Assembly (NCBI RefSeq): GCF_018326285.1
Contig: NZ_AP023362.1
Coordinates: forward strand, 3,348,001 to 3,412,000
Reading direction: 5' to 3'
Length of the DNA: 64,000 nt
Origin: Mycolicibacterium sp. TY81
Lineage (GTDB): Bacteria; Actinomycetota; Actinomycetes; Mycobacteriales; Mycobacteriaceae
The translations under genes and the position numbers were made by a program. This document shows, one piece after another, positions 1-64,000 of the stretch. Each line of letters opens with the position of its first letter. Position 1 is the first letter of the stretch. The notes below the pieces were generated by a model that made no database searches, was not told the origin of the DNA, and saw nothing but the letters and a program-made list of their open reading frames with translations.

Positions 1-451
1 CGATACCGACGACGATGACGGGCGGCTCCCCGGCCGGGGCCGCGACCTCGGCGAGAATCCCGGCCAGCTTGCCGGTGCCCACCAGCACATCGTTGGGCCA
101 CTTGAGTGCGGCCTGCACGCCGGCCACCTCGGCGACGGCCTCGACGACAGCCACCCCCGCCGCCAGTGACAGCAGGCCCCAGGTCTCGCTCGGCACGTCG
201 GTGGTGTCCACCCCGATCGACATCAGAATCTGCGACCGCGGCACCGCCGTCCAGCTGCGGCCCTGGCGTCCCCGGCCCGCGGTCTGGTCCTCGGTGAACA
301 GCGCCACGCCCGCCACGTTCTCGCCGGACTGGGCCCGCGCCGCCAGATCGGCATTGGTGGAACCGGTTTCGGCCACCACCTCGACGCGCCAGCCGTCACC
401 GACGGACGCCTGGATCGCCGCGGCGTCCAGCGGCAGCAGCTCAGCAGTCAT
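1..451 (-). CDS. birA: Biotin--[acetyl-CoA-carboxylase] ligase BirA (3' end outside window)
   Basis: The ATG at 451 opens a frame that runs off the left edge; about 150 residues are visible of a family usually near 260-270 residues. It carries the biotin-ligase signature GRGRQGRSW near residues 59-67 and KWPNDV near residue 118, then a Gly-rich strand ending VVGIG. The enzyme activates biotin as biotinyl-AMP and attaches it to the lysine of AccA-type subunits such as AccA3 encoded here at 38.3 kb. No N-terminal helix-turn-helix is present, so it is the mono-functional class. Its start overlaps the stop of the upstream lipase-like gene by 11 nt, placing this housekeeping gene at the tail of the exopolysaccharide transcription unit. 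Confidence 0.95.
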   Translation of the reverse strand, partial: MTAELLPLDAAAIQASVGDGWRVEVVAETGSTNADLAARAQSGENVAGVALFTEDQTAGRGRQGRSWTAVPRSQILMSIGVDTTDVPSETWGLLSLAAGVAVVEAVAEVAGVQAALKWPNDVLVGTGKLAGILAEVAAPAGEPPVIVVGI

Positions 452-1670
452 TGGTTACCTTCTTCCCGGCGAACCGATCCGCCATCCAGTCGAGCATCTC
501 CTGCGCCGCGGGCGGGTTGTGGCCGCCCTGCGGGTCGAACTCTGTCGTCACCGTGCCACCGAGCGAACAGGCCCGCCCGATGGCCGCCTTCGTCCAGGCG
601 GAATCGATGAAGGGGTCCTGACCGCCGTACCAGACGTACAGTGGCGCGGTCAGCCGTCGCTGCGGAATTGCCCACGCCTGCAAAAGATTCTGCAACCGCT
701 GGGCCGCATCGGGCGACACCGGCAGGAAGTCGCGCGGCCCGAGTTGTCCGGCGGCGACGGCACGCTTGTAGGCCGCGCCGGCACTGCAGTCCGTCAGCAC
801 GTTCCAGTAGCGCGACGCACCGCCGTGCCGGTATTCATCACGGTTCAGGTCGGGGTGCAACCGGGCCAGCGATTCGATCAGCGCCTGCAGCACCGGCCGC
901 TGCTCGCTGGTCAACGTGCCGGTCTGCGATTTCGCCACCAGACCGCTGATGTCGGCGGCGGGCGCCACGGCGACCGCACCCACCAGATTGAGTTCCGGGG
1001 CGTAGGGCTCGGCCTGCTCGTCGGCGGCCCAGGCCGCCGCGCCGCCCTGCGAGTCGCCGAACGCCGCCCACGTCGTGGAGATGTCACCGAACACGTGCCG
1101 TGCCGCGCGGACGGCGTCGATCATGTTGAGGCCCGCGGTGCGGGCGTCGGAGTACGGGTGCACACCCTTGACGCCCAGCCCCTGGTAGTCGGCCAGTGCG
1201 ACGGCGTACCCGAGATTGATCACCACTTTCGCGATGGGCAGCAGGTTCATCAGGGTCGGCGACAGCGACGGTCCGCAGTTGTTGTCGATGCCCAGGGTGC
1301 CGTGCCCGAGGGCCACCACCGGCCAGCCCCCCTTGGGCGCCTGGCCCAGCGGCGTGAGCACCGCGCCCGAGACGACGGTCGGCGCGCCGCTGTCACCCGA
1401 GGTGGAGTGATACACCACGCGGGCGGCGCGAATCCCCTGTCCCGTGAAGGTGCTGGTGACCCCCGGCATGGTCGTCGCCGACAGCAGGGCGCCCGGGCCG
1501 GAGCCGGAGAGATCGGCCGAACCGATCGGCTCCGGCGCGCCCGAGAGCGGAATGAACATGTCGAGGACCTTCGAGGTCCCGATCAGCGCCAGCGGTCGCA
1601 GGTAGGTCGCGGCGGTCAGAGCACCGACGACCAGGACGGCCACCACTATCCACGGCAGGGCTTTACGCAT
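441..1670 (-). CDS. Secretory lipase-family (LIP, PF03583-like) serine esterase, paralogue 1
   Basis: A 409-residue alpha/beta hydrolase with an N-terminal membrane anchor or signal segment (about residues 6-26) and no lipobox, so it is probably exported and tethered. The likely triad is visible: Ser207 in GDSQGG, Asp352 in GGQDPF, His384 in GGHNPP. The family blocks GHGTLGID and ADYQGLG are also present. LIP enzymes hydrolyse acyl esters, but the substrate here is unknown. It is one of four paralogues (others near 4.8, 7.2 and 9.2 kb) embedded in the polysaccharide locus. It lies 37 nt after the phosphoglycosyl transferase gene and overlaps birA. A TTG codon at 1673 directly precedes the chosen ATG. 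An acyl-transfer role on the polysaccharide is inference only. Confidence 0.85.
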   Translation of the reverse strand: MRKALPWIVVAVLVVGALTAATYLRPLALIGTSKVLDMFIPLSGAPEPIGSADLSGSGPGALLSATTMPGVTSTFTGQGIRAARVVYHSTSGDSGAPTVVSGAVLTPLGQAPKGGWPVVALGHGTLGIDNNCGPSLSPTLMNLLPIAKVVINLGYAVALADYQGLGVKGVHPYSDARTAGLNMIDAVRAARHVFGDISTTWAAFGDSQGGAAAWAADEQAEPYAPELNLVGAVAVAPAADISGLVAKSQTGTLTSEQRPVLQALIESLARLHPDLNRDEYRHGGASRYWNVLTDCSAGAAYKRAVAAGQLGPRDFLPVSPDAAQRLQNLLQAWAIPQRRLTAPLYVWYGGQDPFIDSAWTKAAIGRACSLGGTVTTEFDPQGGHNPPAAQEMLDWMADRFAGKKVTNDC

Positions 1671-1707
1671 CAATGGGGATTATTCACCGACGGTCGCCCG
1701 TCCGGAG

Positions 1708-3231
1708 TCAGTAGGCGCCAGAACCGCCGATGATGGTGCGGAAGGTCTTGGCCGCGATCAGCAGATCGTTGGTGATGGACCAGTTCTCGACGTACGACAG
1801 GTCGAGCCGTACCGAGTCCTCCCACGACAGGTCGGCCCGGCCGCTCACCTGCCACAGCCCCGTGATGCCGGGGAGCACCAGGAGCCGGCGGCGCACCTGC
1901 TCGTTGTACGTGTCGAATTCACGGCGCAGCGGCGGGCGCGGCCCGACGACGCTCATGTCGCGGCGCAGCACGTTGAAGAACTGCGGCAGTTCGTCGATGC
2001 TGTAGCGCCGCAGGTACTTTCCGACCAGCGTGACGCGCGGGTCCTCGTGAATCTTGAACAGCACCCCGCTGCCGCTCTCGTTGAGGTCGAGGCTGATCAG
2101 GTCGTCGACCATGCGGTCGGCGCCCTGCACCATGGTGCGGAACTTCGTCATCTGGAACGGCTTGCCGTCCAAGCCGATTCGCTCGGAGCGGTAGAAGACC
2201 GGACCACGGCTGGTGAGCTTGATCGCGATGGCCGACAACACCATCAGCGGCGAGGTCACGGTGAGCGCGAACAGCGCGACGAAGACGTCGAACGCGCGCT
2301 TCTGCAGTTTCTTGGTCCCGCTGTACTGCGGACGCTCGACGTGGATCAGCGGCAGACCGGCGACGGGGCGCATGGTGAGCCGGGGGCCGGCGACGTCGAT
2401 GACGCTCGGGGACACGACCATGTCGATGCCCACCTTGTCGAGCTCCCAGGACAGTTCGCGCATGCCTTCGGGCCCGAGGTGATCGGTGGTGGTCAGGGCG
2501 ACGGCGTCGAAGGCCGCCTGGGTGATGGCGTCGGACACCTGGGACTCGTTACCGAGCACCGGCAGCTCGCCGACCCCGGCCACCTCGAAGGTGCCGCCTG
2601 CCGGCCGGCCGGTGAGGCAGACGCCGCGGACCGAATAGCCGTACCACCACTCGCGGTGCAGGGACTGCACCAGGTTGCTCACGGCGCGCGGGTCACCGAC
2701 CGCCAGCACGTTGGCGACGCACTTGTTGCGCCGGCGCAGCCGCGCGAGCACCCGGCGGCAGATGGTCCGGCCCACCACGAGGCCGACGAGGCCGAGCGGC
2801 AGCGCGACGGCCAAGTAGCCGCGAGCGTATTCAGGGCGGAAGATCATCAGTGCGACGGCGATGATGCCGACGGTGGCCAGCGTCGCGGAGAACACCCGGC
2901 GGTACTCCTCGACACCGGCGCCGACGATGCGCGGCGAGCGGGTGCGGTACGCGGCCAGCATGGCCAGCCAGATCACGGCGACGAACAGCGACAGGACCGA
3001 GTAGTACGAGAAGACGTGCAGATACGTCGAGGTGAATTCCAGGGAGGCGTCCGGTGTACCGAGCTTGACGAACTGGGCACTCGCCAGGGCCAACACGACC
3101 ACGACCAGATCGAATGCGATGAGGCACCAGCGGTAACGCGTCTGCCAGGCCCGGTCAGCTAAAGGCGCGACGGCCCTTACGGGACGCGCGGGAGAAGCCT
3201 CGGGAACGTAGAGTTCTTCTGCCACTGACAC
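1708..3231 (-). CDS. Polyprenyl-phosphate sugar-1-phosphate transferase (WbaP/CpsE-like)
   Basis: A 507-residue polytopic protein: several N-terminal membrane helices, a central CoA-binding-3-like Rossmann region, one further helix near residue 320, and a C-terminal bacterial sugar transferase domain (PF02397). That domain shows KRAFDVFVAL, then SERIGLDGKPF, KFRTM, DELPQ and GRADLSWEDSV. This class moves a hexose-1-phosphate from a nucleotide sugar to undecaprenyl- or decaprenyl-phosphate, the first step of Wzx/Wzy polysaccharide assembly at the cytoplasmic membrane. The GTG at 3231 was chosen because GGGAGGGAG lies about 9 nt upstream; the frame stays open for 31 more codons without such a site. 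A 113-nt gap separates it from the preceding same-strand gene, so it may have its own promoter. Which sugar it transfers cannot be read from sequence. Confidence 0.92.
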   Translation of the reverse strand: MSVAEELYVPEASPARPVRAVAPLADRAWQTRYRWCLIAFDLVVVVLALASAQFVKLGTPDASLEFTSTYLHVFSYYSVLSLFVAVIWLAMLAAYRTRSPRIVGAGVEEYRRVFSATLATVGIIAVALMIFRPEYARGYLAVALPLGLVGLVVGRTICRRVLARLRRRNKCVANVLAVGDPRAVSNLVQSLHREWWYGYSVRGVCLTGRPAGGTFEVAGVGELPVLGNESQVSDAITQAAFDAVALTTTDHLGPEGMRELSWELDKVGIDMVVSPSVIDVAGPRLTMRPVAGLPLIHVERPQYSGTKKLQKRAFDVFVALFALTVTSPLMVLSAIAIKLTSRGPVFYRSERIGLDGKPFQMTKFRTMVQGADRMVDDLISLDLNESGSGVLFKIHEDPRVTLVGKYLRRYSIDELPQFFNVLRRDMSVVGPRPPLRREFDTYNEQVRRRLLVLPGITGLWQVSGRADLSWEDSVRLDLSYVENWSITNDLLIAAKTFRTIIGGSGAY

Positions 3232-3344
3232 TGACGCGTACTCCCTCCCATTTGCTGGCTGTTCGCTATAGCCCCCGCTCAGCGAACTGCGACTACTATC
3301 GCATCGTTTGCTCGAAAATACCACCGATCAGAAAAATAGGCAGG

Positions 3345-3920
3345 TCAACCGCAGCGGCCCTGCAGCGCGGCCTTAGCGAACCCGGCAAACTGATAGAAGA
3401 ACGTCAGCTCCCATCCGACGGGCGAGAAGTCATAGTCCCTGGGCAAAGCCACCGCAACCACCGAACCGTGGTCCGGGGAATAGCACTGCCGGAAGATCAG
3501 GCGGGCGCGCGGCAGGTGGTACCGCCAGCTGACCACGATGATCCGGTGCCAGGATCGGCCCTCGGAGAGTTGGCGCATCATCATGGCCTCGCCGCGGGTC
3601 GTCAGGATCTCCGGCTTCCGGCAGATCACCTCGATGTCGGTGGCCGGCGCGCAGGCGCTCTTCATCTGGGGGTCGCCCGGCAGGTACGGGTTGGACAGCA
3701 CGACGGTGCGCGCCCAGCCCTGGCGGGCCAGGCTCAGCCCGTACTGTTCGCGGCCGTCGTGTTCGCCGGCCAGCACGATGATCGCGTCGGCTCGCTGCAG
3801 CTGATCGGACCTGGCGTTGGCGAACAGCACCACCCCGGCCAGCCCGACATCGACGAGCAGGACGATCGTGACCACGCCGATGACGCGACGAACGATTCGG
3901 CCGAGGTCACCGCGTGCCAT
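3345..3920 (-). CDS. YdcF/SanA-like (DUF218) membrane protein
   Basis: A 191-residue protein with one N-terminal membrane helix (about residues 12-32), followed by a DUF218 domain: ADAIIVLAGEHDGREQYGLSL near residue 45, then VVLSNPYLPGD, a TTRGEA block and VVSWRYHLPRAR. DUF218 proteins (ElyC, SanA, YdcF) are tied to envelope and polyprenyl-linked glycan metabolism, though their chemistry is poorly defined. The ATG at 3920 overlaps the preceding acetylesterase gene by 14 nt, indicating translational coupling. Two cysteines (in KSACAP and VICRK) could pair outside the membrane. A role in processing or quality control of the polysaccharide is inferred from context. Confidence 0.8.
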   Translation of the reverse strand: MARGDLGRIVRRVIGVVTIVLLVDVGLAGVVLFANARSDQLQRADAIIVLAGEHDGREQYGLSLARQGWARTVVLSNPYLPGDPQMKSACAPATDIEVICRKPEILTTRGEAMMMRQLSEGRSWHRIIVVSWRYHLPRARLIFRQCYSPDHGSVVAVALPRDYDFSPVGWELTFFYQFAGFAKAALQGRCG

Positions 3921-4803
3921 AGTCCGCCAGTTGTTCGGCGCACATCTCGCGGTACTGCTGCCACATGCGGCGACCCAACTCGCGCTGCCCGGCGGCGCTG
4001 TAGTGCCGGTCGTCGGGACTGTTGTACGAATCACGCGGGCCCGGCACGAAGGTGGTCAGTGGCCACCGGTTCGGGGTGTCGGCGTGGACGGCGTCGATCG
4101 CGGCGTAGGGCTTGCCGCTCAGCTCCATCTCCTCCGGCACCATCTGGCCCAGCACGAACGGCAGGCGCTCCCCGTACCGCGCGCGCATGTCCCCGATCAG
4201 CGAATCGAGCTTCTCCTGGTACTGCGCGCCGGAGATCAGTGGCACGTCGGTCTCCCCCTGATGCCAGAGCACGGTGGCGATCTCACTGCCGGGATACCGC
4301 GCGAGCGCCGCGTCGATGGCCTTCACGGCCCGGCGGTACAGGTTCACGCGGGTCTTGCGGTCGGCCGGATCCCAGGTGTGCCCGTTCTTCGGGGTGAACG
4401 AGGTGTCGCCGCGGGCACCGGGGATCAGCAGCACCGGACGTCCGGTGTCCTCGGCGAGTTGCTTGGCGAAGGTCGGACCGAAACCGACGTATTTGCAAGG
4501 TATTTCGTGCAGCAGCGGCTGCGTCGCCAGCACCGCGGTGCCTTTGGACGGCCCGCACATGGCCCACTGGTGCACCAGCGGATGGGGCCGGTCCAAGCCG
4601 TCGGGCTCGACGGGCAGCCCCATGCCGAACGCGTTGGACTGCCCCAGGATCGGCAGGATCAGGTATGGCCGCTCGGGCTCGCCGACGGGGGTGCCGCGGG
4701 GCGCGATGAGTCGCTTCACGATGCATTTCGCCTCGATCAGCAACTGTTGATGAATCGGGCTGTCGCCGTCGGGATTACGTGGTCCCCTGCGCAGGACAGT
4801 CAT
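3907..4803 (-). CDS. SGNH-like carbohydrate acetylesterase (SASA/DUF303 family)
   Basis: A 298-residue protein with the sialate-O-acetylesterase-like (PF03629) blocks: nucleophile Ser in ILGQSNAFGMG, a Gly-rich LLIPGARGDTSF block, ATVLWHQGETD, and a C-terminal DDRHYSAAGQ carrying the likely catalytic Asp/His. Such enzymes remove O-acetyl groups from sugars. The ATG at 4803 lies inside the end of the upstream lipase-like gene (29-nt overlap) behind GGGAGG. No convincing signal peptide is seen. Together with the acyltransferase at 6.0 kb and the hexapeptide acetyltransferase at 18.5 kb it suggests an O-acetylated polysaccharide whose acetylation is edited. Confidence 0.82.
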   Translation of the reverse strand: MTVLRRGPRNPDGDSPIHQQLLIEAKCIVKRLIAPRGTPVGEPERPYLILPILGQSNAFGMGLPVEPDGLDRPHPLVHQWAMCGPSKGTAVLATQPLLHEIPCKYVGFGPTFAKQLAEDTGRPVLLIPGARGDTSFTPKNGHTWDPADRKTRVNLYRRAVKAIDAALARYPGSEIATVLWHQGETDVPLISGAQYQEKLDSLIGDMRARYGERLPFVLGQMVPEEMELSGKPYAAIDAVHADTPNRWPLTTFVPGPRDSYNSPDDRHYSAAGQRELGRRMWQQYREMCAEQLADYGTR

Positions 4804-6013
4804 TGACCGCCTCGCCTCCCCTGAATCGTTCTGCCAGCCACCGCAATTGACCCGGTCCGTCAATATCGGCATGCCCACCGTCCGGCTGGAAATTCCAGAC
4901 CACCGTACCGCCCAGCGAACATGCGCGGGCGATGGCGGCCTTCGTCCATTCCGGGTCGAGGAAGGTGTCCTTGCCGCCGTAGACCACCGACATGGGAGCC
5001 GACAGCGGCTGCTGCGGCAGCGCCCAGTCCTGCAGCAGGCGACGGAGCCGGTCGGCGGCCGCCGCGTCGACGGGCGCCAGGTCGGTCGGTCCGATCGCGT
5101 CGATGGCGGTGGCGCGGTAGGCGACGTCGGGCCCCGAGCACGCCGACAGCACCTTCCAGTACCGGGCCGCCGCGCCCCTGCGGTAGTCGTCGCGGTTCAG
5201 GTCCGGATGCAGCCGGGCCAGCGACTCGACGATCGCCTGGAACGCCGCTTCCTGATCTTTGGTCATGGTGCCCGCGACGGCTTTGTCGACGATGCCCGCC
5301 ACGTCGGCCGACGGCACGCTGGCGGCCGCCCCGATCAGGTCGAGTTCGGGCGCGTAGGTGCGCGCCTGTTCGTCTGCGGCCCACGCCGCGCCGCCGCCCT
5401 GCGAGCCGCCGAACACGGCCCAGCGGTTCGAGATGTCGCGGAAGGTGTGGCGCAGGGCGCGGACGGAGTCGATGACGTTGCGGCCCGCGGTGCGGCTGTC
5501 GGTGTACGGATGGACACCGGGGGCACCCAGCCCCTGGTAATCGGCGAGGGCCACGGCGAAACCGAGGTTGACGAAGCCCTGCACGAACACCACGTTGCCG
5601 AGGAGATTCGCCGACAGCGACGGCGCACAGGGCTGGTCGATGCCGGTGGTGCCGTGGGCCAGCGCGATCACCGGCCAGCCGCCGTCGGGCGCCTGGCCGC
5701 GGGGCGTGAACACCGATCCCGACACCACCGTCGGCGCATCGGTGTCACCCGAGGTGGATCGGTAGACCACGCGGGCGGCCTGCAGATCCTTGCCTTCCAC
5801 CGAGTTGGTCAGCGCCGGCATCGTCATGGCGCTGATCAGGCTGCCTGGGCCCGAGCCGGTGAGGTCGGCGGTGCGGATCGGCACCGGGTCACCGGCGTCG
5901 CCGTGCCGCAGCTTGTCCAGGGCCCAGCTACCGACCTGCCACATCACCGGCAACGACGCCGCGATCAGGAGCACTGCCGCGAGCGCGGCGCCCCACTGGA
6001 TCGCACGACGCAT
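4775..6013 (-). CDS. Secretory lipase-family (LIP) serine esterase, paralogue 2
   Basis: A 412-residue exported-type protein with an N-terminal hydrophobic anchor (about residues 5-27). The triad is intact: Ser204 in GGSQGG, Asp349 in GGKDTF, His381 in GGHADID. It is closely related to paralogue 1 (shared DLTGSGPG, YQGLG, HPDLNRD and WTKAAI segments). The start ATG abuts the TGA of the upstream acyltransferase with no spacer, so the two are probably co-translated. Pairing with that acyltransferase and with the downstream acetylesterase is the main hint to function; the substrate is unknown. Confidence 0.85.
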   Translation of the reverse strand: MRRAIQWGAALAAVLLIAASLPVMWQVGSWALDKLRHGDAGDPVPIRTADLTGSGPGSLISAMTMPALTNSVEGKDLQAARVVYRSTSGDTDAPTVVSGSVFTPRGQAPDGGWPVIALAHGTTGIDQPCAPSLSANLLGNVVFVQGFVNLGFAVALADYQGLGAPGVHPYTDSRTAGRNVIDSVRALRHTFRDISNRWAVFGGSQGGGAAWAADEQARTYAPELDLIGAAASVPSADVAGIVDKAVAGTMTKDQEAAFQAIVESLARLHPDLNRDDYRRGAAARYWKVLSACSGPDVAYRATAIDAIGPTDLAPVDAAAADRLRRLLQDWALPQQPLSAPMSVVYGGKDTFLDPEWTKAAIARACSLGGTVVWNFQPDGGHADIDGPGQLRWLAERFRGGEAVNDCPAQGTT

Positions 6014-7243
6014 TCAGGACCACCTGGTGCGGTACCGCTTGGCGAATTTCATGACGGGTTCTTCCACTGCGTAGTACGTGACGGCCGAGACCACGAGTGT
6101 CACCGCCAGGACGAGCGCCACGTTGCGCAGCATGCCGGGCACGGTGTCGCCGGCCATCAGGCCCCAGCGTCCCAGCAACAGCATGAGGGGGAAATGCCAG
6201 AGGTAGGCCGACAACGAGACCTTCCCGACGAACCGGAAGGGCGCGGTGTCCAGCAGCTCGGCCAGCCCGGACCGCTCCCCGCGGAACAGCGGCGCGACGA
6301 TGACGAGGATGCCCAGCGCGCACAGCACCGCCAGGGCCGATGTCGCGTACGGGTTGGCCAGGGCGATCAACCCGAGCATGACGATGCCCGCCGGGAACAT
6401 CGCCAGGAAGCTGTACAGCCGGACGCGCCGGCTGAGCTTCTCGCGAATCGCGTTGTGCTCCATGGCCACGACCAGCACCGCGGCGGCCATGCCGAACGCG
6501 AAGGTGTCGGAGTTGGTCAGGAAGGTCTTGGTGTAGACCGCGACCCAGTTGGCGCCCCAGTTGATCTCCGTCGGATCGGTCAGGTGCAGTGCCGAGATCA
6601 TCCACGGCACGAAGGCCCGGCCGATGAAGCCCAGCGCGATCAGCAGTGCCGGGCCGAGGGACACGATGACCCACGGCCGCAGGTTCGATCGCCGGGCGAG
6701 GGCGAACAGCAGCATGCCCAGCAGCGGGATCGAAAGGTAGAAGGCGTATTCCAGCGTCAGCGACCACGACGGGTTCAGGCCGGTCTGGAAGTACTTCGGG
6801 ATGTACGACTGCATCAGGGTCAGGTTGGCGATCAGCTGCCACGGGTCGGTGATCATGCCGGTGCCGTCTTCGGTGCGCGTCGGCTGCAGTGACGCGTTCT
6901 CGATGTAGACGATCTGCAGCAGGTAGTTGCACAGCAGGAAGATGACCAGGTAGCCGGGCAGGATGCGGGCGATGCGGTGGACGGCGAAGTTCGCGGTGCT
7001 GGGCAGTTCGCGCTGCTCGATCAGGTTGCGCACGTAGGGCAGGAACAGCAGGAACCCGCTGAGCGCGTAGAAGAAGATCAGCGACAGCCCGACCAGGTTC
7101 GTCTTCCAGTGGTAGGCCGTCTGCGGCGAGTAGTGCCCGGTGACGTGCATGACGGCGACGCCGAGGCACGACAGCCCGCGGGCGCCGTCCAGCCCGATGA
7201 TGCGGGCCCGGGTCCGGACCGGTGCCGAGGTCGGCGCGTTCAC
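6014..7243 (-). CDS. Membrane acyltransferase, acyltransferase-3 (OafA/YrhL) family
   Basis: A 409-residue polytopic protein starting with the family signature IIGLDGARGLSCLGVAVMH, whose Arg and His belong to the conserved acyltransferase-3 motifs. About ten membrane helices follow, ending with AVTYYAVEEPVMKF, the usual C-terminal motif. These proteins carry acyl groups across the membrane and O-acylate extracytoplasmic glycans. The GTG at 7243 shares GTGA with the stop of the upstream lipase-like gene; an alternative longer frame would overlap that gene heavily and was rejected. It probably acylates the exopolysaccharide or its lipid-linked repeat unit. Confidence 0.88.
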   Translation of the reverse strand: MNAPTSAPVRTRARIIGLDGARGLSCLGVAVMHVTGHYSPQTAYHWKTNLVGLSLIFFYALSGFLLFLPYVRNLIEQRELPSTANFAVHRIARILPGYLVIFLLCNYLLQIVYIENASLQPTRTEDGTGMITDPWQLIANLTLMQSYIPKYFQTGLNPSWSLTLEYAFYLSIPLLGMLLFALARRSNLRPWVIVSLGPALLIALGFIGRAFVPWMISALHLTDPTEINWGANWVAVYTKTFLTNSDTFAFGMAAAVLVVAMEHNAIREKLSRRVRLYSFLAMFPAGIVMLGLIALANPYATSALAVLCALGILVIVAPLFRGERSGLAELLDTAPFRFVGKVSLSAYLWHFPLMLLLGRWGLMAGDTVPGMLRNVALVLAVTLVVSAVTYYAVEEPVMKFAKRYRTRWS

Positions 7244-8493
7244 TGTCCTGCTCCCTGCGTGGAATTGAATGACGGACAACTGTTCGGGGCGGGGACGCCG
7301 TCGAACCGGTCCTTGATCCAGTCGTAGGACGTCGCCACGTCGATGTCGGCGTGCCCCTTGGTCGGCTGGAACATGATGTCGATGACGTCGCCGAGGCGGC
7401 ACGCGGCGGCGAGCGCCTTGTTCGTCCAGTCCGGCGGCAGCAGGGTGTCCTGGCCGCCGTACAGCACGAGCATCGGTGCGGACGTCGGCTCCTTGGGCAG
7501 GCTCCGCTTGGCCAGCAGGCCCTGCAGCGTCGCTTCCGCCTGCGGGTTCGCGGGCCGCAGGTCGTCGGGCGTGATCTTGTCGATCGCCGCGGTGCGCGCC
7601 GCGGCGTCCTCGGTACGGCACGAGGCGAGGACGTCCCAGTGCTCGACGATCTCGCCGCGGCGGTAGTCCGCCAGGTTAAGGGTCGGGTTCTCGGTCGCCA
7701 GGGAGGCCAGGATGAGCTGCAGGATGGCGCCCTGCTCTTTCGACAGGCTGCCGGCCGCGGCCCCGGCGGCCAGGCCGGTGAGATCGGTGGCCGGCGACAG
7801 GCTGACGGTGCCGACGAGGTTCAGCCCGGTGCCGTAGCGGCCGGCGAGTTCGTTTGCGGCCCAGGCGGCTTGGCCGCCCTGGGATACCCCGACGGCCAGC
7901 CAGCGGTCCGACGACTGCGGTACCAGCTTGTGCGCCGCGCGCACCGAGTCGATGACGTTGTAGCCCACCGTGGTGGCGTCGGCGTACGGATGACCGGCGG
8001 TGCCCGGGCCGAGGCCCTGATAGTCCGGCAGGCTCACCAGGTAGCCGGCCTTGACCAGCGTGGTGATCGGCGCGGACAGCCCCTGCAGCGTCGACGACCC
8101 CGATGGTCCGCAGTCGCGTTGCACGCCGGACGTCGCGTGGCCGAAGACGATGATCGGCCAGCCGCCCGGCGGCGGTGTCCCGTTCGGCACGAAGACCGAG
8201 CCCGATACCTCGGTGTGTTCGCCGGTGATCCCCGACGTCGACGTGTAGCCGATGCGGGCCGCCAGCGACACGGCCGATTTCAGCCGCAGGTCCAGCGTGG
8301 GGAACGTCGATGCCGATACCAGCGCACCGGGCACCTGGCCGGCGCCCGTGGTGTCGGGCTTCAGGTCGATACCCCCAGCGGTGAGGGGCCCGGCCTTTTT
8401 CGGCGCCGGATCGCGCTGGCAGGCCGGCGCGGCCAGACACACCGCGGCGAGCAGACCCGCCGCGACCACACGCCGCAGCCGCCGCGAGTTCAT
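7240..8493 (-). CDS. Secretory lipase-family (LIP) esterase, putative lipoprotein, paralogue 3
   Basis: A 417-residue protein with a short basic N-terminus, a hydrophobic stretch and LAAPAC (Cys25), a plausible though weak lipobox, so it may be a lipoprotein. The triad is intact: Ser204 in GVSQGG, Asp349 in GGQDTL, His381 in KGHADID. It is flanked by 4-nt overlaps on both sides (Wzz-like gene upstream, acyltransferase downstream). Sequence and spacing match paralogue 2 closely, so these genes arose by duplication within the locus. Confidence 0.85.
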   Translation of the reverse strand: MNSRRLRRVVAAGLLAAVCLAAPACQRDPAPKKAGPLTAGGIDLKPDTTGAGQVPGALVSASTFPTLDLRLKSAVSLAARIGYTSTSGITGEHTEVSGSVFVPNGTPPPGGWPIIVFGHATSGVQRDCGPSGSSTLQGLSAPITTLVKAGYLVSLPDYQGLGPGTAGHPYADATTVGYNVIDSVRAAHKLVPQSSDRWLAVGVSQGGQAAWAANELAGRYGTGLNLVGTVSLSPATDLTGLAAGAAAGSLSKEQGAILQLILASLATENPTLNLADYRRGEIVEHWDVLASCRTEDAAARTAAIDKITPDDLRPANPQAEATLQGLLAKRSLPKEPTSAPMLVLYGGQDTLLPPDWTNKALAAACRLGDVIDIMFQPTKGHADIDVATSYDWIKDRFDGVPAPNSCPSFNSTQGAGQ

Positions 8494-9158
8494 CCCGACG
8501 TCCCGGCGGTCGCGTCACCGATCACCCGCTCGAGGTGCCGGCGACTCTGCACCCGGTCGAAGATCAGTGCCCGCGCGATGACCGCGACGACACACAGCGC
8601 GAAACCCAGCACCGTCCCGGTCATCACGTAGGACCAGACGGTGCCCACCCGTTCGGCGGGGCTGGCGTCGTCGATGACGACGAGCGTCGCGCTGGTACCG
8701 GCTACCAGGGCCAGCCGGTTGCCCACCGCGACCATGTCGTTCACGACCTCGTGCGCGATCTGCGTGGTCTGGTCGGCATCACCGCCGGTGACCGTGACGT
8801 TCAACATCGCTGTGGCACTGGGCAATATGACGATCCGGGCCGCGAGTTCCTTGTCGGACTCGATGAGGCCCAGCTTCTGGATGATGGGTGCGGTGATCTG
8901 GGAGCTGGTGGCCAGGTTCCGGTAGGTCTCCATCAGGCCGAGCATGCCGGCGTCGCCGTAGTAGGCGTCGAGCGGCGATGCGCTGCCCTCGGTCCGGACG
9001 AAAACCGATGCGGTCGACCGGTACTCCGGCTTGGCGTACTCCCAGCCCACCCAGCCCATCAGCGCGCTCGCGATGGTGGTGACGAGCACCAGCACCCAGC
9101 TGTTCTTGACGAACAGCACGTAGTCGCGCACCCGCGGCACTCCGGCCGGCGTGATCAC
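8490..9158 (-). CDS. Wzz-like polysaccharide co-polymerase (chain-length determinant), no kinase domain
   Basis: A 222-residue protein with one membrane helix near residues 18-37, an extracytoplasmic segment beginning with the Wzz-like AKPEYRSTASVFVRT, and a second helix near residues 175-200. Wzz proteins set chain length with the Wzy polymerase. The GTG at 9158 overlaps the stop of the upstream gene (GTGA), and its TGA overlaps the next ATG. The locus therefore holds two Wzz-type proteins, this one and the N-terminal part of the kinase-like gene at 10.4 kb. Confidence 0.82.
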   Translation of the reverse strand: MITPAGVPRVRDYVLFVKNSWVLVLVTTIASALMGWVGWEYAKPEYRSTASVFVRTEGSASPLDAYYGDAGMLGLMETYRNLATSSQITAPIIQKLGLIESDKELAARIVILPSATAMLNVTVTGGDADQTTQIAHEVVNDMVAVGNRLALVAGTSATLVVIDDASPAERVGTVWSYVMTGTVLGFALCVVAVIARALIFDRVQSRRHLERVIGDATAGTSG

Positions 9159-10438
9159 GTCGCCCCCACACAGACGTCGGCCACGCGCTCGCCGTCGAAC
9201 CGCGCCTGCAGCCACGCCAGCGCGTTCTGCATCGTCTGGTCGTTGATCACGCCGGTGTCGCCGACGCCGCGCATCAGCACGATCTGCTGGCCGCGGGCAC
9301 ACGCGGCCGCGGTGGCCGTCAGCACGCCGGCCGCCGGGTTGACGGTGTCGGCCGTACCGAACGCCACCAACACCGGCGGATCGTTCGGGCCCGCAACGGG
9401 ACTGGGCAGCGCGACGGCACCGAGGCGCCGCTTGAGGTCAGCGGCGGCGGCCGCGTCCTTGGCCTGGAAGTCGTTGGGAGTCAACTGATTCAGCGCCAGC
9501 TGGGCGGCCGCGACGTCGCGCGGCGCACAGTCGACCAACAGGTCCCACTGGTCCTTGAGTTTCGCCGAGCGGTGCGCGTCGAGGTCGAAGTCGGGCTGCA
9601 TGGTTTCCAGGCTCTGCAGCGCCCGGATCTGCAGCCGGTACTGATCGGCGGTCGCCAGCGCGGCGGTGCGGTCCGGGTCGGCGAGCGGCGCCAGATCGGC
9701 GATCGGGTTGACCGCCACCGCGCCGACCATGTTCATGCCGGCGCCGTAGGTGCCGTTGCGTTCGGCCGCGGCCCACGCGGCCAGGCCGCCTTCACCGGCG
9801 CCCAGCGCACCCCAGTTGGTGCTGGTCGACGGAGCGGCACGATGGATCGCGCGAGCGGCGTCGATGATGCTGTTGCCCAGGCTGTTCGCGTCCAGGATGG
9901 AGTGCTGCCGGGCGCTGGAACCGGGGTCGATGCCCAGCCCCTGGTAGTCGGACAGGGCGATGGCGAAGCCGCGCCGCAGATACACCGTCATGCCGGTCGA
10001 GTAGCCCCAGAACTGCGGCGCGAGGGTCGGCGCGCACTTCGGCAGCAGCCCGGTGGTGTCGTGCCCGAACGAGATGATGGGCCAGCCGCCCTTGGGCGCG
10101 GGGCCCGGGGGCACCGCGATCAGCGCGCTGACCTGGATGGGACGGCCGTCCACGCCGCTGGTGGACCGGTACACGATGCGCGCCGCGGTGGCGCCGGCCT
10201 CGTCGAAGCTGCGGTCGCCTTTGACGGGCTTCAGCTCGACAAGGGAACCCGGGCCGTCGTCGGTGAGATCGGGCGGCGGCAACGCCTCGGCCCCCGGGAA
10301 CATCGGGGTGAGGTCCCGGGTGGGACGCACGTCGTCACCCGGTCGCGGCGGCACCGGGCCCGACTGGCCGCACGCAGCCACGGTGACCAGCACTGCAGCC
10401 AGTGCCAGTACCGTGCGCCGCAACTCAACCTGACGCAT
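9155..10438 (-). CDS. LIP-family lipoprotein lacking catalytic Ser and His (predicted pseudoenzyme), paralogue 4
   Basis: A 427-residue protein with a good lipobox (VAAC, Cys23), so probably a lipoprotein. It aligns through the family fold (GPGSLVELK, STSG, GGWPIISFGH, LSDYQGLG). At the nucleophile elbow it reads GALGAGEGG where its three paralogues have GxSQGG, so Gly215 replaces the Ser. The Asp is kept (GTADTV, Asp364), but no His follows residue 289. The codons at the elbow are unambiguous, and the reading frame is intact and overlaps both neighbours, arguing for a maintained non-catalytic role such as binding or scaffolding. A GTG at 10441 is an alternative first codon. Confidence 0.82.
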   Translation of the reverse strand: MRQVELRRTVLALAAVLVTVAACGQSGPVPPRPGDDVRPTRDLTPMFPGAEALPPPDLTDDGPGSLVELKPVKGDRSFDEAGATAARIVYRSTSGVDGRPIQVSALIAVPPGPAPKGGWPIISFGHDTTGLLPKCAPTLAPQFWGYSTGMTVYLRRGFAIALSDYQGLGIDPGSSARQHSILDANSLGNSIIDAARAIHRAAPSTSTNWGALGAGEGGLAAWAAAERNGTYGAGMNMVGAVAVNPIADLAPLADPDRTAALATADQYRLQIRALQSLETMQPDFDLDAHRSAKLKDQWDLLVDCAPRDVAAAQLALNQLTPNDFQAKDAAAAADLKRRLGAVALPSPVAGPNDPPVLVAFGTADTVNPAAGVLTATAAACARGQQIVLMRGVGDTGVINDQTMQNALAWLQARFDGERVADVCVGAT

Positions 10439-11913
10439 CACGGCTTCTGGTGCGCCGCCGTCTTGGCCTCGGGCTGCGGTGCAGCCTTGGGGGCGGCCTT
10501 CGACGCCGCCTTCTTGCTCTTGTCGCCACCGGACTTGGGGCCGTCGGACCCGCCGATGTGGAGCTTGAACTCGACCGGTTCGTCGGTGGCGACCGAACCG
10601 ATCAGCACCGCGTTGGCGGACTTCAGGGTCTGCACGGCACGGGTGAGCGCATTGCTCGTGGTGTGCCGGATGCGGCCGACAAGCAGCGCCCCGTCCGACA
10701 GCGCGGCGGCGACGGCACCGTCGTTGTACTTACCCAGCGGCGGCGTGTCCACGACGACGTAGTCGAACTGGCCGGACAGGTCGGCGAACAGGCTCTCGGT
10801 GTGGTCGCCGGCCCACAACTCGCCGGGACGTGTGGTGGCGGGGCCCGCGGGCAACACCGCGATCCGGTGCTGACCGACGGAGACCTCGGGGATCAGGCTC
10901 TCGGCGACGGTGTTCTCGCCGACCAGCACGGTGCTCAGGCCGCGGTCGGCTGCCCCTTGACGGGCCGCCGGGGTCAGGTCCAGGCGCTGTGCCACCGCCG
11001 GGTTGCGCAGGTCACCGTCCACCAGCACCACACTTCGGCCGGTCTCGGCCAGCACGGTGGCCAGATCGATGGCCACCGTCGTCCGCCCGTCGGACGGCGA
11101 CGGACTGGCCACCGCGATCACGCGAGCGGCCTCATTGCGATTTGCCGGCACGGTGAACCGCAAATTGTTGCGGAGCTCGCGCAGCGCCTCCGGATAGGCA
11201 CCTTCGGCGGTCAGGTCGACCACCGGCGCATGGCTCCGGGCCGAGTCCGCGGGCAGCGCACCCATGAGCAGCGAACCACTGGCGTCGGCCACGCGGTCGC
11301 GGCCGCGCACGCGGCGGTCGATGATGCCGAGCACGATGGCCGCCAGCAGGCCGAGAACGAGGCCACCGGCCAGTCCCATCCCGATGCGGGTGACCATCGA
11401 ATAGCCCAGGGGCTTGGTCGGATAGCCGGCCTCGTCCACCACGATGGCGCCCGCGGCGGGGCTGCCGCCACGGCGGGACGTCTCCAGCTCCCCCACCAGG
11501 CCGGCGAGCTGATCGGCCACCGCGCTGGCGTAGGTCTGCGCCTGGCCCGGGTCCTTGTCGGTGACCGAGACCTGCAGCAACACGGTCTTGGGCAGCGGGA
11601 CGGCAGTGACCTTGGACCGCAGTTCGCCCGCCGAGATGGTCGCCTTCAGCTGGTCCACCGCGCGGGCGGCCACCTGCTCGCTCATGGCGAGGGTGGCGTA
11701 GGAGTTCACGCGGTCCTGGGAGAACAGGTTGTTCTGGTAGGCCTCGGTGACCGAGGTGCCGTTCTGGGTCGCCACGAAAAGCGTCGCGCTGGACTGGTAT
11801 TCGCGATCACCGAATTCCCACCACGCCCAGCCCGCGACACCCCCGACAACCGCCAGCGCCACGATCGCCCACCAGTACCGGCCGAATATCCGCAGGTACT
11901 CTTTGATCTCCAA
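10438..11913 (-). CDS. Wzz/Wzc-type polysaccharide co-polymerase with degenerate BY-kinase domain
   Basis: A 491-residue protein: Wzz domain with helices near residues 14-32 and 174-198, then a BY-kinase-like ATPase domain. Walker A' VVLVDGDLR (295-303) and Walker B YVVVDTPP (385-392) are good. Walker A reads SPSDGRTT (272-279), with Arg277 where a Lys is expected. The C-terminal tail (about 456-491) is Lys/Ala/Pro-rich and has no tyrosine, whereas BY-kinases end in a Tyr cluster. The TTG at 11913 was chosen: AAGGGG lies 7 nt upstream and a TAATCT -10 element sits at 11950-11955. A GTG at 11949 lacks a ribosome site. It probably partners Wzy without classical tyrosine autophosphorylation. Confidence 0.85.
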   Translation of the reverse strand: MEIKEYLRIFGRYWWAIVALAVVGGVAGWAWWEFGDREYQSSATLFVATQNGTSVTEAYQNNLFSQDRVNSYATLAMSEQVAARAVDQLKATISAGELRSKVTAVPLPKTVLLQVSVTDKDPGQAQTYASAVADQLAGLVGELETSRRGGSPAAGAIVVDEAGYPTKPLGYSMVTRIGMGLAGGLVLGLLAAIVLGIIDRRVRGRDRVADASGSLLMGALPADSARSHAPVVDLTAEGAYPEALRELRNNLRFTVPANRNEAARVIAVASPSPSDGRTTVAIDLATVLAETGRSVVLVDGDLRNPAVAQRLDLTPAARQGAADRGLSTVLVGENTVAESLIPEVSVGQHRIAVLPAGPATTRPGELWAGDHTESLFADLSGQFDYVVVDTPPLGKYNDGAVAAALSDGALLVGRIRHTTSNALTRAVQTLKSANAVLIGSVATDEPVEFKLHIGGSDGPKSGGDKSKKAASKAAPKAAPQPEAKTAAHQKP

Positions 11914-11949
11914 GGTCGTGCCCCTTATTTCAGCAATGCGACGGCTCAC

Positions 11950-11978
11950 AGATTAACGGCTGGGAACCGGACCGACCA
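11950..11978 (-). promoter_or_regulatory. Candidate promoter of the 11.9-0.4 kb minus-strand operon
   Basis: On the minus strand TAATCT (11955-11950) fits the mycobacterial TANNNT -10 pattern, with a poor -35 (TGGTCG) 17 nt upstream. Transcription would start near 11943 and give a roughly 30-nt leader containing AAGGGG before the TTG start. It lies in the 132-nt divergent gap shared with the wzy-like gene. Confidence 0.4.
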
Positions 11979-12045
11979 TTCAGACGCGCCACGGGTCCGG
12001 GCAACCTGCTTGAGCTTAGCTGGTCGAGCTGAGAACATAGTCGGC

Positions 12046-13464
12046 ATGAACGCCCGTTTGGGTCAACTCGGCAATCTTAAATCATCGGCCGGGATTCTGG
12101 CCGGGATCGTGGGCTTGGTCTGGTTGGCGACGTCTTTCGGCCAGGTCACTTTGTTGGGCATTGTCGCTATTGCCGCACTGGTTGTCGGCATCTATGTCGG
12201 ATTACGGCATCCGCTGTGGTTCTTGTACGGATTGGCGGTCGTCACCGGCGCCCTGCCTTTCGGATATTTCCCGGGTGTTCACGTCCCCTTATATCTGCCG
12301 TTCGCATTCGGTGCGGTGGTCGCGTTGTTCGTACATCCGCGACTGGCCCGCCCGATTCATCCGATGGAATGGTCGATCATCGCGCTCGTGATCACCTCGA
12401 TCGCGTCGGTCGCGGTAACCGGCGTCGGCATGGGCGACATCATCCAGATCGTCCGGTGGTCGGTCGTGACGCTCGTCGCGATCGCACTGAGCAGCCTGAC
12501 GTCCGAGCATCTGGAGAAATTCGGCCGCATATTCGTCTACGCGACGTTGTTCAACGCCGTATTCGGCTTGTACATCGTGGCATTCGACCCCAACCAGACG
12601 TCGTTCAAATACCTGCGGGTCTTCGGTTATGCCGCGGAGTACACCGCCACCCGCTTCGCCTTCACCGACGGCGGCATGGCGCGTTCCATGCGCCTCGGCG
12701 GCACCTCGGTCGACCCCAACGCCGAAGGCATCGCGCTGGTGGTCTCGATCGCCGTCGCCCTGGTCGTCCTGGCCGGTTGGCAGCGCATCGTGGTGACCGG
12801 CATCTTCGCGGTCGCGCTGCTGCTCACGCTGAGTCGGGCCGGCATGTTCACCGTCGTCGCCGGGGCGCTGCTGGTGCTGGCCTTCCACACCATGCGGGCG
12901 CGGGACCGTGGGCTGGCCATCGCCGCCATGATCGCCGCCGTTGGCCTCGCGGCCGCGATACCCGAGGTGCGCACCAGATTCGCGCACTCGTTCAGCAGTG
13001 ACGACGTCGGTTCCACGTCACGAATTGATGCCATCCGCGAATTCCCCGACACCATGGCCGGTTACTGGCTGTTCGGAAAAGGCTGGAACCGGCTCGAATT
13101 CCGGGACGGAAACTATGCGTTCGTGCTGAACCATGTGTCGAACGCGCCATTGCTGACGATTTACCGCGGCGGCATTTTCCCCGGTCTGGCGTTCTTTGCG
13201 ATCATGGTGATCGGTTGCGTCATGAGCTACCGCGCGATTCGCTCGAATTCATTTGCCTGGGCCGGATATGGCGGCATCTACATCGGATTCTGCGTTGTCG
13301 CGCTCCAACTCGATCACCCCGTGGTCGGCATCCCCCCGGCCACCCTCAAGTTCTCCATTTTGCTGGCATTCCTGGTGCATATAGACCGAGAACGGCAGGA
13401 ACAGGTAAGACTGCGACACGCCCAAGCAGATTCACAGCAAATGCCCATTGCTGCTGCACACTGA
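12046..13464 (+). CDS. Wzy-like O-antigen polymerase/ligase family membrane protein
   Basis: A 472-residue protein with about 11-12 hydrophobic helices and the long extracytoplasmic loop typical of PF04932 (about residues 330-370, containing SRIDAIREF, FGKGWN and HVSNAPLLTIYRGG). Wzy polymerases join lipid-linked repeat units on the outer face of the membrane. It starts at ATG 12046, divergent from the kinase-like gene, and is followed after 51 nt by the glycosidase gene on the same strand. This is the only polymerase candidate in the locus. Confidence 0.85.
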   Translation: MNARLGQLGNLKSSAGILAGIVGLVWLATSFGQVTLLGIVAIAALVVGIYVGLRHPLWFLYGLAVVTGALPFGYFPGVHVPLYLPFAFGAVVALFVHPRLARPIHPMEWSIIALVITSIASVAVTGVGMGDIIQIVRWSVVTLVAIALSSLTSEHLEKFGRIFVYATLFNAVFGLYIVAFDPNQTSFKYLRVFGYAAEYTATRFAFTDGGMARSMRLGGTSVDPNAEGIALVVSIAVALVVLAGWQRIVVTGIFAVALLLTLSRAGMFTVVAGALLVLAFHTMRARDRGLAIAAMIAAVGLAAAIPEVRTRFAHSFSSDDVGSTSRIDAIREFPDTMAGYWLFGKGWNRLEFRDGNYAFVLNHVSNAPLLTIYRGGIFPGLAFFAIMVIGCVMSYRAIRSNSFAWAGYGGIYIGFCVVALQLDHPVVGIPPATLKFSILLAFLVHIDRERQEQVRLRHAQADSQQMPIAAAH

Positions 13465-13515
13465 GTGCGCGTTTGCGCCTCGCGACGCACTTCATAGGTG
13501 AAGGGCGGTTGCACG

Positions 13516-15057
13516 ATGCCCGGGAAGCGCCCCCGACGATCCGCCCGCCGTTTCTCGAGCGTGGCATCGGCGATCGCCGGCAGCATGGTCTGCGCCCTCA
13601 TCGTCTTGACCGGCATCCCAGGGGACACCCCTGAGCGGGTCAGGATCGCCGAGCGGGCCAATGTCGTCAACCTGCCGACCACCATCGGCTTCGCCGACTC
13701 CGACATCTACGGACTGTCGCCCGATGACGTGAACCGGACGCTGGCATTGATGGCCAACAACCGCGTGAACACCATCAGGTTGATGATCCCGTGGGCCGGC
13801 GTCGAGCCGATCCTCGGCCAGCTCGACTGGAGCCTGGTCGACAAGACGGTGAATGCCGCGGCCGCCATGAACATGTCGATCATCGCATTCGTCAATGCCA
13901 CCCCTCCCTGGGCCATGTCGCAGGGCGGCCTGCCGCTGAGCAGCCGGCCGTCGGACCCCGACGCCTACGGCGCCTTCACGGCCAAGGTGGCCACGCGTTA
14001 CAAGGGCAAGATCTCCGCCTACGAGATCTGGAACGAGCCGAACGCGGTGTTCTTCTACAGCCCCGCGCCCGATCCCGCGGGCTACACCGATCTGCTGAAG
14101 TCGGCCTATCCGCGCATCAAGGCCGTCGACCCGGACGCGACGGTGATCGGTGGGGTCGTCGGCGCCGTCGTGGACTTCGGCTCGTGGTCGATCAACCCGG
14201 TGCGCTTCATCGCCGGGATGTACGCCGCCGGCGCCAAGGGGAACTTCGACGCGCTGTCGTTCCACCCGTACAACTACAACCTGAAGTTCTCCGACGGCAT
14301 GCTGATCGCGAATTCGCCTGTCCTGCAACTGGTTCAGATGCGCCAGGTGATGATCGACAACGGCGACGAGGGCAAGCGGATCTGGGCCACCGAGTACGGC
14401 GAGCCCACCTCGGTGGTCAACGAGACCACGCAGGCCGCGTACCTCAAGGACATCTACACCAAGTGGCAGGAGATGCCGTACACCGGCCCGCTCATGGTCT
14501 ACACCACGCGTGACCGCAAGACCGGAAGCAACCAGGCCGACGCCACCGTCGGGCTCTACCGCAGCGACTGGACACCGAAGCCCGCGGCCGCCGAACTGGC
14601 GGCGACCATCGCCGCCGGGGTACCGAAATCGCCGGAGTTCCTACGCTTTTCGCAGATCACCGACCCGGCGCACGGCTCGGTCCTGAGCCCGGTGTTCAAG
14701 GCCACCAAGACGGTGTGGGCGCAGGTCCGCACGGTCAACACCATCTACGAGCTGCCGAGCGGCTACGTGTCGTCGCCGCGCCCGGTGGCCGACATCGCGA
14801 TGCAGCGGAACTCGGTGCCCGCGAGCGTGTTCGCCAACGGCCAACAGGACTTCACGGGTGGCCAGGCGTTCCGGGTGTGGTGGTCACCCGAGACCGGCGC
14901 CCACTGGGCCTCGAGCGCTTTCGCGCAGGCCTGGAAACCGCAGCTGGGGTTGGCCACCAGCGACGAGCGCTACGTCAACGGCTCCAACCGCGTCGACTTC
15001 CAGCACGGTTACATGGTCTGGGCACCGTGGGTCGGCGTGAAGGTCTACTACACCTGA
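13516..15057 (+). CDS. Secreted glycoside hydrolase (clan GH-A, GH5/GH39-like) with LGFP-like C-terminal repeats
   Basis: A 513-residue protein with an N-terminal signal or anchor (about residues 15-34). A TIM-barrel glycosidase follows: acid/base Glu174 in YEIWNEPN and nucleophile Glu293 in WATEYGEP, both placed as in clan GH-A. The C-terminus (about 425-513) contains WWSPETGAHWASSAF and LGLATSDER...DFQHGYMVWAP, which resemble LGFP repeats found on mycolate-layer proteins. The ATG at 13516 follows AGGGCGG. The gene ends 10 nt inside the convergent glycosyltransferase gene. It may trim or release the polysaccharide; its specificity is unknown. Confidence 0.8.
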   Translation: MPGKRPRRSARRFSSVASAIAGSMVCALIVLTGIPGDTPERVRIAERANVVNLPTTIGFADSDIYGLSPDDVNRTLALMANNRVNTIRLMIPWAGVEPILGQLDWSLVDKTVNAAAAMNMSIIAFVNATPPWAMSQGGLPLSSRPSDPDAYGAFTAKVATRYKGKISAYEIWNEPNAVFFYSPAPDPAGYTDLLKSAYPRIKAVDPDATVIGGVVGAVVDFGSWSINPVRFIAGMYAAGAKGNFDALSFHPYNYNLKFSDGMLIANSPVLQLVQMRQVMIDNGDEGKRIWATEYGEPTSVVNETTQAAYLKDIYTKWQEMPYTGPLMVYTTRDRKTGSNQADATVGLYRSDWTPKPAAAELAATIAAGVPKSPEFLRFSQITDPAHGSVLSPVFKATKTVWAQVRTVNTIYELPSGYVSSPRPVADIAMQRNSVPASVFANGQQDFTGGQAFRVWWSPETGAHWASSAFAQAWKPQLGLATSDERYVNGSNRVDFQHGYMVWAPWVGVKVYYT

Positions 15058-16190
15058 CCATCGCCGCGCAGCAGGTCGGCAACCGCCTTGTGCGGCAACC
15101 GGTCCTGCCACCGCTGCCGGTTGATCTCGTACAGCTGGTTGCCCAGATCGACGGCGGCCGGCACGTCGGTGAGCAGCCGCCGGCACTCGGCGATGAACGC
15201 CGCGTCCTCGTCCAGGGCACGCAGCCCGAAGATCGGCCCGAGTGATCCGATGGCCGCCGTGGTGGCGACGGCAGGCAGCCCGATCCGGATGGTGTCGAGC
15301 AGCTTGACCCGGACTCCTCCGCCGGTGCGGATCGGCGCGATCAGGGCCCGGCACGTGGCCAGGAACGCCCCGAGGTCGTCGACGAATCCGAGGTCGCGGA
15401 CCCCGTCGGGATAGACCGGGTCGGCCGCACCGGGTTTCTTGGCCCCGATGATGCACAGTTCGGCGCCGGCGATCCCGGCGGAGATCCGCGGCCACAGTTC
15501 GAGGGCCCGCAGGAACCCCTCCTGGTTGGGTGGCCAGTCGCGGGTACCCATGAACACCAGCCGCGGCGGGGAGGCCGCGACGTCGACCTGGGTACCGGGC
15601 GGCATCGTGATGTCCATGAACCGGGCGTCCCGGACACCGTTGTCGCGGTAGTACTCGGCTTCCTCGGCGTCGTAGGTACTGACGGCGTCGGCCGCGCGCG
15701 CGACGCGCAGCTCGTCGCGGACCAGCCGCGGTTCCTCGACGCGGCCGAGCGCGCCGCGCGACGCCCGCCAGACCAGCGACTCGCTCACGTTCGTGTTGAC
15801 GACGAACCGCTTCTTCCCGAAATGCTTGCTGCGGAAGAACGATTCGGCCATGTAGCTGTGTTCGGCGACGAACACGTCGGCGTCGCTGCGGTCGATGGCA
15901 CGGACCAGTTCGTCGGTGTCGAATCGGACATGCACCAGGCTGCGCCGGCGCCGCAGGGAGTCGATGAGCAGCCGGTGCGGACGCACGGCCGGCTTGTGGA
16001 CCCGCTCCAGCGGCAGGCCACCGGGGATCAGGTCGGCGGTGACGGTGCCCGGTTGGGGCGACAGCGCGATGGCCGACACCTCGGACGAGTCGGCGGCCAG
16101 CTGCATGAGCATGCGGGCCAGTGCGACGTCACCGGTGTGTTCGAGCACCGGGTCTTTCGACAGGATGAACGCGGTCTTCGGTGTGGTCAT
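15048..16190 (-). CDS. GT4-like glycosyltransferase
   Basis: A 380-residue GT-B protein. The C-terminal half holds the donor-site features LVFMGTRDWPPNQEG, LCIIGAKKPG, DLGFVDDLGAFLATCRALIAPIRTGGGVRVKLL and a late acidic stretch (RALDEDAAF). The N-terminal half is less conserved. ATG 16190 shares ATGA with the stop of the flippase gene. As the last gene of the 21.5-15.0 kb unit it probably adds one sugar of the repeat unit or of a side chain; donor and acceptor are unknown. Confidence 0.85.
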   Translation of the reverse strand: MTTPKTAFILSKDPVLEHTGDVALARMLMQLAADSSEVSAIALSPQPGTVTADLIPGGLPLERVHKPAVRPHRLLIDSLRRRRSLVHVRFDTDELVRAIDRSDADVFVAEHSYMAESFFRSKHFGKKRFVVNTNVSESLVWRASRGALGRVEEPRLVRDELRVARAADAVSTYDAEEAEYYRDNGVRDARFMDITMPPGTQVDVAASPPRLVFMGTRDWPPNQEGFLRALELWPRISAGIAGAELCIIGAKKPGAADPVYPDGVRDLGFVDDLGAFLATCRALIAPIRTGGGVRVKLLDTIRIGLPAVATTAAIGSLGPIFGLRALDEDAAFIAECRRLLTDVPAAVDLGNQLYEINRQRWQDRLPHKAVADLLRGDGQV

Positions 16191-17323
16191 GACTCCACCA
16201 CCTCGCGCGGCCGGTAGACCGCCCACGTGAACCCGGCGAGCATGATCGCGTCGGCGACGGTGGCCGCGATGGCCGCGCCCACCGCGCCGAGCGGTGTCAG
16301 TGTCGCGAGGGCGGCGACCATGCCGAGTTTCACCGGCACCAGGCCGACGGCGATGGTGAGCCGGAAGACGTCGCGCCGCTGGGTGTAGAGGATCACCTGC
16401 AGCACGAAGATGCAGATACGCAGCGCGGCGAAGCCGCCCATGATCATCATGGTCGTGGCGAGCTGGGTCGGTGCCCCGAAGGCGAACAGGCAGCCACCGA
16501 TGATCAGCAGCAGCGAGCCGCCGAGTGCCGCCATCCGCAGGATGTTGCGCAGCGGTGGGGCGGCGGACAGGTCACCGCCGCTCTCCCGCAGCGGCTCGTG
16601 ATAGGTCATGCCGAAGGACTGGCCGGCGGCCGCCACCGCGGCCGCGACGACCCACGCGAGCTGGTAGTAGCCCGCTGCCGTGGTGTCCACCAGGGTGCCG
16701 AGCAGCAGCACGTCACCGCCGAGATACAGCGTGGTGCCGAGCATTTCGCCGGTCAGCGCCGCGATCAACCGCGGCGGCCCGGGTGGTGCGGGCCGGTGGC
16801 CGATGGCCAGCTTGGCCCCGACCAGCAGGATCAGCACGTAGGGCGTGCAGTACAGCAGCGAGGCGTGGGTGAGCGTCGGGTGCGCCGAGGTGTACAGGTA
16901 CACCGCGCCGATGCCGGCGCTGGAGAACTGCCGCGCGGTGTCGAGCCGATACACCTTGTCCGGGTGGCCATCTCGCGCGGACTGACTCTTGACGACGTTG
17001 AGGGCGATCTCGCCGCCGGCCACCATCAGACCGAAGCCGATGACGTAGTTGACGTCGAACGTGACCGCGCCGGTGGCGACCAGCCCCACTGCGACGAGAT
17101 AGCGCATGGTGCGCTCACGCAGGAAGTGCTCCTCGGATTCCCGGATGGCCCGGACCGCGAAGGAGTTGTCGACGGTGTTGCCGACGATGCCGTTGAGCAC
17201 CGTCGCCATGGCGTACAGGCCGTATTCGGAGACGCCGAGGCGCTGCACGAGGATCAGCGTCCACAGCAGGCCGACCCCGCGACCGCCGTAGATCCAGATC
17301 AGCGAGATGAGCGTCTTCGCCAC
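16187..17323 (-). CDS. Wzx-like polysaccharide flippase
   Basis: A 378-residue protein of about 10-12 hydrophobic helices with MOP-superfamily character (RLGVSEYGLYAMATVL near residue 28, VDTTAAGYYQLAW near 210). It would flip the lipid-linked repeat unit to the outer face for Wzy. The GTG at 17323 lacks a clear ribosome site, but the first helix starts almost at once and no in-frame start lies upstream before the neighbouring stop at 17355. It is shorter than many Wzx proteins (about 400-500 residues). Confidence 0.82.
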   Translation of the reverse strand: MAKTLISLIWIYGGRGVGLLWTLILVQRLGVSEYGLYAMATVLNGIVGNTVDNSFAVRAIRESEEHFLRERTMRYLVAVGLVATGAVTFDVNYVIGFGLMVAGGEIALNVVKSQSARDGHPDKVYRLDTARQFSSAGIGAVYLYTSAHPTLTHASLLYCTPYVLILLVGAKLAIGHRPAPPGPPRLIAALTGEMLGTTLYLGGDVLLLGTLVDTTAAGYYQLAWVVAAAVAAAGQSFGMTYHEPLRESGGDLSAAPPLRNILRMAALGGSLLLIIGGCLFAFGAPTQLATTMMIMGGFAALRICIFVLQVILYTQRRDVFRLTIAVGLVPVKLGMVAALATLTPLGAVGAAIAATVADAIMLAGFTWAVYRPREVVES

Positions 17324-17354
17324 ATTGCGGGTGGGCGCTTCGGGGGCAGTCAGG

Positions 17355-18482
17355 TCACACGCTCACAGATGCTCGGGCCAACATGTCGGTCCACACGCGG
17401 CCGAACGCCTCGGCCGTCCGCGGCCCGGAGCAGGCCTCGCGGTAGGCCTCGACGTGCCGGCCGAACTCGGCCAGTCGCTCATCGTCGTCGACGAGGGACA
17501 CGATGGCCTTCGCCAACGACGACGCCACCTGTTCGGGGTTCTGGTCGCCGATGCGGACGACGAGTGCGCCGGCGCGCTCGTCCAGTTCGGCCAGGGCGCC
17601 GTAGTCGGTGCAGACGACGGGGGTGCGGTACGCCATCGCGTGGGCGACCGAACCGGACGCCGGGTAGGTCTCGGCGTAGAAGTGGCGCTTGCCGTACGGA
17701 ATCACCACGGCCCGTACCGAATCGAAGAACGCGTCCTCGGCCGGCCCGTCGACGGGGCCGACGATCTCCACGCCCGGGCCACCGGTCAGTGCCTCGGTTC
17801 CCCGGCCCGCCACCCGGATGACGATGTCGTCGGGCAGCTCCCGGCGAATGCGGGCGATCTGCTCGAAACCCTTGCCGCGGTATACATGTCCGAAGAAACC
17901 CACGGCCTTGGGCCGCTCGGTGAGCGGGCGCAGCCGCGGTCGTTCGGAGATGATGTGCGGCACGGCGGCGACCGTGGTGCCGGGGTAGATGGCCTTGATG
18001 GAGTCCGCGCCGATCCGGCTCAGCGCGACCATCGTCCGGTCCCCGTTGACGATGCCCTCGATTCGCCGCGACAGCGGGCGCAAAGGGTAGTGCAGGCCGT
18101 GCATGACGAGCCGGTGCTGCGCCACGAACCGGGTCCGCGCCGGCCACCAGATGCCCTGCGGCGGATCGTGAATCGTCGCCGCCACCGGCACCCCACGTAA
18201 TCCGGCGATGGACCAGAACGCCGACACCGCACCGGCCGCCAGCTCGGCATGCACCAAGACCCGGCCCGGCTTGCCGGAGGCCACCAGCTCGGCGACCGCG
18301 CGCCGGTGGCCTCGTACCTGGGCCACCGTCTCGGCCCCCGGGCCGAGGGTGCGGCGTTGCACGACCTCACCGAACAGCGGCCGCACGGCGTTGACGAAGT
18401 TCTCGGCGTAGTCGCCCACCGCGGTCTGGCCTTCGGCCGGACCGATGTAGACCAACCGGTATTCGCGTAGATCGACCGGCAT
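17355..18482 (-). CDS. GT4 glycosyltransferase, copy A of a tandem pair
   Basis: A 375-residue GT-B protein with the donor-binding core KAVGFFGHVYRGKGFEQI near residue 195, GRGTEALTGGPGVEIVGPVDG, and the late AETYPASGSVAHAMAYRTPVVCTDYG segment holding the acidic ribose/diphosphate ligands. It is nearly superimposable on the gene at 19214-20359, including long runs of identical DNA, so the two are recent duplicates or are kept alike by gene conversion. Its ATG at 18482 overlaps the stop of the acetyltransferase gene by 1 nt. Confidence 0.88.
   Translation of the reverse strand: MPVDLREYRLVYIGPAEGQTAVGDYAENFVNAVRPLFGEVVQRRTLGPGAETVAQVRGHRRAVAELVASGKPGRVLVHAELAAGAVSAFWSIAGLRGVPVAATIHDPPQGIWWPARTRFVAQHRLVMHGLHYPLRPLSRRIEGIVNGDRTMVALSRIGADSIKAIYPGTTVAAVPHIISERPRLRPLTERPKAVGFFGHVYRGKGFEQIARIRRELPDDIVIRVAGRGTEALTGGPGVEIVGPVDGPAEDAFFDSVRAVVIPYGKRHFYAETYPASGSVAHAMAYRTPVVCTDYGALAELDERAGALVVRIGDQNPEQVASSLAKAIVSLVDDDERLAEFGRHVEAYREACSGPRTAEAFGRVWTDMLARASVSV
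17662..17710 (+). repeat. 49-nt direct repeat, copy 1 (within duplicated glycosyltransferase A)
   Basis: These 49 nt are identical to 19521-19569. The repeat is part of a longer stretch of high DNA identity between the two glycosyltransferase genes, not an independent element. Confidence 0.85.
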
Positions 18483-19198
18483 CAGCAGAACAACGGCCGG
18501 TACTTTGCGCTGTAGCCCAATGCATCCGGATTACGCTTGGCGAACACTTTGGCGGGGTTGCCACCGACCACGTCGAGCGGGGCCACGTCCTTGACCACGA
18601 GCGCCTGCGCGGCGACGACGGCGCCGCGGCCGATCAGGGCGGGCAACACCATGGCCCGGCTCGCGATCCAGACGTAGTCCTCGATCACCGTCGGGATCGG
18701 GATCGGCAGGAAGTCCGGGTGGTTGATGTCGTGCCCACCGCCGAGCAGGTGGACGTCGCTGGCGATGGTCACGTTGTCGCCGATCCACAGGCCGGCGCGC
18801 GCATCGAGCAGGCAGCGGAAGCCGATGGTGGTGCCGTTGCCGATCGTCAGGAATTCGATGTCCAGGATCGTGGTGCCGCGCATGATGGTCGACCACTCAC
18901 CGATGGTCGCGCCGAACAGCCGCAGGAAGCCCTGGCGGATGGTGTGCGACGGGATGTGCGTGATGAACATGTTGAACAGCAGTTCGCCAATTCGGTTGCG
19001 CGCCTTGCGGGCGACGCCCATGCTCTGCATCTTGTAGTAGGTGACGCGGCCGTCCTCACCGAGTTCCCACTCGGGATCCGGCGGCAATTTCAAAGTCGGT
19101 GCGGCCGCCTTCTTGCGTGCCACATCTGCCGGGTCTGCCGTTGCCGGCTCGCCAATCACGTTCTTCGCTCCCGTCGTCCCGGATTCCGAGTTAACCAC
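18482..19198 (-). CDS. Left-handed beta-helix (hexapeptide) O-acetyltransferase, copy 1
   Basis: A 238-residue protein. About 75 residues of linker, with amphipathic THIPSHTIRQGFLRLFGATIG, precede hexapeptide turns (TIGNGTTIGFRCLLDARAGLWIGDNVTIASDV). The active-site-like loop GGGHDINHPDF and the cap ALIGRGAVVAAQALVVKDV follow, as in WcaF/NodL/maltose acetyltransferases. His in GGHDINH is the likely catalytic base. GTG 19198 follows GAGG at a usable distance. It sits between the two duplicated glycosyltransferases and probably O-acetylates a precursor sugar. A paralogue is at 37.4 kb. Confidence 0.87.
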   Translation of the reverse strand: MVNSESGTTGAKNVIGEPATADPADVARKKAAAPTLKLPPDPEWELGEDGRVTYYKMQSMGVARKARNRIGELLFNMFITHIPSHTIRQGFLRLFGATIGEWSTIMRGTTILDIEFLTIGNGTTIGFRCLLDARAGLWIGDNVTIASDVHLLGGGHDINHPDFLPIPIPTVIEDYVWIASRAMVLPALIGRGAVVAAQALVVKDVAPLDVVGGNPAKVFAKRNPDALGYSAKYRPLFC

Positions 19199-19213
19199 AG
19201 TGTTTCGGCCTCG

Positions 19214-20359
19214 TCAGTGCAGCCGGCCCTGGCGCGTCAGCATCTCCGACCACTTTGCGGCGTAGGCGGCGGCGACGTTCTCCGGCGACCGCTCCTGGCG
19301 CGTCCGGTCGGCATTCGCCTCGAGTTCCTTGAGCCGCGTCTCGTCGTTGAGCAAGGCCGCGATGGCCGCCGAGAACCCGGCCGGCAGTGCCTTGGGGTCG
19401 TCGGAGTCCATCGGCACGACGACCGCGCCGGTCTCGGTGCCGAACTCGGCCAGAGAGCCGTAGTCGGTGCACACCACCGGGGTGCGGTACGCCATGGCGT
19501 GCGCCGCGACCGACGAGGCGGGGTAGGTCTCGGCGTAGAAGTGGCGCTTGCCGTACGGAATCACCACGGCGCGCACCGAATCGAAGAACGCGTCCTCGGC
19601 ATCACCGTCGACGGCGCCCACGATCTCCACCCCCGGGCCACCGGGCAGCGCTTCGGTCCCCCGGCCCGCCACCCGGATCACGATGTCGTCGGGCAGCTCC
19701 CGGCGAATGCGCGCGATCTGCTCGAATCCCTTGCCCCGGTACACATGCCCGAAGAAGCCGACGGCCTTCGGCCGCTCGATCACCGGGCGCACCCGGGGCC
19801 GCTCGCACACGAGGTAAGGGGCATACGCCACATCGGTGTTCGGGTACACATCGCGAATGGACTGCGCGCCGATCTGGCTGAGGGCGAACAACGTCCGGTC
19901 CCCGTTGACCATGCCCTCGAGCATCCGCGACACCGGACGCAGCGGGTAGTGCAGGCCGTGCATCACCAGCTTGTGCCGCGCCACGAACTTCGTGCGCCCC
20001 GGCCACCAGATGCCCTGCGGCGGATCGTGCACCGTCGCCGTCACCGGCACGCCGCGCAACCCCGCGATGGACCAGAACGCCGACACCGCACCGGCCGCCA
20101 GCTCCGCATGCACCAGCACCCGGCCCGGCTTCCCGCCGGCCACCAGCTCGGCGACCGCGCGCCGGTGCCCCAGGATTTCCCGCGCGCTGTCGGAACCCGG
20201 TCCCAGCGTGCGGTGCTCGACCAGTTCGCCGACATGGGGCCGCAGCGCCCGCGTGAGGTTCTCGGCGTAGTCACCCACCGCCGTCTCGTGGTCCGCCGGA
20301 CCGACGTACACCAGGCGGTAGTCCTTCAGCGTGGCGACCGGCGCCGCTTCTGGCGCCAT
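19214..20359 (-). CDS. GT4 glycosyltransferase, copy B of a tandem pair
   Basis: A 381-residue GT-B protein nearly identical in its middle to copy A (17355-18482): the same HDPPQGIWWP, HGLHYPLRP, FGHVYRGKGFEQI, GRGTEAL and PYGKRHFYAETYPAS blocks. It diverges at the N-terminus, in the acceptor-side ISERPR/VCERPR region and at the C-terminus. ATG 20359 overlaps the stop of the preceding gene by 1 nt (TGATG). The divergent parts suggest the copies may now use different acceptors or add successive residues. Confidence 0.88.
   Translation of the reverse strand: MAPEAAPVATLKDYRLVYVGPADHETAVGDYAENLTRALRPHVGELVEHRTLGPGSDSAREILGHRRAVAELVAGGKPGRVLVHAELAAGAVSAFWSIAGLRGVPVTATVHDPPQGIWWPGRTKFVARHKLVMHGLHYPLRPVSRMLEGMVNGDRTLFALSQIGAQSIRDVYPNTDVAYAPYLVCERPRVRPVIERPKAVGFFGHVYRGKGFEQIARIRRELPDDIVIRVAGRGTEALPGGPGVEIVGAVDGDAEDAFFDSVRAVVIPYGKRHFYAETYPASSVAAHAMAYRTPVVCTDYGSLAEFGTETGAVVVPMDSDDPKALPAGFSAAIAALLNDETRLKELEANADRTRQERSPENVAAAYAAKWSEMLTRQGRLH
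19521..19569 (+). repeat. 49-nt direct repeat, copy 2 (within duplicated glycosyltransferase B)
   Basis: Identical to 17662-17710. The pair could recombine and delete the intervening acetyltransferase gene. Confidence 0.85.
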
Positions 20360-21507
20360 CAGTACCCGGCCAGCTTGTCGACTGCCTCATGCAGCCGAGC
20401 GCTGAACGCGTCCTCGGTGAACTGGGAGACGTGGTGTTTGATCTTCTCCTGGTCCCACGTCGCCGACTCGAATCGGTCCAGCGCCTCGCGCACCGAATCC
20501 GGTTGCGGTTCATCGAAATACAGGCCGGTGGTGCCCTCGTCGATGGTGTCGAGGAAGCCGCCGAACCGCAGCGCGACGCTCGGCCGGCCCCACACGCCCG
20601 CTTCGATCGGGGTCAGACCGTAGTCCTCGAAACTCGACGACATCAGCGCCCGGCAGTTCTTGTAGAGCCAGGCCATCTGCCCGTCGGTGAGGTTGTGCAG
20701 CATGGTGACATTGTCGGTCTTCATCGACCGCAGGCGCTCGGCTTCGGGCCCGTTGCCGACCACCACGAGCTGCCGGTCACTACCCGCGAAAGCCCGCACG
20801 ATGACGTCGACGTTCTTGTACGGCAGCAGCCGGCACACGACGAGGTAGAAGCTGCCGTCCGGATCGCTCAGATCGACCTTGTCCTCGAGTTCCTCGACGG
20901 GTTCGACGGCGTACGACCGCGACATCGCCACCGGCGCGAACATCACCTCGGCGTCGATGTCGTAGGCCTTCTTGACGTATCCGCTGATCATGGTCGAGAT
21001 CGCGAGGTACTTGTCGGCCGCGAGCGCCTGCCGGCGGTCCCAGTCGAGCAGGCGCTTCTTGGTGAGCTTGAGGCCCAGGCGCTTGATCGGGTTCGCGTGG
21101 TCCCCGAGGTAGGCCTCGGTCTGGTAGAGCCAGCGCGCCGGGTTGTAGCAGTAGATGAGCTTCTTGCCGTTGGTCCGGAAGCCGTGCGACCAGCCACTGC
21201 AGCTCGCCAGCACGATGTCGGCGTCGACGAACATGGACTCGGCCACGCGCGGATAGATCGGCAGGGCGGCCCGGTGGTACTTGCGGGCCAGACCCACCTT
21301 GTTGAGCGCGGACACCCGGATGTCGAGGTCGGCAAACTCCGGGTAGGTCAGCTCGGGGTCGTACAGCATCGTGTACAGCGGGGCGTCCGGGAACGCCTTC
21401 GTCATCGAGAGGACAACCTTTTCCGCGCCGCCGAACTGGGTCAGATAGTCGTGGGCGATGGCCACCTTGGGCCCGTCCACTCCGTCGTACTTGCGCGTCG
21501 AATGCAC
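20359..21507 (-). CDS. GT4 glycosyltransferase (WbaZ/PimB-like), first gene of its operon
   Basis: A 382-residue GT-B protein: N-terminal VAIAHDYLTQFGGAEKVVLSM (a common GT4 entry motif), then SGWSHGF, CYNPARWLYQTEAYLG, the donor core VVCRLLPYKNVDVIVRAF and the late SSSFEDYGLTPIEAGVWGRPSVAL with the conserved E-x7-E-like ligand pattern. It resembles mannosyl- or rhamnosyl-transferases of O-antigen loci; the sugar is not determined. GTG 21507 follows AAGGGG. It heads the unit running down to 15.0 kb. Confidence 0.88.
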   Translation of the reverse strand: MHSTRKYDGVDGPKVAIAHDYLTQFGGAEKVVLSMTKAFPDAPLYTMLYDPELTYPEFADLDIRVSALNKVGLARKYHRAALPIYPRVAESMFVDADIVLASCSGWSHGFRTNGKKLIYCYNPARWLYQTEAYLGDHANPIKRLGLKLTKKRLLDWDRRQALAADKYLAISTMISGYVKKAYDIDAEVMFAPVAMSRSYAVEPVEELEDKVDLSDPDGSFYLVVCRLLPYKNVDVIVRAFAGSDRQLVVVGNGPEAERLRSMKTDNVTMLHNLTDGQMAWLYKNCRALMSSSFEDYGLTPIEAGVWGRPSVALRFGGFLDTIDEGTTGLYFDEPQPDSVREALDRFESATWDQEKIKHHVSQFTEDAFSARLHEAVDKLAGY

Positions 21508-21936
21508 TGTTGAATATCCCCTTGCGCCGATCTGCTGATCGTTTCGCGGTCGTAGAGTCAGCTACCCGAAAAGAGCGGGCACGCATATCGAACCGCAAAC
21601 TTACGCAAATGACAAGCTAAATGCATCGCGCCTGCGCAGGACGCACTGCCGACAGTGCGCACGCGCTCCCTCAGCTAAGCGCGATTCGGTACCATCGGTC
21701 CGCCTTTCCCGGCGCCGCGCTCCCCCGACGGCAACCCGGTCTCGCGGCTTCGACCAGGCATTACCCACTGCCCGAGCGGCGCCGGGTCGCCGTCGCGCTC
21801 AATGCCCGCTCAGCAAATCCCCCAGCCTGAACGGTGTTCAACGCGAGTCATGGGCGGGACCAGCGCGGGAAGTGTATATTGACTTACCAGCAAACTGCTG
21901 ACGCAGGACGTGCAAGCCGCGGGGGCGGAAGAATCT
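21508..21936 (+). promoter_or_regulatory. 429-nt divergent intergenic region upstream of the EPS operon and methyltransferase
   Basis: No credible gene is seen; short open frames here lack start sites and coding character. It contains a perfect CCTGCGCAGG palindrome (21631-21640), a hairpin CGCACTG-CCGA-CAGTGCG (21642-21659) and a TATATT -10-like element (21875-21880) that could drive the methyltransferase with a roughly 50-nt leader. The region is less GC-rich near 21590-21625. It most likely carries both divergent promoters and regulator sites. Confidence 0.5.
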
Positions 21937-22680
21937 ATGAACGGTGCGCAAATGAGCGGTACACACGTGGACGTCCATTACAAGGACCTCGACACCCTCT
22001 GGCAGGGCTACGACGAGTCTGTCCGCAGCTTGGCCGAGCGCGAAGGCGTCAAGGCCGTCGCCGAACTCGGGGGCGGCGCCAACCCGATCATCGGCGGTGA
22101 CGACTGGAGCTTCGCCGACGAGCGCGTCGTCATCGACATCTCGGCCACCGAACTGGCCAAGGCCAACAGCCGCGTGCACACCCGCGTCGCCGATCTGTGC
22201 AAGCCGATCGACAACGAACTGGCCGCGTACGACCTGGTGTTCTCCAAGATGCTCTGCGAGCACCTGCCCGACGCCCGCACGTTCCACGAGAACTGCTTCA
22301 AACTCCTTCGCCCAGGCGGACTTTCGGTGCATTTCTTCCCGACGCTGTTCGCGTTCCCGTTCGTGGTGAACCTGCTCATCCCGGAGCAGGCGGCGCGCAC
22401 CGTCATCAGCAAGCTGCAGCCCGGCCGGTTGCAGAACCCGCACCACGAGAAGTTCCCGGCCTACTACCGCTGGACCACCGGACCCACCAAGAAGGCCATC
22501 AAGCGCTACGAGAGCGTGGGTTTCCAGGTCGAATCCTGGTCGGGCTCCTACGGCCACGGCTACTACCGTGTGCTCCCCCCGCTCGACGCCCTCGAGCGCG
22601 CGAAGAGCCGTTTCCTTCTTAAGCACCCGGTGCCGGCGCTCACGAGTTTCGCGGCTGTGGTCCTGCGCAAACCGGCGTGA
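21937..22680 (+). CDS. Class I SAM-dependent methyltransferase
   Basis: A 247-residue protein with motif I AELGGGANP (about residue 42), an acidic strand end VVIDISATEL, motif DLVFSKMLCEHLPD and LLRPGGLSVHFFPT, as in Methyltransf_11/23 enzymes. It is placed at the edge of the polysaccharide cluster, divergent from the glycosyltransferases, so a sugar or lipid methyl ether is a reasonable guess. The ATG at 21937 follows GGCGGAAG; ATG 21952 and GTG 21910 are in-frame alternatives. Confidence 0.78.
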   Translation: MNGAQMSGTHVDVHYKDLDTLWQGYDESVRSLAEREGVKAVAELGGGANPIIGGDDWSFADERVVIDISATELAKANSRVHTRVADLCKPIDNELAAYDLVFSKMLCEHLPDARTFHENCFKLLRPGGLSVHFFPTLFAFPFVVNLLIPEQAARTVISKLQPGRLQNPHHEKFPAYYRWTTGPTKKAIKRYESVGFQVESWSGSYGHGYYRVLPPLDALERAKSRFLLKHPVPALTSFAAVVLRKPA

Positions 22681-22702
22681 CCCGCCGAGTGGGCACCCCA
22701 CC

Positions 22703-22732
22703 TTCACAACTTTCTTAGAGAACCGTTAACAT
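22703..22732 (+). promoter_or_regulatory. accD5 promoter with embedded acc-box (predicted leaderless start)
   Basis: TTCACA (22703-22708) and TAACAT (22727-22732) are spaced 18 nt apart and lie just upstream of the ATG at 22740, so the transcript would be essentially leaderless. The spacer holds TTTCTTAGAGAACCG (22711-22725), whose core TTCT-TAG-AGAA is palindromic. The same 15 nt occur upstream of accA3 at 38246-38260. Confidence 0.6.
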
Positions 22733-22739
22733 CGTCGCC

Positions 22740-24368
22740 ATGACGAGCGTGACCGAGCCACCGGTGGACAAGGCGATCGACATCCACACCACCGCGGGCA
22801 AGCTGGAAGACCTGCGTAGGCGTACCGAAGAGACCCTGCACCCCGTCGGCGAGGCCGCTGTGGAGAAGGTCCACCAGAAGGGCAAGCTCACCGCCCGCGA
22901 GCGCATCCTGGCGCTGCTGGACGAGGGCTCGTTCGTCGAACTCGACGCGCTGGCCAAACACCGCAGCACCAACTTCGGCCTGGCCGACAAGCACCCGCTC
23001 GGCGACGGTGTGGTGACCGGCTACGGCACCATCGACGGCCGCGAGGTCTGCATCTTCAGCCAGGACGCCACCGTCTTCGGCGGCAGCCTTGGTGAGGTCT
23101 ACGGCGAGAAGATCGTCAAGGTCCAGGAGCTGGCCATCAAGACCGGCCGCCCGCTGATCGGCATCAACGACGGCGCCGGCGCCCGCATCCAGGAGGGTGT
23201 GGTCTCGCTCGGCCTGTACAGCCGCATCTTCCGCAACAACATCCTGGCGTCGGGTGTCATCCCCCAGATTTCGCTCATCATGGGTGCCGCGGCCGGTGGC
23301 CACGTGTACTCGCCCGCGCTCACCGACTTCATCATCATGGTCGACCAGACCAGCCAGATGTTCATCACCGGTCCGGACGTCATCAAGACCGTCACCGGTG
23401 AAGAGGTCACCATGGAGGAACTGGGCGGCGCCCACACCCATGAGGCCAAGTCCGGCACCGTGCACTACGTCGCCTCGGGCGAGCAGGACGCCCTGGACTA
23501 CGTCCGCGACCTGCTGAGCTACCTGCCCCCGAACAACTACGCCGAGCCGCCGCGCTACCCGGCGCCGCCGCACCCGGGCGCCGTCGAGGACAACCTCACC
23601 GAAGAGGACCTCGAGCTCGACACGCTGATCCCGGATTCGCCGAACCAGCCGTACGACATGCACGAGGTCATCTCGCGCATCCTCGACGACGACGAGTTCC
23701 TCGAGATCCAGCCCGGCTACGCGCAGAACATCGTCATCGGCTTCGGCCGCATCGACGGCCGCCCGGTCGGCATCGTGGCCAACCAGCCGACCCAGTTCGC
23801 CGGCTGCCTGGACATCAACGCCTCGGAGAAGGCCGCGCGGTTCATCCGCACCTGCGACGCCTTCAACATCCCGATCATCATGCTGGTGGACGTCCCGGGC
23901 TTCCTGCCGGGCACCGAGCAGGAGTACAACGGCATCATCCGCCGCGGCGCCAAGCTGCTGTACGCCTACGGTGAGGCCACCGTCGCCAAGATCACCGTCA
24001 TCACCCGTAAGGCCTACGGCGGCGCCTACTGCGTCATGGGTTCCAAGGACATGGGTTGCGACGTCAACCTCGCGTGGCCGACGGCCCAGATCGCCGTCAT
24101 GGGCGCCTCCGGCGCGGTCGGCTTCGTCTACCGCCAGGAGCTCAAGGCCGCCGCAGCCAACGGCGAGGACGTCGATGCCCTGCGCCTGCAGCTGCAGCAG
24201 GAATACGAGGACACCCTGGTGAACCCGTACGTCGCGGCCGAGCGTGGCTACGTCGACGCGGTCATCCCGCCGTCGCACACCCGCGGCTACATCGCCAACT
24301 CGCTGCGTCTGCTGGAGCGCAAGGTCGTTCAGACGCCGCCGAAGAAGCACGGGAACATTCCGCTGTGA
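22740..24368 (+). CDS. accD5: Acyl-CoA (propionyl-CoA) carboxylase carboxyltransferase beta subunit AccD5
   Basis: A 542-residue crotonase-fold carboxyltransferase with N- and C-domains. It shows [31 protein letters not shown], the oxyanion-type [10 protein letters not shown] near residue 150, and in the C-domain [25 protein letters not shown] followed by [14 protein letters not shown]. It transfers CO2 from carboxybiotin to propionyl-CoA, making methylmalonyl-CoA for methyl-branched lipids and contributing to mycolate precursors. It works with AccA3 (38.3 kb) and AccE5 (next gene). Its length is close to the family's. It begins a three-gene overlapping unit accD5-accE5-maf. Confidence 0.97.
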
Positions 24369-24616
24369 GCGGCGACGTGCAGACCCCGGAAGAGGCCGTG
24401 GAAGCGCCCGTCGCGCCGCTGTTCCAGGTCGTCAAGGGCAACCCGTCCGACGAGGAGCTCGCTGCTCTGGTGACGGTGCTGGCCAGCGCCTCCGGTGGCG
24501 GTGCCGCCGAGGCCGGCGACCGCAACGACTGGGGCCACCCGGTCTCCAAGCTGCGGTACGCGTACACCAGCTGGCAGCTGGTGACGTTGGTGGAGCGCAC
24601 CTTCATCCGTCGATGA
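24365..24616 (+). CDS. accE5: Acyl-CoA carboxylase epsilon subunit AccE5
   Basis: An 83-residue protein starting at GTG 24365, which shares GTGA with the accD5 stop. The C-terminal block [19 protein letters not shown] is the conserved epsilon motif, followed by [20 protein letters not shown]. The N-terminus ([11 protein letters not shown]) is low in complexity, as usual. It stabilises and activates the AccA3-AccD5 holoenzyme. Too short and too overlapped to be found by length alone; its position and motif decide. Confidence 0.92.
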
Positions 24617-25248
24617 GGCTCGTTCTGGGCTCGGCCTCCGCGGGCCGGCTCAGTGTGCTGCGCAAGGCCGGTGTGGAACCGGTCGTGCTGGTATCCGACG
24701 TCGACGAGGACGCGATCATCGCGTCTCTCGGCGACGCCGGCCCCGGCGACGTCGTACGTGCCCTGGCGACAGCCAAGGCGCAGCGGGTCGCCGAATCACT
24801 CGACGCGACCCTGTCATCGGATTGCGTTGTCATCGGCTGTGATTCGATGCTCGAGTTCGACGGCCGGCTGACCGGCAAGCCCGGCGCCCCCGAGGTGGCC
24901 CGGCGGCAATGGCTCTCGATGGCCGGCCGCAGCGCCGTCCTGCACACCGGCCACAGCGTCCTGCGCCTGAGCGACGGCGCCGTCACCGCTCAGGTCAGCG
25001 AACTCGGCTCCACCACAGTGCGTTTCGGCGAGCCCGGCACCACCGACCTGGATGCCTACATCGGCACCGGCGAACCCCTCTGGGTGGCAGGCGCTTTCAC
25101 CCTCGACGGCCTGGGCAGCTGGTTCATCGACGGCATCGAGGGCGACCCCTCCAACGTCATCGGCCTGAGCCTGCCCCTGCTCCGCCGTATGCTGGCCCGC
25201 CTCGGCGTGTCCGTCGCGGACCTGTGGGCCGCCAACCGGCCCCAGTAG
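24613..25248 (+). CDS. maf: Maf-family nucleoside triphosphate pyrophosphatase
   Basis: A 211-residue protein beginning [18 protein letters not shown] (canonical substrate-binding S/R motif), with DVDEDAI, a [10 protein letters not shown] acidic site, GKPGAPEVA and [21 protein letters not shown]. Maf proteins hydrolyse non-canonical or surplus nucleotides and affect septum formation in some bacteria. ATG 24613 shares ATGA with accE5. The order accD5-accE5-maf is conserved in mycobacteria. Confidence 0.93.
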
Positions 25249-25261
25249 GTTTTTCCCGAAT
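25232..25261 (+). promoter_or_regulatory. Candidate SigK-type promoter upstream of the sigK module
   Basis: CCAACC (25232-25237) and CCGAAT (25256-25261), spaced 18 nt, resemble the SigK consensus I recall (CCATCC, N16-17, CCGAAT): 5/6 and 6/6 matches with slightly long spacing. The -35-like half lies inside the end of maf. It would start transcription near 25268, ahead of the FAD oxidoreductase gene that heads the sigK operon. Confidence 0.5.
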
Positions 25262-25322
25262 CCACCTATCCGCACCGCATCCCGCACCGAACTCCTGGTG
25301 ACAAACCAGGAAGGACGGCACG

Positions 25323-26636
25323 GTGCGGCGGATAGCAGTGGTCGGCAGCGGCATATCGGGGCTCACCGCGGCGTGGGTGCTCGCCCGCGACGCGGAAGTC
25401 ACCCTCTTCGAGGCGCAACCGCGATGCGGTGGCCACGCCCACACCCATGAACTGGCGGCCCGTCGCGGCAGCACCGATGTCGTCGGCGTCGACTCCGGCT
25501 TCATCGTGCACAACGACCGCACCTATCCCACGCTGCTGCGGCTGTTCGCCGAACTCGGTGTCCGGACCCAGGAATCCGACATGTCGATGTCGGTCTGCTG
25601 CGAAGGGTGCGGCCTGGAGTACGCCGGCGCGAAGGGGCTGACAGGCCTGTTCGCCACGCCGGGCGCGGTGCTCTCACCGCGCTATCTGCGCCTGCTCGCC
25701 GAGGTGACGCGCTTCCACCGGCTCGCCCGCGCCGAACTGGCGCGCGACGTGGCAGACGGCCGAACCCTCGGCGAATTCCTCGGGGCCGCAGGGTTTTCCC
25801 GCTACTTCGTCGCGCATTTCATGGTCCCGCTGGTCGCTGCGGTCTGGTCGTGCCCGCCGGACGTCGCGCTCGACTACCCCGTCGGCTACCTGCTGGCGTT
25901 CCTCGACCACCACGGGATGCTGACGGTGTTCGGGTCACCGACGTGGCGGACGGTGACCGGGGGCTCGGCACGGTACGTCGAGGCGATCACCACGCGCCTG
26001 CCGTCGGTACGCGCCGGCGTACCCGTCCGCACCGTCACCCGCAACTCCGACGGGGTGCTGGTGCGTGACGACGCGGACCGGGTCGAACCGTTCGACGCGG
26101 CGGTCATCGCGACGCATCCGAATCAGGCCCTCTCGATCCTGGACCGGCCGTCGGCCGACGAGGTCGACATCCTCGGCGCCCTGCGGTACTCGATCAATCA
26201 CACTGTGCTGCACACCGATACGTCGCTGCTGCCGCGTCGCCGGGGCGCCCGTGCATCGTGGAACTACCGGATGCCGTCGTGCACCGTCCAAGCCGGCGAC
26301 GTCCTGGTCAGTTACGACCTCAACCGGCTACAGCGACTCGACGCGAGCACCGACCGGCGGTTCGTGGTGACGCTGGGCGGCGGCGGTCGGGTCGACCCGG
26401 GCCAGGTCATCGCGACCATGCTCTACGACCATCCGCAGTACTCCCCCGAGTTCCGCGCCGCGCAACAGCGGCTGCACACGCTCGGCGATCACCGGTTGGC
26501 GTTCGCCGGCGCGTATCACGGCTGGGGCTTTCACGAAGACGGTGCGGTGTCCGGCGTCGCCGCGGCGGAACGTCTCGGTGGCAGCTGGAGCGGTCCCGTG
26601 CCGCCCCTGCTGCGCCCGGCGGGGAACGTGGCATGA
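25323..26636 (+). CDS. FAD-dependent amine-oxidase-family protein (Rv0449c-like)
   Basis: A 437-residue protein with an N-terminal Rossmann motif VVGSGISGLTAAW and the FAD-family DSGFIVHNDRTYP block, ending with FAGAYHGWGFHEDGAVSG. This type precedes a DUF1365 protein and a cyclopropane-synthase-like enzyme in many bacteria; it is thought to modify fatty acids but its reaction is not settled. GTG 25323 follows GGAAGG. It leads a tightly overlapping run ending with rskA and an SDR gene, the arrangement known for the mycobacterial SigK regulon. Confidence 0.88.
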   Translation: MRRIAVVGSGISGLTAAWVLARDAEVTLFEAQPRCGGHAHTHELAARRGSTDVVGVDSGFIVHNDRTYPTLLRLFAELGVRTQESDMSMSVCCEGCGLEYAGAKGLTGLFATPGAVLSPRYLRLLAEVTRFHRLARAELARDVADGRTLGEFLGAAGFSRYFVAHFMVPLVAAVWSCPPDVALDYPVGYLLAFLDHHGMLTVFGSPTWRTVTGGSARYVEAITTRLPSVRAGVPVRTVTRNSDGVLVRDDADRVEPFDAAVIATHPNQALSILDRPSADEVDILGALRYSINHTVLHTDTSLLPRRRGARASWNYRMPSCTVQAGDVLVSYDLNRLQRLDASTDRRFVVTLGGGGRVDPGQVIATMLYDHPQYSPEFRAAQQRLHTLGDHRLAFAGAYHGWGFHEDGAVSGVAAAERLGGSWSGPVPPLLRPAGNVA

Positions 26637-27355
26637 GCCCACCACAGATCGTGCGAACCAGGATCCACCACAGGCGGACCGTTCCGGTGCCGCACGCGTT
26701 CACCTACCGCAGCTACAGCTGGCTGGTCGACCTCGACGCCGTGCCCGAGTTTCCCCGCCTGCTGCGGCCGCTGGCCGGCTTCCACGCCGCCGACCATGCC
26801 GGCGATCCGCGGCGCACGCTGCGCGAGAACATCGACGCCTATCTCGGCGAACACGGCATCGACCTCGGTGGCGGTGCCATCCGAATGCTGGCCAATGCCA
26901 GGGTCTTCGGCTTCGTGTTCAACCCCTTGACCGTCTACTGGTGCCATGACGCCGCCGGCGCACTGGTCTGTGCCATCGCCGAGGTGCACAACACCTACGG
27001 CGGACGCCACCGCTACCTGCTGCACACCGATCATCGCGGCACGGTGGTCGTGCCGAAGGTGTTCTACGTCTCGCCGTTCAACCCGGTCAGTGGCCGATAC
27101 GTGCTGCGCATCCCGGAACCGGCGCGGGGCCGGCTCAACGTGGCGGTCACCCTGCTCGACGCGTCCGGCGGGGTGGTCATGACCGCCACCTGGACCGGAT
27201 CCGTCCACCCCGCCCGTCCCGCAACCGTTTTGACCACCGCACTGGCAGCGCCGCTGGCGCCGCTGCTGGTTCTCGCACGCATCCGCTGGCAGGGCGTGCG
27301 CCTCTGGGCGCGCGGCCTGCAACTGCACCCCCGCCCCCAGGAGGCCGCCCTATGA
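26633..27355 (+). CDS. DUF1365 family protein (Rv0448c-like)
   Basis: A 240-residue DUF1365 protein: start IVRTRIHHRRTVPVPHAFTY, then ANARVFGFVFNPLTVYWCHD and VFYVSPFNPVSGRY, all family hallmarks. A hydrophobic C-terminal segment (about 200-220) may touch the membrane. Function is unknown; it always travels with the flanking oxidoreductase and cyclopropane-synthase-like genes. ATG 26633 shares ATGA with the upstream stop. Confidence 0.9.
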   Translation: MSPPQIVRTRIHHRRTVPVPHAFTYRSYSWLVDLDAVPEFPRLLRPLAGFHAADHAGDPRRTLRENIDAYLGEHGIDLGGGAIRMLANARVFGFVFNPLTVYWCHDAAGALVCAIAEVHNTYGGRHRYLLHTDHRGTVVVPKVFYVSPFNPVSGRYVLRIPEPARGRLNVAVTLLDASGGVVMTATWTGSVHPARPATVLTTALAAPLAPLLVLARIRWQGVRLWARGLQLHPRPQEAAL

Positions 27356-28644
27356 CGAATCAACTCCATGACGGTGCCGCCGCGTACGATCCGTTCCTGC
27401 CGGCCAGATGGACCGACATCGCGCAGGTGCCGAGCGGTCTGCGCACCCGGCTGGGTACGCCCGTCACCCGGGCGTTGTTCCGGGCCGCGGTACGGGACCT
27501 GCCCGTGCGGGTGGAGTATCCGGACGGCACCGTCCAGGGTGCGGCCGGTGCCGCTGATCCGGCCGCGCCGCGAATGTTGTTGCACCGCCCCGACGATTTC
27601 TTCGGCCGCATCGCGAACAGTGGCCTGATCGGCTTCGGCGAGGCGTACATGGTCGGTGACTGGTCGGCGCCCGAGCTCACCGCCGTACTGACCGCGCTGG
27701 CATCCCGCATCGGCACCGTGGTGCCGGCCGCCTTCCAGGGACTGCGCTCGGTCCTGCTACCGCGGACGCCGCGCAACCATCGTGGGGCGCAAGCGGATAC
27801 CCGCGCGAACATCGCCCATCACTACGACCTGTCCAACGAGTTCTTCAGCATGTTCCTCGACCCGACGCTGACGTACTCGTGCGCACTGTTCGACACGCTC
27901 GACCCACCACCGGCCTGGCGCGACCTGGCGGCCGCGCAACACCGCAAGATCGACCGGCTGCTGGACGCCACCGGCGTCGGTGCCGGCACGCGGCTGCTCG
28001 AAATCGGCACCGGCTGGGGCGAATTGGCGATCCGGGCCGCGCAGCGCGGCGCACACGTCCACACCGTCACCCTGTCGCGCGAGCAGCAGCTGCTGGCCCG
28101 CGAGCGCATCGCCGCCGCCGGGCTGTCGGACCGGATCACCGTCGAGCTGTGCGACTACCGCGACATCACCGGGACATACGACGCGATCATCTCCGTCGAG
28201 ATGATCGAGGCCGTCGGCTACCGCTACCTACCGGCCTATCTGCGCACGCTCGAGCGCCTCCTCGCGGCCGACGGCCGGGTCGGCCTGCAGCTGATCACCA
28301 TGCCGCACAAGCGCATGCTGGCTTCGCGTGACACCTACACCTGGGTGCACAAGTACATCTTCCCGGGCGGGTTCCTGCCGTCGGTCAAGCTCATGGAACG
28401 GTCGGTCAGCGCGCACACCGCCCTGCGCATCACCGACCGGTATTCGTTCGGACCGCACTACGCCCACACCCTCAGCCTGTGGCTGCAGCGCTTCACCGCG
28501 AACAGCGCCGGCGCCGACGCACTGGGATTCGATCGCATCTTCCGGCGGATGTGGCGTTTCTACCTCGCCTACTCCGAGGCGGGCTTCGCCTCGGGCTACC
28601 TGGACCTGCACCAGCTGGTCCTGCAGCCGAAGGCGCGATCGTGA
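27352..28644 (+). CDS. ufaA1: Cyclopropane-fatty-acyl-phospholipid synthase family methyltransferase UfaA1-like
   Basis: A 430-residue protein with an N-terminal lipid-binding-type region (about 1-140) and a C-terminal SAM domain: HHYDLSNEFFSMFLDPTLTYSCALF, motif I LLEIGTGWGELAI, then VEMIEAVGYRYLP. In M. tuberculosis the homologue has been linked to tuberculostearic acid synthesis, methylating oleoyl chains of phospholipids; substrate here is inferred. ATG overlaps the DUF1365 stop (ATGA) and its TGA overlaps the sigK GTG. Confidence 0.88.
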   Translation: MTNQLHDGAAAYDPFLPARWTDIAQVPSGLRTRLGTPVTRALFRAAVRDLPVRVEYPDGTVQGAAGAADPAAPRMLLHRPDDFFGRIANSGLIGFGEAYMVGDWSAPELTAVLTALASRIGTVVPAAFQGLRSVLLPRTPRNHRGAQADTRANIAHHYDLSNEFFSMFLDPTLTYSCALFDTLDPPPAWRDLAAAQHRKIDRLLDATGVGAGTRLLEIGTGWGELAIRAAQRGAHVHTVTLSREQQLLARERIAAAGLSDRITVELCDYRDITGTYDAIISVEMIEAVGYRYLPAYLRTLERLLAADGRVGLQLITMPHKRMLASRDTYTWVHKYIFPGGFLPSVKLMERSVSAHTALRITDRYSFGPHYAHTLSLWLQRFTANSAGADALGFDRIFRRMWRFYLAYSEAGFASGYLDLHQLVLQPKARS

Positions 28645-29279
28645 GCACGCCGTCCGGATCCGACGGGTTGCGTCAGATCGACCCGGTTCCCGCGCAGCCG
28701 TGCGACGATTCCCGGATGGAGGGTGAGCCGGACCGCGTAGCTCTGCTCACCGCGATCGCCGACGGCGACAGTGCGGCTTTCACCGAGTTCTACGACCTCA
28801 CCTCGCCACGGGTGTTCGGCCTCGCCTATCGCGTCGTGCGGGACCGGACCCTGGCCGAGGACGTCGTGCAGGAGGTCTTCCTCCAGGTGTGGTCCTCGGC
28901 GGCACGGCAATACGACCCCGCGCTGGCCAGCCCGATCGGCTGGCTGATGACGTTGACCCACCGCCGCAGTATCGACCGGGTCCGCTCCGAACAGTCGGCC
29001 GCCGACCGCAATCACGTCTACGGCGCCTCGAGCCTGGGCCGCGAGCACGACACCGTCGCCGATGAAGTGGGACAGCGACTCGACGAGCAGGAAGTCACCG
29101 ACTGCCTCGACGGACTGACCGCCGTCCAGCGTGAAGCCATCGGCCTGGCGTACTACAGCGGCCACACCTATCGGGAGGTCGCCGAGCACCTCGCCGTCAC
29201 GCTCCCCACCATCAAGGCCAGAATCCGGGACGGCCTGATCCGCCTGAAGAACTGCTTGGGGGTGGGCACCGATGCCTGA
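28641..29279 (+). CDS. sigK: ECF RNA polymerase sigma factor SigK
   Basis: A 212-residue ECF sigma factor: sigma2 region FTEFYDLTSPRVFGLAYRVVRDRTLAEDVVQEVFLQVW with MTLTHRRSIDRVRSEQ, and sigma4 region LTAVQREAIGLAYYSGHTYREVAEHLAVTLPTIKARIRDGL. The GTG start overlaps the ufaA1 stop (GTGA). The first ~35 residues look extra compared with M. tuberculosis SigK (about 187 residues), so an internal ATG near 28716 is possible. Paired with rskA downstream, it should direct its own operon via the promoter near 25.25 kb. Confidence 0.92.
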   Translation: MSTPSGSDGLRQIDPVPAQPCDDSRMEGEPDRVALLTAIADGDSAAFTEFYDLTSPRVFGLAYRVVRDRTLAEDVVQEVFLQVWSSAARQYDPALASPIGWLMTLTHRRSIDRVRSEQSAADRNHVYGASSLGREHDTVADEVGQRLDEQEVTDCLDGLTAVQREAIGLAYYSGHTYREVAEHLAVTLPTIKARIRDGLIRLKNCLGVGTDA

Positions 29280-30018
29280 CAGCTACACCGACGACGAACA
29301 GCAATTGCTCGATCTCGCTTACGTATATGCACTCGATGCGGTGTCCGAGGCCGAACGCTCGGACATCGCCGGACGCCTCGGCGTCGCGGCGCCGCACACC
29401 GCGCAGGCGTTCGCCCGCATCGTCGGCGACACCCAGGAGACCATGGCGGTGCTCACCGCGGGTGACACCCTGACGCCGCCCGCCGAACTGCGCGTGCGCA
29501 TCCTGCAGGCCATCGGCATCCAGGCGGCCGAGCGCAGTTCGGATGAGTTGGCGCTCAAGCGAACCCGGCGGCTCCGGCTGATCGTCCGGCTCGCGGCGGC
29601 CGCCGCGGTGATCTGCGCCGTCGCCATCGGCACGACGGTGATCGCCGATCGCTTCACCGAGCACCCGGCCCAGCCGACGGTGTCGCAGGTGCTGGCCAAC
29701 CCGGACATTCGCACGTATTCGGCGGCGGTCGCCGGGGGCACCATCACCCTCAGCGCGTCGCAACAGGCCAACGCCGTGGTGGTGGCCATGGCGAATGTGC
29801 CTGCGCCACCGGCAGGCCACGTCTACCAGATGTGGTTCATCCCGGCGTCGGGAGCGCCGCGGTCCGCCGGCACCATGGGCCCCGACACCATGCCGCCACC
29901 CGGCGGCGAGGTGATACCGGCGCTGGACTCGGCCGCCAAGGTGGCCGTGACGGTCGAGCCGGGTTCCGGGTCCAGCCAGCCGACGAGCGATCCGGTCGTC
30001 GTCGTCGCCCTGACCTGA
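29272..30018 (+). CDS. rskA: Anti-sigma-K factor RskA
   Basis: A 248-residue protein with a cytosolic anti-sigma region (DLAYVYALDAVSEAERSDI at the start), one membrane helix near residues 102-124 and an extracytoplasmic RskA domain (PF10099) with VYQMWFIPASGAPRSAGTM. It holds SigK at the membrane and releases it after regulated proteolysis. It overlaps sigK by 8 nt. The last residues (SDPVVVVALT) are typical of the family. No M. bovis-type inactivating change can be judged without an alignment. Confidence 0.92.
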   Translation: MPDSYTDDEQQLLDLAYVYALDAVSEAERSDIAGRLGVAAPHTAQAFARIVGDTQETMAVLTAGDTLTPPAELRVRILQAIGIQAAERSSDELALKRTRRLRLIVRLAAAAAVICAVAIGTTVIADRFTEHPAQPTVSQVLANPDIRTYSAAVAGGTITLSASQQANAVVVAMANVPAPPAGHVYQMWFIPASGAPRSAGTMGPDTMPPPGGEVIPALDSAAKVAVTVEPGSGSSQPTSDPVVVVALT

Positions 30019-30965
30019 TGACCATGGTCGGCGCCTTCTTCGACGATCTCCTCGACCGCACCGTCGTACTCGGTTACTCCCGGCTGGGTCTGGCTGTGCG
30101 GCAACAGCTCTGGCGGGCCCCCGAGCTGCCGGCCGGCGCCCTCGTCGGCCGCACCGTGCTGGTCACCGGCGCGAATTCGGGTATCGGCAAGGCCATCGCC
30201 ACCGAACTCGCGATGCTCGGGGCGACGGTGTTGATGACGGTGCGCGACCGGGCCCGCGGCGAAGCCGCGCGACACCATGTGCTCACCGTCGCGCCGGCCG
30301 CCGACGTGGCGGTGGAGGTGTGCGACGTGTCGCACCTGGCCGGGGTCCGGTCGTTCGCCGCGGACCTGCTGTCGCGGCACTCACGGCTCGACGCCGTGAT
30401 CCACAACGCCGGTGTCATGCCCGAGCAACGCACGGAAAGTGCTGAAGGGCATGAGCTCTCGCTGGCAACCCACGTTCTGGGGCCGGTGTTGCTGACGGAA
30501 CTTCTGCGGCCGGCGCTGACCCCGGCGGCGCGGGTCGTCCTGATGTCCTCCGGCGGCATGTACACCCAGGCACTTCCGGTCGACGACATCGAGTACCGGC
30601 GCGGGCATTACCGCGGTGCCACGGCGTACGCGCGCAGTAAACGCATCCAGGTCGCGTTGACGCCGCTGCTGGCGCGGCGCTGGCCCGAACTGATGGTGGC
30701 GGCCATGCATCCCGGCTGGGCCGACACCCCGGGCATCGCCCGGTCACTGCCCGGGTTCCGCCGCGTGACGCGTCCGATCCTGCGGACGTCCGAACAGGCC
30801 GCCGACACCGCTGTGTGGCTGACGGCGACGAGTCCGCCGCCGGAATCGGGACGGTTCTGGCACGACCGCCGGATCCGTCCTACCCACTACCTGCCGACCG
30901 CGCACGACGACGACGCCGAGGTGCGGCAGGTGTGGCAGTACTGCGCGGCCGCCGTCGGTTTGTGA
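30018..30965 (+). CDS. Short-chain dehydrogenase/reductase (DHRS12-like)
   Basis: A 315-residue classical SDR with a roughly 40-residue N-terminal extension: TGANSGIGKAIA (cofactor), HNAGVM, active-site Ser in MSSGGMY and YARSK (Tyr/Lys). The extension (AFFDDLLDRTVVLGYSRLG) is typical of DHRS12-type proteins. ATG 30018 overlaps the rskA stop by 1 nt, so it probably belongs to the SigK-controlled unit. Substrate unknown. Confidence 0.85.
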   Translation: MTMVGAFFDDLLDRTVVLGYSRLGLAVRQQLWRAPELPAGALVGRTVLVTGANSGIGKAIATELAMLGATVLMTVRDRARGEAARHHVLTVAPAADVAVEVCDVSHLAGVRSFAADLLSRHSRLDAVIHNAGVMPEQRTESAEGHELSLATHVLGPVLLTELLRPALTPAARVVLMSSGGMYTQALPVDDIEYRRGHYRGATAYARSKRIQVALTPLLARRWPELMVAAMHPGWADTPGIARSLPGFRRVTRPILRTSEQAADTAVWLTATSPPPESGRFWHDRRIRPTHYLPTAHDDDAEVRQVWQYCAAAVGL

Positions 30966-30980
30966 GGACTTGTCGCGCAA

Positions 30981-31412
30981 TCAGATTCGTGCGAGTTCGC
31001 GCCGCAGCCCGCGCGCGCCGTCGTCGAGGAGGTGCGCCACCGCGAGCTGGAGCAGGGGCTCGAGCCACCGCAGCCACCCCTGGAACGCGAACCTGATCCG
31101 GTAGGTGACTTGAGTGCCGTCGACGTGCGGCACCACGGTGATGGTGTCGCGCGCGACCAGATACCGATTGACCCCGCGCAGTTCGATCGACTGCCCCGGC
31201 GTCAGGCTGGTGACTTCGTACGTGATCTCCGAGGTGCGACCGGCGAAGCGGGACGTGTTCGCGTAACGGGTACCGACACCGCCGTCACCCGCGATGCGTT
31301 CGGTGCGGATCGTGCCGGGGTCCCACTGTGTTGTCGTGGTGAAGTCCGCCAGGTACGCGAAGACGGCGTCCGCCGGCGCGGCCACGACCACCTGTCGCTG
31401 TGCGTCGATCAC
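30981..31412 (-). CDS. SRPBCC (polyketide cyclase/START-like) family protein
   Basis: A 143-residue helix-grip protein: VVVAAPADAVFAYLADFTTTTQWDPG at the start, then GVGTRYANTSRF and a long C-terminal helix. It probably binds a small hydrophobic ligand; no catalytic site is evident. GTG 31412 overlaps the stop of the next minus-strand gene (GTGA). It converges on the SDR gene with a 15-nt gap. Confidence 0.82.
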   Translation of the reverse strand: MIDAQRQVVVAAPADAVFAYLADFTTTTQWDPGTIRTERIAGDGGVGTRYANTSRFAGRTSEITYEVTSLTPGQSIELRGVNRYLVARDTITVVPHVDGTQVTYRIRFAFQGWLRWLEPLLQLAVAHLLDDGARGLRRELARI

Positions 31413-32767
31413 CGGGCCGCCTTCCCCAACTGGTGGCGCAGGCACTGTTCGAGGTCCGGGCGGCGGAAGCGGTGGCCGGCCTCGATGAGCCGGCCGGGTA
31501 CCACGCGCTGACTGGCCATGGCCAGCTCGCGGGCGCCCTGCCGGCCGAGCAGCAGTGCCGGCCCCAGCGCGGGTACGGGCAACACCGCGGGCCGGTGCAA
31601 CACGCCCGCCAGCGTCCGGGTGTAGTCGGCGTTGCGGACGGGTTGTGGCGCAACGGCATTCACCGGGCCGGAGAGCCCGGTATCGACCAGTGCGCGGTGG
31701 TACACGTCGATCAGGTCGTCGATGTCGATCCAGGACAGCCACTGCCGCCCGTCGCCGAGCGGCCCGCCGAGACCGGCGGCGAACAGCGGCCGCATCAGTT
31801 GCAGGGTGCCGCCGCGCGGCGTCTGCACGATCCCGGTGCGGACGTTGACGACCCGCAGTCCGGCAGCGGTGGCCGGCGTAGTCGCCGCTTCCCAGTCGGC
31901 GACGACGGCAGCCAGGAACCCGTCGCCCGGCCCTGCCGATTCGTCGAGGCGCTCGTCGGCCCGGTCGTCTCCGTACCAGCCGACCGCCGACGCGCCGACG
32001 AAGACCGACGGCCCGTCCGTCGCGTGTGCGGCGCACTCGGCCAGCCGACGGGTCGGCTCGATCCGGCTGTCGCGCACTGCTTTTTTGTGTGCGTCGGTGA
32101 ACCGGCCGGCAACCGACGCGCCCGCGAGGTGCACCACGGCATCGATCCCGTCGAGGAGATCGTCTGCGGGCGACTCGGGATCCCAGCGGCGCTCGGTGTC
32201 GTCGCGTGGTTCGCGGCGCACCAGCCTGATGACCCGGTGACCGCCGGTGGACAGGAAGGCCGTCAGAGCGCTGCCGACCAATCCCGATGCCCCGGTCACC
32301 GCCACCGAACCGGGACGCTCGCCGTGTTCGCGCGCCCACTGATGGGCGGCCAGGTCGTCGCTCAGCTGGCGATGCCGGTACCGGAACGTCTGCTCGAGCA
32401 GGGGCCCGGGTACCGGTGTGTCGACGCGGTCGGTGACCCGGGTGCGCCCGTCACCGACGGTATCGAAGCAGTGTTCGTGCCGCCAGTGCCCGACCAAACC
32501 CGTTGGCAGCGAACGTAATCCGTCCCGGCTCAATTCGTCGACGAACCGTGCGGGCGGCGCATAGTCGGCGGGATTGTGTTGCGCGCTCCAGCGCAGTCCG
32601 CCGGGCAGGCCGAGCACGGCGCGCCCGTCGGCCAGCGATGCCGCTTCCGCGACCACGGTCATGGGCTGCCACGGCGGCAGCAACCGGTGGATGGCGCCCG
32701 GCCGCGCATGCCAGGCGAACACGTCGTCGCGCGGCGCGTCGACCACACTGCTGTACTCGATTCCCAT
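31409..32767 (-). CDS. SRPBCC domain fused to TIGR01777-type (YfcH/SulA) NAD-dependent epimerase
   Basis: A 452-residue two-domain protein: residues 1-150 form an SRPBCC domain (YSSVVDAPRDDVFAWHARPGA). Residues 152-452 form an extended-SDR-like epimerase (VAVTGASGLVGSALTAF, VVHLAGASVAGRF, SAVGWYGDD, DWE, WLSWIDIDDL) of the DUF1731-containing family. The fusion is common in actinobacteria; function is unknown. It is translationally coupled to the smaller SRPBCC gene. Confidence 0.87.
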   Translation of the reverse strand: MGIEYSSVVDAPRDDVFAWHARPGAIHRLLPPWQPMTVVAEAASLADGRAVLGLPGGLRWSAQHNPADYAPPARFVDELSRDGLRSLPTGLVGHWRHEHCFDTVGDGRTRVTDRVDTPVPGPLLEQTFRYRHRQLSDDLAAHQWAREHGERPGSVAVTGASGLVGSALTAFLSTGGHRVIRLVRREPRDDTERRWDPESPADDLLDGIDAVVHLAGASVAGRFTDAHKKAVRDSRIEPTRRLAECAAHATDGPSVFVGASAVGWYGDDRADERLDESAGPGDGFLAAVVADWEAATTPATAAGLRVVNVRTGIVQTPRGGTLQLMRPLFAAGLGGPLGDGRQWLSWIDIDDLIDVYHRALVDTGLSGPVNAVAPQPVRNADYTRTLAGVLHRPAVLPVPALGPALLLGRQGARELAMASQRVVPGRLIEAGHRFRRPDLEQCLRHQLGKAAR

Positions 32768-32831
32768 GAAACCTCCGAGTCGGAACGGTCTCAGTGGGAT
32801 TCGGAGCCAACCGGCCGGCGGATGGGTCTGA

Positions 32832-33590
32832 TCAGTTGGCCGGCTTGTAACTGAACGACACCTTGCCGTCGGCGACGTCGGTGACCGTCAGGGTGTAGGC
32901 CCGGTTCTGCCCGCCGACGACCGCGGTGCAGCGCTGCGTCGCCCCGACCTTGCTGTCGACGTCGCCGTCGCACTTGACCGTGCTGGGACTCTGACCCAGT
33001 TGCGTCGCAAGCGAACTCTCCGCCACCGACTTCTCCAGCACGGGTGTCAGGCCGTAATTCATTGCGAGGCCGGACACTTCGCTCACCAGCGCGGTGCGCC
33101 GGCTGGTGAACCCGTCATCGGTGATGTCGCACAACGCCACCGCACCCTGCTTGCCCTCCAGTCCCGACTGGCACACGACGGAGTCCGGGGCCGCCTTGCG
33201 CGTGCGGGTCACCATGTCCGCCACGGCCGCCTCCAACTGTGTCTTGGAGACCGCCGGGGTCATCGAATAGCTGACCTTGCCGTTTTCGACGCCGGACACC
33301 GTGATGGTCGGCTGGATCCCGTAGGCCGGTGACATCGTGACGTCACACCGCGTGCTCTGCCCGACCTTGGCGATGAGGCCGCGCTCGCAGATCACCGCCT
33401 GCGGTGGCTGGCTCGTGAAGGCGTCGTGGATCGCCCGCTCCAGCGACGCCTTGTCCACCATCGGCAGCTGCGCCGACGGCTTGGCCTGGACGGCTTCGGG
33501 TTCCGGCCGGGTGAGGCTGTAGACCAGCGCCGCGAGGCCCGTCAGCAGCAGCCCAGCGATGACGACCAGTGCCAGGATGCGCGCCCTCAT
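32832..33590 (-). CDS. Exported protein with three tandem DUF4333 repeats
   Basis: A 252-residue protein with an N-terminal membrane segment (about residues 5-27) and three repeats. Each repeat has a Cys pair: ICERGLIAKVGQSTRCDV, VCQSGLEGKQGAVALCDI and KCDGDVDSKVGATQRCTA. This matches DUF4333 (PF14230), common on the outside of mycobacteria. The cysteines probably form one disulfide per repeat. Function unknown. It stands alone between coupled operons. Confidence 0.82.
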   Translation of the reverse strand: MRARILALVVIAGLLLTGLAALVYSLTRPEPEAVQAKPSAQLPMVDKASLERAIHDAFTSQPPQAVICERGLIAKVGQSTRCDVTMSPAYGIQPTITVSGVENGKVSYSMTPAVSKTQLEAAVADMVTRTRKAAPDSVVCQSGLEGKQGAVALCDITDDGFTSRRTALVSEVSGLAMNYGLTPVLEKSVAESSLATQLGQSPSTVKCDGDVDSKVGATQRCTAVVGGQNRAYTLTVTDVADGKVSFSYKPAN

Positions 33591-33608
33591 AGCCGCTATT
33601 GTGCCCGG

Positions 33609-34589
33609 CTACATCAGGTCGTTTGCGGGCACGTCATTTCGGTGCTCGCGGTACCAGGCCACGGTGCGCGCCAGCCCGTCGTCGAGGGCGATCTGCGGCG
33701 ACCAGCCCAGCTTGCCCATCTTGGTGATGTCGGGGCAGCGCCGCTTCGTCTGGCCGGCGGGCGACTCGCCGGGCTGGACGTCCAACTCGACGCCGACGAT
33801 GGCGCCGATGCGGTCGGCCAGCTCACGGATCGACATCTCCACGTCACTGCCGATGTGGTAAATCTCGCGGTGCCCGCCCTTGTCGTACATCGTCATGATG
33901 CCGTCGACGCAGTCGTCGACGTAGCAGAAGGACCGGGTCTCGGTGCCGTCACCCTGGATCGGGAACACCGCATCACCGCGCTCCTGGCAGCCCAGCGCCC
34001 GCAGGATGAACTGCGGCTCGACGTGCTTCCACCCCATGTTCGGCCCGTAGATGTTGTGCGGCCGGAAGATCTGCACCTGGCGGTAGTGCTCCTGACCGTA
34101 GTTGAAGGCGATCAGTTCACTGGCGATCTTGCCGCCGCCGTAGGAGTACCGGGGGTTGAGGCTGTCGGGCAGCATCAGCGGGATGGTCTCGGGCGTCGGG
34201 ATGATCGACGGCGTCTGATAGACCTCGGCCGTGGACGCCACCACCAGGTCCGGCACGCCGGCGTTCCGGCCCGCGTTGACGACCGCCAGCGCGCCCAGCA
34301 TGCCGACCTCGAGCACCAGTTCCGGTTGGGTGTAGAAGTTCTGGGTGCCGTTGATGGCAGCCAGGTGCATGACGACCTCGGCGCCGGCGAACGCCTTTTC
34401 GAGGGCGTCCTGATCGCGGACGTCGCACGTGAAAAGTTCGACGTCCGAGGCGACTTCGGCGAATCGGCTCGCGTCGCCGCGAACCATGGAGTCCACCACC
34501 GCGACCTGCCAGCCGTCCCGGACCAGCCGCTTGACCAGGTAGGCGCCGATGAATCCGCCACCACCGGTGACCACGACCCGCTTAGACAC
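33609..34589 (-). CDS. NAD-dependent nucleotide-sugar epimerase/dehydratase
   Basis: A 326-residue extended [39 protein letters not shown] and the Tyr-Gly-Gly-Gly-Lys catalytic pair ([17 protein letters not shown]), [25 protein letters not shown]. It probably epimerises or dehydrates a UDP- or GDP-sugar. GTG 34589 overlaps the stop of the dehydrogenase gene by 8 nt, so the pair makes a modified, probably acidic, nucleotide sugar. The exact substrate cannot be told from sequence. Confidence 0.88.
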
Positions 34590-35925
34590 GCTCGACGACC
34601 TTTCCGCTGCGGCCCACCGCGAAGTAGCTGTCGCCCAGTTCGGTGGCCGGCAGGTGGCTGTAGTGGTTCCAGTAGTCGAAGACGAAGCCGTCGGGGCTGA
34701 TGAACTCGCTGATGGTGCGCGGCGAGATGGTGCCCAGCGACGGGTGGTTGTTGCCGAGGACGACGACGTCCGCGCCGCTCACCGCGTCACCGAACCGGTT
34801 GTAGACCTTGTGCCCCGGGAACGCCTCGGCCAGAACGTCGTTCGGGGTGACCGGGTCGTAGACCCCGATCTCGGCATCCGGGTGCGCGGCCTTCAGCTCG
34901 TTGAAAACCTTGATGGACATGGACCCGCGCAGGTCACTGGTCTCGGGCTGGCCCTTGAACGCCATGCCCAGCAGGTTGATCTTCAGCGGCCCGTCGGCGC
35001 CCAGCTTCCGGCGCGCGATCTCGCTGCTGATGAACCGCACCGTCTCGGCGGGCTGCCGTTCGTTGACCAGGCGACCGGCGGCGGTGATGTCGAGGGTGAC
35101 GCCGCGTTCGCGGACGCTCTCCATCAGGATGTGCGGGTCCTTCTCCAGGCACGGCCCACCGACCAGACCCGGCAACGGGATGTTGGTGCGGTTGTATCCG
35201 AGTTTGCCCGCCGAGATCACCTCATAGGCGCTGACGCCGAATGCGTCGCAAATCCGGGCGACTTCGTTGGCAAACGCGAACTGAACATCGCGGAACGTGT
35301 TGCTCACCAATTTGATGATCTCGGCGGTCTCGATGTCGGAGACCAGCACGATCGAGCTGGTGAGTTTCCGGAACACCGCGGCGGCCCGGTCGGCGACCGC
35401 CGGGTCGTCGGCGCCGACGATCTGCGGCAGCTCGCGCAATTCCTGCAGCGCCTTGCCTTCCAGGGTGCGCTCGGGGCACATCGCGATGTCGAAGCTCTTG
35501 CCGCTGGCGGCCAGCATCGGCGCCACCACGTCGCGGGTGGTGCCGACCTTGACCGTCGACCGCAGGATGACCAGCGCGCCGTCCTGCATGTTTCCGGCGA
35601 TGTCACGGGCCGCGGCCTCGATCATGTCGACGCGCGCGACACCGTCCGCCGACAACGGCGTGCCGACGGTGATGATGTACGTGTCGCACGAGAAGCTGTC
35701 GTCAAATGCGGTGACGGCCTTCAGTTTCCCGAATCGGGTGACGCCCTCGAGGGCGTCGGGCAGGCCGGTCTCGGTGAAATGCGGCAAACCCTGATTGGTC
35801 ATATCGACCAATTCCTGACGGGTCTCGATTCCGATGACGGAGTTGCCGGCCTCGGCCAACACGGTGGCCAGCGTCAGCCCCACATATCCCAGGCCGATGA
35901 TTCCGACGTCGTATTTCTCTGGCAA
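34582..35925 (-). CDS. UDP-sugar 6-dehydrogenase, WecC/Ugd family (UDP-ManNAc dehydrogenase-like)
   Basis: A 447-residue protein: N-terminal Rossmann [52 protein letters not shown] (closer to WecC than to UDP-glucose dehydrogenase), catalytic Cys in GGPCLEKDP, and C-terminal [19 protein letters not shown]. It oxidises C6 of a UDP-hexose or UDP-HexNAc to a uronic acid in two NAD+-dependent steps. The start faces sseA across 123 nt. Confidence 0.9.
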
Positions 35926-36048
35926 ATCCTCAATCCCTCCAGTCAGCCCTGTGGGAGACGGCTGTTTTCATACCGCAGCAGCTGTCGCGCAAACAAGTTT
36001 CGACCTTACGGGTCGGCGGCGCATTTCGGGCCTAGGTACGCTTCCAGT

Positions 36049-36939
36049 GTGCCGCTGCCTGCAGACCCACATCCCGCTTTCGCCACCTACGCGCATCCCG
36101 ATCGGCTGGTGACCGCCGACTGGCTGTCCGGCAACATCGGACGCCCGGGTCTGGCCATCGTCGAATCCGACGAGGACGTCCTGTTGTACGACACCGGCCA
36201 CATCCCCGGCGCGGTGAAGATCGACTGGCATACCGACCTCAACGACCCGCATGTCCGCGATTACATCGACGGCGCGCAGTTCGCCGCACTGATGGATCGC
36301 AAGGGCATCAGCCGGGACGACACCGTGGTGATCTACGGCGACAAGAGCAACTGGTGGGCGGCCTACGCGCTGTGGGTTTTCACGCTCTTCGGGCACCCTG
36401 ATGTCCGCCTGCTCGACGGTGGCCGCGATCTGTGGATCACCAACGGCCGGGACACCACGCTGGACGTCCCGAGCAAGCAGACCACGGGGTACCCGGTGGT
36501 CGAGCGCAACGACGCCCCGATCCGCGCCTTCAAGGACGACGTCCTCGCGATCCTCGGCAAAGAGCCGCTGATCGACGTCCGCTCGCCGCAGGAGTACACC
36601 GGCGAGCGCACCCACATGCCCGACTACCCGGAGGAGGGTGCGCTGCGCGGCGGCCACATCCCCACCGCGCGGTCCATCCCGTGGGCAAAGGCCGTCGACG
36701 ACAGCGGCCGGTTCCGCAGTCGCGCCGAACTCGACGAGCTGTACGGCTTCATCTCTCCCGACGACAAGGCCGTCGCGTACTGCCGCATCGGCGAGCGCTC
36801 CAGCCACACCTGGTTCGTGCTGACGCATCTGATCGGCCTGCCCGCCGTCCGCAATTACGACGGTTCGTGGACCGAGTGGGGAAACGCGGTGCGGGTGCCC
36901 GTCGCCGTTGGTGAGGAACCCGGGGACGCGCCTTCGTGA
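36049..36939 (+). CDS. sseA: Thiosulfate/3-mercaptopyruvate sulfurtransferase SseA
   Basis: A 296-residue protein of two rhodanese domains: the N-terminal one is inactive-type ([15 protein letters not shown]), the C-terminal one has the active-site Cys in [14 protein letters not shown]. Linker and CH2-type motifs ([13 protein letters not shown]) are present. It transfers sulfane sulfur and in M. tuberculosis is linked to redox protection. GTG 36049 is the best-placed start although its ribosome site is weak. It is coupled to the following SufE-like gene. Confidence 0.93.
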
Positions 36940-37352
36940 CCATGCCCGCGGCTCTGGCCGAGGTGGTGTCGGAGTTCTCCGAGATGCAGGGACAGGACAA
37001 GCTGGCACTGCTGCTGGAGTTCGCCAATGAGCTCCCGCCGCTGCCGTCGTCGCTCGAAGAAGCCGCGATGGAACCGGTGCCGGAATGCCAGTCACCGTTG
37101 TTCCTGCACGTCGACGCCGCCGACCCCGAACACGTGCGGTTGTACTTCAGCGCGCCGGCCGAAGCCCCGACGACACGGGGTTTCGCGGCCATCCTCGCGG
37201 CCGGTCTGGACGGCCTGCCGGCGTCGGACATCCTCGCGGTGCCCGACGACTTCTACGCCGACCTGGGGCTGGCCAAGCTGATCAGCCCGCTGCGCCTGCG
37301 GGGCATGTCGGCGATGCTGACGCGCATCAAGCGCCGCCTGCGCGACGCTTGA
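36936..37352 (+). CDS. SufE-like cysteine desulfurase sulfur acceptor (Rv3284-like)
   Basis: A 138-residue SufE-fold protein with the acceptor Cys in [11 protein letters not shown] (about residue 51), the hydrophobic [19 protein letters not shown] segment and a C-terminal [16 protein letters not shown]. SufE accepts persulfide sulfur and passes it on. It is coupled to sseA (4-nt overlap, GTG start, with an ATG two codons later). Confidence 0.9.
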
Positions 37353-37364
37353 TCCAGATCGGGC

Positions 37365-40075
<2,711 letters not shown>

Positions 40076-40096
40076 TTTCCAGTCCGCTGGTTTTGA

Positions 40097-40133
40097 CTCA
40101 GGGCTGCGATCCGTCACGGATCGCAGCCCTGAG
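40097..40133 (+). terminator. Strong hairpin terminator after accA3
   Basis: An 18-nt arm beginning CTCAGGGCTGCGATCC is repeated as its exact complement after a single base, so about 17 bp pair around a 3-nt loop. It starts 21 nt after the accA3 stop. The downstream tract is only TTGCATTT, so it is hairpin-dominated rather than a textbook U-tract terminator. Confidence 0.85.
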
Positions 40134-40154
40134 TTGCATTTGAGGAGGAGTGCT

Positions 40155-40472
40155 GTGGACCCCATCGAGATCAACGCGGGTGCCTGGTACCTGCGTGCCT
40201 TGCGCGCCGACGACCGGATGGATGACCGGCCGTCACTGGCGGACCTGGGTGAGCACTCCCCCGATCACGTCCAAACCCGCATGGCGCAATGGGAATCCGA
40301 CGCGTTGTACTCGTGGGCGGTGTGCGAGCCGACGACCGGCGAACTGCTGGCCGAGATCACCCTGGACCCCGCCACGCGGGAGATTTCCGTGCGCACCCGG
40401 GCCGGGTTCGACGAGGCCGCCGCGACGGGCGTCGAATCCGTGCGGCGCTTCGCCGCAGCGATGCTCGATTAG
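40155..40472 (+). CDS. Small GNAT-like protein
   Basis: A 105-residue protein whose opening (IEINAGAWYLRALRADDRMDDRP) and middle (YSWAVCEPTTGELLAEITLDP) resemble the first strands of GNAT acetyltransferases, but it is too short for a full acetyl-CoA site. GTG 40155 has a strong GAGGAGGAG ribosome site. It may be a degenerate GNAT or a small stand-alone domain; function unknown. Confidence 0.65.
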   Translation: MDPIEINAGAWYLRALRADDRMDDRPSLADLGEHSPDHVQTRMAQWESDALYSWAVCEPTTGELLAEITLDPATREISVRTRAGFDEAAATGVESVRRFAAAMLD

Positions 40473-40485
40473 GCCCCGCCGAAAC

Positions 40486-40836
40486 TCAGAACAGCAGCAC
40501 CGGCAGGCTCATCGTCAGCACGATGGACATCAGCAGGAGCAGGAACCAGCCGGCGCCCTGCCAGGCCCACCAAACCTTGTCGCCCCGCCAGGCCCGGTAG
40601 GTCCGCACGAATGCCCACACCCCGCTGCCGAACAGGAACAGCGGGCCGGCCAGCGCCAGCACGGTGCGGTACGGCATGCTGCACGCCGCCGTGTCGTAAC
40701 CGCTGCAGTGCCGGACCCACACGGCCGCCAGCACCATGAAGCCGACGCCGACGCTCCCCATCACCAGGCCGAATCGCGCGGCCTGATGCACGCTGGGATC
40801 GTCGTCGCGGAACCGATCGGTTGTCGGGCTGAGCAT
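40486..40836 (-). CDS. Small membrane protein with three predicted helices
   Basis: A 116-residue protein with hydrophobic segments near residues 20-38, 55-75 and 92-115 and a Cys pair (HCSGYDTAACSMP) in the first loop that could form a disulfide. Not recognised. The frame is open up to 40932, but ATG 40836 gives a more typical hydrophilic N-terminus. It lies downstream of the ArsR gene on the same strand. Confidence 0.62.
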   Translation of the reverse strand: MLSPTTDRFRDDDPSVHQAARFGLVMGSVGVGFMVLAAVWVRHCSGYDTAACSMPYRTVLALAGPLFLFGSGVWAFVRTYRAWRGDKVWWAWQGAGWFLLLLMSIVLTMSLPVLLF

Positions 40837-40874
40837 CAATATCACCGCCAACCCCAGTATGCGCCTGTTCGACG

Positions 40875-41201
40875 CTAGGGCGCCAGTGGACCCTCGGCGA
40901 TCCGTTTGATCGCAGCCAGACGCCGATCCCATTGTCTGCCAATGGTTTCCAGCTCAGTTCCCAAAGCACTGAGCTTGGCCCCCAGCGCGCGGTAGCGAAT
41001 CTCCCGGCCCACCTTGACGGGCTCGACCAGCCCCGCGTCGGCCAGCACCGACAAATGCTTGGCGATCGCCTGCCGGCTCACGGGCAGTCTGCCCGCCAGG
41101 GCGCTCGCCGACAGATCGTCGGCGCCCAACTCGGTCAGGATGCGCCATCGGGTCTCGTCGGCGAGCACCGCCAGCACCGCCGGCATGCGGGTGTCGGTCA
41201 C
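40875..41201 (-). CDS. ArsR-family transcriptional regulator
   Basis: A 108-residue winged-helix protein: LAVLADETRWRILTELGADDLSASALAGRLPVSRQAIAKHLSVLADAGLVEPVKVGREIRYRA is the full HTH and wing. No metal-binding Cys cluster is seen. GTG 41201 overlaps the stop of the SRPBCC gene (GTGA); ArsR genes of this type are often coupled to AHSA1-like genes, which they may control. Confidence 0.88.
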   Translation of the reverse strand: MTDTRMPAVLAVLADETRWRILTELGADDLSASALAGRLPVSRQAIAKHLSVLADAGLVEPVKVGREIRYRALGAKLSALGTELETIGRQWDRRLAAIKRIAEGPLAP

Positions 41202-41629
41202 ACCGCCGCCTGCAGGTACGCGACCAGGTCGTCGAGCTCGGCAGTCCAGCCGCCACTGTTCTCGGCGTGCGCCGTCTGCGGATCGGCCAGGTTCTCGAAG
41301 CCCGTCTCGCACAGGTCGAGTCGGGTGCCACCCTCGATCTCGGTGAGGTCGAAGCGCACGACGGTCGAATTCTGCGGGGTCGGGTCGGCATCGGTTTCGC
41401 GGTGCGCCCACCGATAGACCAGCGTGTGCGGCGCCTCGGCGCTTTCGACGACGACCCGGAACTTGCCGTGGGCATTCCAGCCGAAGAACCCCGTGCCACC
41501 CGGGATCGCCTCGAGTTCGGCCGCGTCCCCGAACCATTGCGCGATGAGCTCGGCTTTGGTCAGGGTGTCCCAGACCCGCTGGATCGGCGCGTTGATATCG
41601 ATGGTCCGGGTGATGTCGAGCGTATCCAT
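41198..41629 (-). CDS. AHSA1/SRPBCC domain protein
   Basis: A 143-residue protein: ITRTIDINAPIQRVWDTLTKAELIAQWFGDA at the start and GGWTAELDDLVAYL at the end are the hallmarks of the AHSA1-like SRPBCC family found beside ArsR regulators. Ligand unknown. ATG 41629 follows GAAGGGG; the frame extends further upstream without a ribosome site. Confidence 0.87.
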   Translation of the reverse strand: MDTLDITRTIDINAPIQRVWDTLTKAELIAQWFGDAAELEAIPGGTGFFGWNAHGKFRVVVESAEAPHTLVYRWAHRETDADPTPQNSTVVRFDLTEIEGGTRLDLCETGFENLADPQTAHAENSGGWTAELDDLVAYLQAAV

Positions 41630-41695
41630 GATTCCCCTTCGAGCGGCGCTATGTGCAACCTCACAGTTGCACACACCCCGCACTTGGCGCAACCC

Positions 41696-42127
41696 TCAGA
41701 TTGCACTTGGGGCCGCGGTGCGCGCCTTCAGCAACACGAGCCCGATTGTTCCGAAGATCAGGTTCGCCGCGATCTCCAGAATCGCGGTCACCCACGAGAA
41801 CGTCGTCACCCGCGCCCACGGCGGCGCGTTGATGAAGCTGTCGCTGAAGAATCCCCATTTCGGAAGCAGGTGCGCCGCAGTGAATCCCACCGCACCGGCG
41901 TAGCCGATACCGACGGCCGCAAGCGGTGCCCACCGGTTCCGCCTGAACACCAACACGATCGTGACCGCCGCGAGGAGCAGCTGCAGCGTGCCACCCACCA
42001 TCACCGCCGGCGGGACGACGTTCATCCCCCGCCGCATGTGGTCGGCGCCGTGCAGCAGCAGCGCGACGGCCAAAAACCCTGCGGCCCAATCGAAGTTACG
42101 TTGCCAATTCCTGGAGTCACCAGTCAT
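41696..42127 (-). CDS. Conserved membrane protein, four helices
   Basis: A 143-residue protein with four hydrophobic helices (about residues 14-26, 38-58, 65-90, 103-133) and Trp/His-containing loops (HGADHMRRG, HLLPKWGFFSDSF). Not assigned to a known family. ATG 42127 follows AGAGGTGATC. It sits at the head of the ArsR/AHSA1 group on the same strand. Confidence 0.68.
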   Translation of the reverse strand: MTGDSRNWQRNFDWAAGFLAVALLLHGADHMRRGMNVVPPAVMVGGTLQLLLAAVTIVLVFRRNRWAPLAAVGIGYAGAVGFTAAHLLPKWGFFSDSFINAPPWARVTTFSWVTAILEIAANLIFGTIGLVLLKARTAAPSAI

Positions 42128-42200
42128 TCGGATCACCTCTACTACGCACGGTAGTAAATCGACGGCATCCTGTAAAGACCTGTCAGGGGTCGGCCCTACG

Positions 42201-42746
42201 ATGCCTGGCGTGCGGATGAAACTCTTGAGCGCGGCAGGATTGTGCGCCGGCGGCGCGGCGTATCTGCACGGCTGGACGTGGGAGCCGGCGCTGGCCGTCG
42301 CCCTCGGCGTGCCACTGCTGCTCGCTGCCATCCCGCACGTCGTCACCGGAATGCGCACCCCGAGCCGCCACGAAGACCCGGTGCACGACATGTCCGGCAC
42401 CGAATTCGAGGATTACGTCGCCCGGATCGCCCGGTCCTGCGGCGTCCCCGTCATCATGACCGAGCTGTCCGGAGACTGGGGTGTCGACCTGATCGTCGGC
42501 ACGCGGCCCAATCGCCTTGCCATCCAATGCAAAAGGCTGTCCCGGCCCGTCGGCCCCGGCGCCGTCCAGGAGGTGGTCGCCGGCGCACCCATGCAGGACT
42601 GCGCGCGCACCATGGTGGTCACCAACAACGACTTCACGCCGGCCGCAAGGAAATTGGCCGAGCTGCACGACTGCACCCTGGTCAGCGGCGCCGAGCTGAC
42701 TCGGCTGCGTGGCTTGATCCGCCAGCAGGTCCTAGAGCGCCGCTAG
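42201..42746 (+). CDS. Membrane-tethered Mrr-like restriction-endonuclease-fold protein
   Basis: A 181-residue protein: a hydrophobic N-terminus (about residues 7-45, probably two helices) and a C-terminal Mrr_cat-type domain (GTEFEDYVARIARSCG, GDWGVDLIVG, AIQCKRLSRPVG). The D...QxK catalytic pattern of the PD-(D/E)xK fold is intact. Such membrane-linked Mrr proteins are known but their target is unclear. It overlaps the end of the convergent lat gene by 15 nt. Confidence 0.78.
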   Translation: MPGVRMKLLSAAGLCAGGAAYLHGWTWEPALAVALGVPLLLAAIPHVVTGMRTPSRHEDPVHDMSGTEFEDYVARIARSCGVPVIMTELSGDWGVDLIVGTRPNRLAIQCKRLSRPVGPGAVQEVVAGAPMQDCARTMVVTNNDFTPAARKLAELHDCTLVSGAELTRLRGLIRQQVLERR

Positions 42747-44063
42747 CACGTCCCGCACCGCCTGGACGGCCTCGTCGATCTCCGTCCGCGACACCGTCAG
42801 CGCCGGCCGGAACCGCACGGAGTCGGTGCCACTGGCCAGCAGGATGACATGGCGCTGCCACAGCCGGCGGATCACCTCGTCGCGCTGCGCGGCGGACGGC
42901 ATGCTGAACGCACACATCAGCCCGCGCCCGCGCGGGTCGAGCACCAGCGACGGGAATTCGCTTGCCAGGCAGCGTAACTGCCCCACCAGGTACCAGCCCA
43001 TCCGCACGGCATTGTCGATCAGGCCGTCGGCTTCGATGACCTCGAGGATGCGCCGGGCCCGCACCATGTCGGTGAGGTTGCCACCCCAGGTGGAGTTGAT
43101 CCGTGAGCTGACGCGGAAGACGTTGTCGGCGACGTCGTCGACGCGGCCACCGGCCATCACGCCGCACACCTGCGCCTTCTTGCCGAACGCCACCACGTCG
43201 GGCGTGACACCCAGTTGCTGGTAGGCCCAGGCGGTTCCGGTCATCCCGACGCCCGTCTGCACTTCGTCGAAGATCAGCAGCGCGTCGAACTCGTCGCACA
43301 ATTCCCGCATCGCGGCGAAGAACTCTGGGCGCATGTGCCGGTCACCGCCCTCGCCCTGGATCGGCTCGGCGATGAAGCACGCGATGTCGTGCGGGTACGC
43401 CTCGAAGGCCGCCCTGGCCTGGTGCAGCGATTCCCGTTCCAGCGCAACGATATCCACGCCCGGCGTCACCACCGGGGCGTCGATGCGCGGCCAGTCGAAC
43501 TTGGGGAACCGGGCCACCTTGTTGGGGTCGGTGTTGGTCAGCGACATCGTGTAGCCACTGCGGCCGTGGAAGGCGCCACGCAGGTGCAGCACCCGGGTGC
43601 CCAGCGCCGGGTCGATGCCGCGCGATTCATTGAGTCGGCTCTTCCAATCGAAGGCGACCTTCAGCGCGTTCTCCACCGCCAGCGCGCCGCCGTCGACGAA
43701 GAACAGGTGCGGCAGCGCCGGGTCACCCAGCACCCGCGCGAACGTCTGCACGAAGCGCGCCATCGGCACGCTGTACACGTCGGAGTTGCTCGGCTTGTTC
43801 ACCGCCGCCTGCGCCAGTTCGGCACGGAAGCCCGCATCGGTCAGCGCCGGATGGTTCATCCCCAGTGCCGACGACGCGAAGAACGTGAACATGTCGAGGT
43901 ACCGGGTGCCGTCGCGCGCGTCGACGAGATACGAACCGCCCGAGCGGTCCAGATCGAGCACCAGGTCCAGACCGTCGGTCAGGATGCTGCGCCCCAGCAC
44001 GTCGCGCACGTCGCGGGCGCGGCCCGCCGACAGCCCGTCACCAGAAGTCAGAACAGCGGTCAT
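42732..44063 (-). CDS. lat: L-lysine 6-aminotransferase
   Basis: A 443-residue class III PLP aminotransferase: FASSALGMNHPAL, HLRGAFHGRSGYTMSLTNTDP, EPIQGEGGDRHMRPEFF, DEVQTGVGMTG and the PLP Lys in AFGKKAQVCGVMAGGR, the signature of lysine 6-aminotransferases. It moves the epsilon-amino group of lysine to 2-oxoglutarate, giving aminoadipate semialdehyde/piperideine-6-carboxylate. lrpA follows upstream on the same strand, and the rest of the pathway is divergent. Confidence 0.95.
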   Translation of the reverse strand: MTAVLTSGDGLSAGRARDVRDVLGRSILTDGLDLVLDLDRSGGSYLVDARDGTRYLDMFTFFASSALGMNHPALTDAGFRAELAQAAVNKPSNSDVYSVPMARFVQTFARVLGDPALPHLFFVDGGALAVENALKVAFDWKSRLNESRGIDPALGTRVLHLRGAFHGRSGYTMSLTNTDPNKVARFPKFDWPRIDAPVVTPGVDIVALERESLHQARAAFEAYPHDIACFIAEPIQGEGGDRHMRPEFFAAMRELCDEFDALLIFDEVQTGVGMTGTAWAYQQLGVTPDVVAFGKKAQVCGVMAGGRVDDVADNVFRVSSRINSTWGGNLTDMVRARRILEVIEADGLIDNAVRMGWYLVGQLRCLASEFPSLVLDPRGRGLMCAFSMPSAAQRDEVIRRLWQRHVILLASGTDSVRFRPALTVSRTEIDEAVQAVRDVLAAL

Positions 44064-44112
44064 GCCGCCATCCTAACGCAATATTTACAGTTTGATGGAC
44101 TCGAAACAGGAA

Positions 44113-44574
44113 CTATTCCGGTAGCGACACCTGATCATCGTAAAAAGTCTGTAAGATGATGGTGCTTCGCGTGCGAACGTTGGCGACCGTGCGGATCCGC
44201 TGCAGCAGGCCCTCCAGCGCCCGCGCCGAGGCGACCCGCACCAGCAGGACGTAGCTCTCCTCGCCGGCCACCGAATGGCAGGACTCGATTTCCGGGAAAG
44301 GCTGCAGCCGCGCCGGGGCATCATCAGGTTGGGAAGGATCGAGTGGGGTGATCGCGACGAACGCCGACAGCATGTGGCCGACGGCCTCGGGGTTGATCCG
44401 CGCCGTGTATCCTGTGATCACACCGCGAGATTCGAGCCTGCGCACCCGCGACTGCACCGCCGAGACCGACAGCCCCGCCGCCGTCGCGAGGTGCGCCAGC
44501 GTCGCGCGGCCGTCGGCCATGAGCTCCCGCACCAGGATTCGGTCGACATCGTCAAGCTGCTCGGCTTCGGCCAT
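44113..44574 (-). CDS. lrpA: Lrp/AsnC-family regulator LrpA
   Basis: A 153-residue protein: N-terminal HTH (LDDVDRILVRELMADGRATLAHLATAAGLSVSAVQSRVRRLESRGVI) and a C-terminal RAM ligand domain (SCHSVAGEESYVLLVRV). It probably senses lysine or a related amino acid and controls lat and the divergent genes. Only 27 nt separate its start from that of the divergent gene, so promoter elements must lie within coding DNA. Confidence 0.93.
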   Translation of the reverse strand: MAEAEQLDDVDRILVRELMADGRATLAHLATAAGLSVSAVQSRVRRLESRGVITGYTARINPEAVGHMLSAFVAITPLDPSQPDDAPARLQPFPEIESCHSVAGEESYVLLVRVASARALEGLLQRIRTVANVRTRSTIILQTFYDDQVSLPE

Positions 44575-44601
44575 GGCCGGAGACTACCCGCAGGCGTTGC
44601 C

Positions 44602-45801
44602 ATGACGGTTCAGACGTGGGAGCTGCGTGCCGCGTTCGCCGCCGCGCTCTCCCGCATGTACGGCACCGAGGTACCGGCCTACACCACGCTGGTCGAGGTC
44701 AGCACCGCGGTGAACCGGGACTGCGCCACCGACGGTCGGCTCGGCTCCGTTGACCGGGTCACCGCGGAACGCCACGGCGCCATCAGGGTCGGCAGCCCCG
44801 CCGAACTCGCCGACGTCGCAGACCTTTTCGCGGCCTTCGGCATGTACCCCGTCGGGTTCTACGATCTGCGCGAGGCCGCCTCACCGGTGCCCGTGGTCTC
44901 CACCGCCTTCCGTCCCATCGAGGCAGAAGCGCTGGACCGCAACCCGTTTCGCGTCTTCACCTCGATGCTGGCGACCGCGGACGCCCGCTTCTTCTCCCCC
45001 GACCTGCGGGCCCGGGTGCAGCGGTTCATCGGTCAGCGCCAGCTGTTCGACCCGGCACTGATCGCCCAGGCCCGCCGCATCGCCGCCGACGGTTGCCCCA
45101 AAGCCGACGCCGACGATTTCGTCCGCCGGTGCACCGCGGCCTTCGCGTTGTCGCGCACGCCGATCGACAAGGCCTGGTACGACGAACTCAACGCCGTCTC
45201 CGCCGTCGCCGCGGACATCGCCGGCGTGACAACCACCCACATCAATCACCTGACGCCGCGTGTGCTCGACATCGACGAGTTGTACCGCCGGATGACGGCC
45301 CGCGGCATCACCATGATCGACGCGATCCAGGGGCCGCCCGCCACCGACGGCCCGCCGGTCCTGTTGCGGCAGACGTCGTTTCGGGCCCTGGCCGAGCCAC
45401 GCACGTTTCGCAACCCCGACGGCACGGTGTTCGAGGGGAGCCTGCGGGTGCGCTTCGGTGAGGTCGAGGCCCGCGGGGTGGCGCTGACCCGCGCCGGCCG
45501 GGAGCGCTACGACACCGCGATGACCGATCAGGAGCACTGGGACCGGTACTTCCCCGCCACCGACACCGAGATGGCGGCGCAGGGTCTGGCCTACTACCGC
45601 GGCGGCGATCCCACGAAACCCGTTGTCTACGAGGACTTCCTGCCGGCCTCGGCGGCCGGCATCTTCCGGTCGAACCTGGACCGCGATGCGCAACCGGCAG
45701 CCGCCGACGACCACTCCGACTACAGCCTGGACTGGATGGCCGGCGCCATCGGCCATCACATCCATGACCCTTACGACCTCTACGAGAAAGCGGCATCATG
45801 A
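44602..45801 (+). CDS. 2-oxoadipate dioxygenase/decarboxylase (HglS/YdcJ-like, DUF1338)
   Basis: A 399-residue protein of the DUF1338/HglS family: His58 (ERHGAI), His213/His216 (THINHLTPR) and Glu287 (FGEVEARG) fit the His-His-Glu iron site of HglS. HglS turns 2-oxoadipate into D-2-hydroxyglutarate and CO2, so with lat and pcd it would carry lysine carbon onward. M. tuberculosis Rv3292, usually listed as hypothetical, is in the same position. ATG 44602 was chosen as the first codon after the lrpA start; its stop overlaps pcd (ATGA). Confidence 0.85.
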   Translation: MTVQTWELRAAFAAALSRMYGTEVPAYTTLVEVSTAVNRDCATDGRLGSVDRVTAERHGAIRVGSPAELADVADLFAAFGMYPVGFYDLREAASPVPVVSTAFRPIEAEALDRNPFRVFTSMLATADARFFSPDLRARVQRFIGQRQLFDPALIAQARRIAADGCPKADADDFVRRCTAAFALSRTPIDKAWYDELNAVSAVAADIAGVTTTHINHLTPRVLDIDELYRRMTARGITMIDAIQGPPATDGPPVLLRQTSFRALAEPRTFRNPDGTVFEGSLRVRFGEVEARGVALTRAGRERYDTAMTDQEHWDRYFPATDTEMAAQGLAYYRGGDPTKPVVYEDFLPASAAGIFRSNLDRDAQPAAADDHSDYSLDWMAGAIGHHIHDPYDLYEKAAS

Positions 45802-47339
45802 CCTCTGTGCAGAATCATCTCTTGCCCACCGCCGATCAGCTCCGCGACCGCGTGCGGACCGCGCTCCAGGCCGTCGGGGCTCACGTCGCGCTCGGTGAGC
45901 CCGGCGCCCACGGGCTGCACGCCAGCACGCCCATCACCGGCGAGGTGCTGTTCACGCTTCCCGAGAGCAGCGCCGAGGAAACCGACACCGCGATCGCCGA
46001 AGCGGCGCAGGCCTTTGTCGCCTGGCGCACCACGCCGGCGCCGGTGCGCGGTGCTCTCGTGGCCCGCCTCGGTGAACTGCTCGTCGAGCACAAGGCCGAT
46101 CTGGGCACCCTGGTGACCATCGAGGCCGGCAAGATCACCTCCGAGGCGCTCGGTGAAGTGCAGGAGATGATCGACGTCTGCCAGTTCGCGGTCGGCCTCT
46201 CGCGCCAGCTGTACGGGCGCACCATCGCCTCGGAACGGCCCGGACACCGGCTCATGGAGAACTGGCACCCGCTCGGGGTCGTCGGCGTCATCACGGCGTT
46301 CAACTTCCCCGTCGCCGTCTGGGCCTGGAACACCGCCATCGCGCTGGTGTGCGGCGACACCGTGGTGTGGAAGCCCTCCGAGCTCACCCCGCTGACCGCC
46401 GTCGCCTGCCAGGCGCTGCTGGAGCGCGCCGCGGCCGACGTCGGCGCCCCCGAGCATGTCGGCCGGTTGGTGCTGGGTGGCCGCGAGATCGGGGAACAGC
46501 TGGTCGACGATCCCCGCGTCGCGCTGGTGAGCGCGACAGGGTCGGTGCGGATGGGTCAGCAGATCGGCCCGCGGGTGGCGCAGCGGTTCGGCAAGGTGCT
46601 GCTGGAGCTCGGCGGCAACAACGCGACCATCGTCACGCCGTCGGCCGACCTCGATCTCGCGGTGCGCGGCATCGTGTTCGCCGCCGCCGGGACCGCAGGC
46701 CAGCGGTGCACCACGCTGCGCCGCGTCATCGCGCACCACAGCGTGGTGGACACGCTGGTGCAGAGGATCGTCACCGCGTATCAGAGCCTGCCGGTCGGCG
46801 ATCCGTCCGCGGAGGGCACCCTGATCGGGCCGCTGATCCACGAGCGGTCCTACCGCGACATGGTGGGCGCGCTCGAGCAGGCGCAAGCCGAAGGGGGCGA
46901 GGTGACCGGCGGCGAGCGAGTTCAACTGCACCCCAGCTCGTACTACGTGACGCCGGCGGTGGTCCGGATGCCGGGACAGACGGCCATCGTGCACCAGGAG
47001 ACGTTCGCGCCGATCCTGTACGTCCTGACCTACGACACGCTCGACGAGGCCATCGCCCTCAACAACGCGGTACCGCAAGGGCTTTCGTCGGCCATCTTCA
47101 CCACCGACATCCGGGAGGCCGAACGCTTCATGGCCGCCGACGGGTCGGACTGCGGCATCGCCAACGTCAACATCGGCACGTCCGGCGCGGAGATCGGCGG
47201 CGCGTTCGGCGGCGAGAAGCAGACCGGCGGCGGCCGCGAATCCGGCTCCGATTCCTGGAAGGCCTACATGCGCCGGGCCACCAACACCGTCAACTACTCG
47301 TCGGAGCTGCCGCTGGCGCAAGGGGTGCAGTTCGGTTGA
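45798..47339 (+). CDS. pcd: Aminoadipate semialdehyde (piperideine-6-carboxylate) dehydrogenase
   Basis: A 513-residue aldehyde dehydrogenase: GVVGVITAFNFPVAVWAWN, GSVRMGQQIG, catalytic Glu in LLELGGNNA, catalytic Cys in AGQRCTTLRR, and GGAFGGEKQTGGGRESG. The ALDH7A1-type signature and the lat neighbour indicate oxidation of the semialdehyde to 2-aminoadipate. ATG overlaps the preceding stop. An SDR gene follows 15 nt later. Confidence 0.93.
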   Translation: MTSVQNHLLPTADQLRDRVRTALQAVGAHVALGEPGAHGLHASTPITGEVLFTLPESSAEETDTAIAEAAQAFVAWRTTPAPVRGALVARLGELLVEHKADLGTLVTIEAGKITSEALGEVQEMIDVCQFAVGLSRQLYGRTIASERPGHRLMENWHPLGVVGVITAFNFPVAVWAWNTAIALVCGDTVVWKPSELTPLTAVACQALLERAAADVGAPEHVGRLVLGGREIGEQLVDDPRVALVSATGSVRMGQQIGPRVAQRFGKVLLELGGNNATIVTPSADLDLAVRGIVFAAAGTAGQRCTTLRRVIAHHSVVDTLVQRIVTAYQSLPVGDPSAEGTLIGPLIHERSYRDMVGALEQAQAEGGEVTGGERVQLHPSSYYVTPAVVRMPGQTAIVHQETFAPILYVLTYDTLDEAIALNNAVPQGLSSAIFTTDIREAERFMAADGSDCGIANVNIGTSGAEIGGAFGGEKQTGGGRESGSDSWKAYMRRATNTVNYSSELPLAQGVQFG

Positions 47340-47354
47340 GGTAGACATGAGCCC

Positions 47355-48149
47355 GTGAAGATCGAAGGTGCGGTGGCCGTCGTCACCGGAGCGGGCTCGG
47401 GTATCGGCAGGTCCATCGCGACGGCACTGGCCACTGCGGGCGCGTCGGTCGTGGCCGGCGACATCAACGCCGAGGCTGCCGCCGAGACGGCCGCGGGCTA
47501 CGGCGGTGTCGGCATCGGCGCCGACGCGTCGTCGGTCGACGGCATCGCGACGCTGCTCGACGCCGCCCGCGAGGCGTACGGACCCGTCGACATCTACGTC
47601 GCCAACGCCGGCATCACCGGCGAACCGGGATTGGGCGACGACGAGGCCGCCTGGGACCGCATCATCGACATCAATCTGCGCGCGCATATCCGCGCCGCGA
47701 AAGCCGTTGTGCCCGAATGGGTCGAGCGCGGCGCCGGGCATTTCGTCGCCGTGGCCTCGGCCGCCGGCCTGCTCACCCAGCTCGGTGCGGCCGGCTACAG
47801 CGTCACCAAGCACGCCGCCGTCGGCTTCGCGGAGTGGCTCAGCATCACCTACGGCGACCAGGGCATCGGTGTCAGCTGCGTGTGCCCGATGGGCGTCGAC
47901 ACGCCCCTGCTACGCGGCATGACGGACTCCCCCGACGCCGCGATCCGGGTGGCCGGCAATGCCGTGACCCACGCGGGGAACGTCGTCGGGCCTGATGACG
48001 TCGCCGCCCTCGTGGTCAAGGCAATCGAGGACGGGACGTTCCTGGTGCTCCCGCACCCCGAGGTCGTGGAGATGTACCGGCACAAAGGCGCCGACTATGA
48101 CCGGTGGCTCGCGGGCATGCGGCGGTATCAGCGCACGCTGAACGGCTGA
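47355..48149 (+). CDS. Short-chain dehydrogenase/reductase
   Basis: A 264-residue classical SDR: VVTGAGSGIGRSIATAL, VANAGITGE, active-site Ser in VASAAGLL and Tyr-x3-Lys in YSVTKHAAVG. It is probably co-transcribed with the lysine genes. The substrate is unknown; a hydroxy-acid of the pathway is possible but speculative. GTG 47355 is the only well-placed start. Confidence 0.85.
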   Translation: MKIEGAVAVVTGAGSGIGRSIATALATAGASVVAGDINAEAAAETAAGYGGVGIGADASSVDGIATLLDAAREAYGPVDIYVANAGITGEPGLGDDEAAWDRIIDINLRAHIRAAKAVVPEWVERGAGHFVAVASAAGLLTQLGAAGYSVTKHAAVGFAEWLSITYGDQGIGVSCVCPMGVDTPLLRGMTDSPDAAIRVAGNAVTHAGNVVGPDDVAALVVKAIEDGTFLVLPHPEVVEMYRHKGADYDRWLAGMRRYQRTLNG

Positions 48150-48242
48150 GCTAGGCGCAGTCGTCCCACATCGGCTCTCGGCCCACCCCGCAGGCCGGCA
48201 CTCGCCCAGCCCGGGTGCCCGGACCGACATCCCGGGCCGGCG

Positions 48243-48304
48243 GCTCGAATGCAACTGGGTGGCGGTGGATCAGCGGATTTTCCGCCACCCAGTTGCGTTC
48301 GAGC
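48243..48304 (+). terminator. 23-bp inverted repeat between SDR and lhr (hairpin, terminator-like)
   Basis: The left arm 48243-48265 (GCTCGAATGCAACTGGG...) pairs with the right arm 48282-48304 around a 16-nt loop with a single G-T wobble. This is long and almost perfect for DNA of this region. It is placed 94 nt after the SDR stop and 100 nt before the lhr start; terminator is the simplest reading, without a U-tract. Confidence 0.6.
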
Positions 48305-48403
48305 GGCGCGAGACGCGATTAGTTCTCTCACAGCGATCACAGTGGCTGCTGTGACTCGCCTGACCCGGCATAACTTGTCGGTGCCGCGAGGCAGTATGGA
48401 CAC

Positions 48404-51400
48404 GTGAATCCACTCGACAGGTTCAGTGACCTGACCCGGGAGTGGTTCGCGGCTGCCTTCAGCACGCCCACCCCGGCCCAGGAGCAGGCCTGGCAGGCCA
48501 TCGCCGACGGCCACAACACGCTGGTCATCGCCCCGACCGGGTCCGGCAAGACCCTGGCGGCGTTCCTCTGGGCCATCGACCAGCTGGCGCAGGAGCCCAC
48601 CAACACCAACGGCGCCAAGGGCACAAAAGTCCTCTACGTCTCGCCGCTGAAGGCCCTCGCGGTCGACGTCGAGCGCAACCTGTCCACGCCGCTCACCGGC
48701 ATCACGCGGGTCGCCGAGCGCGTGGGCGCACCCGCGCCCGAGATCACCGTCGGCGTGCGGTCGGGTGACACGTCGCCGGCGCAGCGGCGCCAGCTGATCG
48801 CGACACCGCCGGACATCCTGATCACCACACCCGAGTCGCTGTTCCTCATGCTGACGTCGGCGGCCCGCGAGACGCTGGCGACGGTGCGAACCGTCATCGT
48901 CGACGAGGTACACGCCGTCGCCGCCACCAAGCGCGGCGCACACCTGGCCCTGTCGCTGGAACGTCTCGACGAGCTGCTCGACAAGCCGGCCCAGCGGATC
49001 GGCCTGTCCGCGACCGTCAAGCCACCCGAGGAGGTCGCCCGGTTCCTGTCGGGAGCGGCCCCCACCAGCATCGTCAAACCGCCGGCCGCCAAGACCTTCG
49101 ACCTGAGCGTCGAAGTACCGGTACCGGACATGGCCAACCTCGACGGCGGCACCATCTGGCCCGATGTCGAGGAACGCATCGTCGACCTGATCGAGTCGCA
49201 CAATTCGTCGCTGGTTTTCGCGAACTCCCGGCGGCTGGCCGAACGGCTCACCGCGCGGCTCAACGAGATTCACGCCGCCCGCTCGGGCATCGAACTGCCC
49301 AATGAACGCAACTCGCAGGTCGGCGGCGGCGCGCCCGCCAACCTCATGGGCAGCGGACAGACGTTCGGCGCGCCGAGCCTGCTGGCCAAGGCCCACCATG
49401 GTTCGGTCAGCAAGGAAGCCCGGGCGCAGGTCGAAGAGGATCTCAAGAGTGGCCGGCTCAAAGCCGTCGTCGCCACCTCGAGCCTGGAGCTCGGTATCGA
49501 CATGGGCGCCGTCGATCTGGTCATCCAGGTGGAGGCGCCGCCCTCGGTGGCCAGTGGTCTGCAGCGCATCGGCCGCGCCGGCCACCAGGTCGGTGAGATC
49601 TCCGAGGGCGTGCTGCTGCCCAAGCACCGCACCGACCTGATCGACTGCGCCGTCACCGTGCAGCGGATGCGCGCCGGCGAGATCGAGACGCTGCAGGTAC
49701 CCACCAATCCGCTCGACGTACTGGCCCAGCACACCGTCGCGGCGGCGGCCCTCGAACCGCTCGACGCCGACCGCTGGTTCGACGCGGTCCGCCGCAGCGC
49801 ACCGTTCGCCGCCTTGCCGCGCAGCGCATTCGAAGCGACGCTCGACCTGCTGGCCGGCAAGTACCCGTCGACCGAGTTCGCCGAGCTGCGGCCGCGTCTG
49901 GTCTACGACCGCGACAGCGGCACCCTCACCGCCCGGCCCGGCGCGCAGCGGCTGGCCGTCACCTCCGGCGGCGCGATCCCGGACCGCGGCATGTTCACCG
50001 TCTACCTGGCCACCGGTGACGAAAAGCCCTCGCGGGTGGGCGAACTCGATGAGGAGATGGTCTACGAGTCGCGGCCCGGTGACGTCATCTCCCTCGGCGC
50101 CACCAGCTGGCGCATCACCGAGGTCACCCACGACCGGGTGCTGGTGCTGCCCGCGCCCGGTCAGCCCGCGCGGTTGCCGTTCTGGCGCGGTGACGCCGCC
50201 GGCCGGCCCGCCGAGCTGGGCGCCGCGATCGGCGCCTTCACCGGAAAGCTCGCTGGACTGCCGCGCGCCGAATTCGACGAGTACTGCAGCACAATGGGTT
50301 TCAACGACTACGCCACCGACAACCTGTGGCAGCTGCTCGACGAGCAGCGGCAGGCCACCGGCACCGTGCCCACCGACACCACCTTCGTGGTGGAACGGTT
50401 CCGCGATGAGCTCGGCGACTGGCGGATCGTCCTGCACTCCCCCTACGGGCTGCGAGTGCACGGTCCGCTGGCGCTGGCCGTCGGTCGGAGGATCATGGAG
50501 CGGTACGGAATCGACGAGAAGCCCACCGCGTCCGACGACGGCATCGTGCTCCGGCTGCCCGACACCGGGGAAAATCCGCCCGGCGCAGACATTTTCGTCT
50601 TCGAAGCCGATGAGATCGAGCCCATCGTCACCGCCGAGGTCGGCGGGTCCGCACTCTTCGCCTCCCGCTTCCGCGAGTGCGCGGCGCGGGCGCTGCTGCT
50701 GCCGCGGCGCCATCCCGGCAAGCGGTCACCGCTGTGGCACCAGCGGCAGCGCGCCGCCCAGTTGCTGGACATCGCCCGCAAGTACCCGGATTTCCCGATC
50801 GTGCTGGAGACGGTGCGCGAGTGCCTGCAGGACGTCTACGACGTCCCGATGCTCATCGAGTTGATGCGCCGCGTCGCGCAACGACGGATCCGGGTGCTCG
50901 ACGTGCAGACCGCCACACCATCACCGTTCGCCGCCTCGCTGTTGTTCGGTTACGTCGGTGCATTCATGTACGAGGGCGACAGTCCACTCGCCGAACGGCG
51001 CGCTGCCGCACTGTCATTGGACGCCACCCTGCTCGCCGAGCTGCTGGGCCGCGTCGAACTGCGCGAACTGCTCGACCCGGACGTGGTGGCGTCGACCATC
51101 CGGCAGTTGCAGCATCTGACCGAAGACCGGGCCGCCCGCGACGCCGAGGGCATCGCCGACCTCCTGCGGCTGCTCGGGCCGCTCACCACCGAGGAACTCC
51201 GGCAGCGTTGCACCGCAAGCGATGTCGAGGCCTGGTGCGCCACCTTGCAAGCTGCCAAACGCGCCGTCTCGGTGACGTTCGCCGGCCAGAGCTGGTGGGC
51301 CGCCGTCGAAGACATGGGCCTGTTGCGCGACGGCCTCGGTGTCGCGGTGCCGGTCGGCGTGCCGGCCAGTTTCACCGCCACCGTGACCGACCCGCTGGGT

Positions 51401-52897
51401 GAACTGCTCGGCCGCTACGCCAGGACCAACGGGCCGTTCACGACGACGCAGGCCGCCGCCCGGTTCGGCCTCGGCCACCGGGTGACCGCCGATGCCCTGA
51501 GTCGGATGGTGCTGGACGGCAAGCTCATTCGCGGTGAGTTCACCGATCTGCCGGACGGCGTCGACCAGCAGTGGTGTGACGCCACGGTGCTGAAGATTCT
51601 GCGGCGCCGGTCGCTGGCCGCGCTGCGGGCCCAGATCGAACCCGTGAGCACCGCCGCATACGCCCGGTTTCTGCCGGCCTGGCAGCAGTTCGGTGATGCC
51701 CGCGGCATCGACGGCCTGGCGTCGGTCATCGAACAGCTTGCCGGCGTGCCGATTCCGGCGTCCGCGGTCGAGCCGCTCGTGTTCGGCCAGCGGGTGTCGG
51801 ACTATCAGCCGGCGATGCTCGACGAACTCCTTGCCTCCGGTGAGGTCACCTGGTCGGGCGCCGGCCAGATCGGCGCCAACGACGGCTGGGTCGTCTTCCA
51901 CCGTGCCGACACCGCGCCGCTGTCACTGGCGCCGGGCACCGAGATCGAGTTCACCGACACACATCGCGAGCTGCTCGACACACTCGGCAGCGGTGGGGCG
52001 TACTTCTTCCGGCAGCTGGCGGCCGAAGACAGCACCGACGCGAAACAGGCGCTGTGGGAACTGATCTGGGCCGGCTGGGTCACCGGCGACACCTTCGCCC
52101 CGGTGCGGGCGCTCCTCGGCAACGCGGGACGCAAACCCGGTGGATCGCACCGGCAGCGGCAGCAGCGTCCGCCCCGGCTCAGCCGCTACAGCGTCGCCCG
52201 GCCGCAGGCCCGCACCGTCGACCCGACGGTCGCCGGCCGGTGGTCGGCCCTGCCACCCGCCGAGCCGGAATCCACGACACGGGCACACTTTCAGGCCGAG
52301 CTGCTCCTCAACCGCTATGGCGTCGTCACGCGTGGCGCGGCCGACGGTCTGCCCGGCGGGTTCGCCACCCTCTACAAAGTGCTGACCGCTTTCGAGGAGG
52401 CCGGACGCTGCCAGCGCGGGTATTTCATCGAATCGCTTGGTGGTGCACAGTTCGCAGTGGCGTCGACAGTGGACCGGCTGCGCAACTACCTCGACAACGT
52501 CGACCAGAGCAGCCCCGACTACACCGCCATCGTGCTCGCCGCCACCGACCCCGGAAATCCCTACGGCGTCGCGCTCCCCTGGCCCGAGGTCGCGGGCCAC
52601 CGGCCGGGCCGCAAGGCAGGCGCACTGGTGGCGTTGGTCGACGGCGAGTTGGTGTGGTTCCTGGAACGGGGCGGAAAGTCGTTGTTGTCGTTCGACGCCA
52701 CGCCGGAACAACAACGCGCGGCGGCCGGTGCGCTGGCCGACCTGGTGAGCGCGGGGCGGCTGCAGTCGCTGTTGATCGAGAAGGTCAACGGGGAGCCGGT
52801 ATTGGCGCCAACCCCCGACGCCGATCGGGCCCAGGTCCACGCGGCGCTGGCCGACGCCGGCTTCGCCCGGACACCGCGGGGGCTACGGCTGCGCTAG
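48404..52897 (+). CDS. lhr: Large superfamily 2 helicase Lhr
   Basis: A 1497-residue protein: N-terminal RecA pair with Walker A APTGSGKT (about residue 46) and IVDEVHAV, LELGIDMGAVDLVIQVEAP, QRIGRAGHQ; then winged-helix and beta-barrel Lhr-core parts. A long C-terminal half (about 870-1497) is typical of actinobacterial Lhr. It is a 3'-5' DNA translocase and unwinds RNA:DNA hybrids, linked to DNA repair. GTG 48404 starts it; M. tuberculosis Lhr is about 1510 residues. Confidence 0.96.
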   Translation: MNPLDRFSDLTREWFAAAFSTPTPAQEQAWQAIADGHNTLVIAPTGSGKTLAAFLWAIDQLAQEPTNTNGAKGTKVLYVSPLKALAVDVERNLSTPLTGITRVAERVGAPAPEITVGVRSGDTSPAQRRQLIATPPDILITTPESLFLMLTSAARETLATVRTVIVDEVHAVAATKRGAHLALSLERLDELLDKPAQRIGLSATVKPPEEVARFLSGAAPTSIVKPPAAKTFDLSVEVPVPDMANLDGGTIWPDVEERIVDLIESHNSSLVFANSRRLAERLTARLNEIHAARSGIELPNERNSQVGGGAPANLMGSGQTFGAPSLLAKAHHGSVSKEARAQVEEDLKSGRLKAVVATSSLELGIDMGAVDLVIQVEAPPSVASGLQRIGRAGHQVGEISEGVLLPKHRTDLIDCAVTVQRMRAGEIETLQVPTNPLDVLAQHTVAAAALEPLDADRWFDAVRRSAPFAALPRSAFEATLDLLAGKYPSTEFAELRPRLVYDRDSGTLTARPGAQRLAVTSGGAIPDRGMFTVYLATGDEKPSRVGELDEEMVYESRPGDVISLGATSWRITEVTHDRVLVLPAPGQPARLPFWRGDAAGRPAELGAAIGAFTGKLAGLPRAEFDEYCSTMGFNDYATDNLWQLLDEQRQATGTVPTDTTFVVERFRDELGDWRIVLHSPYGLRVHGPLALAVGRRIMERYGIDEKPTASDDGIVLRLPDTGENPPGADIFVFEADEIEPIVTAEVGGSALFASRFRECAARALLLPRRHPGKRSPLWHQRQRAAQLLDIARKYPDFPIVLETVRECLQDVYDVPMLIELMRRVAQRRIRVLDVQTATPSPFAASLLFGYVGAFMYEGDSPLAERRAAALSLDATLLAELLGRVELRELLDPDVVASTIRQLQHLTEDRAARDAEGIADLLRLLGPLTTEELRQRCTASDVEAWCATLQAAKRAVSVTFAGQSWWAAVEDMGLLRDGLGVAVPVGVPASFTATVTDPLGELLGRYARTNGPFTTTQAAARFGLGHRVTADALSRMVLDGKLIRGEFTDLPDGVDQQWCDATVLKILRRRSLAALRAQIEPVSTAAYARFLPAWQQFGDARGIDGLASVIEQLAGVPIPASAVEPLVFGQRVSDYQPAMLDELLASGEVTWSGAGQIGANDGWVVFHRADTAPLSLAPGTEIEFTDTHRELLDTLGSGGAYFFRQLAAEDSTDAKQALWELIWAGWVTGDTFAPVRALLGNAGRKPGGSHRQRQQRPPRLSRYSVARPQARTVDPTVAGRWSALPPAEPESTTRAHFQAELLLNRYGVVTRGAADGLPGGFATLYKVLTAFEEAGRCQRGYFIESLGGAQFAVASTVDRLRNYLDNVDQSSPDYTAIVLAATDPGNPYGVALPWPEVAGHRPGRKAGALVALVDGELVWFLERGGKSLLSFDATPEQQRAAAGALADLVSAGRLQSLLIEKVNGEPVLAPTPDADRAQVHAALADAGFARTPRGLRLR

Positions 52898-53026
52898 GCA
52901 AAACTCCGTCGGAGGCTGGCGCTCCTACCTACGAGGATTTAGGTCACTGAGACAGGGCCGGTATTCGCAATACGCTGTGCGTCAGCGGCGTTGGTGCAGG
53001 CATAGCTGAAAGAATGGGAGCGCACC

Positions 53027-53419
53027 ATGCCATTGCTGAACTTGACAGTCGTCCGCGGCCGGACTCCTGAGCAAATCCGCCAGCTGCTGGACAGCGCGCA
53101 CGCTGCCGTCGTCGAGGCGTTCGAGGTCCCAGAGACTGACCGCTACCAGGTCGTCGACGTCCGCGAGCCCGATGACGTTGTCGCGCAAGACACTGGACTG
53201 GGATTCGAACGATCAGACCAGCTAGTGATCATCCAGGTGGTCAGCCGCCGCCGCACCGCAGAGATGAAGCAGCGGTTCTACGAGCTGCTGGCCGAGCACC
53301 TGCATAGGGACTGCGGTTTGGACGCCAAAGACCTGATCGTGTCGATCACCGAAAACGGCGACGCCGATTGGTCGTTCGGCGCGGGCCGGGCACAGTTCGT
53401 CACCGGCGAACTCGCGTGA
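53027..53419 (+). CDS. Tautomerase-family protein
   Basis: A 130-residue protein beginning with Pro after Met (MPLLNLTVVRGRT), the catalytic N-terminal proline of 4-oxalocrotonate tautomerase relatives, with RYQVVDVREPDD, and a VSITENGDADWSFGAG end typical of the larger Tautomerase_2 type. The substrate is unknown. The stop overlaps the next (broken) gene's GTG (GTGA). Confidence 0.85.
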   Translation: MPLLNLTVVRGRTPEQIRQLLDSAHAAVVEAFEVPETDRYQVVDVREPDDVVAQDTGLGFERSDQLVIIQVVSRRRTAEMKQRFYELLAEHLHRDCGLDAKDLIVSITENGDADWSFGAGRAQFVTGELA

Positions 53420-54395
53420 ACATGATCACGACGAGACTCACTTCGAGGTTCGGCCTGTCAGTGCCCGTCGTGCTGGCCCCGATGGCCAAGTTCGCCGATG
53501 GCCGCTTGGCCGCCGCAGTCACAAAGGCAGGCGGTCTCGGACTGTTGGGCGCCGGCTATGACGATGCCGCCTGGCTCAATGCACAGTTCGCCACGGCTGG
53601 AGATACCCGCATCGGCGTCGGCTTCATCGCCTGAAGCTCGCTGAACGCCCGGAGCTATTGGATGCAGTACTCGCACACAACCCCGCTGCTGTAGCGCTCT
53701 CATTCGGCGATCCCACGCCGTTCGCGTCGAAGATTCGCAATGCGAATGTTCCTCTGTTCAATCAGGTCAACGATCTGGAAGAGGCACGACGCGGCGTCGA
53801 CATCGGAGCTGACGTACTGATTGCGCAAGGCGGCGAAGCGGGTGGTCACGGTAAGGGAATTCGTTCCACCTTCACCCTGGTCCCGGAGGTCGCCGACCTG
53901 GTCGCAGACCGGGCACCGGATACCCTTGTCCTCGCCGCCGGAGGCATCGCCGACGGGCGTGGCCTTGCGGCGGCACTCTCGCTCGGTGCTGACGGAGCCC
54001 TCGTCGGCTCCAGGCTGTGGGCGGTGCAGGAGTCGCCGGTTAACCCAGTGGCCCGGGAGCGCGCCATCGCCGCAGGCTCCGACGACACCATTCGCTCAAC
54101 CGTGTTCGACATCGTGCGCGGCTATCCGTGGCCGCAGGGCTACGGTGGTCGCGCTTTGCGCAATGATTTCGTCAGCCGCTGGTATGGGACCGAGGACGCG
54201 CTACGCGCCAATCTCGCTGAGCTCCAGCGTGATTACCGCGCCGCGGTCGAAGCGTCAGACTTCGACACCGCTGAGGTTCATATCGGCGAAGGTGTCGGCA
54301 TGATCCATGACAATCCGACTGCAGCTGAGGTGCTGGCACGCATGGCGCGAGAGTCCGCCACCATTTTCGGAAGACTGTCCGAGGCCCCGAAGTAG
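53416..54395 (+). pseudogene. Nitronate monooxygenase-like gene with a one-base frameshift
   Basis: The first part (GTG 53416) encodes MITTRLTSRFGLSVPVVLAPMAKFADGRLAAAVTKAGG and stops at TGA 53632-53634. The rest (to 54395) is a second frame: ERPELLDAVLAHNPAAVALSFGDPTPFASKI ... AQGGEAGGHG ... [15 protein letters not shown], the FMN-binding core. Adding one G at 53633/53634 (TGG AAG for TGAAG) restores a continuous 326-residue protein that aligns with the intact paralogue at 58608, including the Trp at this site. It is either a true pseudogene or a sequencing error. Confidence 0.82.
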
Positions 54396-54408
54396 GACAA
54401 TAAAAGGC

Positions 54409-54969
54409 GTGACCGAGCACGCAGACCAGGCGTTGTCAGACGCCGCCATCGCCGCGATGACGCCGGCGCAGCGGCACGACCTGATCATGCGGTTGCAGCG
54501 TCCGCTGGATGAAGTGTTTCCGCCTGCGATGGCCAGGAGGATGCGACGCATCCGGCTGACGGTGATGACCGGCAGCTGCATCGTGCTGATCCCGTGGGTC
54601 GTCTACCTCGGATTCACGCTTCCGGAAAACTACACCGCGCACAACTGGCCGGCCACCTGGATCGGGTTCGACGGCCTGCTGGTCGCCTTCATGGCCACGA
54701 CGGCCGTGCTCGGTTGGTTGCGCAGGCAGCTCGTGCTGCTCACCGCGTTCACGACCGGCGTGCTGTTGGTGTGCGACGCCTGGTTCGACGTCATGACTTC
54801 GGATTTCGGCCACGATTCGACCATCCCGTTGATCACCGCGGTGTTGATCGAGCTGCCACTGGCGGTGCTCATGATCACCGGCGCCATCCGGATACTGCGC
54901 CTGACCGCGACGCGGCTGTGGTTCCTCGAACCCGGTGCGCCGCTGTGGCGGCTGCCGCTGCTGCCCTAG
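54409..54969 (+). CDS. Conserved membrane protein, four helices
   Basis: A 186-residue protein: a hydrophilic start of about 45 residues (ALSDAAIAAMTPAQRHDLIMRLQRPLDEVFPP), then hydrophobic helices near residues 48-65, 82-98, 103-121 and 135-155. Not assigned to a characterised family. GTG 54409 follows AAAAGGC. It ends 3 nt inside the convergent HNH gene. Confidence 0.7.
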   Translation: MTEHADQALSDAAIAAMTPAQRHDLIMRLQRPLDEVFPPAMARRMRRIRLTVMTGSCIVLIPWVVYLGFTLPENYTAHNWPATWIGFDGLLVAFMATTAVLGWLRRQLVLLTAFTTGVLLVCDAWFDVMTSDFGHDSTIPLITAVLIELPLAVLMITGAIRILRLTATRLWFLEPGAPLWRLPLLP

Positions 54970-56234
54970 TTGGTCGACGGTGTGGGTGGTGGTTCGAAGG
55001 GTTGGTACCACCACCATTGGGCGCGTTCCCCGGTCGGTCCGGGGCAGGGCGGCACATCAGGGCGGGCTGTGGTGGGTGGCCGCGCAAGGGATCCGCCGTC
55101 GAGTTGTCGGCCCGCGGCGTCGGTGACGACCAGCCGATCGGCCGGACCGGTGATGGTGATGACCCGCTGGTGATGCAACCGGTGATGGTAGGGGCACACC
55201 AGCACCAGGTTGTGCAGTTCGGTTTCCCCGCCGTTCTCCCAATGAATGATGTGATGCGCGTGCAAGCCGCGGGTGGCCCCGCACCCGGGCACCCGGCAGC
55301 AGCGGTCGCGATGCTCCAGCGCGCGGCGCAGGCGGCGGCTGATGGTGCGGGTGCTGCGCCCGGCCCCGATCGGCTGACCATGTTTCTCGAGCCACACCTC
55401 GCACGTGGCGTCGCACAACAGCAGCCGGCGTTCCTCATCGGTGAGCACTGACCCTAAATGCAACGCAGCCGTGCGCTTTTCGAGGTCAAAGTGCACCACC
55501 ACGGTGGTGCGCTGCCCATGCGGACGACGTTCCACATCGCTGTCCCAGCCGGCCTCGATCAGGCTCATGAACCCATCGACCTGGTTCGGGAACGGCGGCA
55601 CCACATCCGACACCGGGTCACCGGTTTCTGAATTCTCGTGGTCGCGTTTCCAGTCCGCCACCAACGCATCCTGATGCGACGCCATCGCCGCATCGAACTT
55701 CGCCGCCTCCAACTTCGGCAGCCGGATCTTGTACGTGACCGAGCCGTCGTCGTGGCTGGTCTTGGCGATCGACCGCGGCGCCTCGGGCTTCGATTCCGGC
55801 TCAGGCTCGGGGCGCGGTTCCAGTTTCACCGCAGTCCGCAACTGCGTGACCGTGGCGGATTCGGCGAACTGGGCGTAATGCTCGTCAGAACCCTCGCCAG
55901 CGTGTTCGGCGACCACCCCGACCTGATCCAGCGACAACCGGCCCGCGCGCATCGCTTCGGCGCAGCGCGGGAACTCCTCCAGGCGGTGCGCCACCGCCAT
56001 CATCACTTCCGCATTGCGCGGCGAGACACCGGTTTTCCATGCCATCAACGACGCCATCGACCGGGCACCGGTGGCACCCCAGAGCCCGTCGCGGTCGATC
56101 TCGGCGGCAATCTGCACCAGCCGTGCGTCGATCGCGTTGCGCTGACCGGTCAGCTCACCGATCTCCGCGAAGTACGCATCCATGCGCTCGCACGGCGACG
56201 ACTCAACATCGAAAGCCGTTGCGGTGCTGGACAT
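54966..56234 (-). CDS. 13E12 repeat-family HNH endonuclease-like protein (DUF222 plus HNH)
   Basis: A 422-residue protein: DUF222 region (AYFAEIGELTGQRNAIDARLVQIAAEIDRDGLWGATGARSMASLMAWKTGVSP) and a C-terminal HNH motif (CRVPGCGATRGLHAHHIIHWENGGETELHNLVLVCPYHHRLHH) with both zinc Cys pairs. Related to the multi-copy 13E12 family common in mycobacterial genomes; often mobile or repeated. The end is a Pro/Trp-rich tail. ATG 56234 was preferred over a longer open frame. No flanking repeats seen. Confidence 0.85.
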   Translation of the reverse strand: MSSTATAFDVESSPCERMDAYFAEIGELTGQRNAIDARLVQIAAEIDRDGLWGATGARSMASLMAWKTGVSPRNAEVMMAVAHRLEEFPRCAEAMRAGRLSLDQVGVVAEHAGEGSDEHYAQFAESATVTQLRTAVKLEPRPEPEPESKPEAPRSIAKTSHDDGSVTYKIRLPKLEAAKFDAAMASHQDALVADWKRDHENSETGDPVSDVVPPFPNQVDGFMSLIEAGWDSDVERRPHGQRTTVVVHFDLEKRTAALHLGSVLTDEERRLLLCDATCEVWLEKHGQPIGAGRSTRTISRRLRRALEHRDRCCRVPGCGATRGLHAHHIIHWENGGETELHNLVLVCPYHHRLHHQRVITITGPADRLVVTDAAGRQLDGGSLARPPTTARPDVPPCPGPTGERAQWWWYQPFEPPPTPSTN

Positions 56235-56292
56235 GACACCATCAAAGCAGAAGGGTACGACAAAAAATCGCACCCAGCCGCTCGCGTACTCC

Positions 56293-57531
56293 TCAAGCAG
56301 CAGAGGGATTTTCGAGCACAATGGCAACGCCTTGACCCGATCCGACGCAGACCCCGATGGCCCCGTAGCGGACATTGCGCTCGCGCAGCTCGGTGGCCAG
56401 GGTCAGGACATACCGGGCACCGGTGGCGCCGAACGGGTGGCCGATCGCCACGGCGCCGCCGTTGGGTGTGAGCTTCTCATCGGGAACGACGAACCCGCCG
56501 AGCTGATTGGGCAGTTCCCGCAGCACACCGAGGGCCTGCGCGCTGAACGCTTCGTGGACCTCCCAGACATCGATCTGCTCAGGCGTCAGCCCGGCACGTT
56601 TGATGGCCAGGGGCAGGGCCCACGCCGGTGCGAGCCCCATGAACAGCGGGTCGATCCCGTACACCGCCGAGGACACCACCCGCGCCAACGGCTTGACACC
56701 GAGTTCCGCCGCGCGCTCCCCCGACGCCAGCACCAGGGCGCTGGCGCCATCGGTGAGGGGCGTCGAATTGGCCGCAGTCATCTGGGTGGTGCCCGGTTGC
56801 GGGCGCAGCGCCGCAAGTTGTTCGGCCGTGGTCTCGTCGCGGATGAATTCGTCGTGCTCGAAAAGCCGCGCCGGTGACTTCTTCGTCGCCGCGATCTCGA
56901 CCGGCATGATCTCCTTGGCCAGTCGCCCGGAATCGCGGGCCGCCTTGGCATTTCGCTGCGTTCGCAGCGCGAAGGCGTCGATCTCCTCGCGCGTCAGGCC
57001 GTAACGATCGGCCACCTTCTGCGCCGTCTCGATCATGCTGATGTAGGCGTTACGCGCCAGCAGCGCGGGGTTGGGCGGGCCGCCGGCGCCGGCCCACATG
57101 GTGTCGAGCAGGATCACCGGCCCGCGCGGCGCGAACGGCGCGTCGCCTTTCATGTAGGCCCAGCCCGATCGCGACATCGATTCGACGCCGCAGGCCATAC
57201 CGACACCGAGGTCGCCGGCCCTGATCGCGTGCGCGACGTTGATCGTGGCGCTCAGCGACGAACCGCAGAACCGGTTGATGGTCGTCCCGGCCACGGTGTC
57301 GGGGAATCCGGCGGCGAGCGCGGCCCAGCGCGCGACGTCGCCCATCCCCTCGTGCGCGGGATTCACGCAGCCGGCGACGACGTCCTCGATGGCTCCGAGC
57401 TCGACGCCGACGCGTTCACACGCGCCCTTCATGGTCATGCCGAGGAGGTCGTCGGTGCGGATGTGCGACAGCGAACTGCCGTACCGCGCAAATGGAGTGC
57501 GGACACCACCAAGCACAAATGCTTCTGTCAT
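56293..57531 (-). CDS. Acetyl-CoA acetyltransferase (thiolase)
   Basis: A 412-residue thiolase with Cys89 (NRFCGSS), HEAF block, His365 (GGAVAIGHPFGATG) and Cys395 (GVCVGSGQG): all active-site elements are present. It makes or cleaves acetoacetyl- or 3-ketoacyl-CoA. Start ATG 57531. It lies on the same strand as, and 55 nt downstream of, the MerR-peroxiredoxin gene. Confidence 0.92.
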   Translation of the reverse strand: MTEAFVLGGVRTPFARYGSSLSHIRTDDLLGMTMKGACERVGVELGAIEDVVAGCVNPAHEGMGDVARWAALAAGFPDTVAGTTINRFCGSSLSATINVAHAIRAGDLGVGMACGVESMSRSGWAYMKGDAPFAPRGPVILLDTMWAGAGGPPNPALLARNAYISMIETAQKVADRYGLTREEIDAFALRTQRNAKAARDSGRLAKEIMPVEIAATKKSPARLFEHDEFIRDETTAEQLAALRPQPGTTQMTAANSTPLTDGASALVLASGERAAELGVKPLARVVSSAVYGIDPLFMGLAPAWALPLAIKRAGLTPEQIDVWEVHEAFSAQALGVLRELPNQLGGFVVPDEKLTPNGGAVAIGHPFGATGARYVLTLATELRERNVRYGAIGVCVGSGQGVAIVLENPSAA

Positions 57532-57586
57532 CAGCCGTCTCCCGCTCGATGTCGAGGCGAGCGTACCGCCGGCGCCGCTCTCGGCT

Positions 57587-58531
57587 CTACACCGGATGCG
57601 CGCGCAACCAGTCCAGCACCTGCTGCGCGTGCGTGTTCGGCGGGAAGATCGGGTAGAAGACGTGCTCGATGCGGCCGTCGCGGATCATCATGGTGAGCCG
57701 GGTGTAAAGCCGGGGATGTCCGTCGGCGGCGAACGTCGGGAGCCGTAGCGCCTCGGCCAGAGCGAACGTCTCATCAGACAGCATGTGAAACGGCAGCCGC
57801 AGCCGCCGCACCACTTCCGCCTGATAGTCGACGTCCTGACTGGAAAGGCCCCAGACCTCCTCTGCGCCGGCAGCTTTCAGCTCGGCGAAGTGGTCGCGGA
57901 AATCACACGCCTCTGTCGAACAGCCACGCGCTCCCGGTATCGCGTCCCACCCTTCGGGGAGATCGGTGCCCGGACGACCGGTGAGCGGGTACAGATACAG
58001 AATCGTCCGTCCCATCGGCAGGCTCTCGAGCTGGACGGGGCCACCACCGCTGGACTTCAGCGTGATATCGGGGACCCGCAGCCCGACCAGATGGTCGGCC
58101 GCGCCGTCGTTTTCGGGAACCGGAAGGCCTGCGGGAAGTGTCGTGTAGTCCGTCACCTGCTCATACTCCTTGTCGAATTCGCGGCACGCGGCAGCATTGA
58201 GCCGCGCCGTGAGGATCTGTCGTCGCTGCGTCAACGCTGCGATGGTCTCGTCGAGAACCGCGATGCTGTCCCGATACGCCGCAAGCGACTCGGGGCACTC
58301 GTCACTGTGCTCGTGGCCGTGGCGTAGGCAGTCGATGAACGGCCCGGCCTTCGACGGGGCGATGCCCACCGCGGCCAGCGCGCGCACCTCGCTGACGATC
58401 TGCACGTCCTCTTCGGTGTAGTCCCGGTAGCCGTTGGGGAGGCGCAACGGCTCCAGGAGGCCGAGGTCCTCGTAGTACCGCACGGCCTTGGTCGACGCGC
58501 CCGTCAGCCGGGCCAGGTCAGAAATCTGCAT
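57587..58531 (-). CDS. MerR-family regulator fused to a peroxiredoxin-like (AhpC/TSA) domain
   Basis: A 314-residue protein: residues 1-70 are a MerR HTH (QISDLARLTGASTKAVRYYEDLGLLEPLRLPNGYRDY); residues 68-125 are the dimer helix with a Cys/His-rich stretch (CLRHGHEHSDEC); residues 145-314 are a peroxiredoxin-like domain with YPLTGRPG and PGARGCSTEACDFRD, where Cys204 and Cys209 (C-x4-C) correspond to peroxidatic and resolving cysteines of BCP-like enzymes. The Thr of TxxC is replaced. ATG 58531 follows GAGGAC; TTG 58537 is possible. The fusion is a plausible redox-sensing regulator. Confidence 0.87.
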   Translation of the reverse strand: MQISDLARLTGASTKAVRYYEDLGLLEPLRLPNGYRDYTEEDVQIVSEVRALAAVGIAPSKAGPFIDCLRHGHEHSDECPESLAAYRDSIAVLDETIAALTQRRQILTARLNAAACREFDKEYEQVTDYTTLPAGLPVPENDGAADHLVGLRVPDITLKSSGGGPVQLESLPMGRTILYLYPLTGRPGTDLPEGWDAIPGARGCSTEACDFRDHFAELKAAGAEEVWGLSSQDVDYQAEVVRRLRLPFHMLSDETFALAEALRLPTFAADGHPRLYTRLTMMIRDGRIEHVFYPIFPPNTHAQQVLDWLRAHPV

Positions 58532-58552
58532 GGTCAATGTCCTCAGCCCAGA

Positions 58553-58583
58553 GGGTAAACATTGCCGCCAGGGGCAAGGTCAA
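58553..58583 (-). promoter_or_regulatory. MerR-type promoter with 19-nt spacer and dyad (autoregulation)
   Basis: On the minus strand TTGACC (58583-58578) and TTACCC (58558-58553) are separated by 19 nt, the long spacing MerR regulators use. The spacer holds a perfect dyad TTGCC-N6-GGCAA (58562-58577). It lies directly upstream of the MerR-peroxiredoxin gene and within the 76-nt divergent gap to the nitronate monooxygenase. Confidence 0.65.
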
Positions 58584-58607
58584 ATCGAGCAGTCATACAG
58601 TGAAGTC

Positions 58608-59579
58608 ATGGCCCTGCACACCCCGCTCACCGAACTGTTCGGCATCGACCACCCGATCGTCCTGGCCCCGATGGGCGACGTATCCGGTGGCCGGCTGGCA
58701 GCTGCGGTGTCCGAGGGCGGCGGATTGGGTCTGATCGGTGGCGGCCGCGGTGACCTGACCATGCTCGCCACTGAATGCCAGCTGGCCAAGCAGGGCACCG
58801 AAAAGCCCTGGGGCGTCGGTCTACTCACGTGGGCGGTGAATCAGGAGATCATCGACTGGGTCATCGCGCAGCAGCCCGCCGCCATCATTTTGTCGTTCGG
58901 CGACCCCGCCCCGTTCGCCAAGGCCATCCACGACGCCGGTATCCCGCTGCTGGCGCAGGTGCACAGCCTCGACGAGGCCAAGCAGGCGCTCGACGCGGGA
59001 GTCCAGGTGCTGGTCGCGCAGGGCAGAGAGGCCGGGGGCCATCACGGCGGCCGGTCGACGCTGCCGTTCGTCCCCGCGGTCGTCGACCTCGCGCACGGTA
59101 TCCCCGTGCTGGCGGCGGGCGGGATCGGTGACGGCCGCGGTCTGGCCGCCGCACTGACCCTCGGCGCCGCGGGCGCCATGGTCGGCACCCGATTCGAAGC
59201 CACCCACGAATCCCTGCTCAGCGCCGCCGAATCGAAAGTCATGCTCAAGGCGAAGGCGGCGGACACCACCAGCGGCCGGGCCATCGACATCGCCGCCCGA
59301 CCGGTCGAAACGCGTTGGCCCGCGGAGTATCCGGCGCGCACCTTGCGCAGCGTCTTCACCGACGAGTGGCAGGACCGCGACGCCGAGCTCGACGCAAATC
59401 CCAAGGCAAAACAGGAGTTCCGCGACCGAACAGCCGAGCTGGACATGGATTACGTGCCGATCTGGGCCGGCGAGGCCCTCGACCTGATCGACGACCTCGA
59501 ACTGGCCGCTCCCCTGGTCCAGAAGATCGCGCATGACGCCGAACGCGCGCTGACCCGGGCTCACGCCTACATCCGCTGA
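58608..59579 (+). CDS. Nitronate monooxygenase (2-nitropropane dioxygenase family)
   Basis: A 323-residue FMN TIM-barrel protein: [43 protein letters not shown] (catalytic His of class I/II enzymes), [31 protein letters not shown] (FMN phosphate site). It oxidises alkyl nitronates. ATG 58608; it ends 1 nt inside nei. A broken paralogue is at 53.4 kb. The divergent MerR-peroxiredoxin gene may regulate it. Confidence 0.9.
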
Positions 59580-60379
59580 TGCCCGAAGGCGACACCGTCT
59601 GGCACACCGCAGCCATCCTCCGCGAGGCGCTGCAGGGAAAGACGCTGACCCGCTGCGATATTCGCGTCCCGAAGTTCGCGACCGTCGACCTCACCGGCCA
59701 GACGGTCGACGAGGTCATCAGCCGCGGCAAGCACCTGTTCATCCGCACGGCCGAGGCCAGCATCCACTCGCACCTCAAGATGGAGGGCAAGTGGCAGGTC
59801 AACACCAGGCCCCGCCGCCCCGACCACAAGACCCGGATCATCCTGGAAGCAGGCGACATTCAGGCGGTGGGATCCGAACTGGGCACCCTGGAAGTCCTCC
59901 ACCGCGACCACGACGACGAACCCGTCAAACACCTCGGCCCGGATCTGCTTGGCCCGGACTGGGATCCGCACCGAGCCGCCCAGAACCTCATCCAGGACCC
60001 CGAACGGCCGCTGCACGAAGCGCTACTCGACCAACGCAACCTCGCGGGCGTCGGCAACGTCTACGCCAACGAGTTGTGCTTCATCCTCGGCCGCCGTCCG
60101 ACTGCCCCGGTCAGCACAGTGAAAGACCCGCTGCGCTTGGCGCAGCGGGCCCGGGACATGTTGTGGCTGAACAGAAACAGATGGAGCAGGACCACAACGG
60201 GCGATACCCGGCCCGGCCGTCAACTCTGGGTGTACGGCCGGGCCGGGCAGGCGTGTCGCAGGTGCGGGACGCTGATCGAATCAGCCGGCCGACACCGGCA
60301 CGAGAACCTCGACGTCGTCGGCGACCTCGACAACCTCACGGACCGGATCACCTTCTGGTGCCCGCTTTGTCAGCCATGA
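59579..60379 (+). CDS. nei: Endonuclease VIII-like DNA glycosylase (Nei)
   Basis: A 266-residue Fpg/Nei protein: N-terminal MPEGDTVW (catalytic Pro and Glu), [29 protein letters not shown] (H2TH) and a zinc finger with Cys pairs CRRC and CPLC. The fingers are separated by about 31 residues, longer than the usual 16-20. The last 99 nt overlap the end of the convergent desaturase gene. The start overlaps the previous stop by 1 nt. Confidence 0.93.
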
Positions 60380-61426
60380 GTCCGGCAGGGCCAGGCGGCA
60401 GATCTTCTTGACCACCGAGAAGAACTGCTTGTGCAACGGGCCACTGTTGTAGGGCAGGTCGTACTTCTCGCACAGCGCCTTGACCTCCGGTGAGATTTCC
60501 GCGTAGCGGTGTGCCGGGATATCGGGGAACAGGTGGTGCTCGATCTGGAACGACAGGTTGCCGCTGAAGATGTGGAACCACTTGCCACCGGACAGGTTCG
60601 CCGAACCCAGCAGCTGCCGGTAGTACCACTGGCCGCGGGTCTCACTCTTGGTCTCCTCGATGGAGAACTCGTGGGTGCCCTCGGGGAAATGACCGCAGAA
60701 GATGATCGCGTACGACCACACGTTGCGCATCAGGTTCGCGGTCATGTTGCCCGCGAACACGAACGGCAGGAACGGTCCGGCCAGCAGCGGGAAGGCCACG
60801 TAGTCCTTGACGGTCTGCTTGCGGACCTTGGCCCACATCTCGCGCAGCATGTCCTTCTTGTCCCGCAGCCGGATTTCACCGGTGCGGATGCGCTCGGCCT
60901 CCAGCTCGTGGAGCGCGACGCCGTACTGGAAGAACACCATCAGCAGGAAGGCGTAGACCGGGTTGCCCAGGAAGTACGGGCTCCACTTCTGGTCCTCGCT
61001 CATCCGCAGGATGCCGTAGCCGATGTCGCGGTCCATGTCGACGATGTTGGTGTAGGTGTGGTGCATGTAGTTGTGCGAGTGCCGCCACTGGTTGGACGGG
61101 CAGGCCGAATCCCATTCGAAGTTCTGGCCGCGCAGCGCCGGGTCACCCATCCAGTCGTACTGGCCGTGCATGACGTTGTGGCCGATCTCCATGTTGTCGA
61201 GGATTTTCGACAGACCGAGCATCACGGTGCAGACGGGCCAGGCCGGCGGCAGGAACAGCAGCGCACGGCCACCGATCTCCAGCTTGCGCTGCATGGCGAT
61301 GATGTTGCGGATGTAGTCGGAGTCGCGGTCGCCGAGGTCGGCGAGGTGGCGTTCGCGGATGGCGTCGAGCGCGCGGCCGAACTCGTCGAACTGCTCGGGG
61401 GTCATGGGGGCGGGACGTTGAGCCAT
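60281..61426 (-). CDS. desA3: Membrane acyl-CoA desaturase (DesA3-like)
   Basis: A 381-residue integral desaturase with the three His boxes: HNVMH ([11 protein letters not shown]), HSHNYMHH and QIEHH ([12 protein letters not shown]). Hydrophobic segments occur near residues 50-75 and 210-250. DesA3-type enzymes introduce a delta-9 double bond into stearoyl-CoA using the next gene's oxidoreductase. ATG 61426 follows AAAGGAG. The C-terminus (about the last 33 residues) is encoded in DNA shared with nei on the other strand. Confidence 0.92.
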
Positions 61427-61464
61427 GTTTCGTCTCCTTTGGGTGTGTGGGCTGGTGGGGTTGT

Positions 61465-62517
61465 CTAGAGGTCGATCTGGACGTCGCCGCACGGGGCGGT
61501 CACGCAGATTTCGATGTTTTCGTCGGGGGCGGTCGAGACGGCGCCGGTGATCAGGTTCTTCACGGGGCCGCTGATCTTCTTGCGGGTGCAGGTGTGGCAG
61601 ATGCCCATGCGGCAGCCGTTGGTCGGGTTCAGGCCCGCGGCCTCGGCCTGCTCGAGGATCGAGCGGCCGTCGTCGACGACGTCGACCTTGCTCTCGGTGA
61701 AGGCGACGCTGCCACCGGAGGCCTCGGTCGGGACCGCGATGACCGGGGGCACGAAGCTCTCGGACTGCGCGCCCGGCAGGAGGTCCTTGACCGCGTCCAC
61801 CAGTGCCGGCGGGCCGCAGACGAACACCGCGTCGGGGTTGGGCATGGCGGCGGCCAGGTGGTCCGGGCCGAAGTGGCCGCTGAGGTCACCGCGGTTGGAC
61901 CGGGTGTAGCTGTGCAGCACCTTCACGCCGGGTGTGGCCGCCAGCTCGGTGGCGTACGCGGCCTCTTCAGGGTTGCGGGCGTAGTGGATGAACGCCACCT
62001 CACCGTCGAAGTTCTCCTCACGCAGCGTGCGCAGCATGGAGAGCACCGGGGTGATGCCGCTGCCACCGGAGACCAGCAGGATGCGGCGGGGACGCTGCGC
62101 GGGCAGGACGAAGTCACCACCGACGGAGTCGAGGTGAACGACCATGCCGGGCTCGGCTTGCTCGAACAGGTGGCTGGAGACCAGGCCGCCGTCGTGTAGA
62201 CCGACGGTCAGCTCGATGACGGGGCTGCCCTCGGAGTTGGCCGGCGAGTAGCACCGGGTGCGGCGACGGCCGTCGATCTCGACGGTCAGGTTGATGTGCT
62301 GGCCGGCTTTGAAGCCCTGCCAGGCGTCGTTGGGCTGCAGGGTCAGGGTGACGCTGCGCGGCGTCTGCCGGCGGACCGCGACCACCTTGGCGCGGGCATC
62401 GTTGACAGTCCAGGTGCGGTCGAAAACCTCGGTGTACCGGTCCACGCCGTGCGGGCCGGTGAGGATGCCAACCAGGGCGGAACGCCGAACTCGGCGGCTC
62501 AAAGTTTCGGTGAACAT
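61465..62517 (-). CDS. Ferredoxin-NAD(P)H oxidoreductase with 2Fe-2S domain (desaturase partner)
   Basis: A 350-residue protein: FAD domain (RCYSPANSEG), NAD(P) domain (ILLVSGGSGITPVLSMLRTL), and a C-terminal plant-type 2Fe-2S domain (NGCRMGICHTCTRKK with a fourth Cys in CVTAPC). The order FAD-NAD-2Fe2S matches the Rv3230c-type reductase that powers DesA3. It lies 38 nt upstream of the desaturase gene on the same strand. ATG 62517 begins inside a TGTGTACACA palindrome. Confidence 0.9.
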   Translation of the reverse strand: MFTETLSRRVRRSALVGILTGPHGVDRYTEVFDRTWTVNDARAKVVAVRRQTPRSVTLTLQPNDAWQGFKAGQHINLTVEIDGRRRTRCYSPANSEGSPVIELTVGLHDGGLVSSHLFEQAEPGMVVHLDSVGGDFVLPAQRPRRILLVSGGSGITPVLSMLRTLREENFDGEVAFIHYARNPEEAAYATELAATPGVKVLHSYTRSNRGDLSGHFGPDHLAAAMPNPDAVFVCGPPALVDAVKDLLPGAQSESFVPPVIAVPTEASGGSVAFTESKVDVVDDGRSILEQAEAAGLNPTNGCRMGICHTCTRKKISGPVKNLITGAVSTAPDENIEICVTAPCGDVQIDL

Positions 62518-62663
62518 GTGTACACAGTGGCTGATGCCAACCGTTCGCGTCAAGGGTTAATCCGCAGGTTGTTGCCCGCATCACACGGTGAACATCCGTA
62601 CGCATTTAGCTCACACAAATGTTTCAGAGTTCCCGTTTACCGCGCTGTGTAAACTTTGTTCGG
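62517..62663 (+). promoter_or_regulatory. Divergent promoters and operator-like dyads between the reductase and TetR genes
   Basis: Minus strand: TTGACG (62553-62548) and CACTGT (62529-62524), 18-nt spacer, six nt before the ATG, so nearly leaderless. The palindrome TGTGTACACA spans 62517-62526. Plus strand: TAAACT (62650-62655) lies seven nt before the GTG at 62663 and is overlapped by the dyad GTTTAC-N8-GTAAAC (62635-62654). TGTGTAAAC and TGTGTACAC are similar half-sites, suggesting the TetR protein binds both. Confidence 0.55.
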
Positions 62664-63343
62664 TGAACAGTCGTACCCCTGGTTCACGCGACCGGAGGTC
62701 CAGCCGCTCATCAAGCTCCCGCGTCCAGGACAACCTCTCTCGCGAAGAGCGCAAGGAAGCCACCCGCCGCGCCATCATCGCGGCCGCCCTCAAGCTGCTC
62801 GACGAGGACAGTTTCAGCGCGCTCAGCCTGCGTGAGGTCACCCGCGAGGCCGGCATCGTGCCGGCGGCCTTCTATCGACACTTCGAAACCATGGACGCCC
62901 TCGGGCTGGTACTGATCGACGAGTCGTTCCGCGCGCTGCGGGAGATGCTCCGCGGCGGCCGCGCCGGGCAGCTCGATCCCAAACGCATCATCGAGTCCTC
63001 GGTCGACATCCTGTTCAGCAGCGTTGCCGAACGCCCCGAGCACTGGCGCTTCATCAGCCGCGAACGCAACAGCGGCGTCACCGCGCTGCGCTATGCGATC
63101 CGCACGGAAATCCGGTTGATCACCTCGGAGCTCGCGATCGACCTGGGACGGCTGCCCGGGCTCACCACCTGGAGCGCCGAGGACCTGAACATCGTGGCCG
63201 GCCTGTTCGTCAACACGATGATGACCACCGCCGAATCCATCGACGACGCCAATGACGCCAAGGCACTGGACGACGTCAAGCGGACCGCGCGCAAGCAGTT
63301 GCGCATGATCGCCGTCGGCGTGGCCGGTTGGCACAGCGGCTAA
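62663..63343 (+). CDS. TetR-family regulator (desaturase regulator type)
   Basis: A 226-residue TetR protein: a Ser/Arg-rich N-terminus of about 35 residues, HTH (ATRRAIIAAALKLLDEDSFSALSLREVTREAGIVPAAFYRHFETMDALGLVLID) and a ligand domain with RDRRSS-type basic start. Placed divergent from the desaturase partner, it resembles regulators of fatty-acid desaturation (DesT/FabR type). GTG 62663 is chosen from the near-leaderless promoter. Confidence 0.88.
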   Translation: MNSRTPGSRDRRSSRSSSSRVQDNLSREERKEATRRAIIAAALKLLDEDSFSALSLREVTREAGIVPAAFYRHFETMDALGLVLIDESFRALREMLRGGRAGQLDPKRIIESSVDILFSSVAERPEHWRFISRERNSGVTALRYAIRTEIRLITSELAIDLGRLPGLTTWSAEDLNIVAGLFVNTMMTTAESIDDANDAKALDDVKRTARKQLRMIAVGVAGWHSG

Positions 63344-63353
63344 CGTCAGGCGC

Positions 63354-64000
63354 ATGACAACGCTGTCGCTCGCCTATCCCCGCCCCGAGATCGCCGTCCT
63401 CACGCTGAACCGGCCGGAAAAACTCAACGCGCTGAACTTCGAACTCGTCGAAGCGCTGCACAGCGCCCTCGAGGACATCCACCGGAACAACGAGTGCCGC
63501 GTCGCCGTACACACCGGCGCCGGCCGCGGATTCTGTTCCGGCCTGGACCTTTCCGACCCCAACCCGCCGGAGGCCGGTGGTGGACTCGAATTTCCACGGT
63601 CGGGTATGCGCTGGCAGGAACGGATCGCCGACCTGACGACCCGCATCCAGAACCTGCGCCAGCCGGTCATCGCCGCGGTGAACGGGCCCGCGTACGGTGG
63701 CGGCTTTGCCATCGCTCTGGCCGCCGACATTCGCATCGCCGGACCCGGCGCCCGGTTCTGCACGCAGTTCATCAAGCTGGGCATCGGTGGTTGTGACATC
63801 GGGGTGAGCTACACCCTCCCCCGGGTCGTCGGCGCCGGGCAGGCGTTCGACCTGATCCTCACGGCCCGGACGGTCGAGGCCGACGAGGCGCTGCGCCTGG
63901 GCCTGGTCTCGCGCCTGTCGGCGGATGACGTGGTCGCCGACGGCCTGGCGATCGCCGAAACCTTGTGCAGCTATGGCAAGTTCGGCGTCGAGTCGACCAA
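63354..64000 (+). CDS. Enoyl-CoA hydratase/isomerase (3' end outside window)
   Basis: A crotonase-fold protein of which 215 residues are visible: AVLTLNRPEKLNAL, GRGFCSGLDLSDP (oxyanion-hole Gly), VIAAVNGPAYGGGFAIALAADIRIAG and GIGGCDIGVSYTLPRVVG. ATG 63354 begins 10 nt after the TetR stop. The catalytic residue region (GGCDIGVSY) has no obvious Glu at the hydratase position, so isomerase or another activity is possible. It runs off the right edge. Confidence 0.9.
   Translation, partial: MTTLSLAYPRPEIAVLTLNRPEKLNALNFELVEALHSALEDIHRNNECRVAVHTGAGRGFCSGLDLSDPNPPEAGGGLEFPRSGMRWQERIADLTTRIQNLRQPVIAAVNGPAYGGGFAIALAADIRIAGPGARFCTQFIKLGIGGCDIGVSYTLPRVVGAGQAFDLILTARTVEADEALRLGLVSRLSADDVVADGLAIAETLCSYGKFGVEST

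Follow-up and report, generated by a model that had tools for sequence, protein, structure and literature searches.

A Wzx/Wzy-type polysaccharide locus of Mycolicibacterium sp. TY81 with CAL-A/LIP hydrolases at recurrent positions, possibly acting as polymer transacylases

Why genes for LIP-family hydrolases (PF03583) should stand among those for polysaccharide assembly is the question raised by one region of the genome of Mycolicibacterium sp. TY81. The window, meaning the whole stretch of 64,000 nt that was analysed (NZ_AP023362.1 of GCF_018326285.1, positions 3,348,001 to 3,412,000, forward strand), contains a Wzx/Wzy-type locus between birA and accD5 in which four LIP genes alternate with assembly and tailoring genes. 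Coordinates count from the first letter of the window.

441..1673, minus strand: LIP1 (PF03583, 69 bits), in the PGT-birA slot (class D), with a hydrophobic segment at residues 5-23
1708..3324, minus strand: initiating phosphoglycosyl transferase, PGT (PF02397, 219 bits, 4.2e-65; TIGR03025, 413 bits against a cut-off of 296)
3345..4034 (open frame), minus strand: DUF218 membrane protein (PF02698, 1e-9)
3907..4803, minus strand: SASA carbohydrate acetylesterase (PF03629, 2.9e-24), with ATG at 4803
4775..6013, minus strand: LIP2 (PF03583, 70.7 bits), in the AT3-SASA slot (class C), with an N-terminal membrane segment
6014..7621 (open frame), minus strand: membrane acyltransferase 3, AT3 (PF01757, 2.2e-23), with 8 hydrophobic segments; true start probably near 7.3 kb
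7240..8493, minus strand: LIP3 (PF03583, 67.1 bits), in the Wzz-AT3 slot (class B), a likely lipoprotein
8490..9302 (open frame), minus strand: Wzz-like co-polymerase (PF02706, 0.00019, and TIGR01006, 42 bits, both below cut-off); true start probably near 9.1 kb
9155..10441, minus strand: LIP4 (PF03583, 42.8 bits), in the kinase-Wzz slot (class A), a likely lipoprotein
10438..11949, minus strand: Wzz and BY-kinase-like protein, in which Arg replaces the Walker-A Lys
12046..13464, plus strand: Wzy polymerase (PF04932, Wzy_C, 34.6 bits against a cut-off of 31.7), with 12 hydrophobic segments
13498..15057, plus strand: GH39/42-like glycosidase with LGFP repeat and an N-terminal hydrophobic segment
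15048..16226, minus strand: glycosyltransferase 1 (PF13692, 1.5e-12)
16187..17323, minus strand: putative Wzx flippase (PF01943, E 0.0058, below cut-off), with 7 hydrophobic segments
17355..18482, minus strand: glycosyltransferase 2 (PF13692)
18482..19198, minus strand: WcaF-like hexapeptide acetyltransferase, scoring below the WcaF cut-offs
19214..20359, minus strand: glycosyltransferase 3 (PF13692), similar to glycosyltransferase 2
20359..21507, minus strand: glycosyltransferase 4 (PF00534, 5e-20)
22740..24368, plus strand: accD5-like carboxyltransferase (PF01039), the flank of the site

Profile matches confirm the PGT, Wzy polymerase, four glycosyltransferases, SASA, AT3 and DUF218 proteins named in an earlier note on this DNA, and also a hexapeptide transferase; NCBIfam profiles gave no match at E<=0.01 for Wzy, Wzx, DUF218 or LIP2. 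Wzy starts near 12046 and is divergent from the kinase gene, the DUF218 protein is presumably SanA/ElyC-like, and a scan of the SASA esterase for hydrophobic segments found none. The glycosidase that had been called secreted is indeed an LGFP-bearing glycosidase, and its secretion is probable from the N-terminal hydrophobic segment. Both proteins described as Wzz-type match PF02706, but at 22.1 and 24.8 bits, just under the Pfam cut-off of 25.5; Wzz is conserved within the module across loci. The flippase too is weakly identified: the Pfam search returned no match at E<=0.001, the window protein reaches only 16.5 bits (E=0.0058) against the PF01943 cut-off of 28.2, and 3 of 11 members match PF01943 at E<=1. 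In public records many of its relatives are called "hypothetical protein", though several carry the name "O-antigen/teichoic acid export membrane protein" or "lipopolysaccharide biosynthesis protein". A Wzx flippase at 16187..17323 is probable on weak family evidence. Junctions said to overlap by 0-29 nt include four that do (4, 4, 0 and 29 nt) and two that are gaps (20 and 34 nt); these are the six of nine operon junctions with a usable start codon, the other three being left out because the open-frame ends for Wzz, AT3 and DUF218 are not start codons.

The four alternating LIP paralogues are also as had been described: all exceed the PF03583 cut-off of 23 bits, and the whole genome (6.47 Mb) has seven PF03583 matches, four of them within 10 kb at this locus. 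The Ser-Asp-His triad is complete in LIP1 (GDSQG / D / GGH), LIP2 and LIP3, but LIP4 retains only the Asp, its catalytic Ser and His being missing (GAGEG; VGDTG), a loss that the earlier reading overlooked. Across loci the triad is kept in 42/42 rows of slot B (after Wzz) and in 43/44 rows of slot C (after the acyltransferase), the remaining row being cut, and is lost in 19/45 rows of slot A (kinase-Wzz), window LIP4 among them; loss in slot A probably happened more than once. LIP4 is under purifying selection, with dN/dS of 0.10-0.14 in four comparisons, near the LIP2 values, and for this reason was rejected as a decaying pseudogene. Two PGT rows with dN/dS >2 (L082 and L081) were excluded from this set as misregistered alignments, since the proteins are 96 and 90% identical. 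Structure models of LIP2 (pLDDT 84) and LIP4 (pLDDT 81) have as top Foldseek matches in the PDB CAL-A-like lipases, lpg1103 and Xanthomonas LipA, alongside a profile match, and the predicted fold and triads fit an enzyme acting on acyl esters.

There is strong support for counting the LIPs as part of the Wzx/Wzy system: they co-occur with Wzy, hold their position in several genera and cluster by slot. This Wzy is present in 16/148 same-genus genomes, and all 70 LIP matches of at least 400 bits are in those same 16, a cut-off chosen after the list was inspected and just under which the LIPs of Wzy-less genomes begin (G024, 388 bits). Close LIPs, as defined by this cut-off, are within 20 kb of wzy in 63/70 cases; six of the other seven are on broken assemblies and one is clearly apart, so in this lineage the LIPs stand with polysaccharide genes more often than apart from them. 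Of the 15 loci whose wzy shares a contig with the LIPs, 14 have three to seven close LIPs (seven in G055) and the broken G112 has two. The wider LIP family is widespread, with a match at E<=1e-10 in 142/148 same-genus genomes; solitary LIPs of TY81 itself (L070) and of M. hodleri (L117) have neighbours that Pfam does not place in polysaccharide assembly, though L117 adjoins a UDP-glycosyltransferase-like gene.

Rhodococcoides/Rhodococcus, Williamsia and Gordonia share with Mycobacterium the order kinase-LIP-Wzz-LIP-acyltransferase-LIP, making four genera in all. An origin by chance or assembly artefact was ruled out, the module being present in named genomes from several genera. A tree of 192 LIPs largely follows operon slot, with one cluster dominated by slot A, one by slot B and one by slot C, each including rows from Mycobacterium, Rhodococcoides/Rhodococcus, Williamsia and Gordonia; slot A requires 4 changes on the tree versus 39.8 in shuffles. 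As markers, the PGT was rejected as unspecific (match at E<=1e-30 in 112/148 genomes) and the Wzy profile as too narrow for wide use, with matches in just 6/298 genomes of the order and 2/76 genera, a search that misses some loci, since more distant Wzy genes are present in those of Williamsia and Gordonia. A plasmid search with LIP2 matched 83 records, all below 60% identity, and yielded nothing useful.

Active bacterial tyrosine (BY) kinases have a Walker-A lysine and a C-terminal tyrosine cluster. In the protein that had been labelled a kinase, Arg replaces this lysine and the final 60 residues contain no Tyr; the replacement makes its identity as an active BY kinase doubtful. Among 69 kinase rows whose stretch also has a LIP, some genomes occurring more than once, the lysine position holds Arg in 64, Ala in 4, Thr in 1 and Lys in none (49, 4 and 1 for Arg, Ala and Thr in the 54 rows from named loci), the five Ala/Thr rows being divergent at Walker-A and of unsure alignment there. 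Three loci that have no LIP and occupy the same chromosomal site keep the lysine. The locus ends with LIP1, beyond which, outside the window, are birA, a PH-domain gene, GtrA and purK (names assigned from sequence), and accD5 bounds the opposite end. LIP-free polysaccharide loci also occur between birA and accD5, which looks like an exchangeable, capsule-type exchange site in mycobacteria.

Wzx/Wzy-dependent exopolysaccharide (EPS) and capsule systems include those for colanic acid and succinoglycan. The TY81 locus has in common with such systems a PGT, glycosyltransferases, Wzy, a Wzz-like protein with a kinase-like domain, O-acyl tailoring and a glycosidase, but adds LIP/CAL-A hydrolases at fixed positions and a kinase-like protein without the Walker-A lysine. 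The imp/wps clusters of Actinoplanes are of the Wzx/Wzy-dependent type, and the words lipase and esterase are absent from the main text of the paper that describes them (PMC13390465). The CAL-A superfamily (Candida antarctica lipase A, CpLIP2, Starmerella SBLE, Xanthomonas LipA) shares with the LIPs the predicted fold, the profile and, in three of four, the triad; unlike these enzymes, the LIPs appear to be membrane-anchored in a bacterium, are encoded in a polymer operon and include a paralogue with a dead triad. As precedents for a transacylase role, the extracellular CALA-family enzyme SBLE is described as a transesterase acting on a glycolipid (PMC11210130), and CAL-A-related enzymes are reported to carry out acyl transfer in aqueous medium from long-chain donors (PMC7383625).

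A tentative but credible reading is that the locus is a dedicated Wzx/Wzy EPS or capsule system in which the CAL-A/LIP hydrolases are fixed parts acting as polymer transacylases outside the membrane. The PGT would start the repeat, the four glycosyltransferases build it, Wzx flip it and Wzy polymerise it, with Wzz and the Wzz-kinase-like protein controlling chain growth. LIP1 and LIP2 (membrane-anchored) and LIP3 (a lipoprotein) would act outside the cytoplasmic membrane, transferring fatty acyl groups from lipids or AT3-loaded intermediates onto the polymer or between its sugars, and SASA would remove acetyl groups. LIP4, made with the lysine-less Wzz-kinase, would be an acyl- or glycan-binding or scaffold part of a co-polymerase complex, and the product a lipidated polymer that could lodge on the mycomembrane. 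Judged by the genes present and their conservation, by which slots keep or lose the triad and by predicted fold, the LIPs would most likely set the fatty acylation of the polymer beyond the membrane, the dead LIP and the pseudokinase being part of a co-polymerase complex. Counting against transacylation are, by our analysis, the predominance of lipases and esterases in the CAL-A family and the weakly identified Wzx. We regard as possible, if doubtful, the more specific proposal of a Wzx/Wzy system that lipidates its polymer and is confined to mycolic-acid bacteria. In it, CAL-A-type transacylases would attach long acyl chains as esters to the growing polymer outside the membrane and be combined with a non-kinase co-polymerase regulator formed by the dead LIP and lysine-less Wzz-kinase, which would couple chain growth to lipidation.

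Some other polysaccharide systems trim acyl groups with other esterases, and the LIPs might likewise strip groups added by AT3 and the hexapeptide enzyme, so that repeat units are trimmed or proof-read either ahead of polymerisation by Wzy or following it. This is rather unlikely: the LIP family is known mainly for lipases and esterases, Xanthomonas LipA being a cell-wall esterase, and AT3, SASA and LIP adjoin one another, but a deacetylase-type enzyme is already present in SASA, as many as seven close LIPs in one locus is a large number for trimming, and CAL-A-related enzymes are reportedly limited to long-chain donors (PMC7383625). That the LIPs are instead non-catalytic co-polymerase partners or glycan binders would suit slot A, with its lost triads and still constrained LIP4, but is very unlikely given a triad kept in 85/86 rows of slots B and C.

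Ag85 and Chp1/Chp2 are mycobacterial alpha/beta hydrolases that perform acyl transfer; as is proposed for the LIPs, they use an extracytoplasmic Ser hydrolase fold for transacylation on sugars, but they belong to other families, act on trehalose lipids and have no Wzx/Wzy operon. An analogous joining of the finished polymer to mycomembrane acyl donors such as trehalose mycolates would agree with the predicted extracytoplasmic anchors, with the intact triads of slots B and C, and with the origin of the best-scoring named relatives (the best 80, and the best 120 of 1259 class A relatives) in mycolic-acid genera; it is quite unlikely, no mycolate-specific feature having been seen and Ag85-type enzymes being absent from the 50 structural matches listed. 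The notion of lipid-scavenging lipases that merely reside with polysaccharide genes in a hot-spot island, to which the LIP-free loci at the exchangeable site and the LIP genes common elsewhere in same-genus genomes would lend some credit, is most improbable in view of the alternating slots and slot-wise clusters common to several genera.

For transacylation, the chemical precedent is the EPS of Rhodococcus, which bears ester-linked palmitic or stearic acid in R. erythropolis PR4 (FR2/FACEPS) and R. rhodochrous, according to a review whose main text does not mention wzy, gene cluster or lipase (PMC12786566). These are heteropolymers with long-chain esters in a mycolic-acid genus. Neither producer is among the named rows in the best 120 of 1259 class A relatives. 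In genus g94, which may be Rhodococcus proper (a guess), LIP matches reach at most 397 bits among those listed, and of six stretches examined none has the module and one has a kinase-like match (107 bits) adjoining a LIP. The module is present in R. ruber IEGM 1391 (L135), for which one study reports only 2.3 mg/L EPS carbohydrate (PMC12298843). The analogy is weakened accordingly, since the known producers of fatty-acid EPS may be without the module and this module-bearing strain gave little EPS. Our searches, in which subscription journals were thinly covered, found no published account of a LIP-bearing Wzx/Wzy locus in mycobacteria and no assignment of genes for fatty-acid esterification of actinobacterial EPS. 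The retention of LIP positions across several genera suggests a polymer that acquires or sheds fatty acids, through genes to which the literature searched draws no attention.

The textbook exported polymers of mycobacteria are alpha-glucan, arabinomannan and mannan, and the locus, if correctly read, would add another route. The dead LIP and lysine-less kinase, set against the lysine-keeping LIP-free loci of the same site, offer a natural contrast on the role of the kinase. If the LIPs acylate, they would supply genes for the fatty-acid esters chemically reported on actinobacterial EPS (PMC12786566), and for this acylation an enzyme class with known transacylase relatives.

The earlier note's account of a Wzx/Wzy polysaccharide gene cluster interleaved with LIP-family (CAL-A-like) lipase genes was upheld as to gene order. 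The cluster spans positions 441-21507, with the start of the window falling within it, and is arranged as follows (names in the left flank were assigned from the sequences):

From 11949 downward, - strand: Wzz-kinase (10438-11949), LIP4, Wzz, LIP3, membrane acyltransferase 3 (AT3), LIP2, SASA esterase, DUF218, initiating phosphoglycosyl transferase (PGT), LIP1
12046-13464, + strand: wzy, divergent from the kinase gene
Beside wzy, + strand: glycosidase with LGFP repeat, divergent from the kinase gene
Beyond the glycosidase, - strand: four glycosyltransferases, probable Wzx, WcaF-like hexapeptide transferase
Left flank: birA, then PH-domain gene, GtrA, purK
Right flank: methyltransferase-like gene and accD5

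The weak points of this annotation are Wzx and both Wzz domains, which score below Pfam cut-offs; some relatives of this Wzx are labelled O-antigen or lipopolysaccharide export proteins in public records, and many others carry only the label hypothetical. The wzy region (12001-13500) has a G+C content of 0.61 versus 0.68 for the window.

Some LIP match at E ≤ 1e-10 occurs in 142 of the 148 genomes of the genus, so LIP proteins in general are widespread. The 70 matches of at least 400 bits are confined to 16 of the 148, and the identical 16 genomes are recovered by a search for relatives of the window wzy product (hereafter, this Wzy). The 400-bit cut-off was chosen after the list was seen, with further LIPs directly beneath it (the first from a genome without this Wzy being that of G024, at 388 bits), and it selects the nearest kin of the window LIPs because the query was made from the window's own genes. 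Co-occurrence of LIP and polysaccharide genes, which the earlier note had proposed as a check, was borne out: 63 of the 70 close LIPs share a contig with wzy and lie no more than 20 kb from it, five neighbour kinase, Wzz and SASA genes on contig C446 of an incomplete genome (G070), one is on a separate contig of the fragmented genome G112, and one (G035) is apart from wzy.

A scan of named genomes yielded 68 loci (from the best 80 of 536 candidates, some genomes contributing more than one) in Mycolicibacterium (llatzerense, hodleri, elephantis, bacteremicum, neoaurum, aurum, frederiksbergense, canariasense, moriokaense, yunnanensis and others), Rhodococcoides/Rhodococcus, Williamsia and Gordonia. 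In 59 loci the LIP is accompanied by one or more of Wzy, Wzx, Wzz, kinase (≥30% identity) and AT3; none of these five partners was found in the other nine (L105, L109, L111, L112, L113, L117, L121, L132, L146), among which L105 and L132 have kinase matches below 30% identity, and a PGT lies close to the LIP in L112 and L132. A second close LIP, unlinked, is common to hodleri-like genomes (L109, L111, L113, and L117 of M. hodleri, where it adjoins a penicillin-binding transpeptidase gene). All 37 genomes of genus g3 encode at least one LIP, and 22 have three within approximately 7 kb. A profile of class A, the LIPs between kinase and Wzz (LIP4 in the window), matches at E ≤ 1e-70 in at least 131 of 301 family genomes and, among the matches listed, scores above 450 bits in g1, g3, g4, g89 and g91, the last three of which probably include Gordonia sputi, Williamsia sterculiae and Williamsia maris, respectively. 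The Wzy profile matches in six of 298 genomes of the order, representing two of 76 genera.

The order kinase-LIP-Wzz-LIP-AT3-LIP-(SASA-DUF218-PGT-LIP) is repeated, with rearrangements, in mycobacterial loci, and kinase-LIP-Wzz-LIP-AT3-LIP, with SASA and PGT optional, in most loci of other genera (exceptions: L114, L122, L129). A maximum-likelihood tree of 192 LIPs, built quickly and with 70 of 189 inner branches open, groups them mainly according to their slot in the operon. Slot A, slot B (following Wzz) and slot C (following AT3 or preceding SASA) form clusters that each contain Mycobacterium, Rhodococcoides/Rhodococcus, Williamsia and Gordonia sequences, and D (between PGT and birA) is a branch within the C cluster confined to Mycobacterium. 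These groups are not claimed to be cleanly monophyletic; slot changes number 4, 9, 10 and 3 for A, B, C and D, respectively, versus shuffled means of 39.8, 39.1, 40.0 and 21.2. Locus L046 (G055, ~1200-3470) contains two LIP domains that run counter to the operon strand and seem to share a single long open frame, possibly a tandem LIP-LIP fusion, and M. madagascariense has a 722-aa LIP protein among the best 120 of 1259 class A relatives.

The kinase named in the earlier note is present as a kinase-like protein, with arginine in place of the Walker-A lysine. Among 69 kinase-like sequences with a LIP on the same stretch, in which genomes repeat, this position is R in 64, A in four, T in one (these five being poorly aligned) and K in none; the named-locus subset of 54 has R 49, A 4 and T 1. 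Six more such sequences from short wzy stretches all have R, and LIP-free loci at the birA-accD5 site have K in three of three, a small control. A tyrosine pseudokinase has reportedly been found in a Myxococcus EPS system (PMC12004946).

The birA-accD5 interval (L008, window position 22740; L165-L176) was located in 16 chosen genomes, 12 of them without this Wzy. Among these 12, the matches to the two genes are ~0.1-0.4 kb apart in G026, G039, G060 and G077, ~1.7-1.8 kb in G031 and G045 (the G045 accD5 match being partial), 3.6-4.2 kb in G006 and G009, 6 kb with a PGT in G002, and 40-60 kb in G054, G082 and G085, where the interval has PGT and Wzz-kinase matches and no LIP match. The G054 stretch has a G+C content of 0.54-0.63 beyond 14 kb, and ten open frames read in this stretch include GT2, a PF01943 flippase, acyltransferase-3 and transposase pieces. 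Since the interval ranges from nearly empty to 40-60 kb with LIP-free loci, it appears to be a site at which polysaccharide loci are exchanged, the LIP type being one version of them. The LIP locus of G098 is at another site, and in L049 (G067) birA is flanked by two PGT copies in one LIP locus.

The catalytic Ser, Asp and His are present in LIP1, LIP2 and LIP3; LIP4 has GAGEG in place of GxSxG, and no His. In a wider set of 196 LIPs, Ser and His are kept in all 42 of slot B and 43 of 44 of slot C (the remaining one, L083, being cut by a contig end), and Ser or His is lost in 19 of 45 of slot A. Five of 52 others fail: in L087 and L129 an extra LIP has truly lost the residues, and the remaining three are truncated or misread fragments. 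The triad is lost in nine of 13 outside LIP loci. Sixteen of the 19 slot A losses form one clade, and L114, L129 and L130 are outside it, so the triad was likely lost more than once. In four M. llatzerense-like comparisons, dN/dS is 0.10-0.14 for LIP4, 0.10-0.15 for LIP2 and 0.22-0.27 for LIP3. Simple motif searches and hydropathy analysis suggest that LIP3 and LIP4 are lipoproteins and that LIP1 and LIP2 have an N-terminal membrane segment. A solitary LIP of the TY81 genome (L070, ~9947-12576; G000:C1:2457842) lacks Ser and His; it has CNNM genes on one side and malate synthase on the other, and a PF00756 esterase signal follows immediately downstream; the nine triad-less LIPs outside LIP loci, of this type, are one clade within the B cluster.

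Models of LIP2 (pLDDT 84) and LIP4 (pLDDT 81) resemble CAL-A-like lipases, lpg1103 and Xanthomonas LipA far more closely than other alpha/beta hydrolases, in agreement with the profile search. CAL-A-related lipases are described as belonging to the small group of lipases able to carry out acyl transfer in water, using long-chain donors (PMC7383625), and SBLE of the CALA family as an extracellular transesterase acting on a glycolipid (PMC11210130). Ester-bound stearic and palmitic acids occur on rhodococcal exopolysaccharides according to a review whose main text contains no occurrence of wzy, gene cluster or lipase (PMC12786566). Some results run against this last link. None of the producers of those acylated exopolysaccharides was seen among named entries in the best 120 of 1259 class A relatives. 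In genus g94, which we guess to be Rhodococcus proper, LIP matches reach at most 397 bits among those listed, and none of six stretches examined has the LIP module, one having a kinase-like match (107 bits) adjoining the LIP. R. ruber IEGM 1391, whose genome carries the module (L135), yielded only 2.3 mg/L of exopolysaccharide carbohydrate in one study (PMC12298843), a value silent on acylation and on other conditions. The CAL-A fold, the acyl-transferring relatives and the fatty acids of rhodococcal exopolysaccharides together lead us to favour, with modest confidence, transacylation over hydrolysis by LIPs, which may act on the polymer. The LIP-bearing locus, undescribed within the literature searched, is a real, conserved variant of the Wzx/Wzy system in which LIP/CAL-A enzymes are regular parts.
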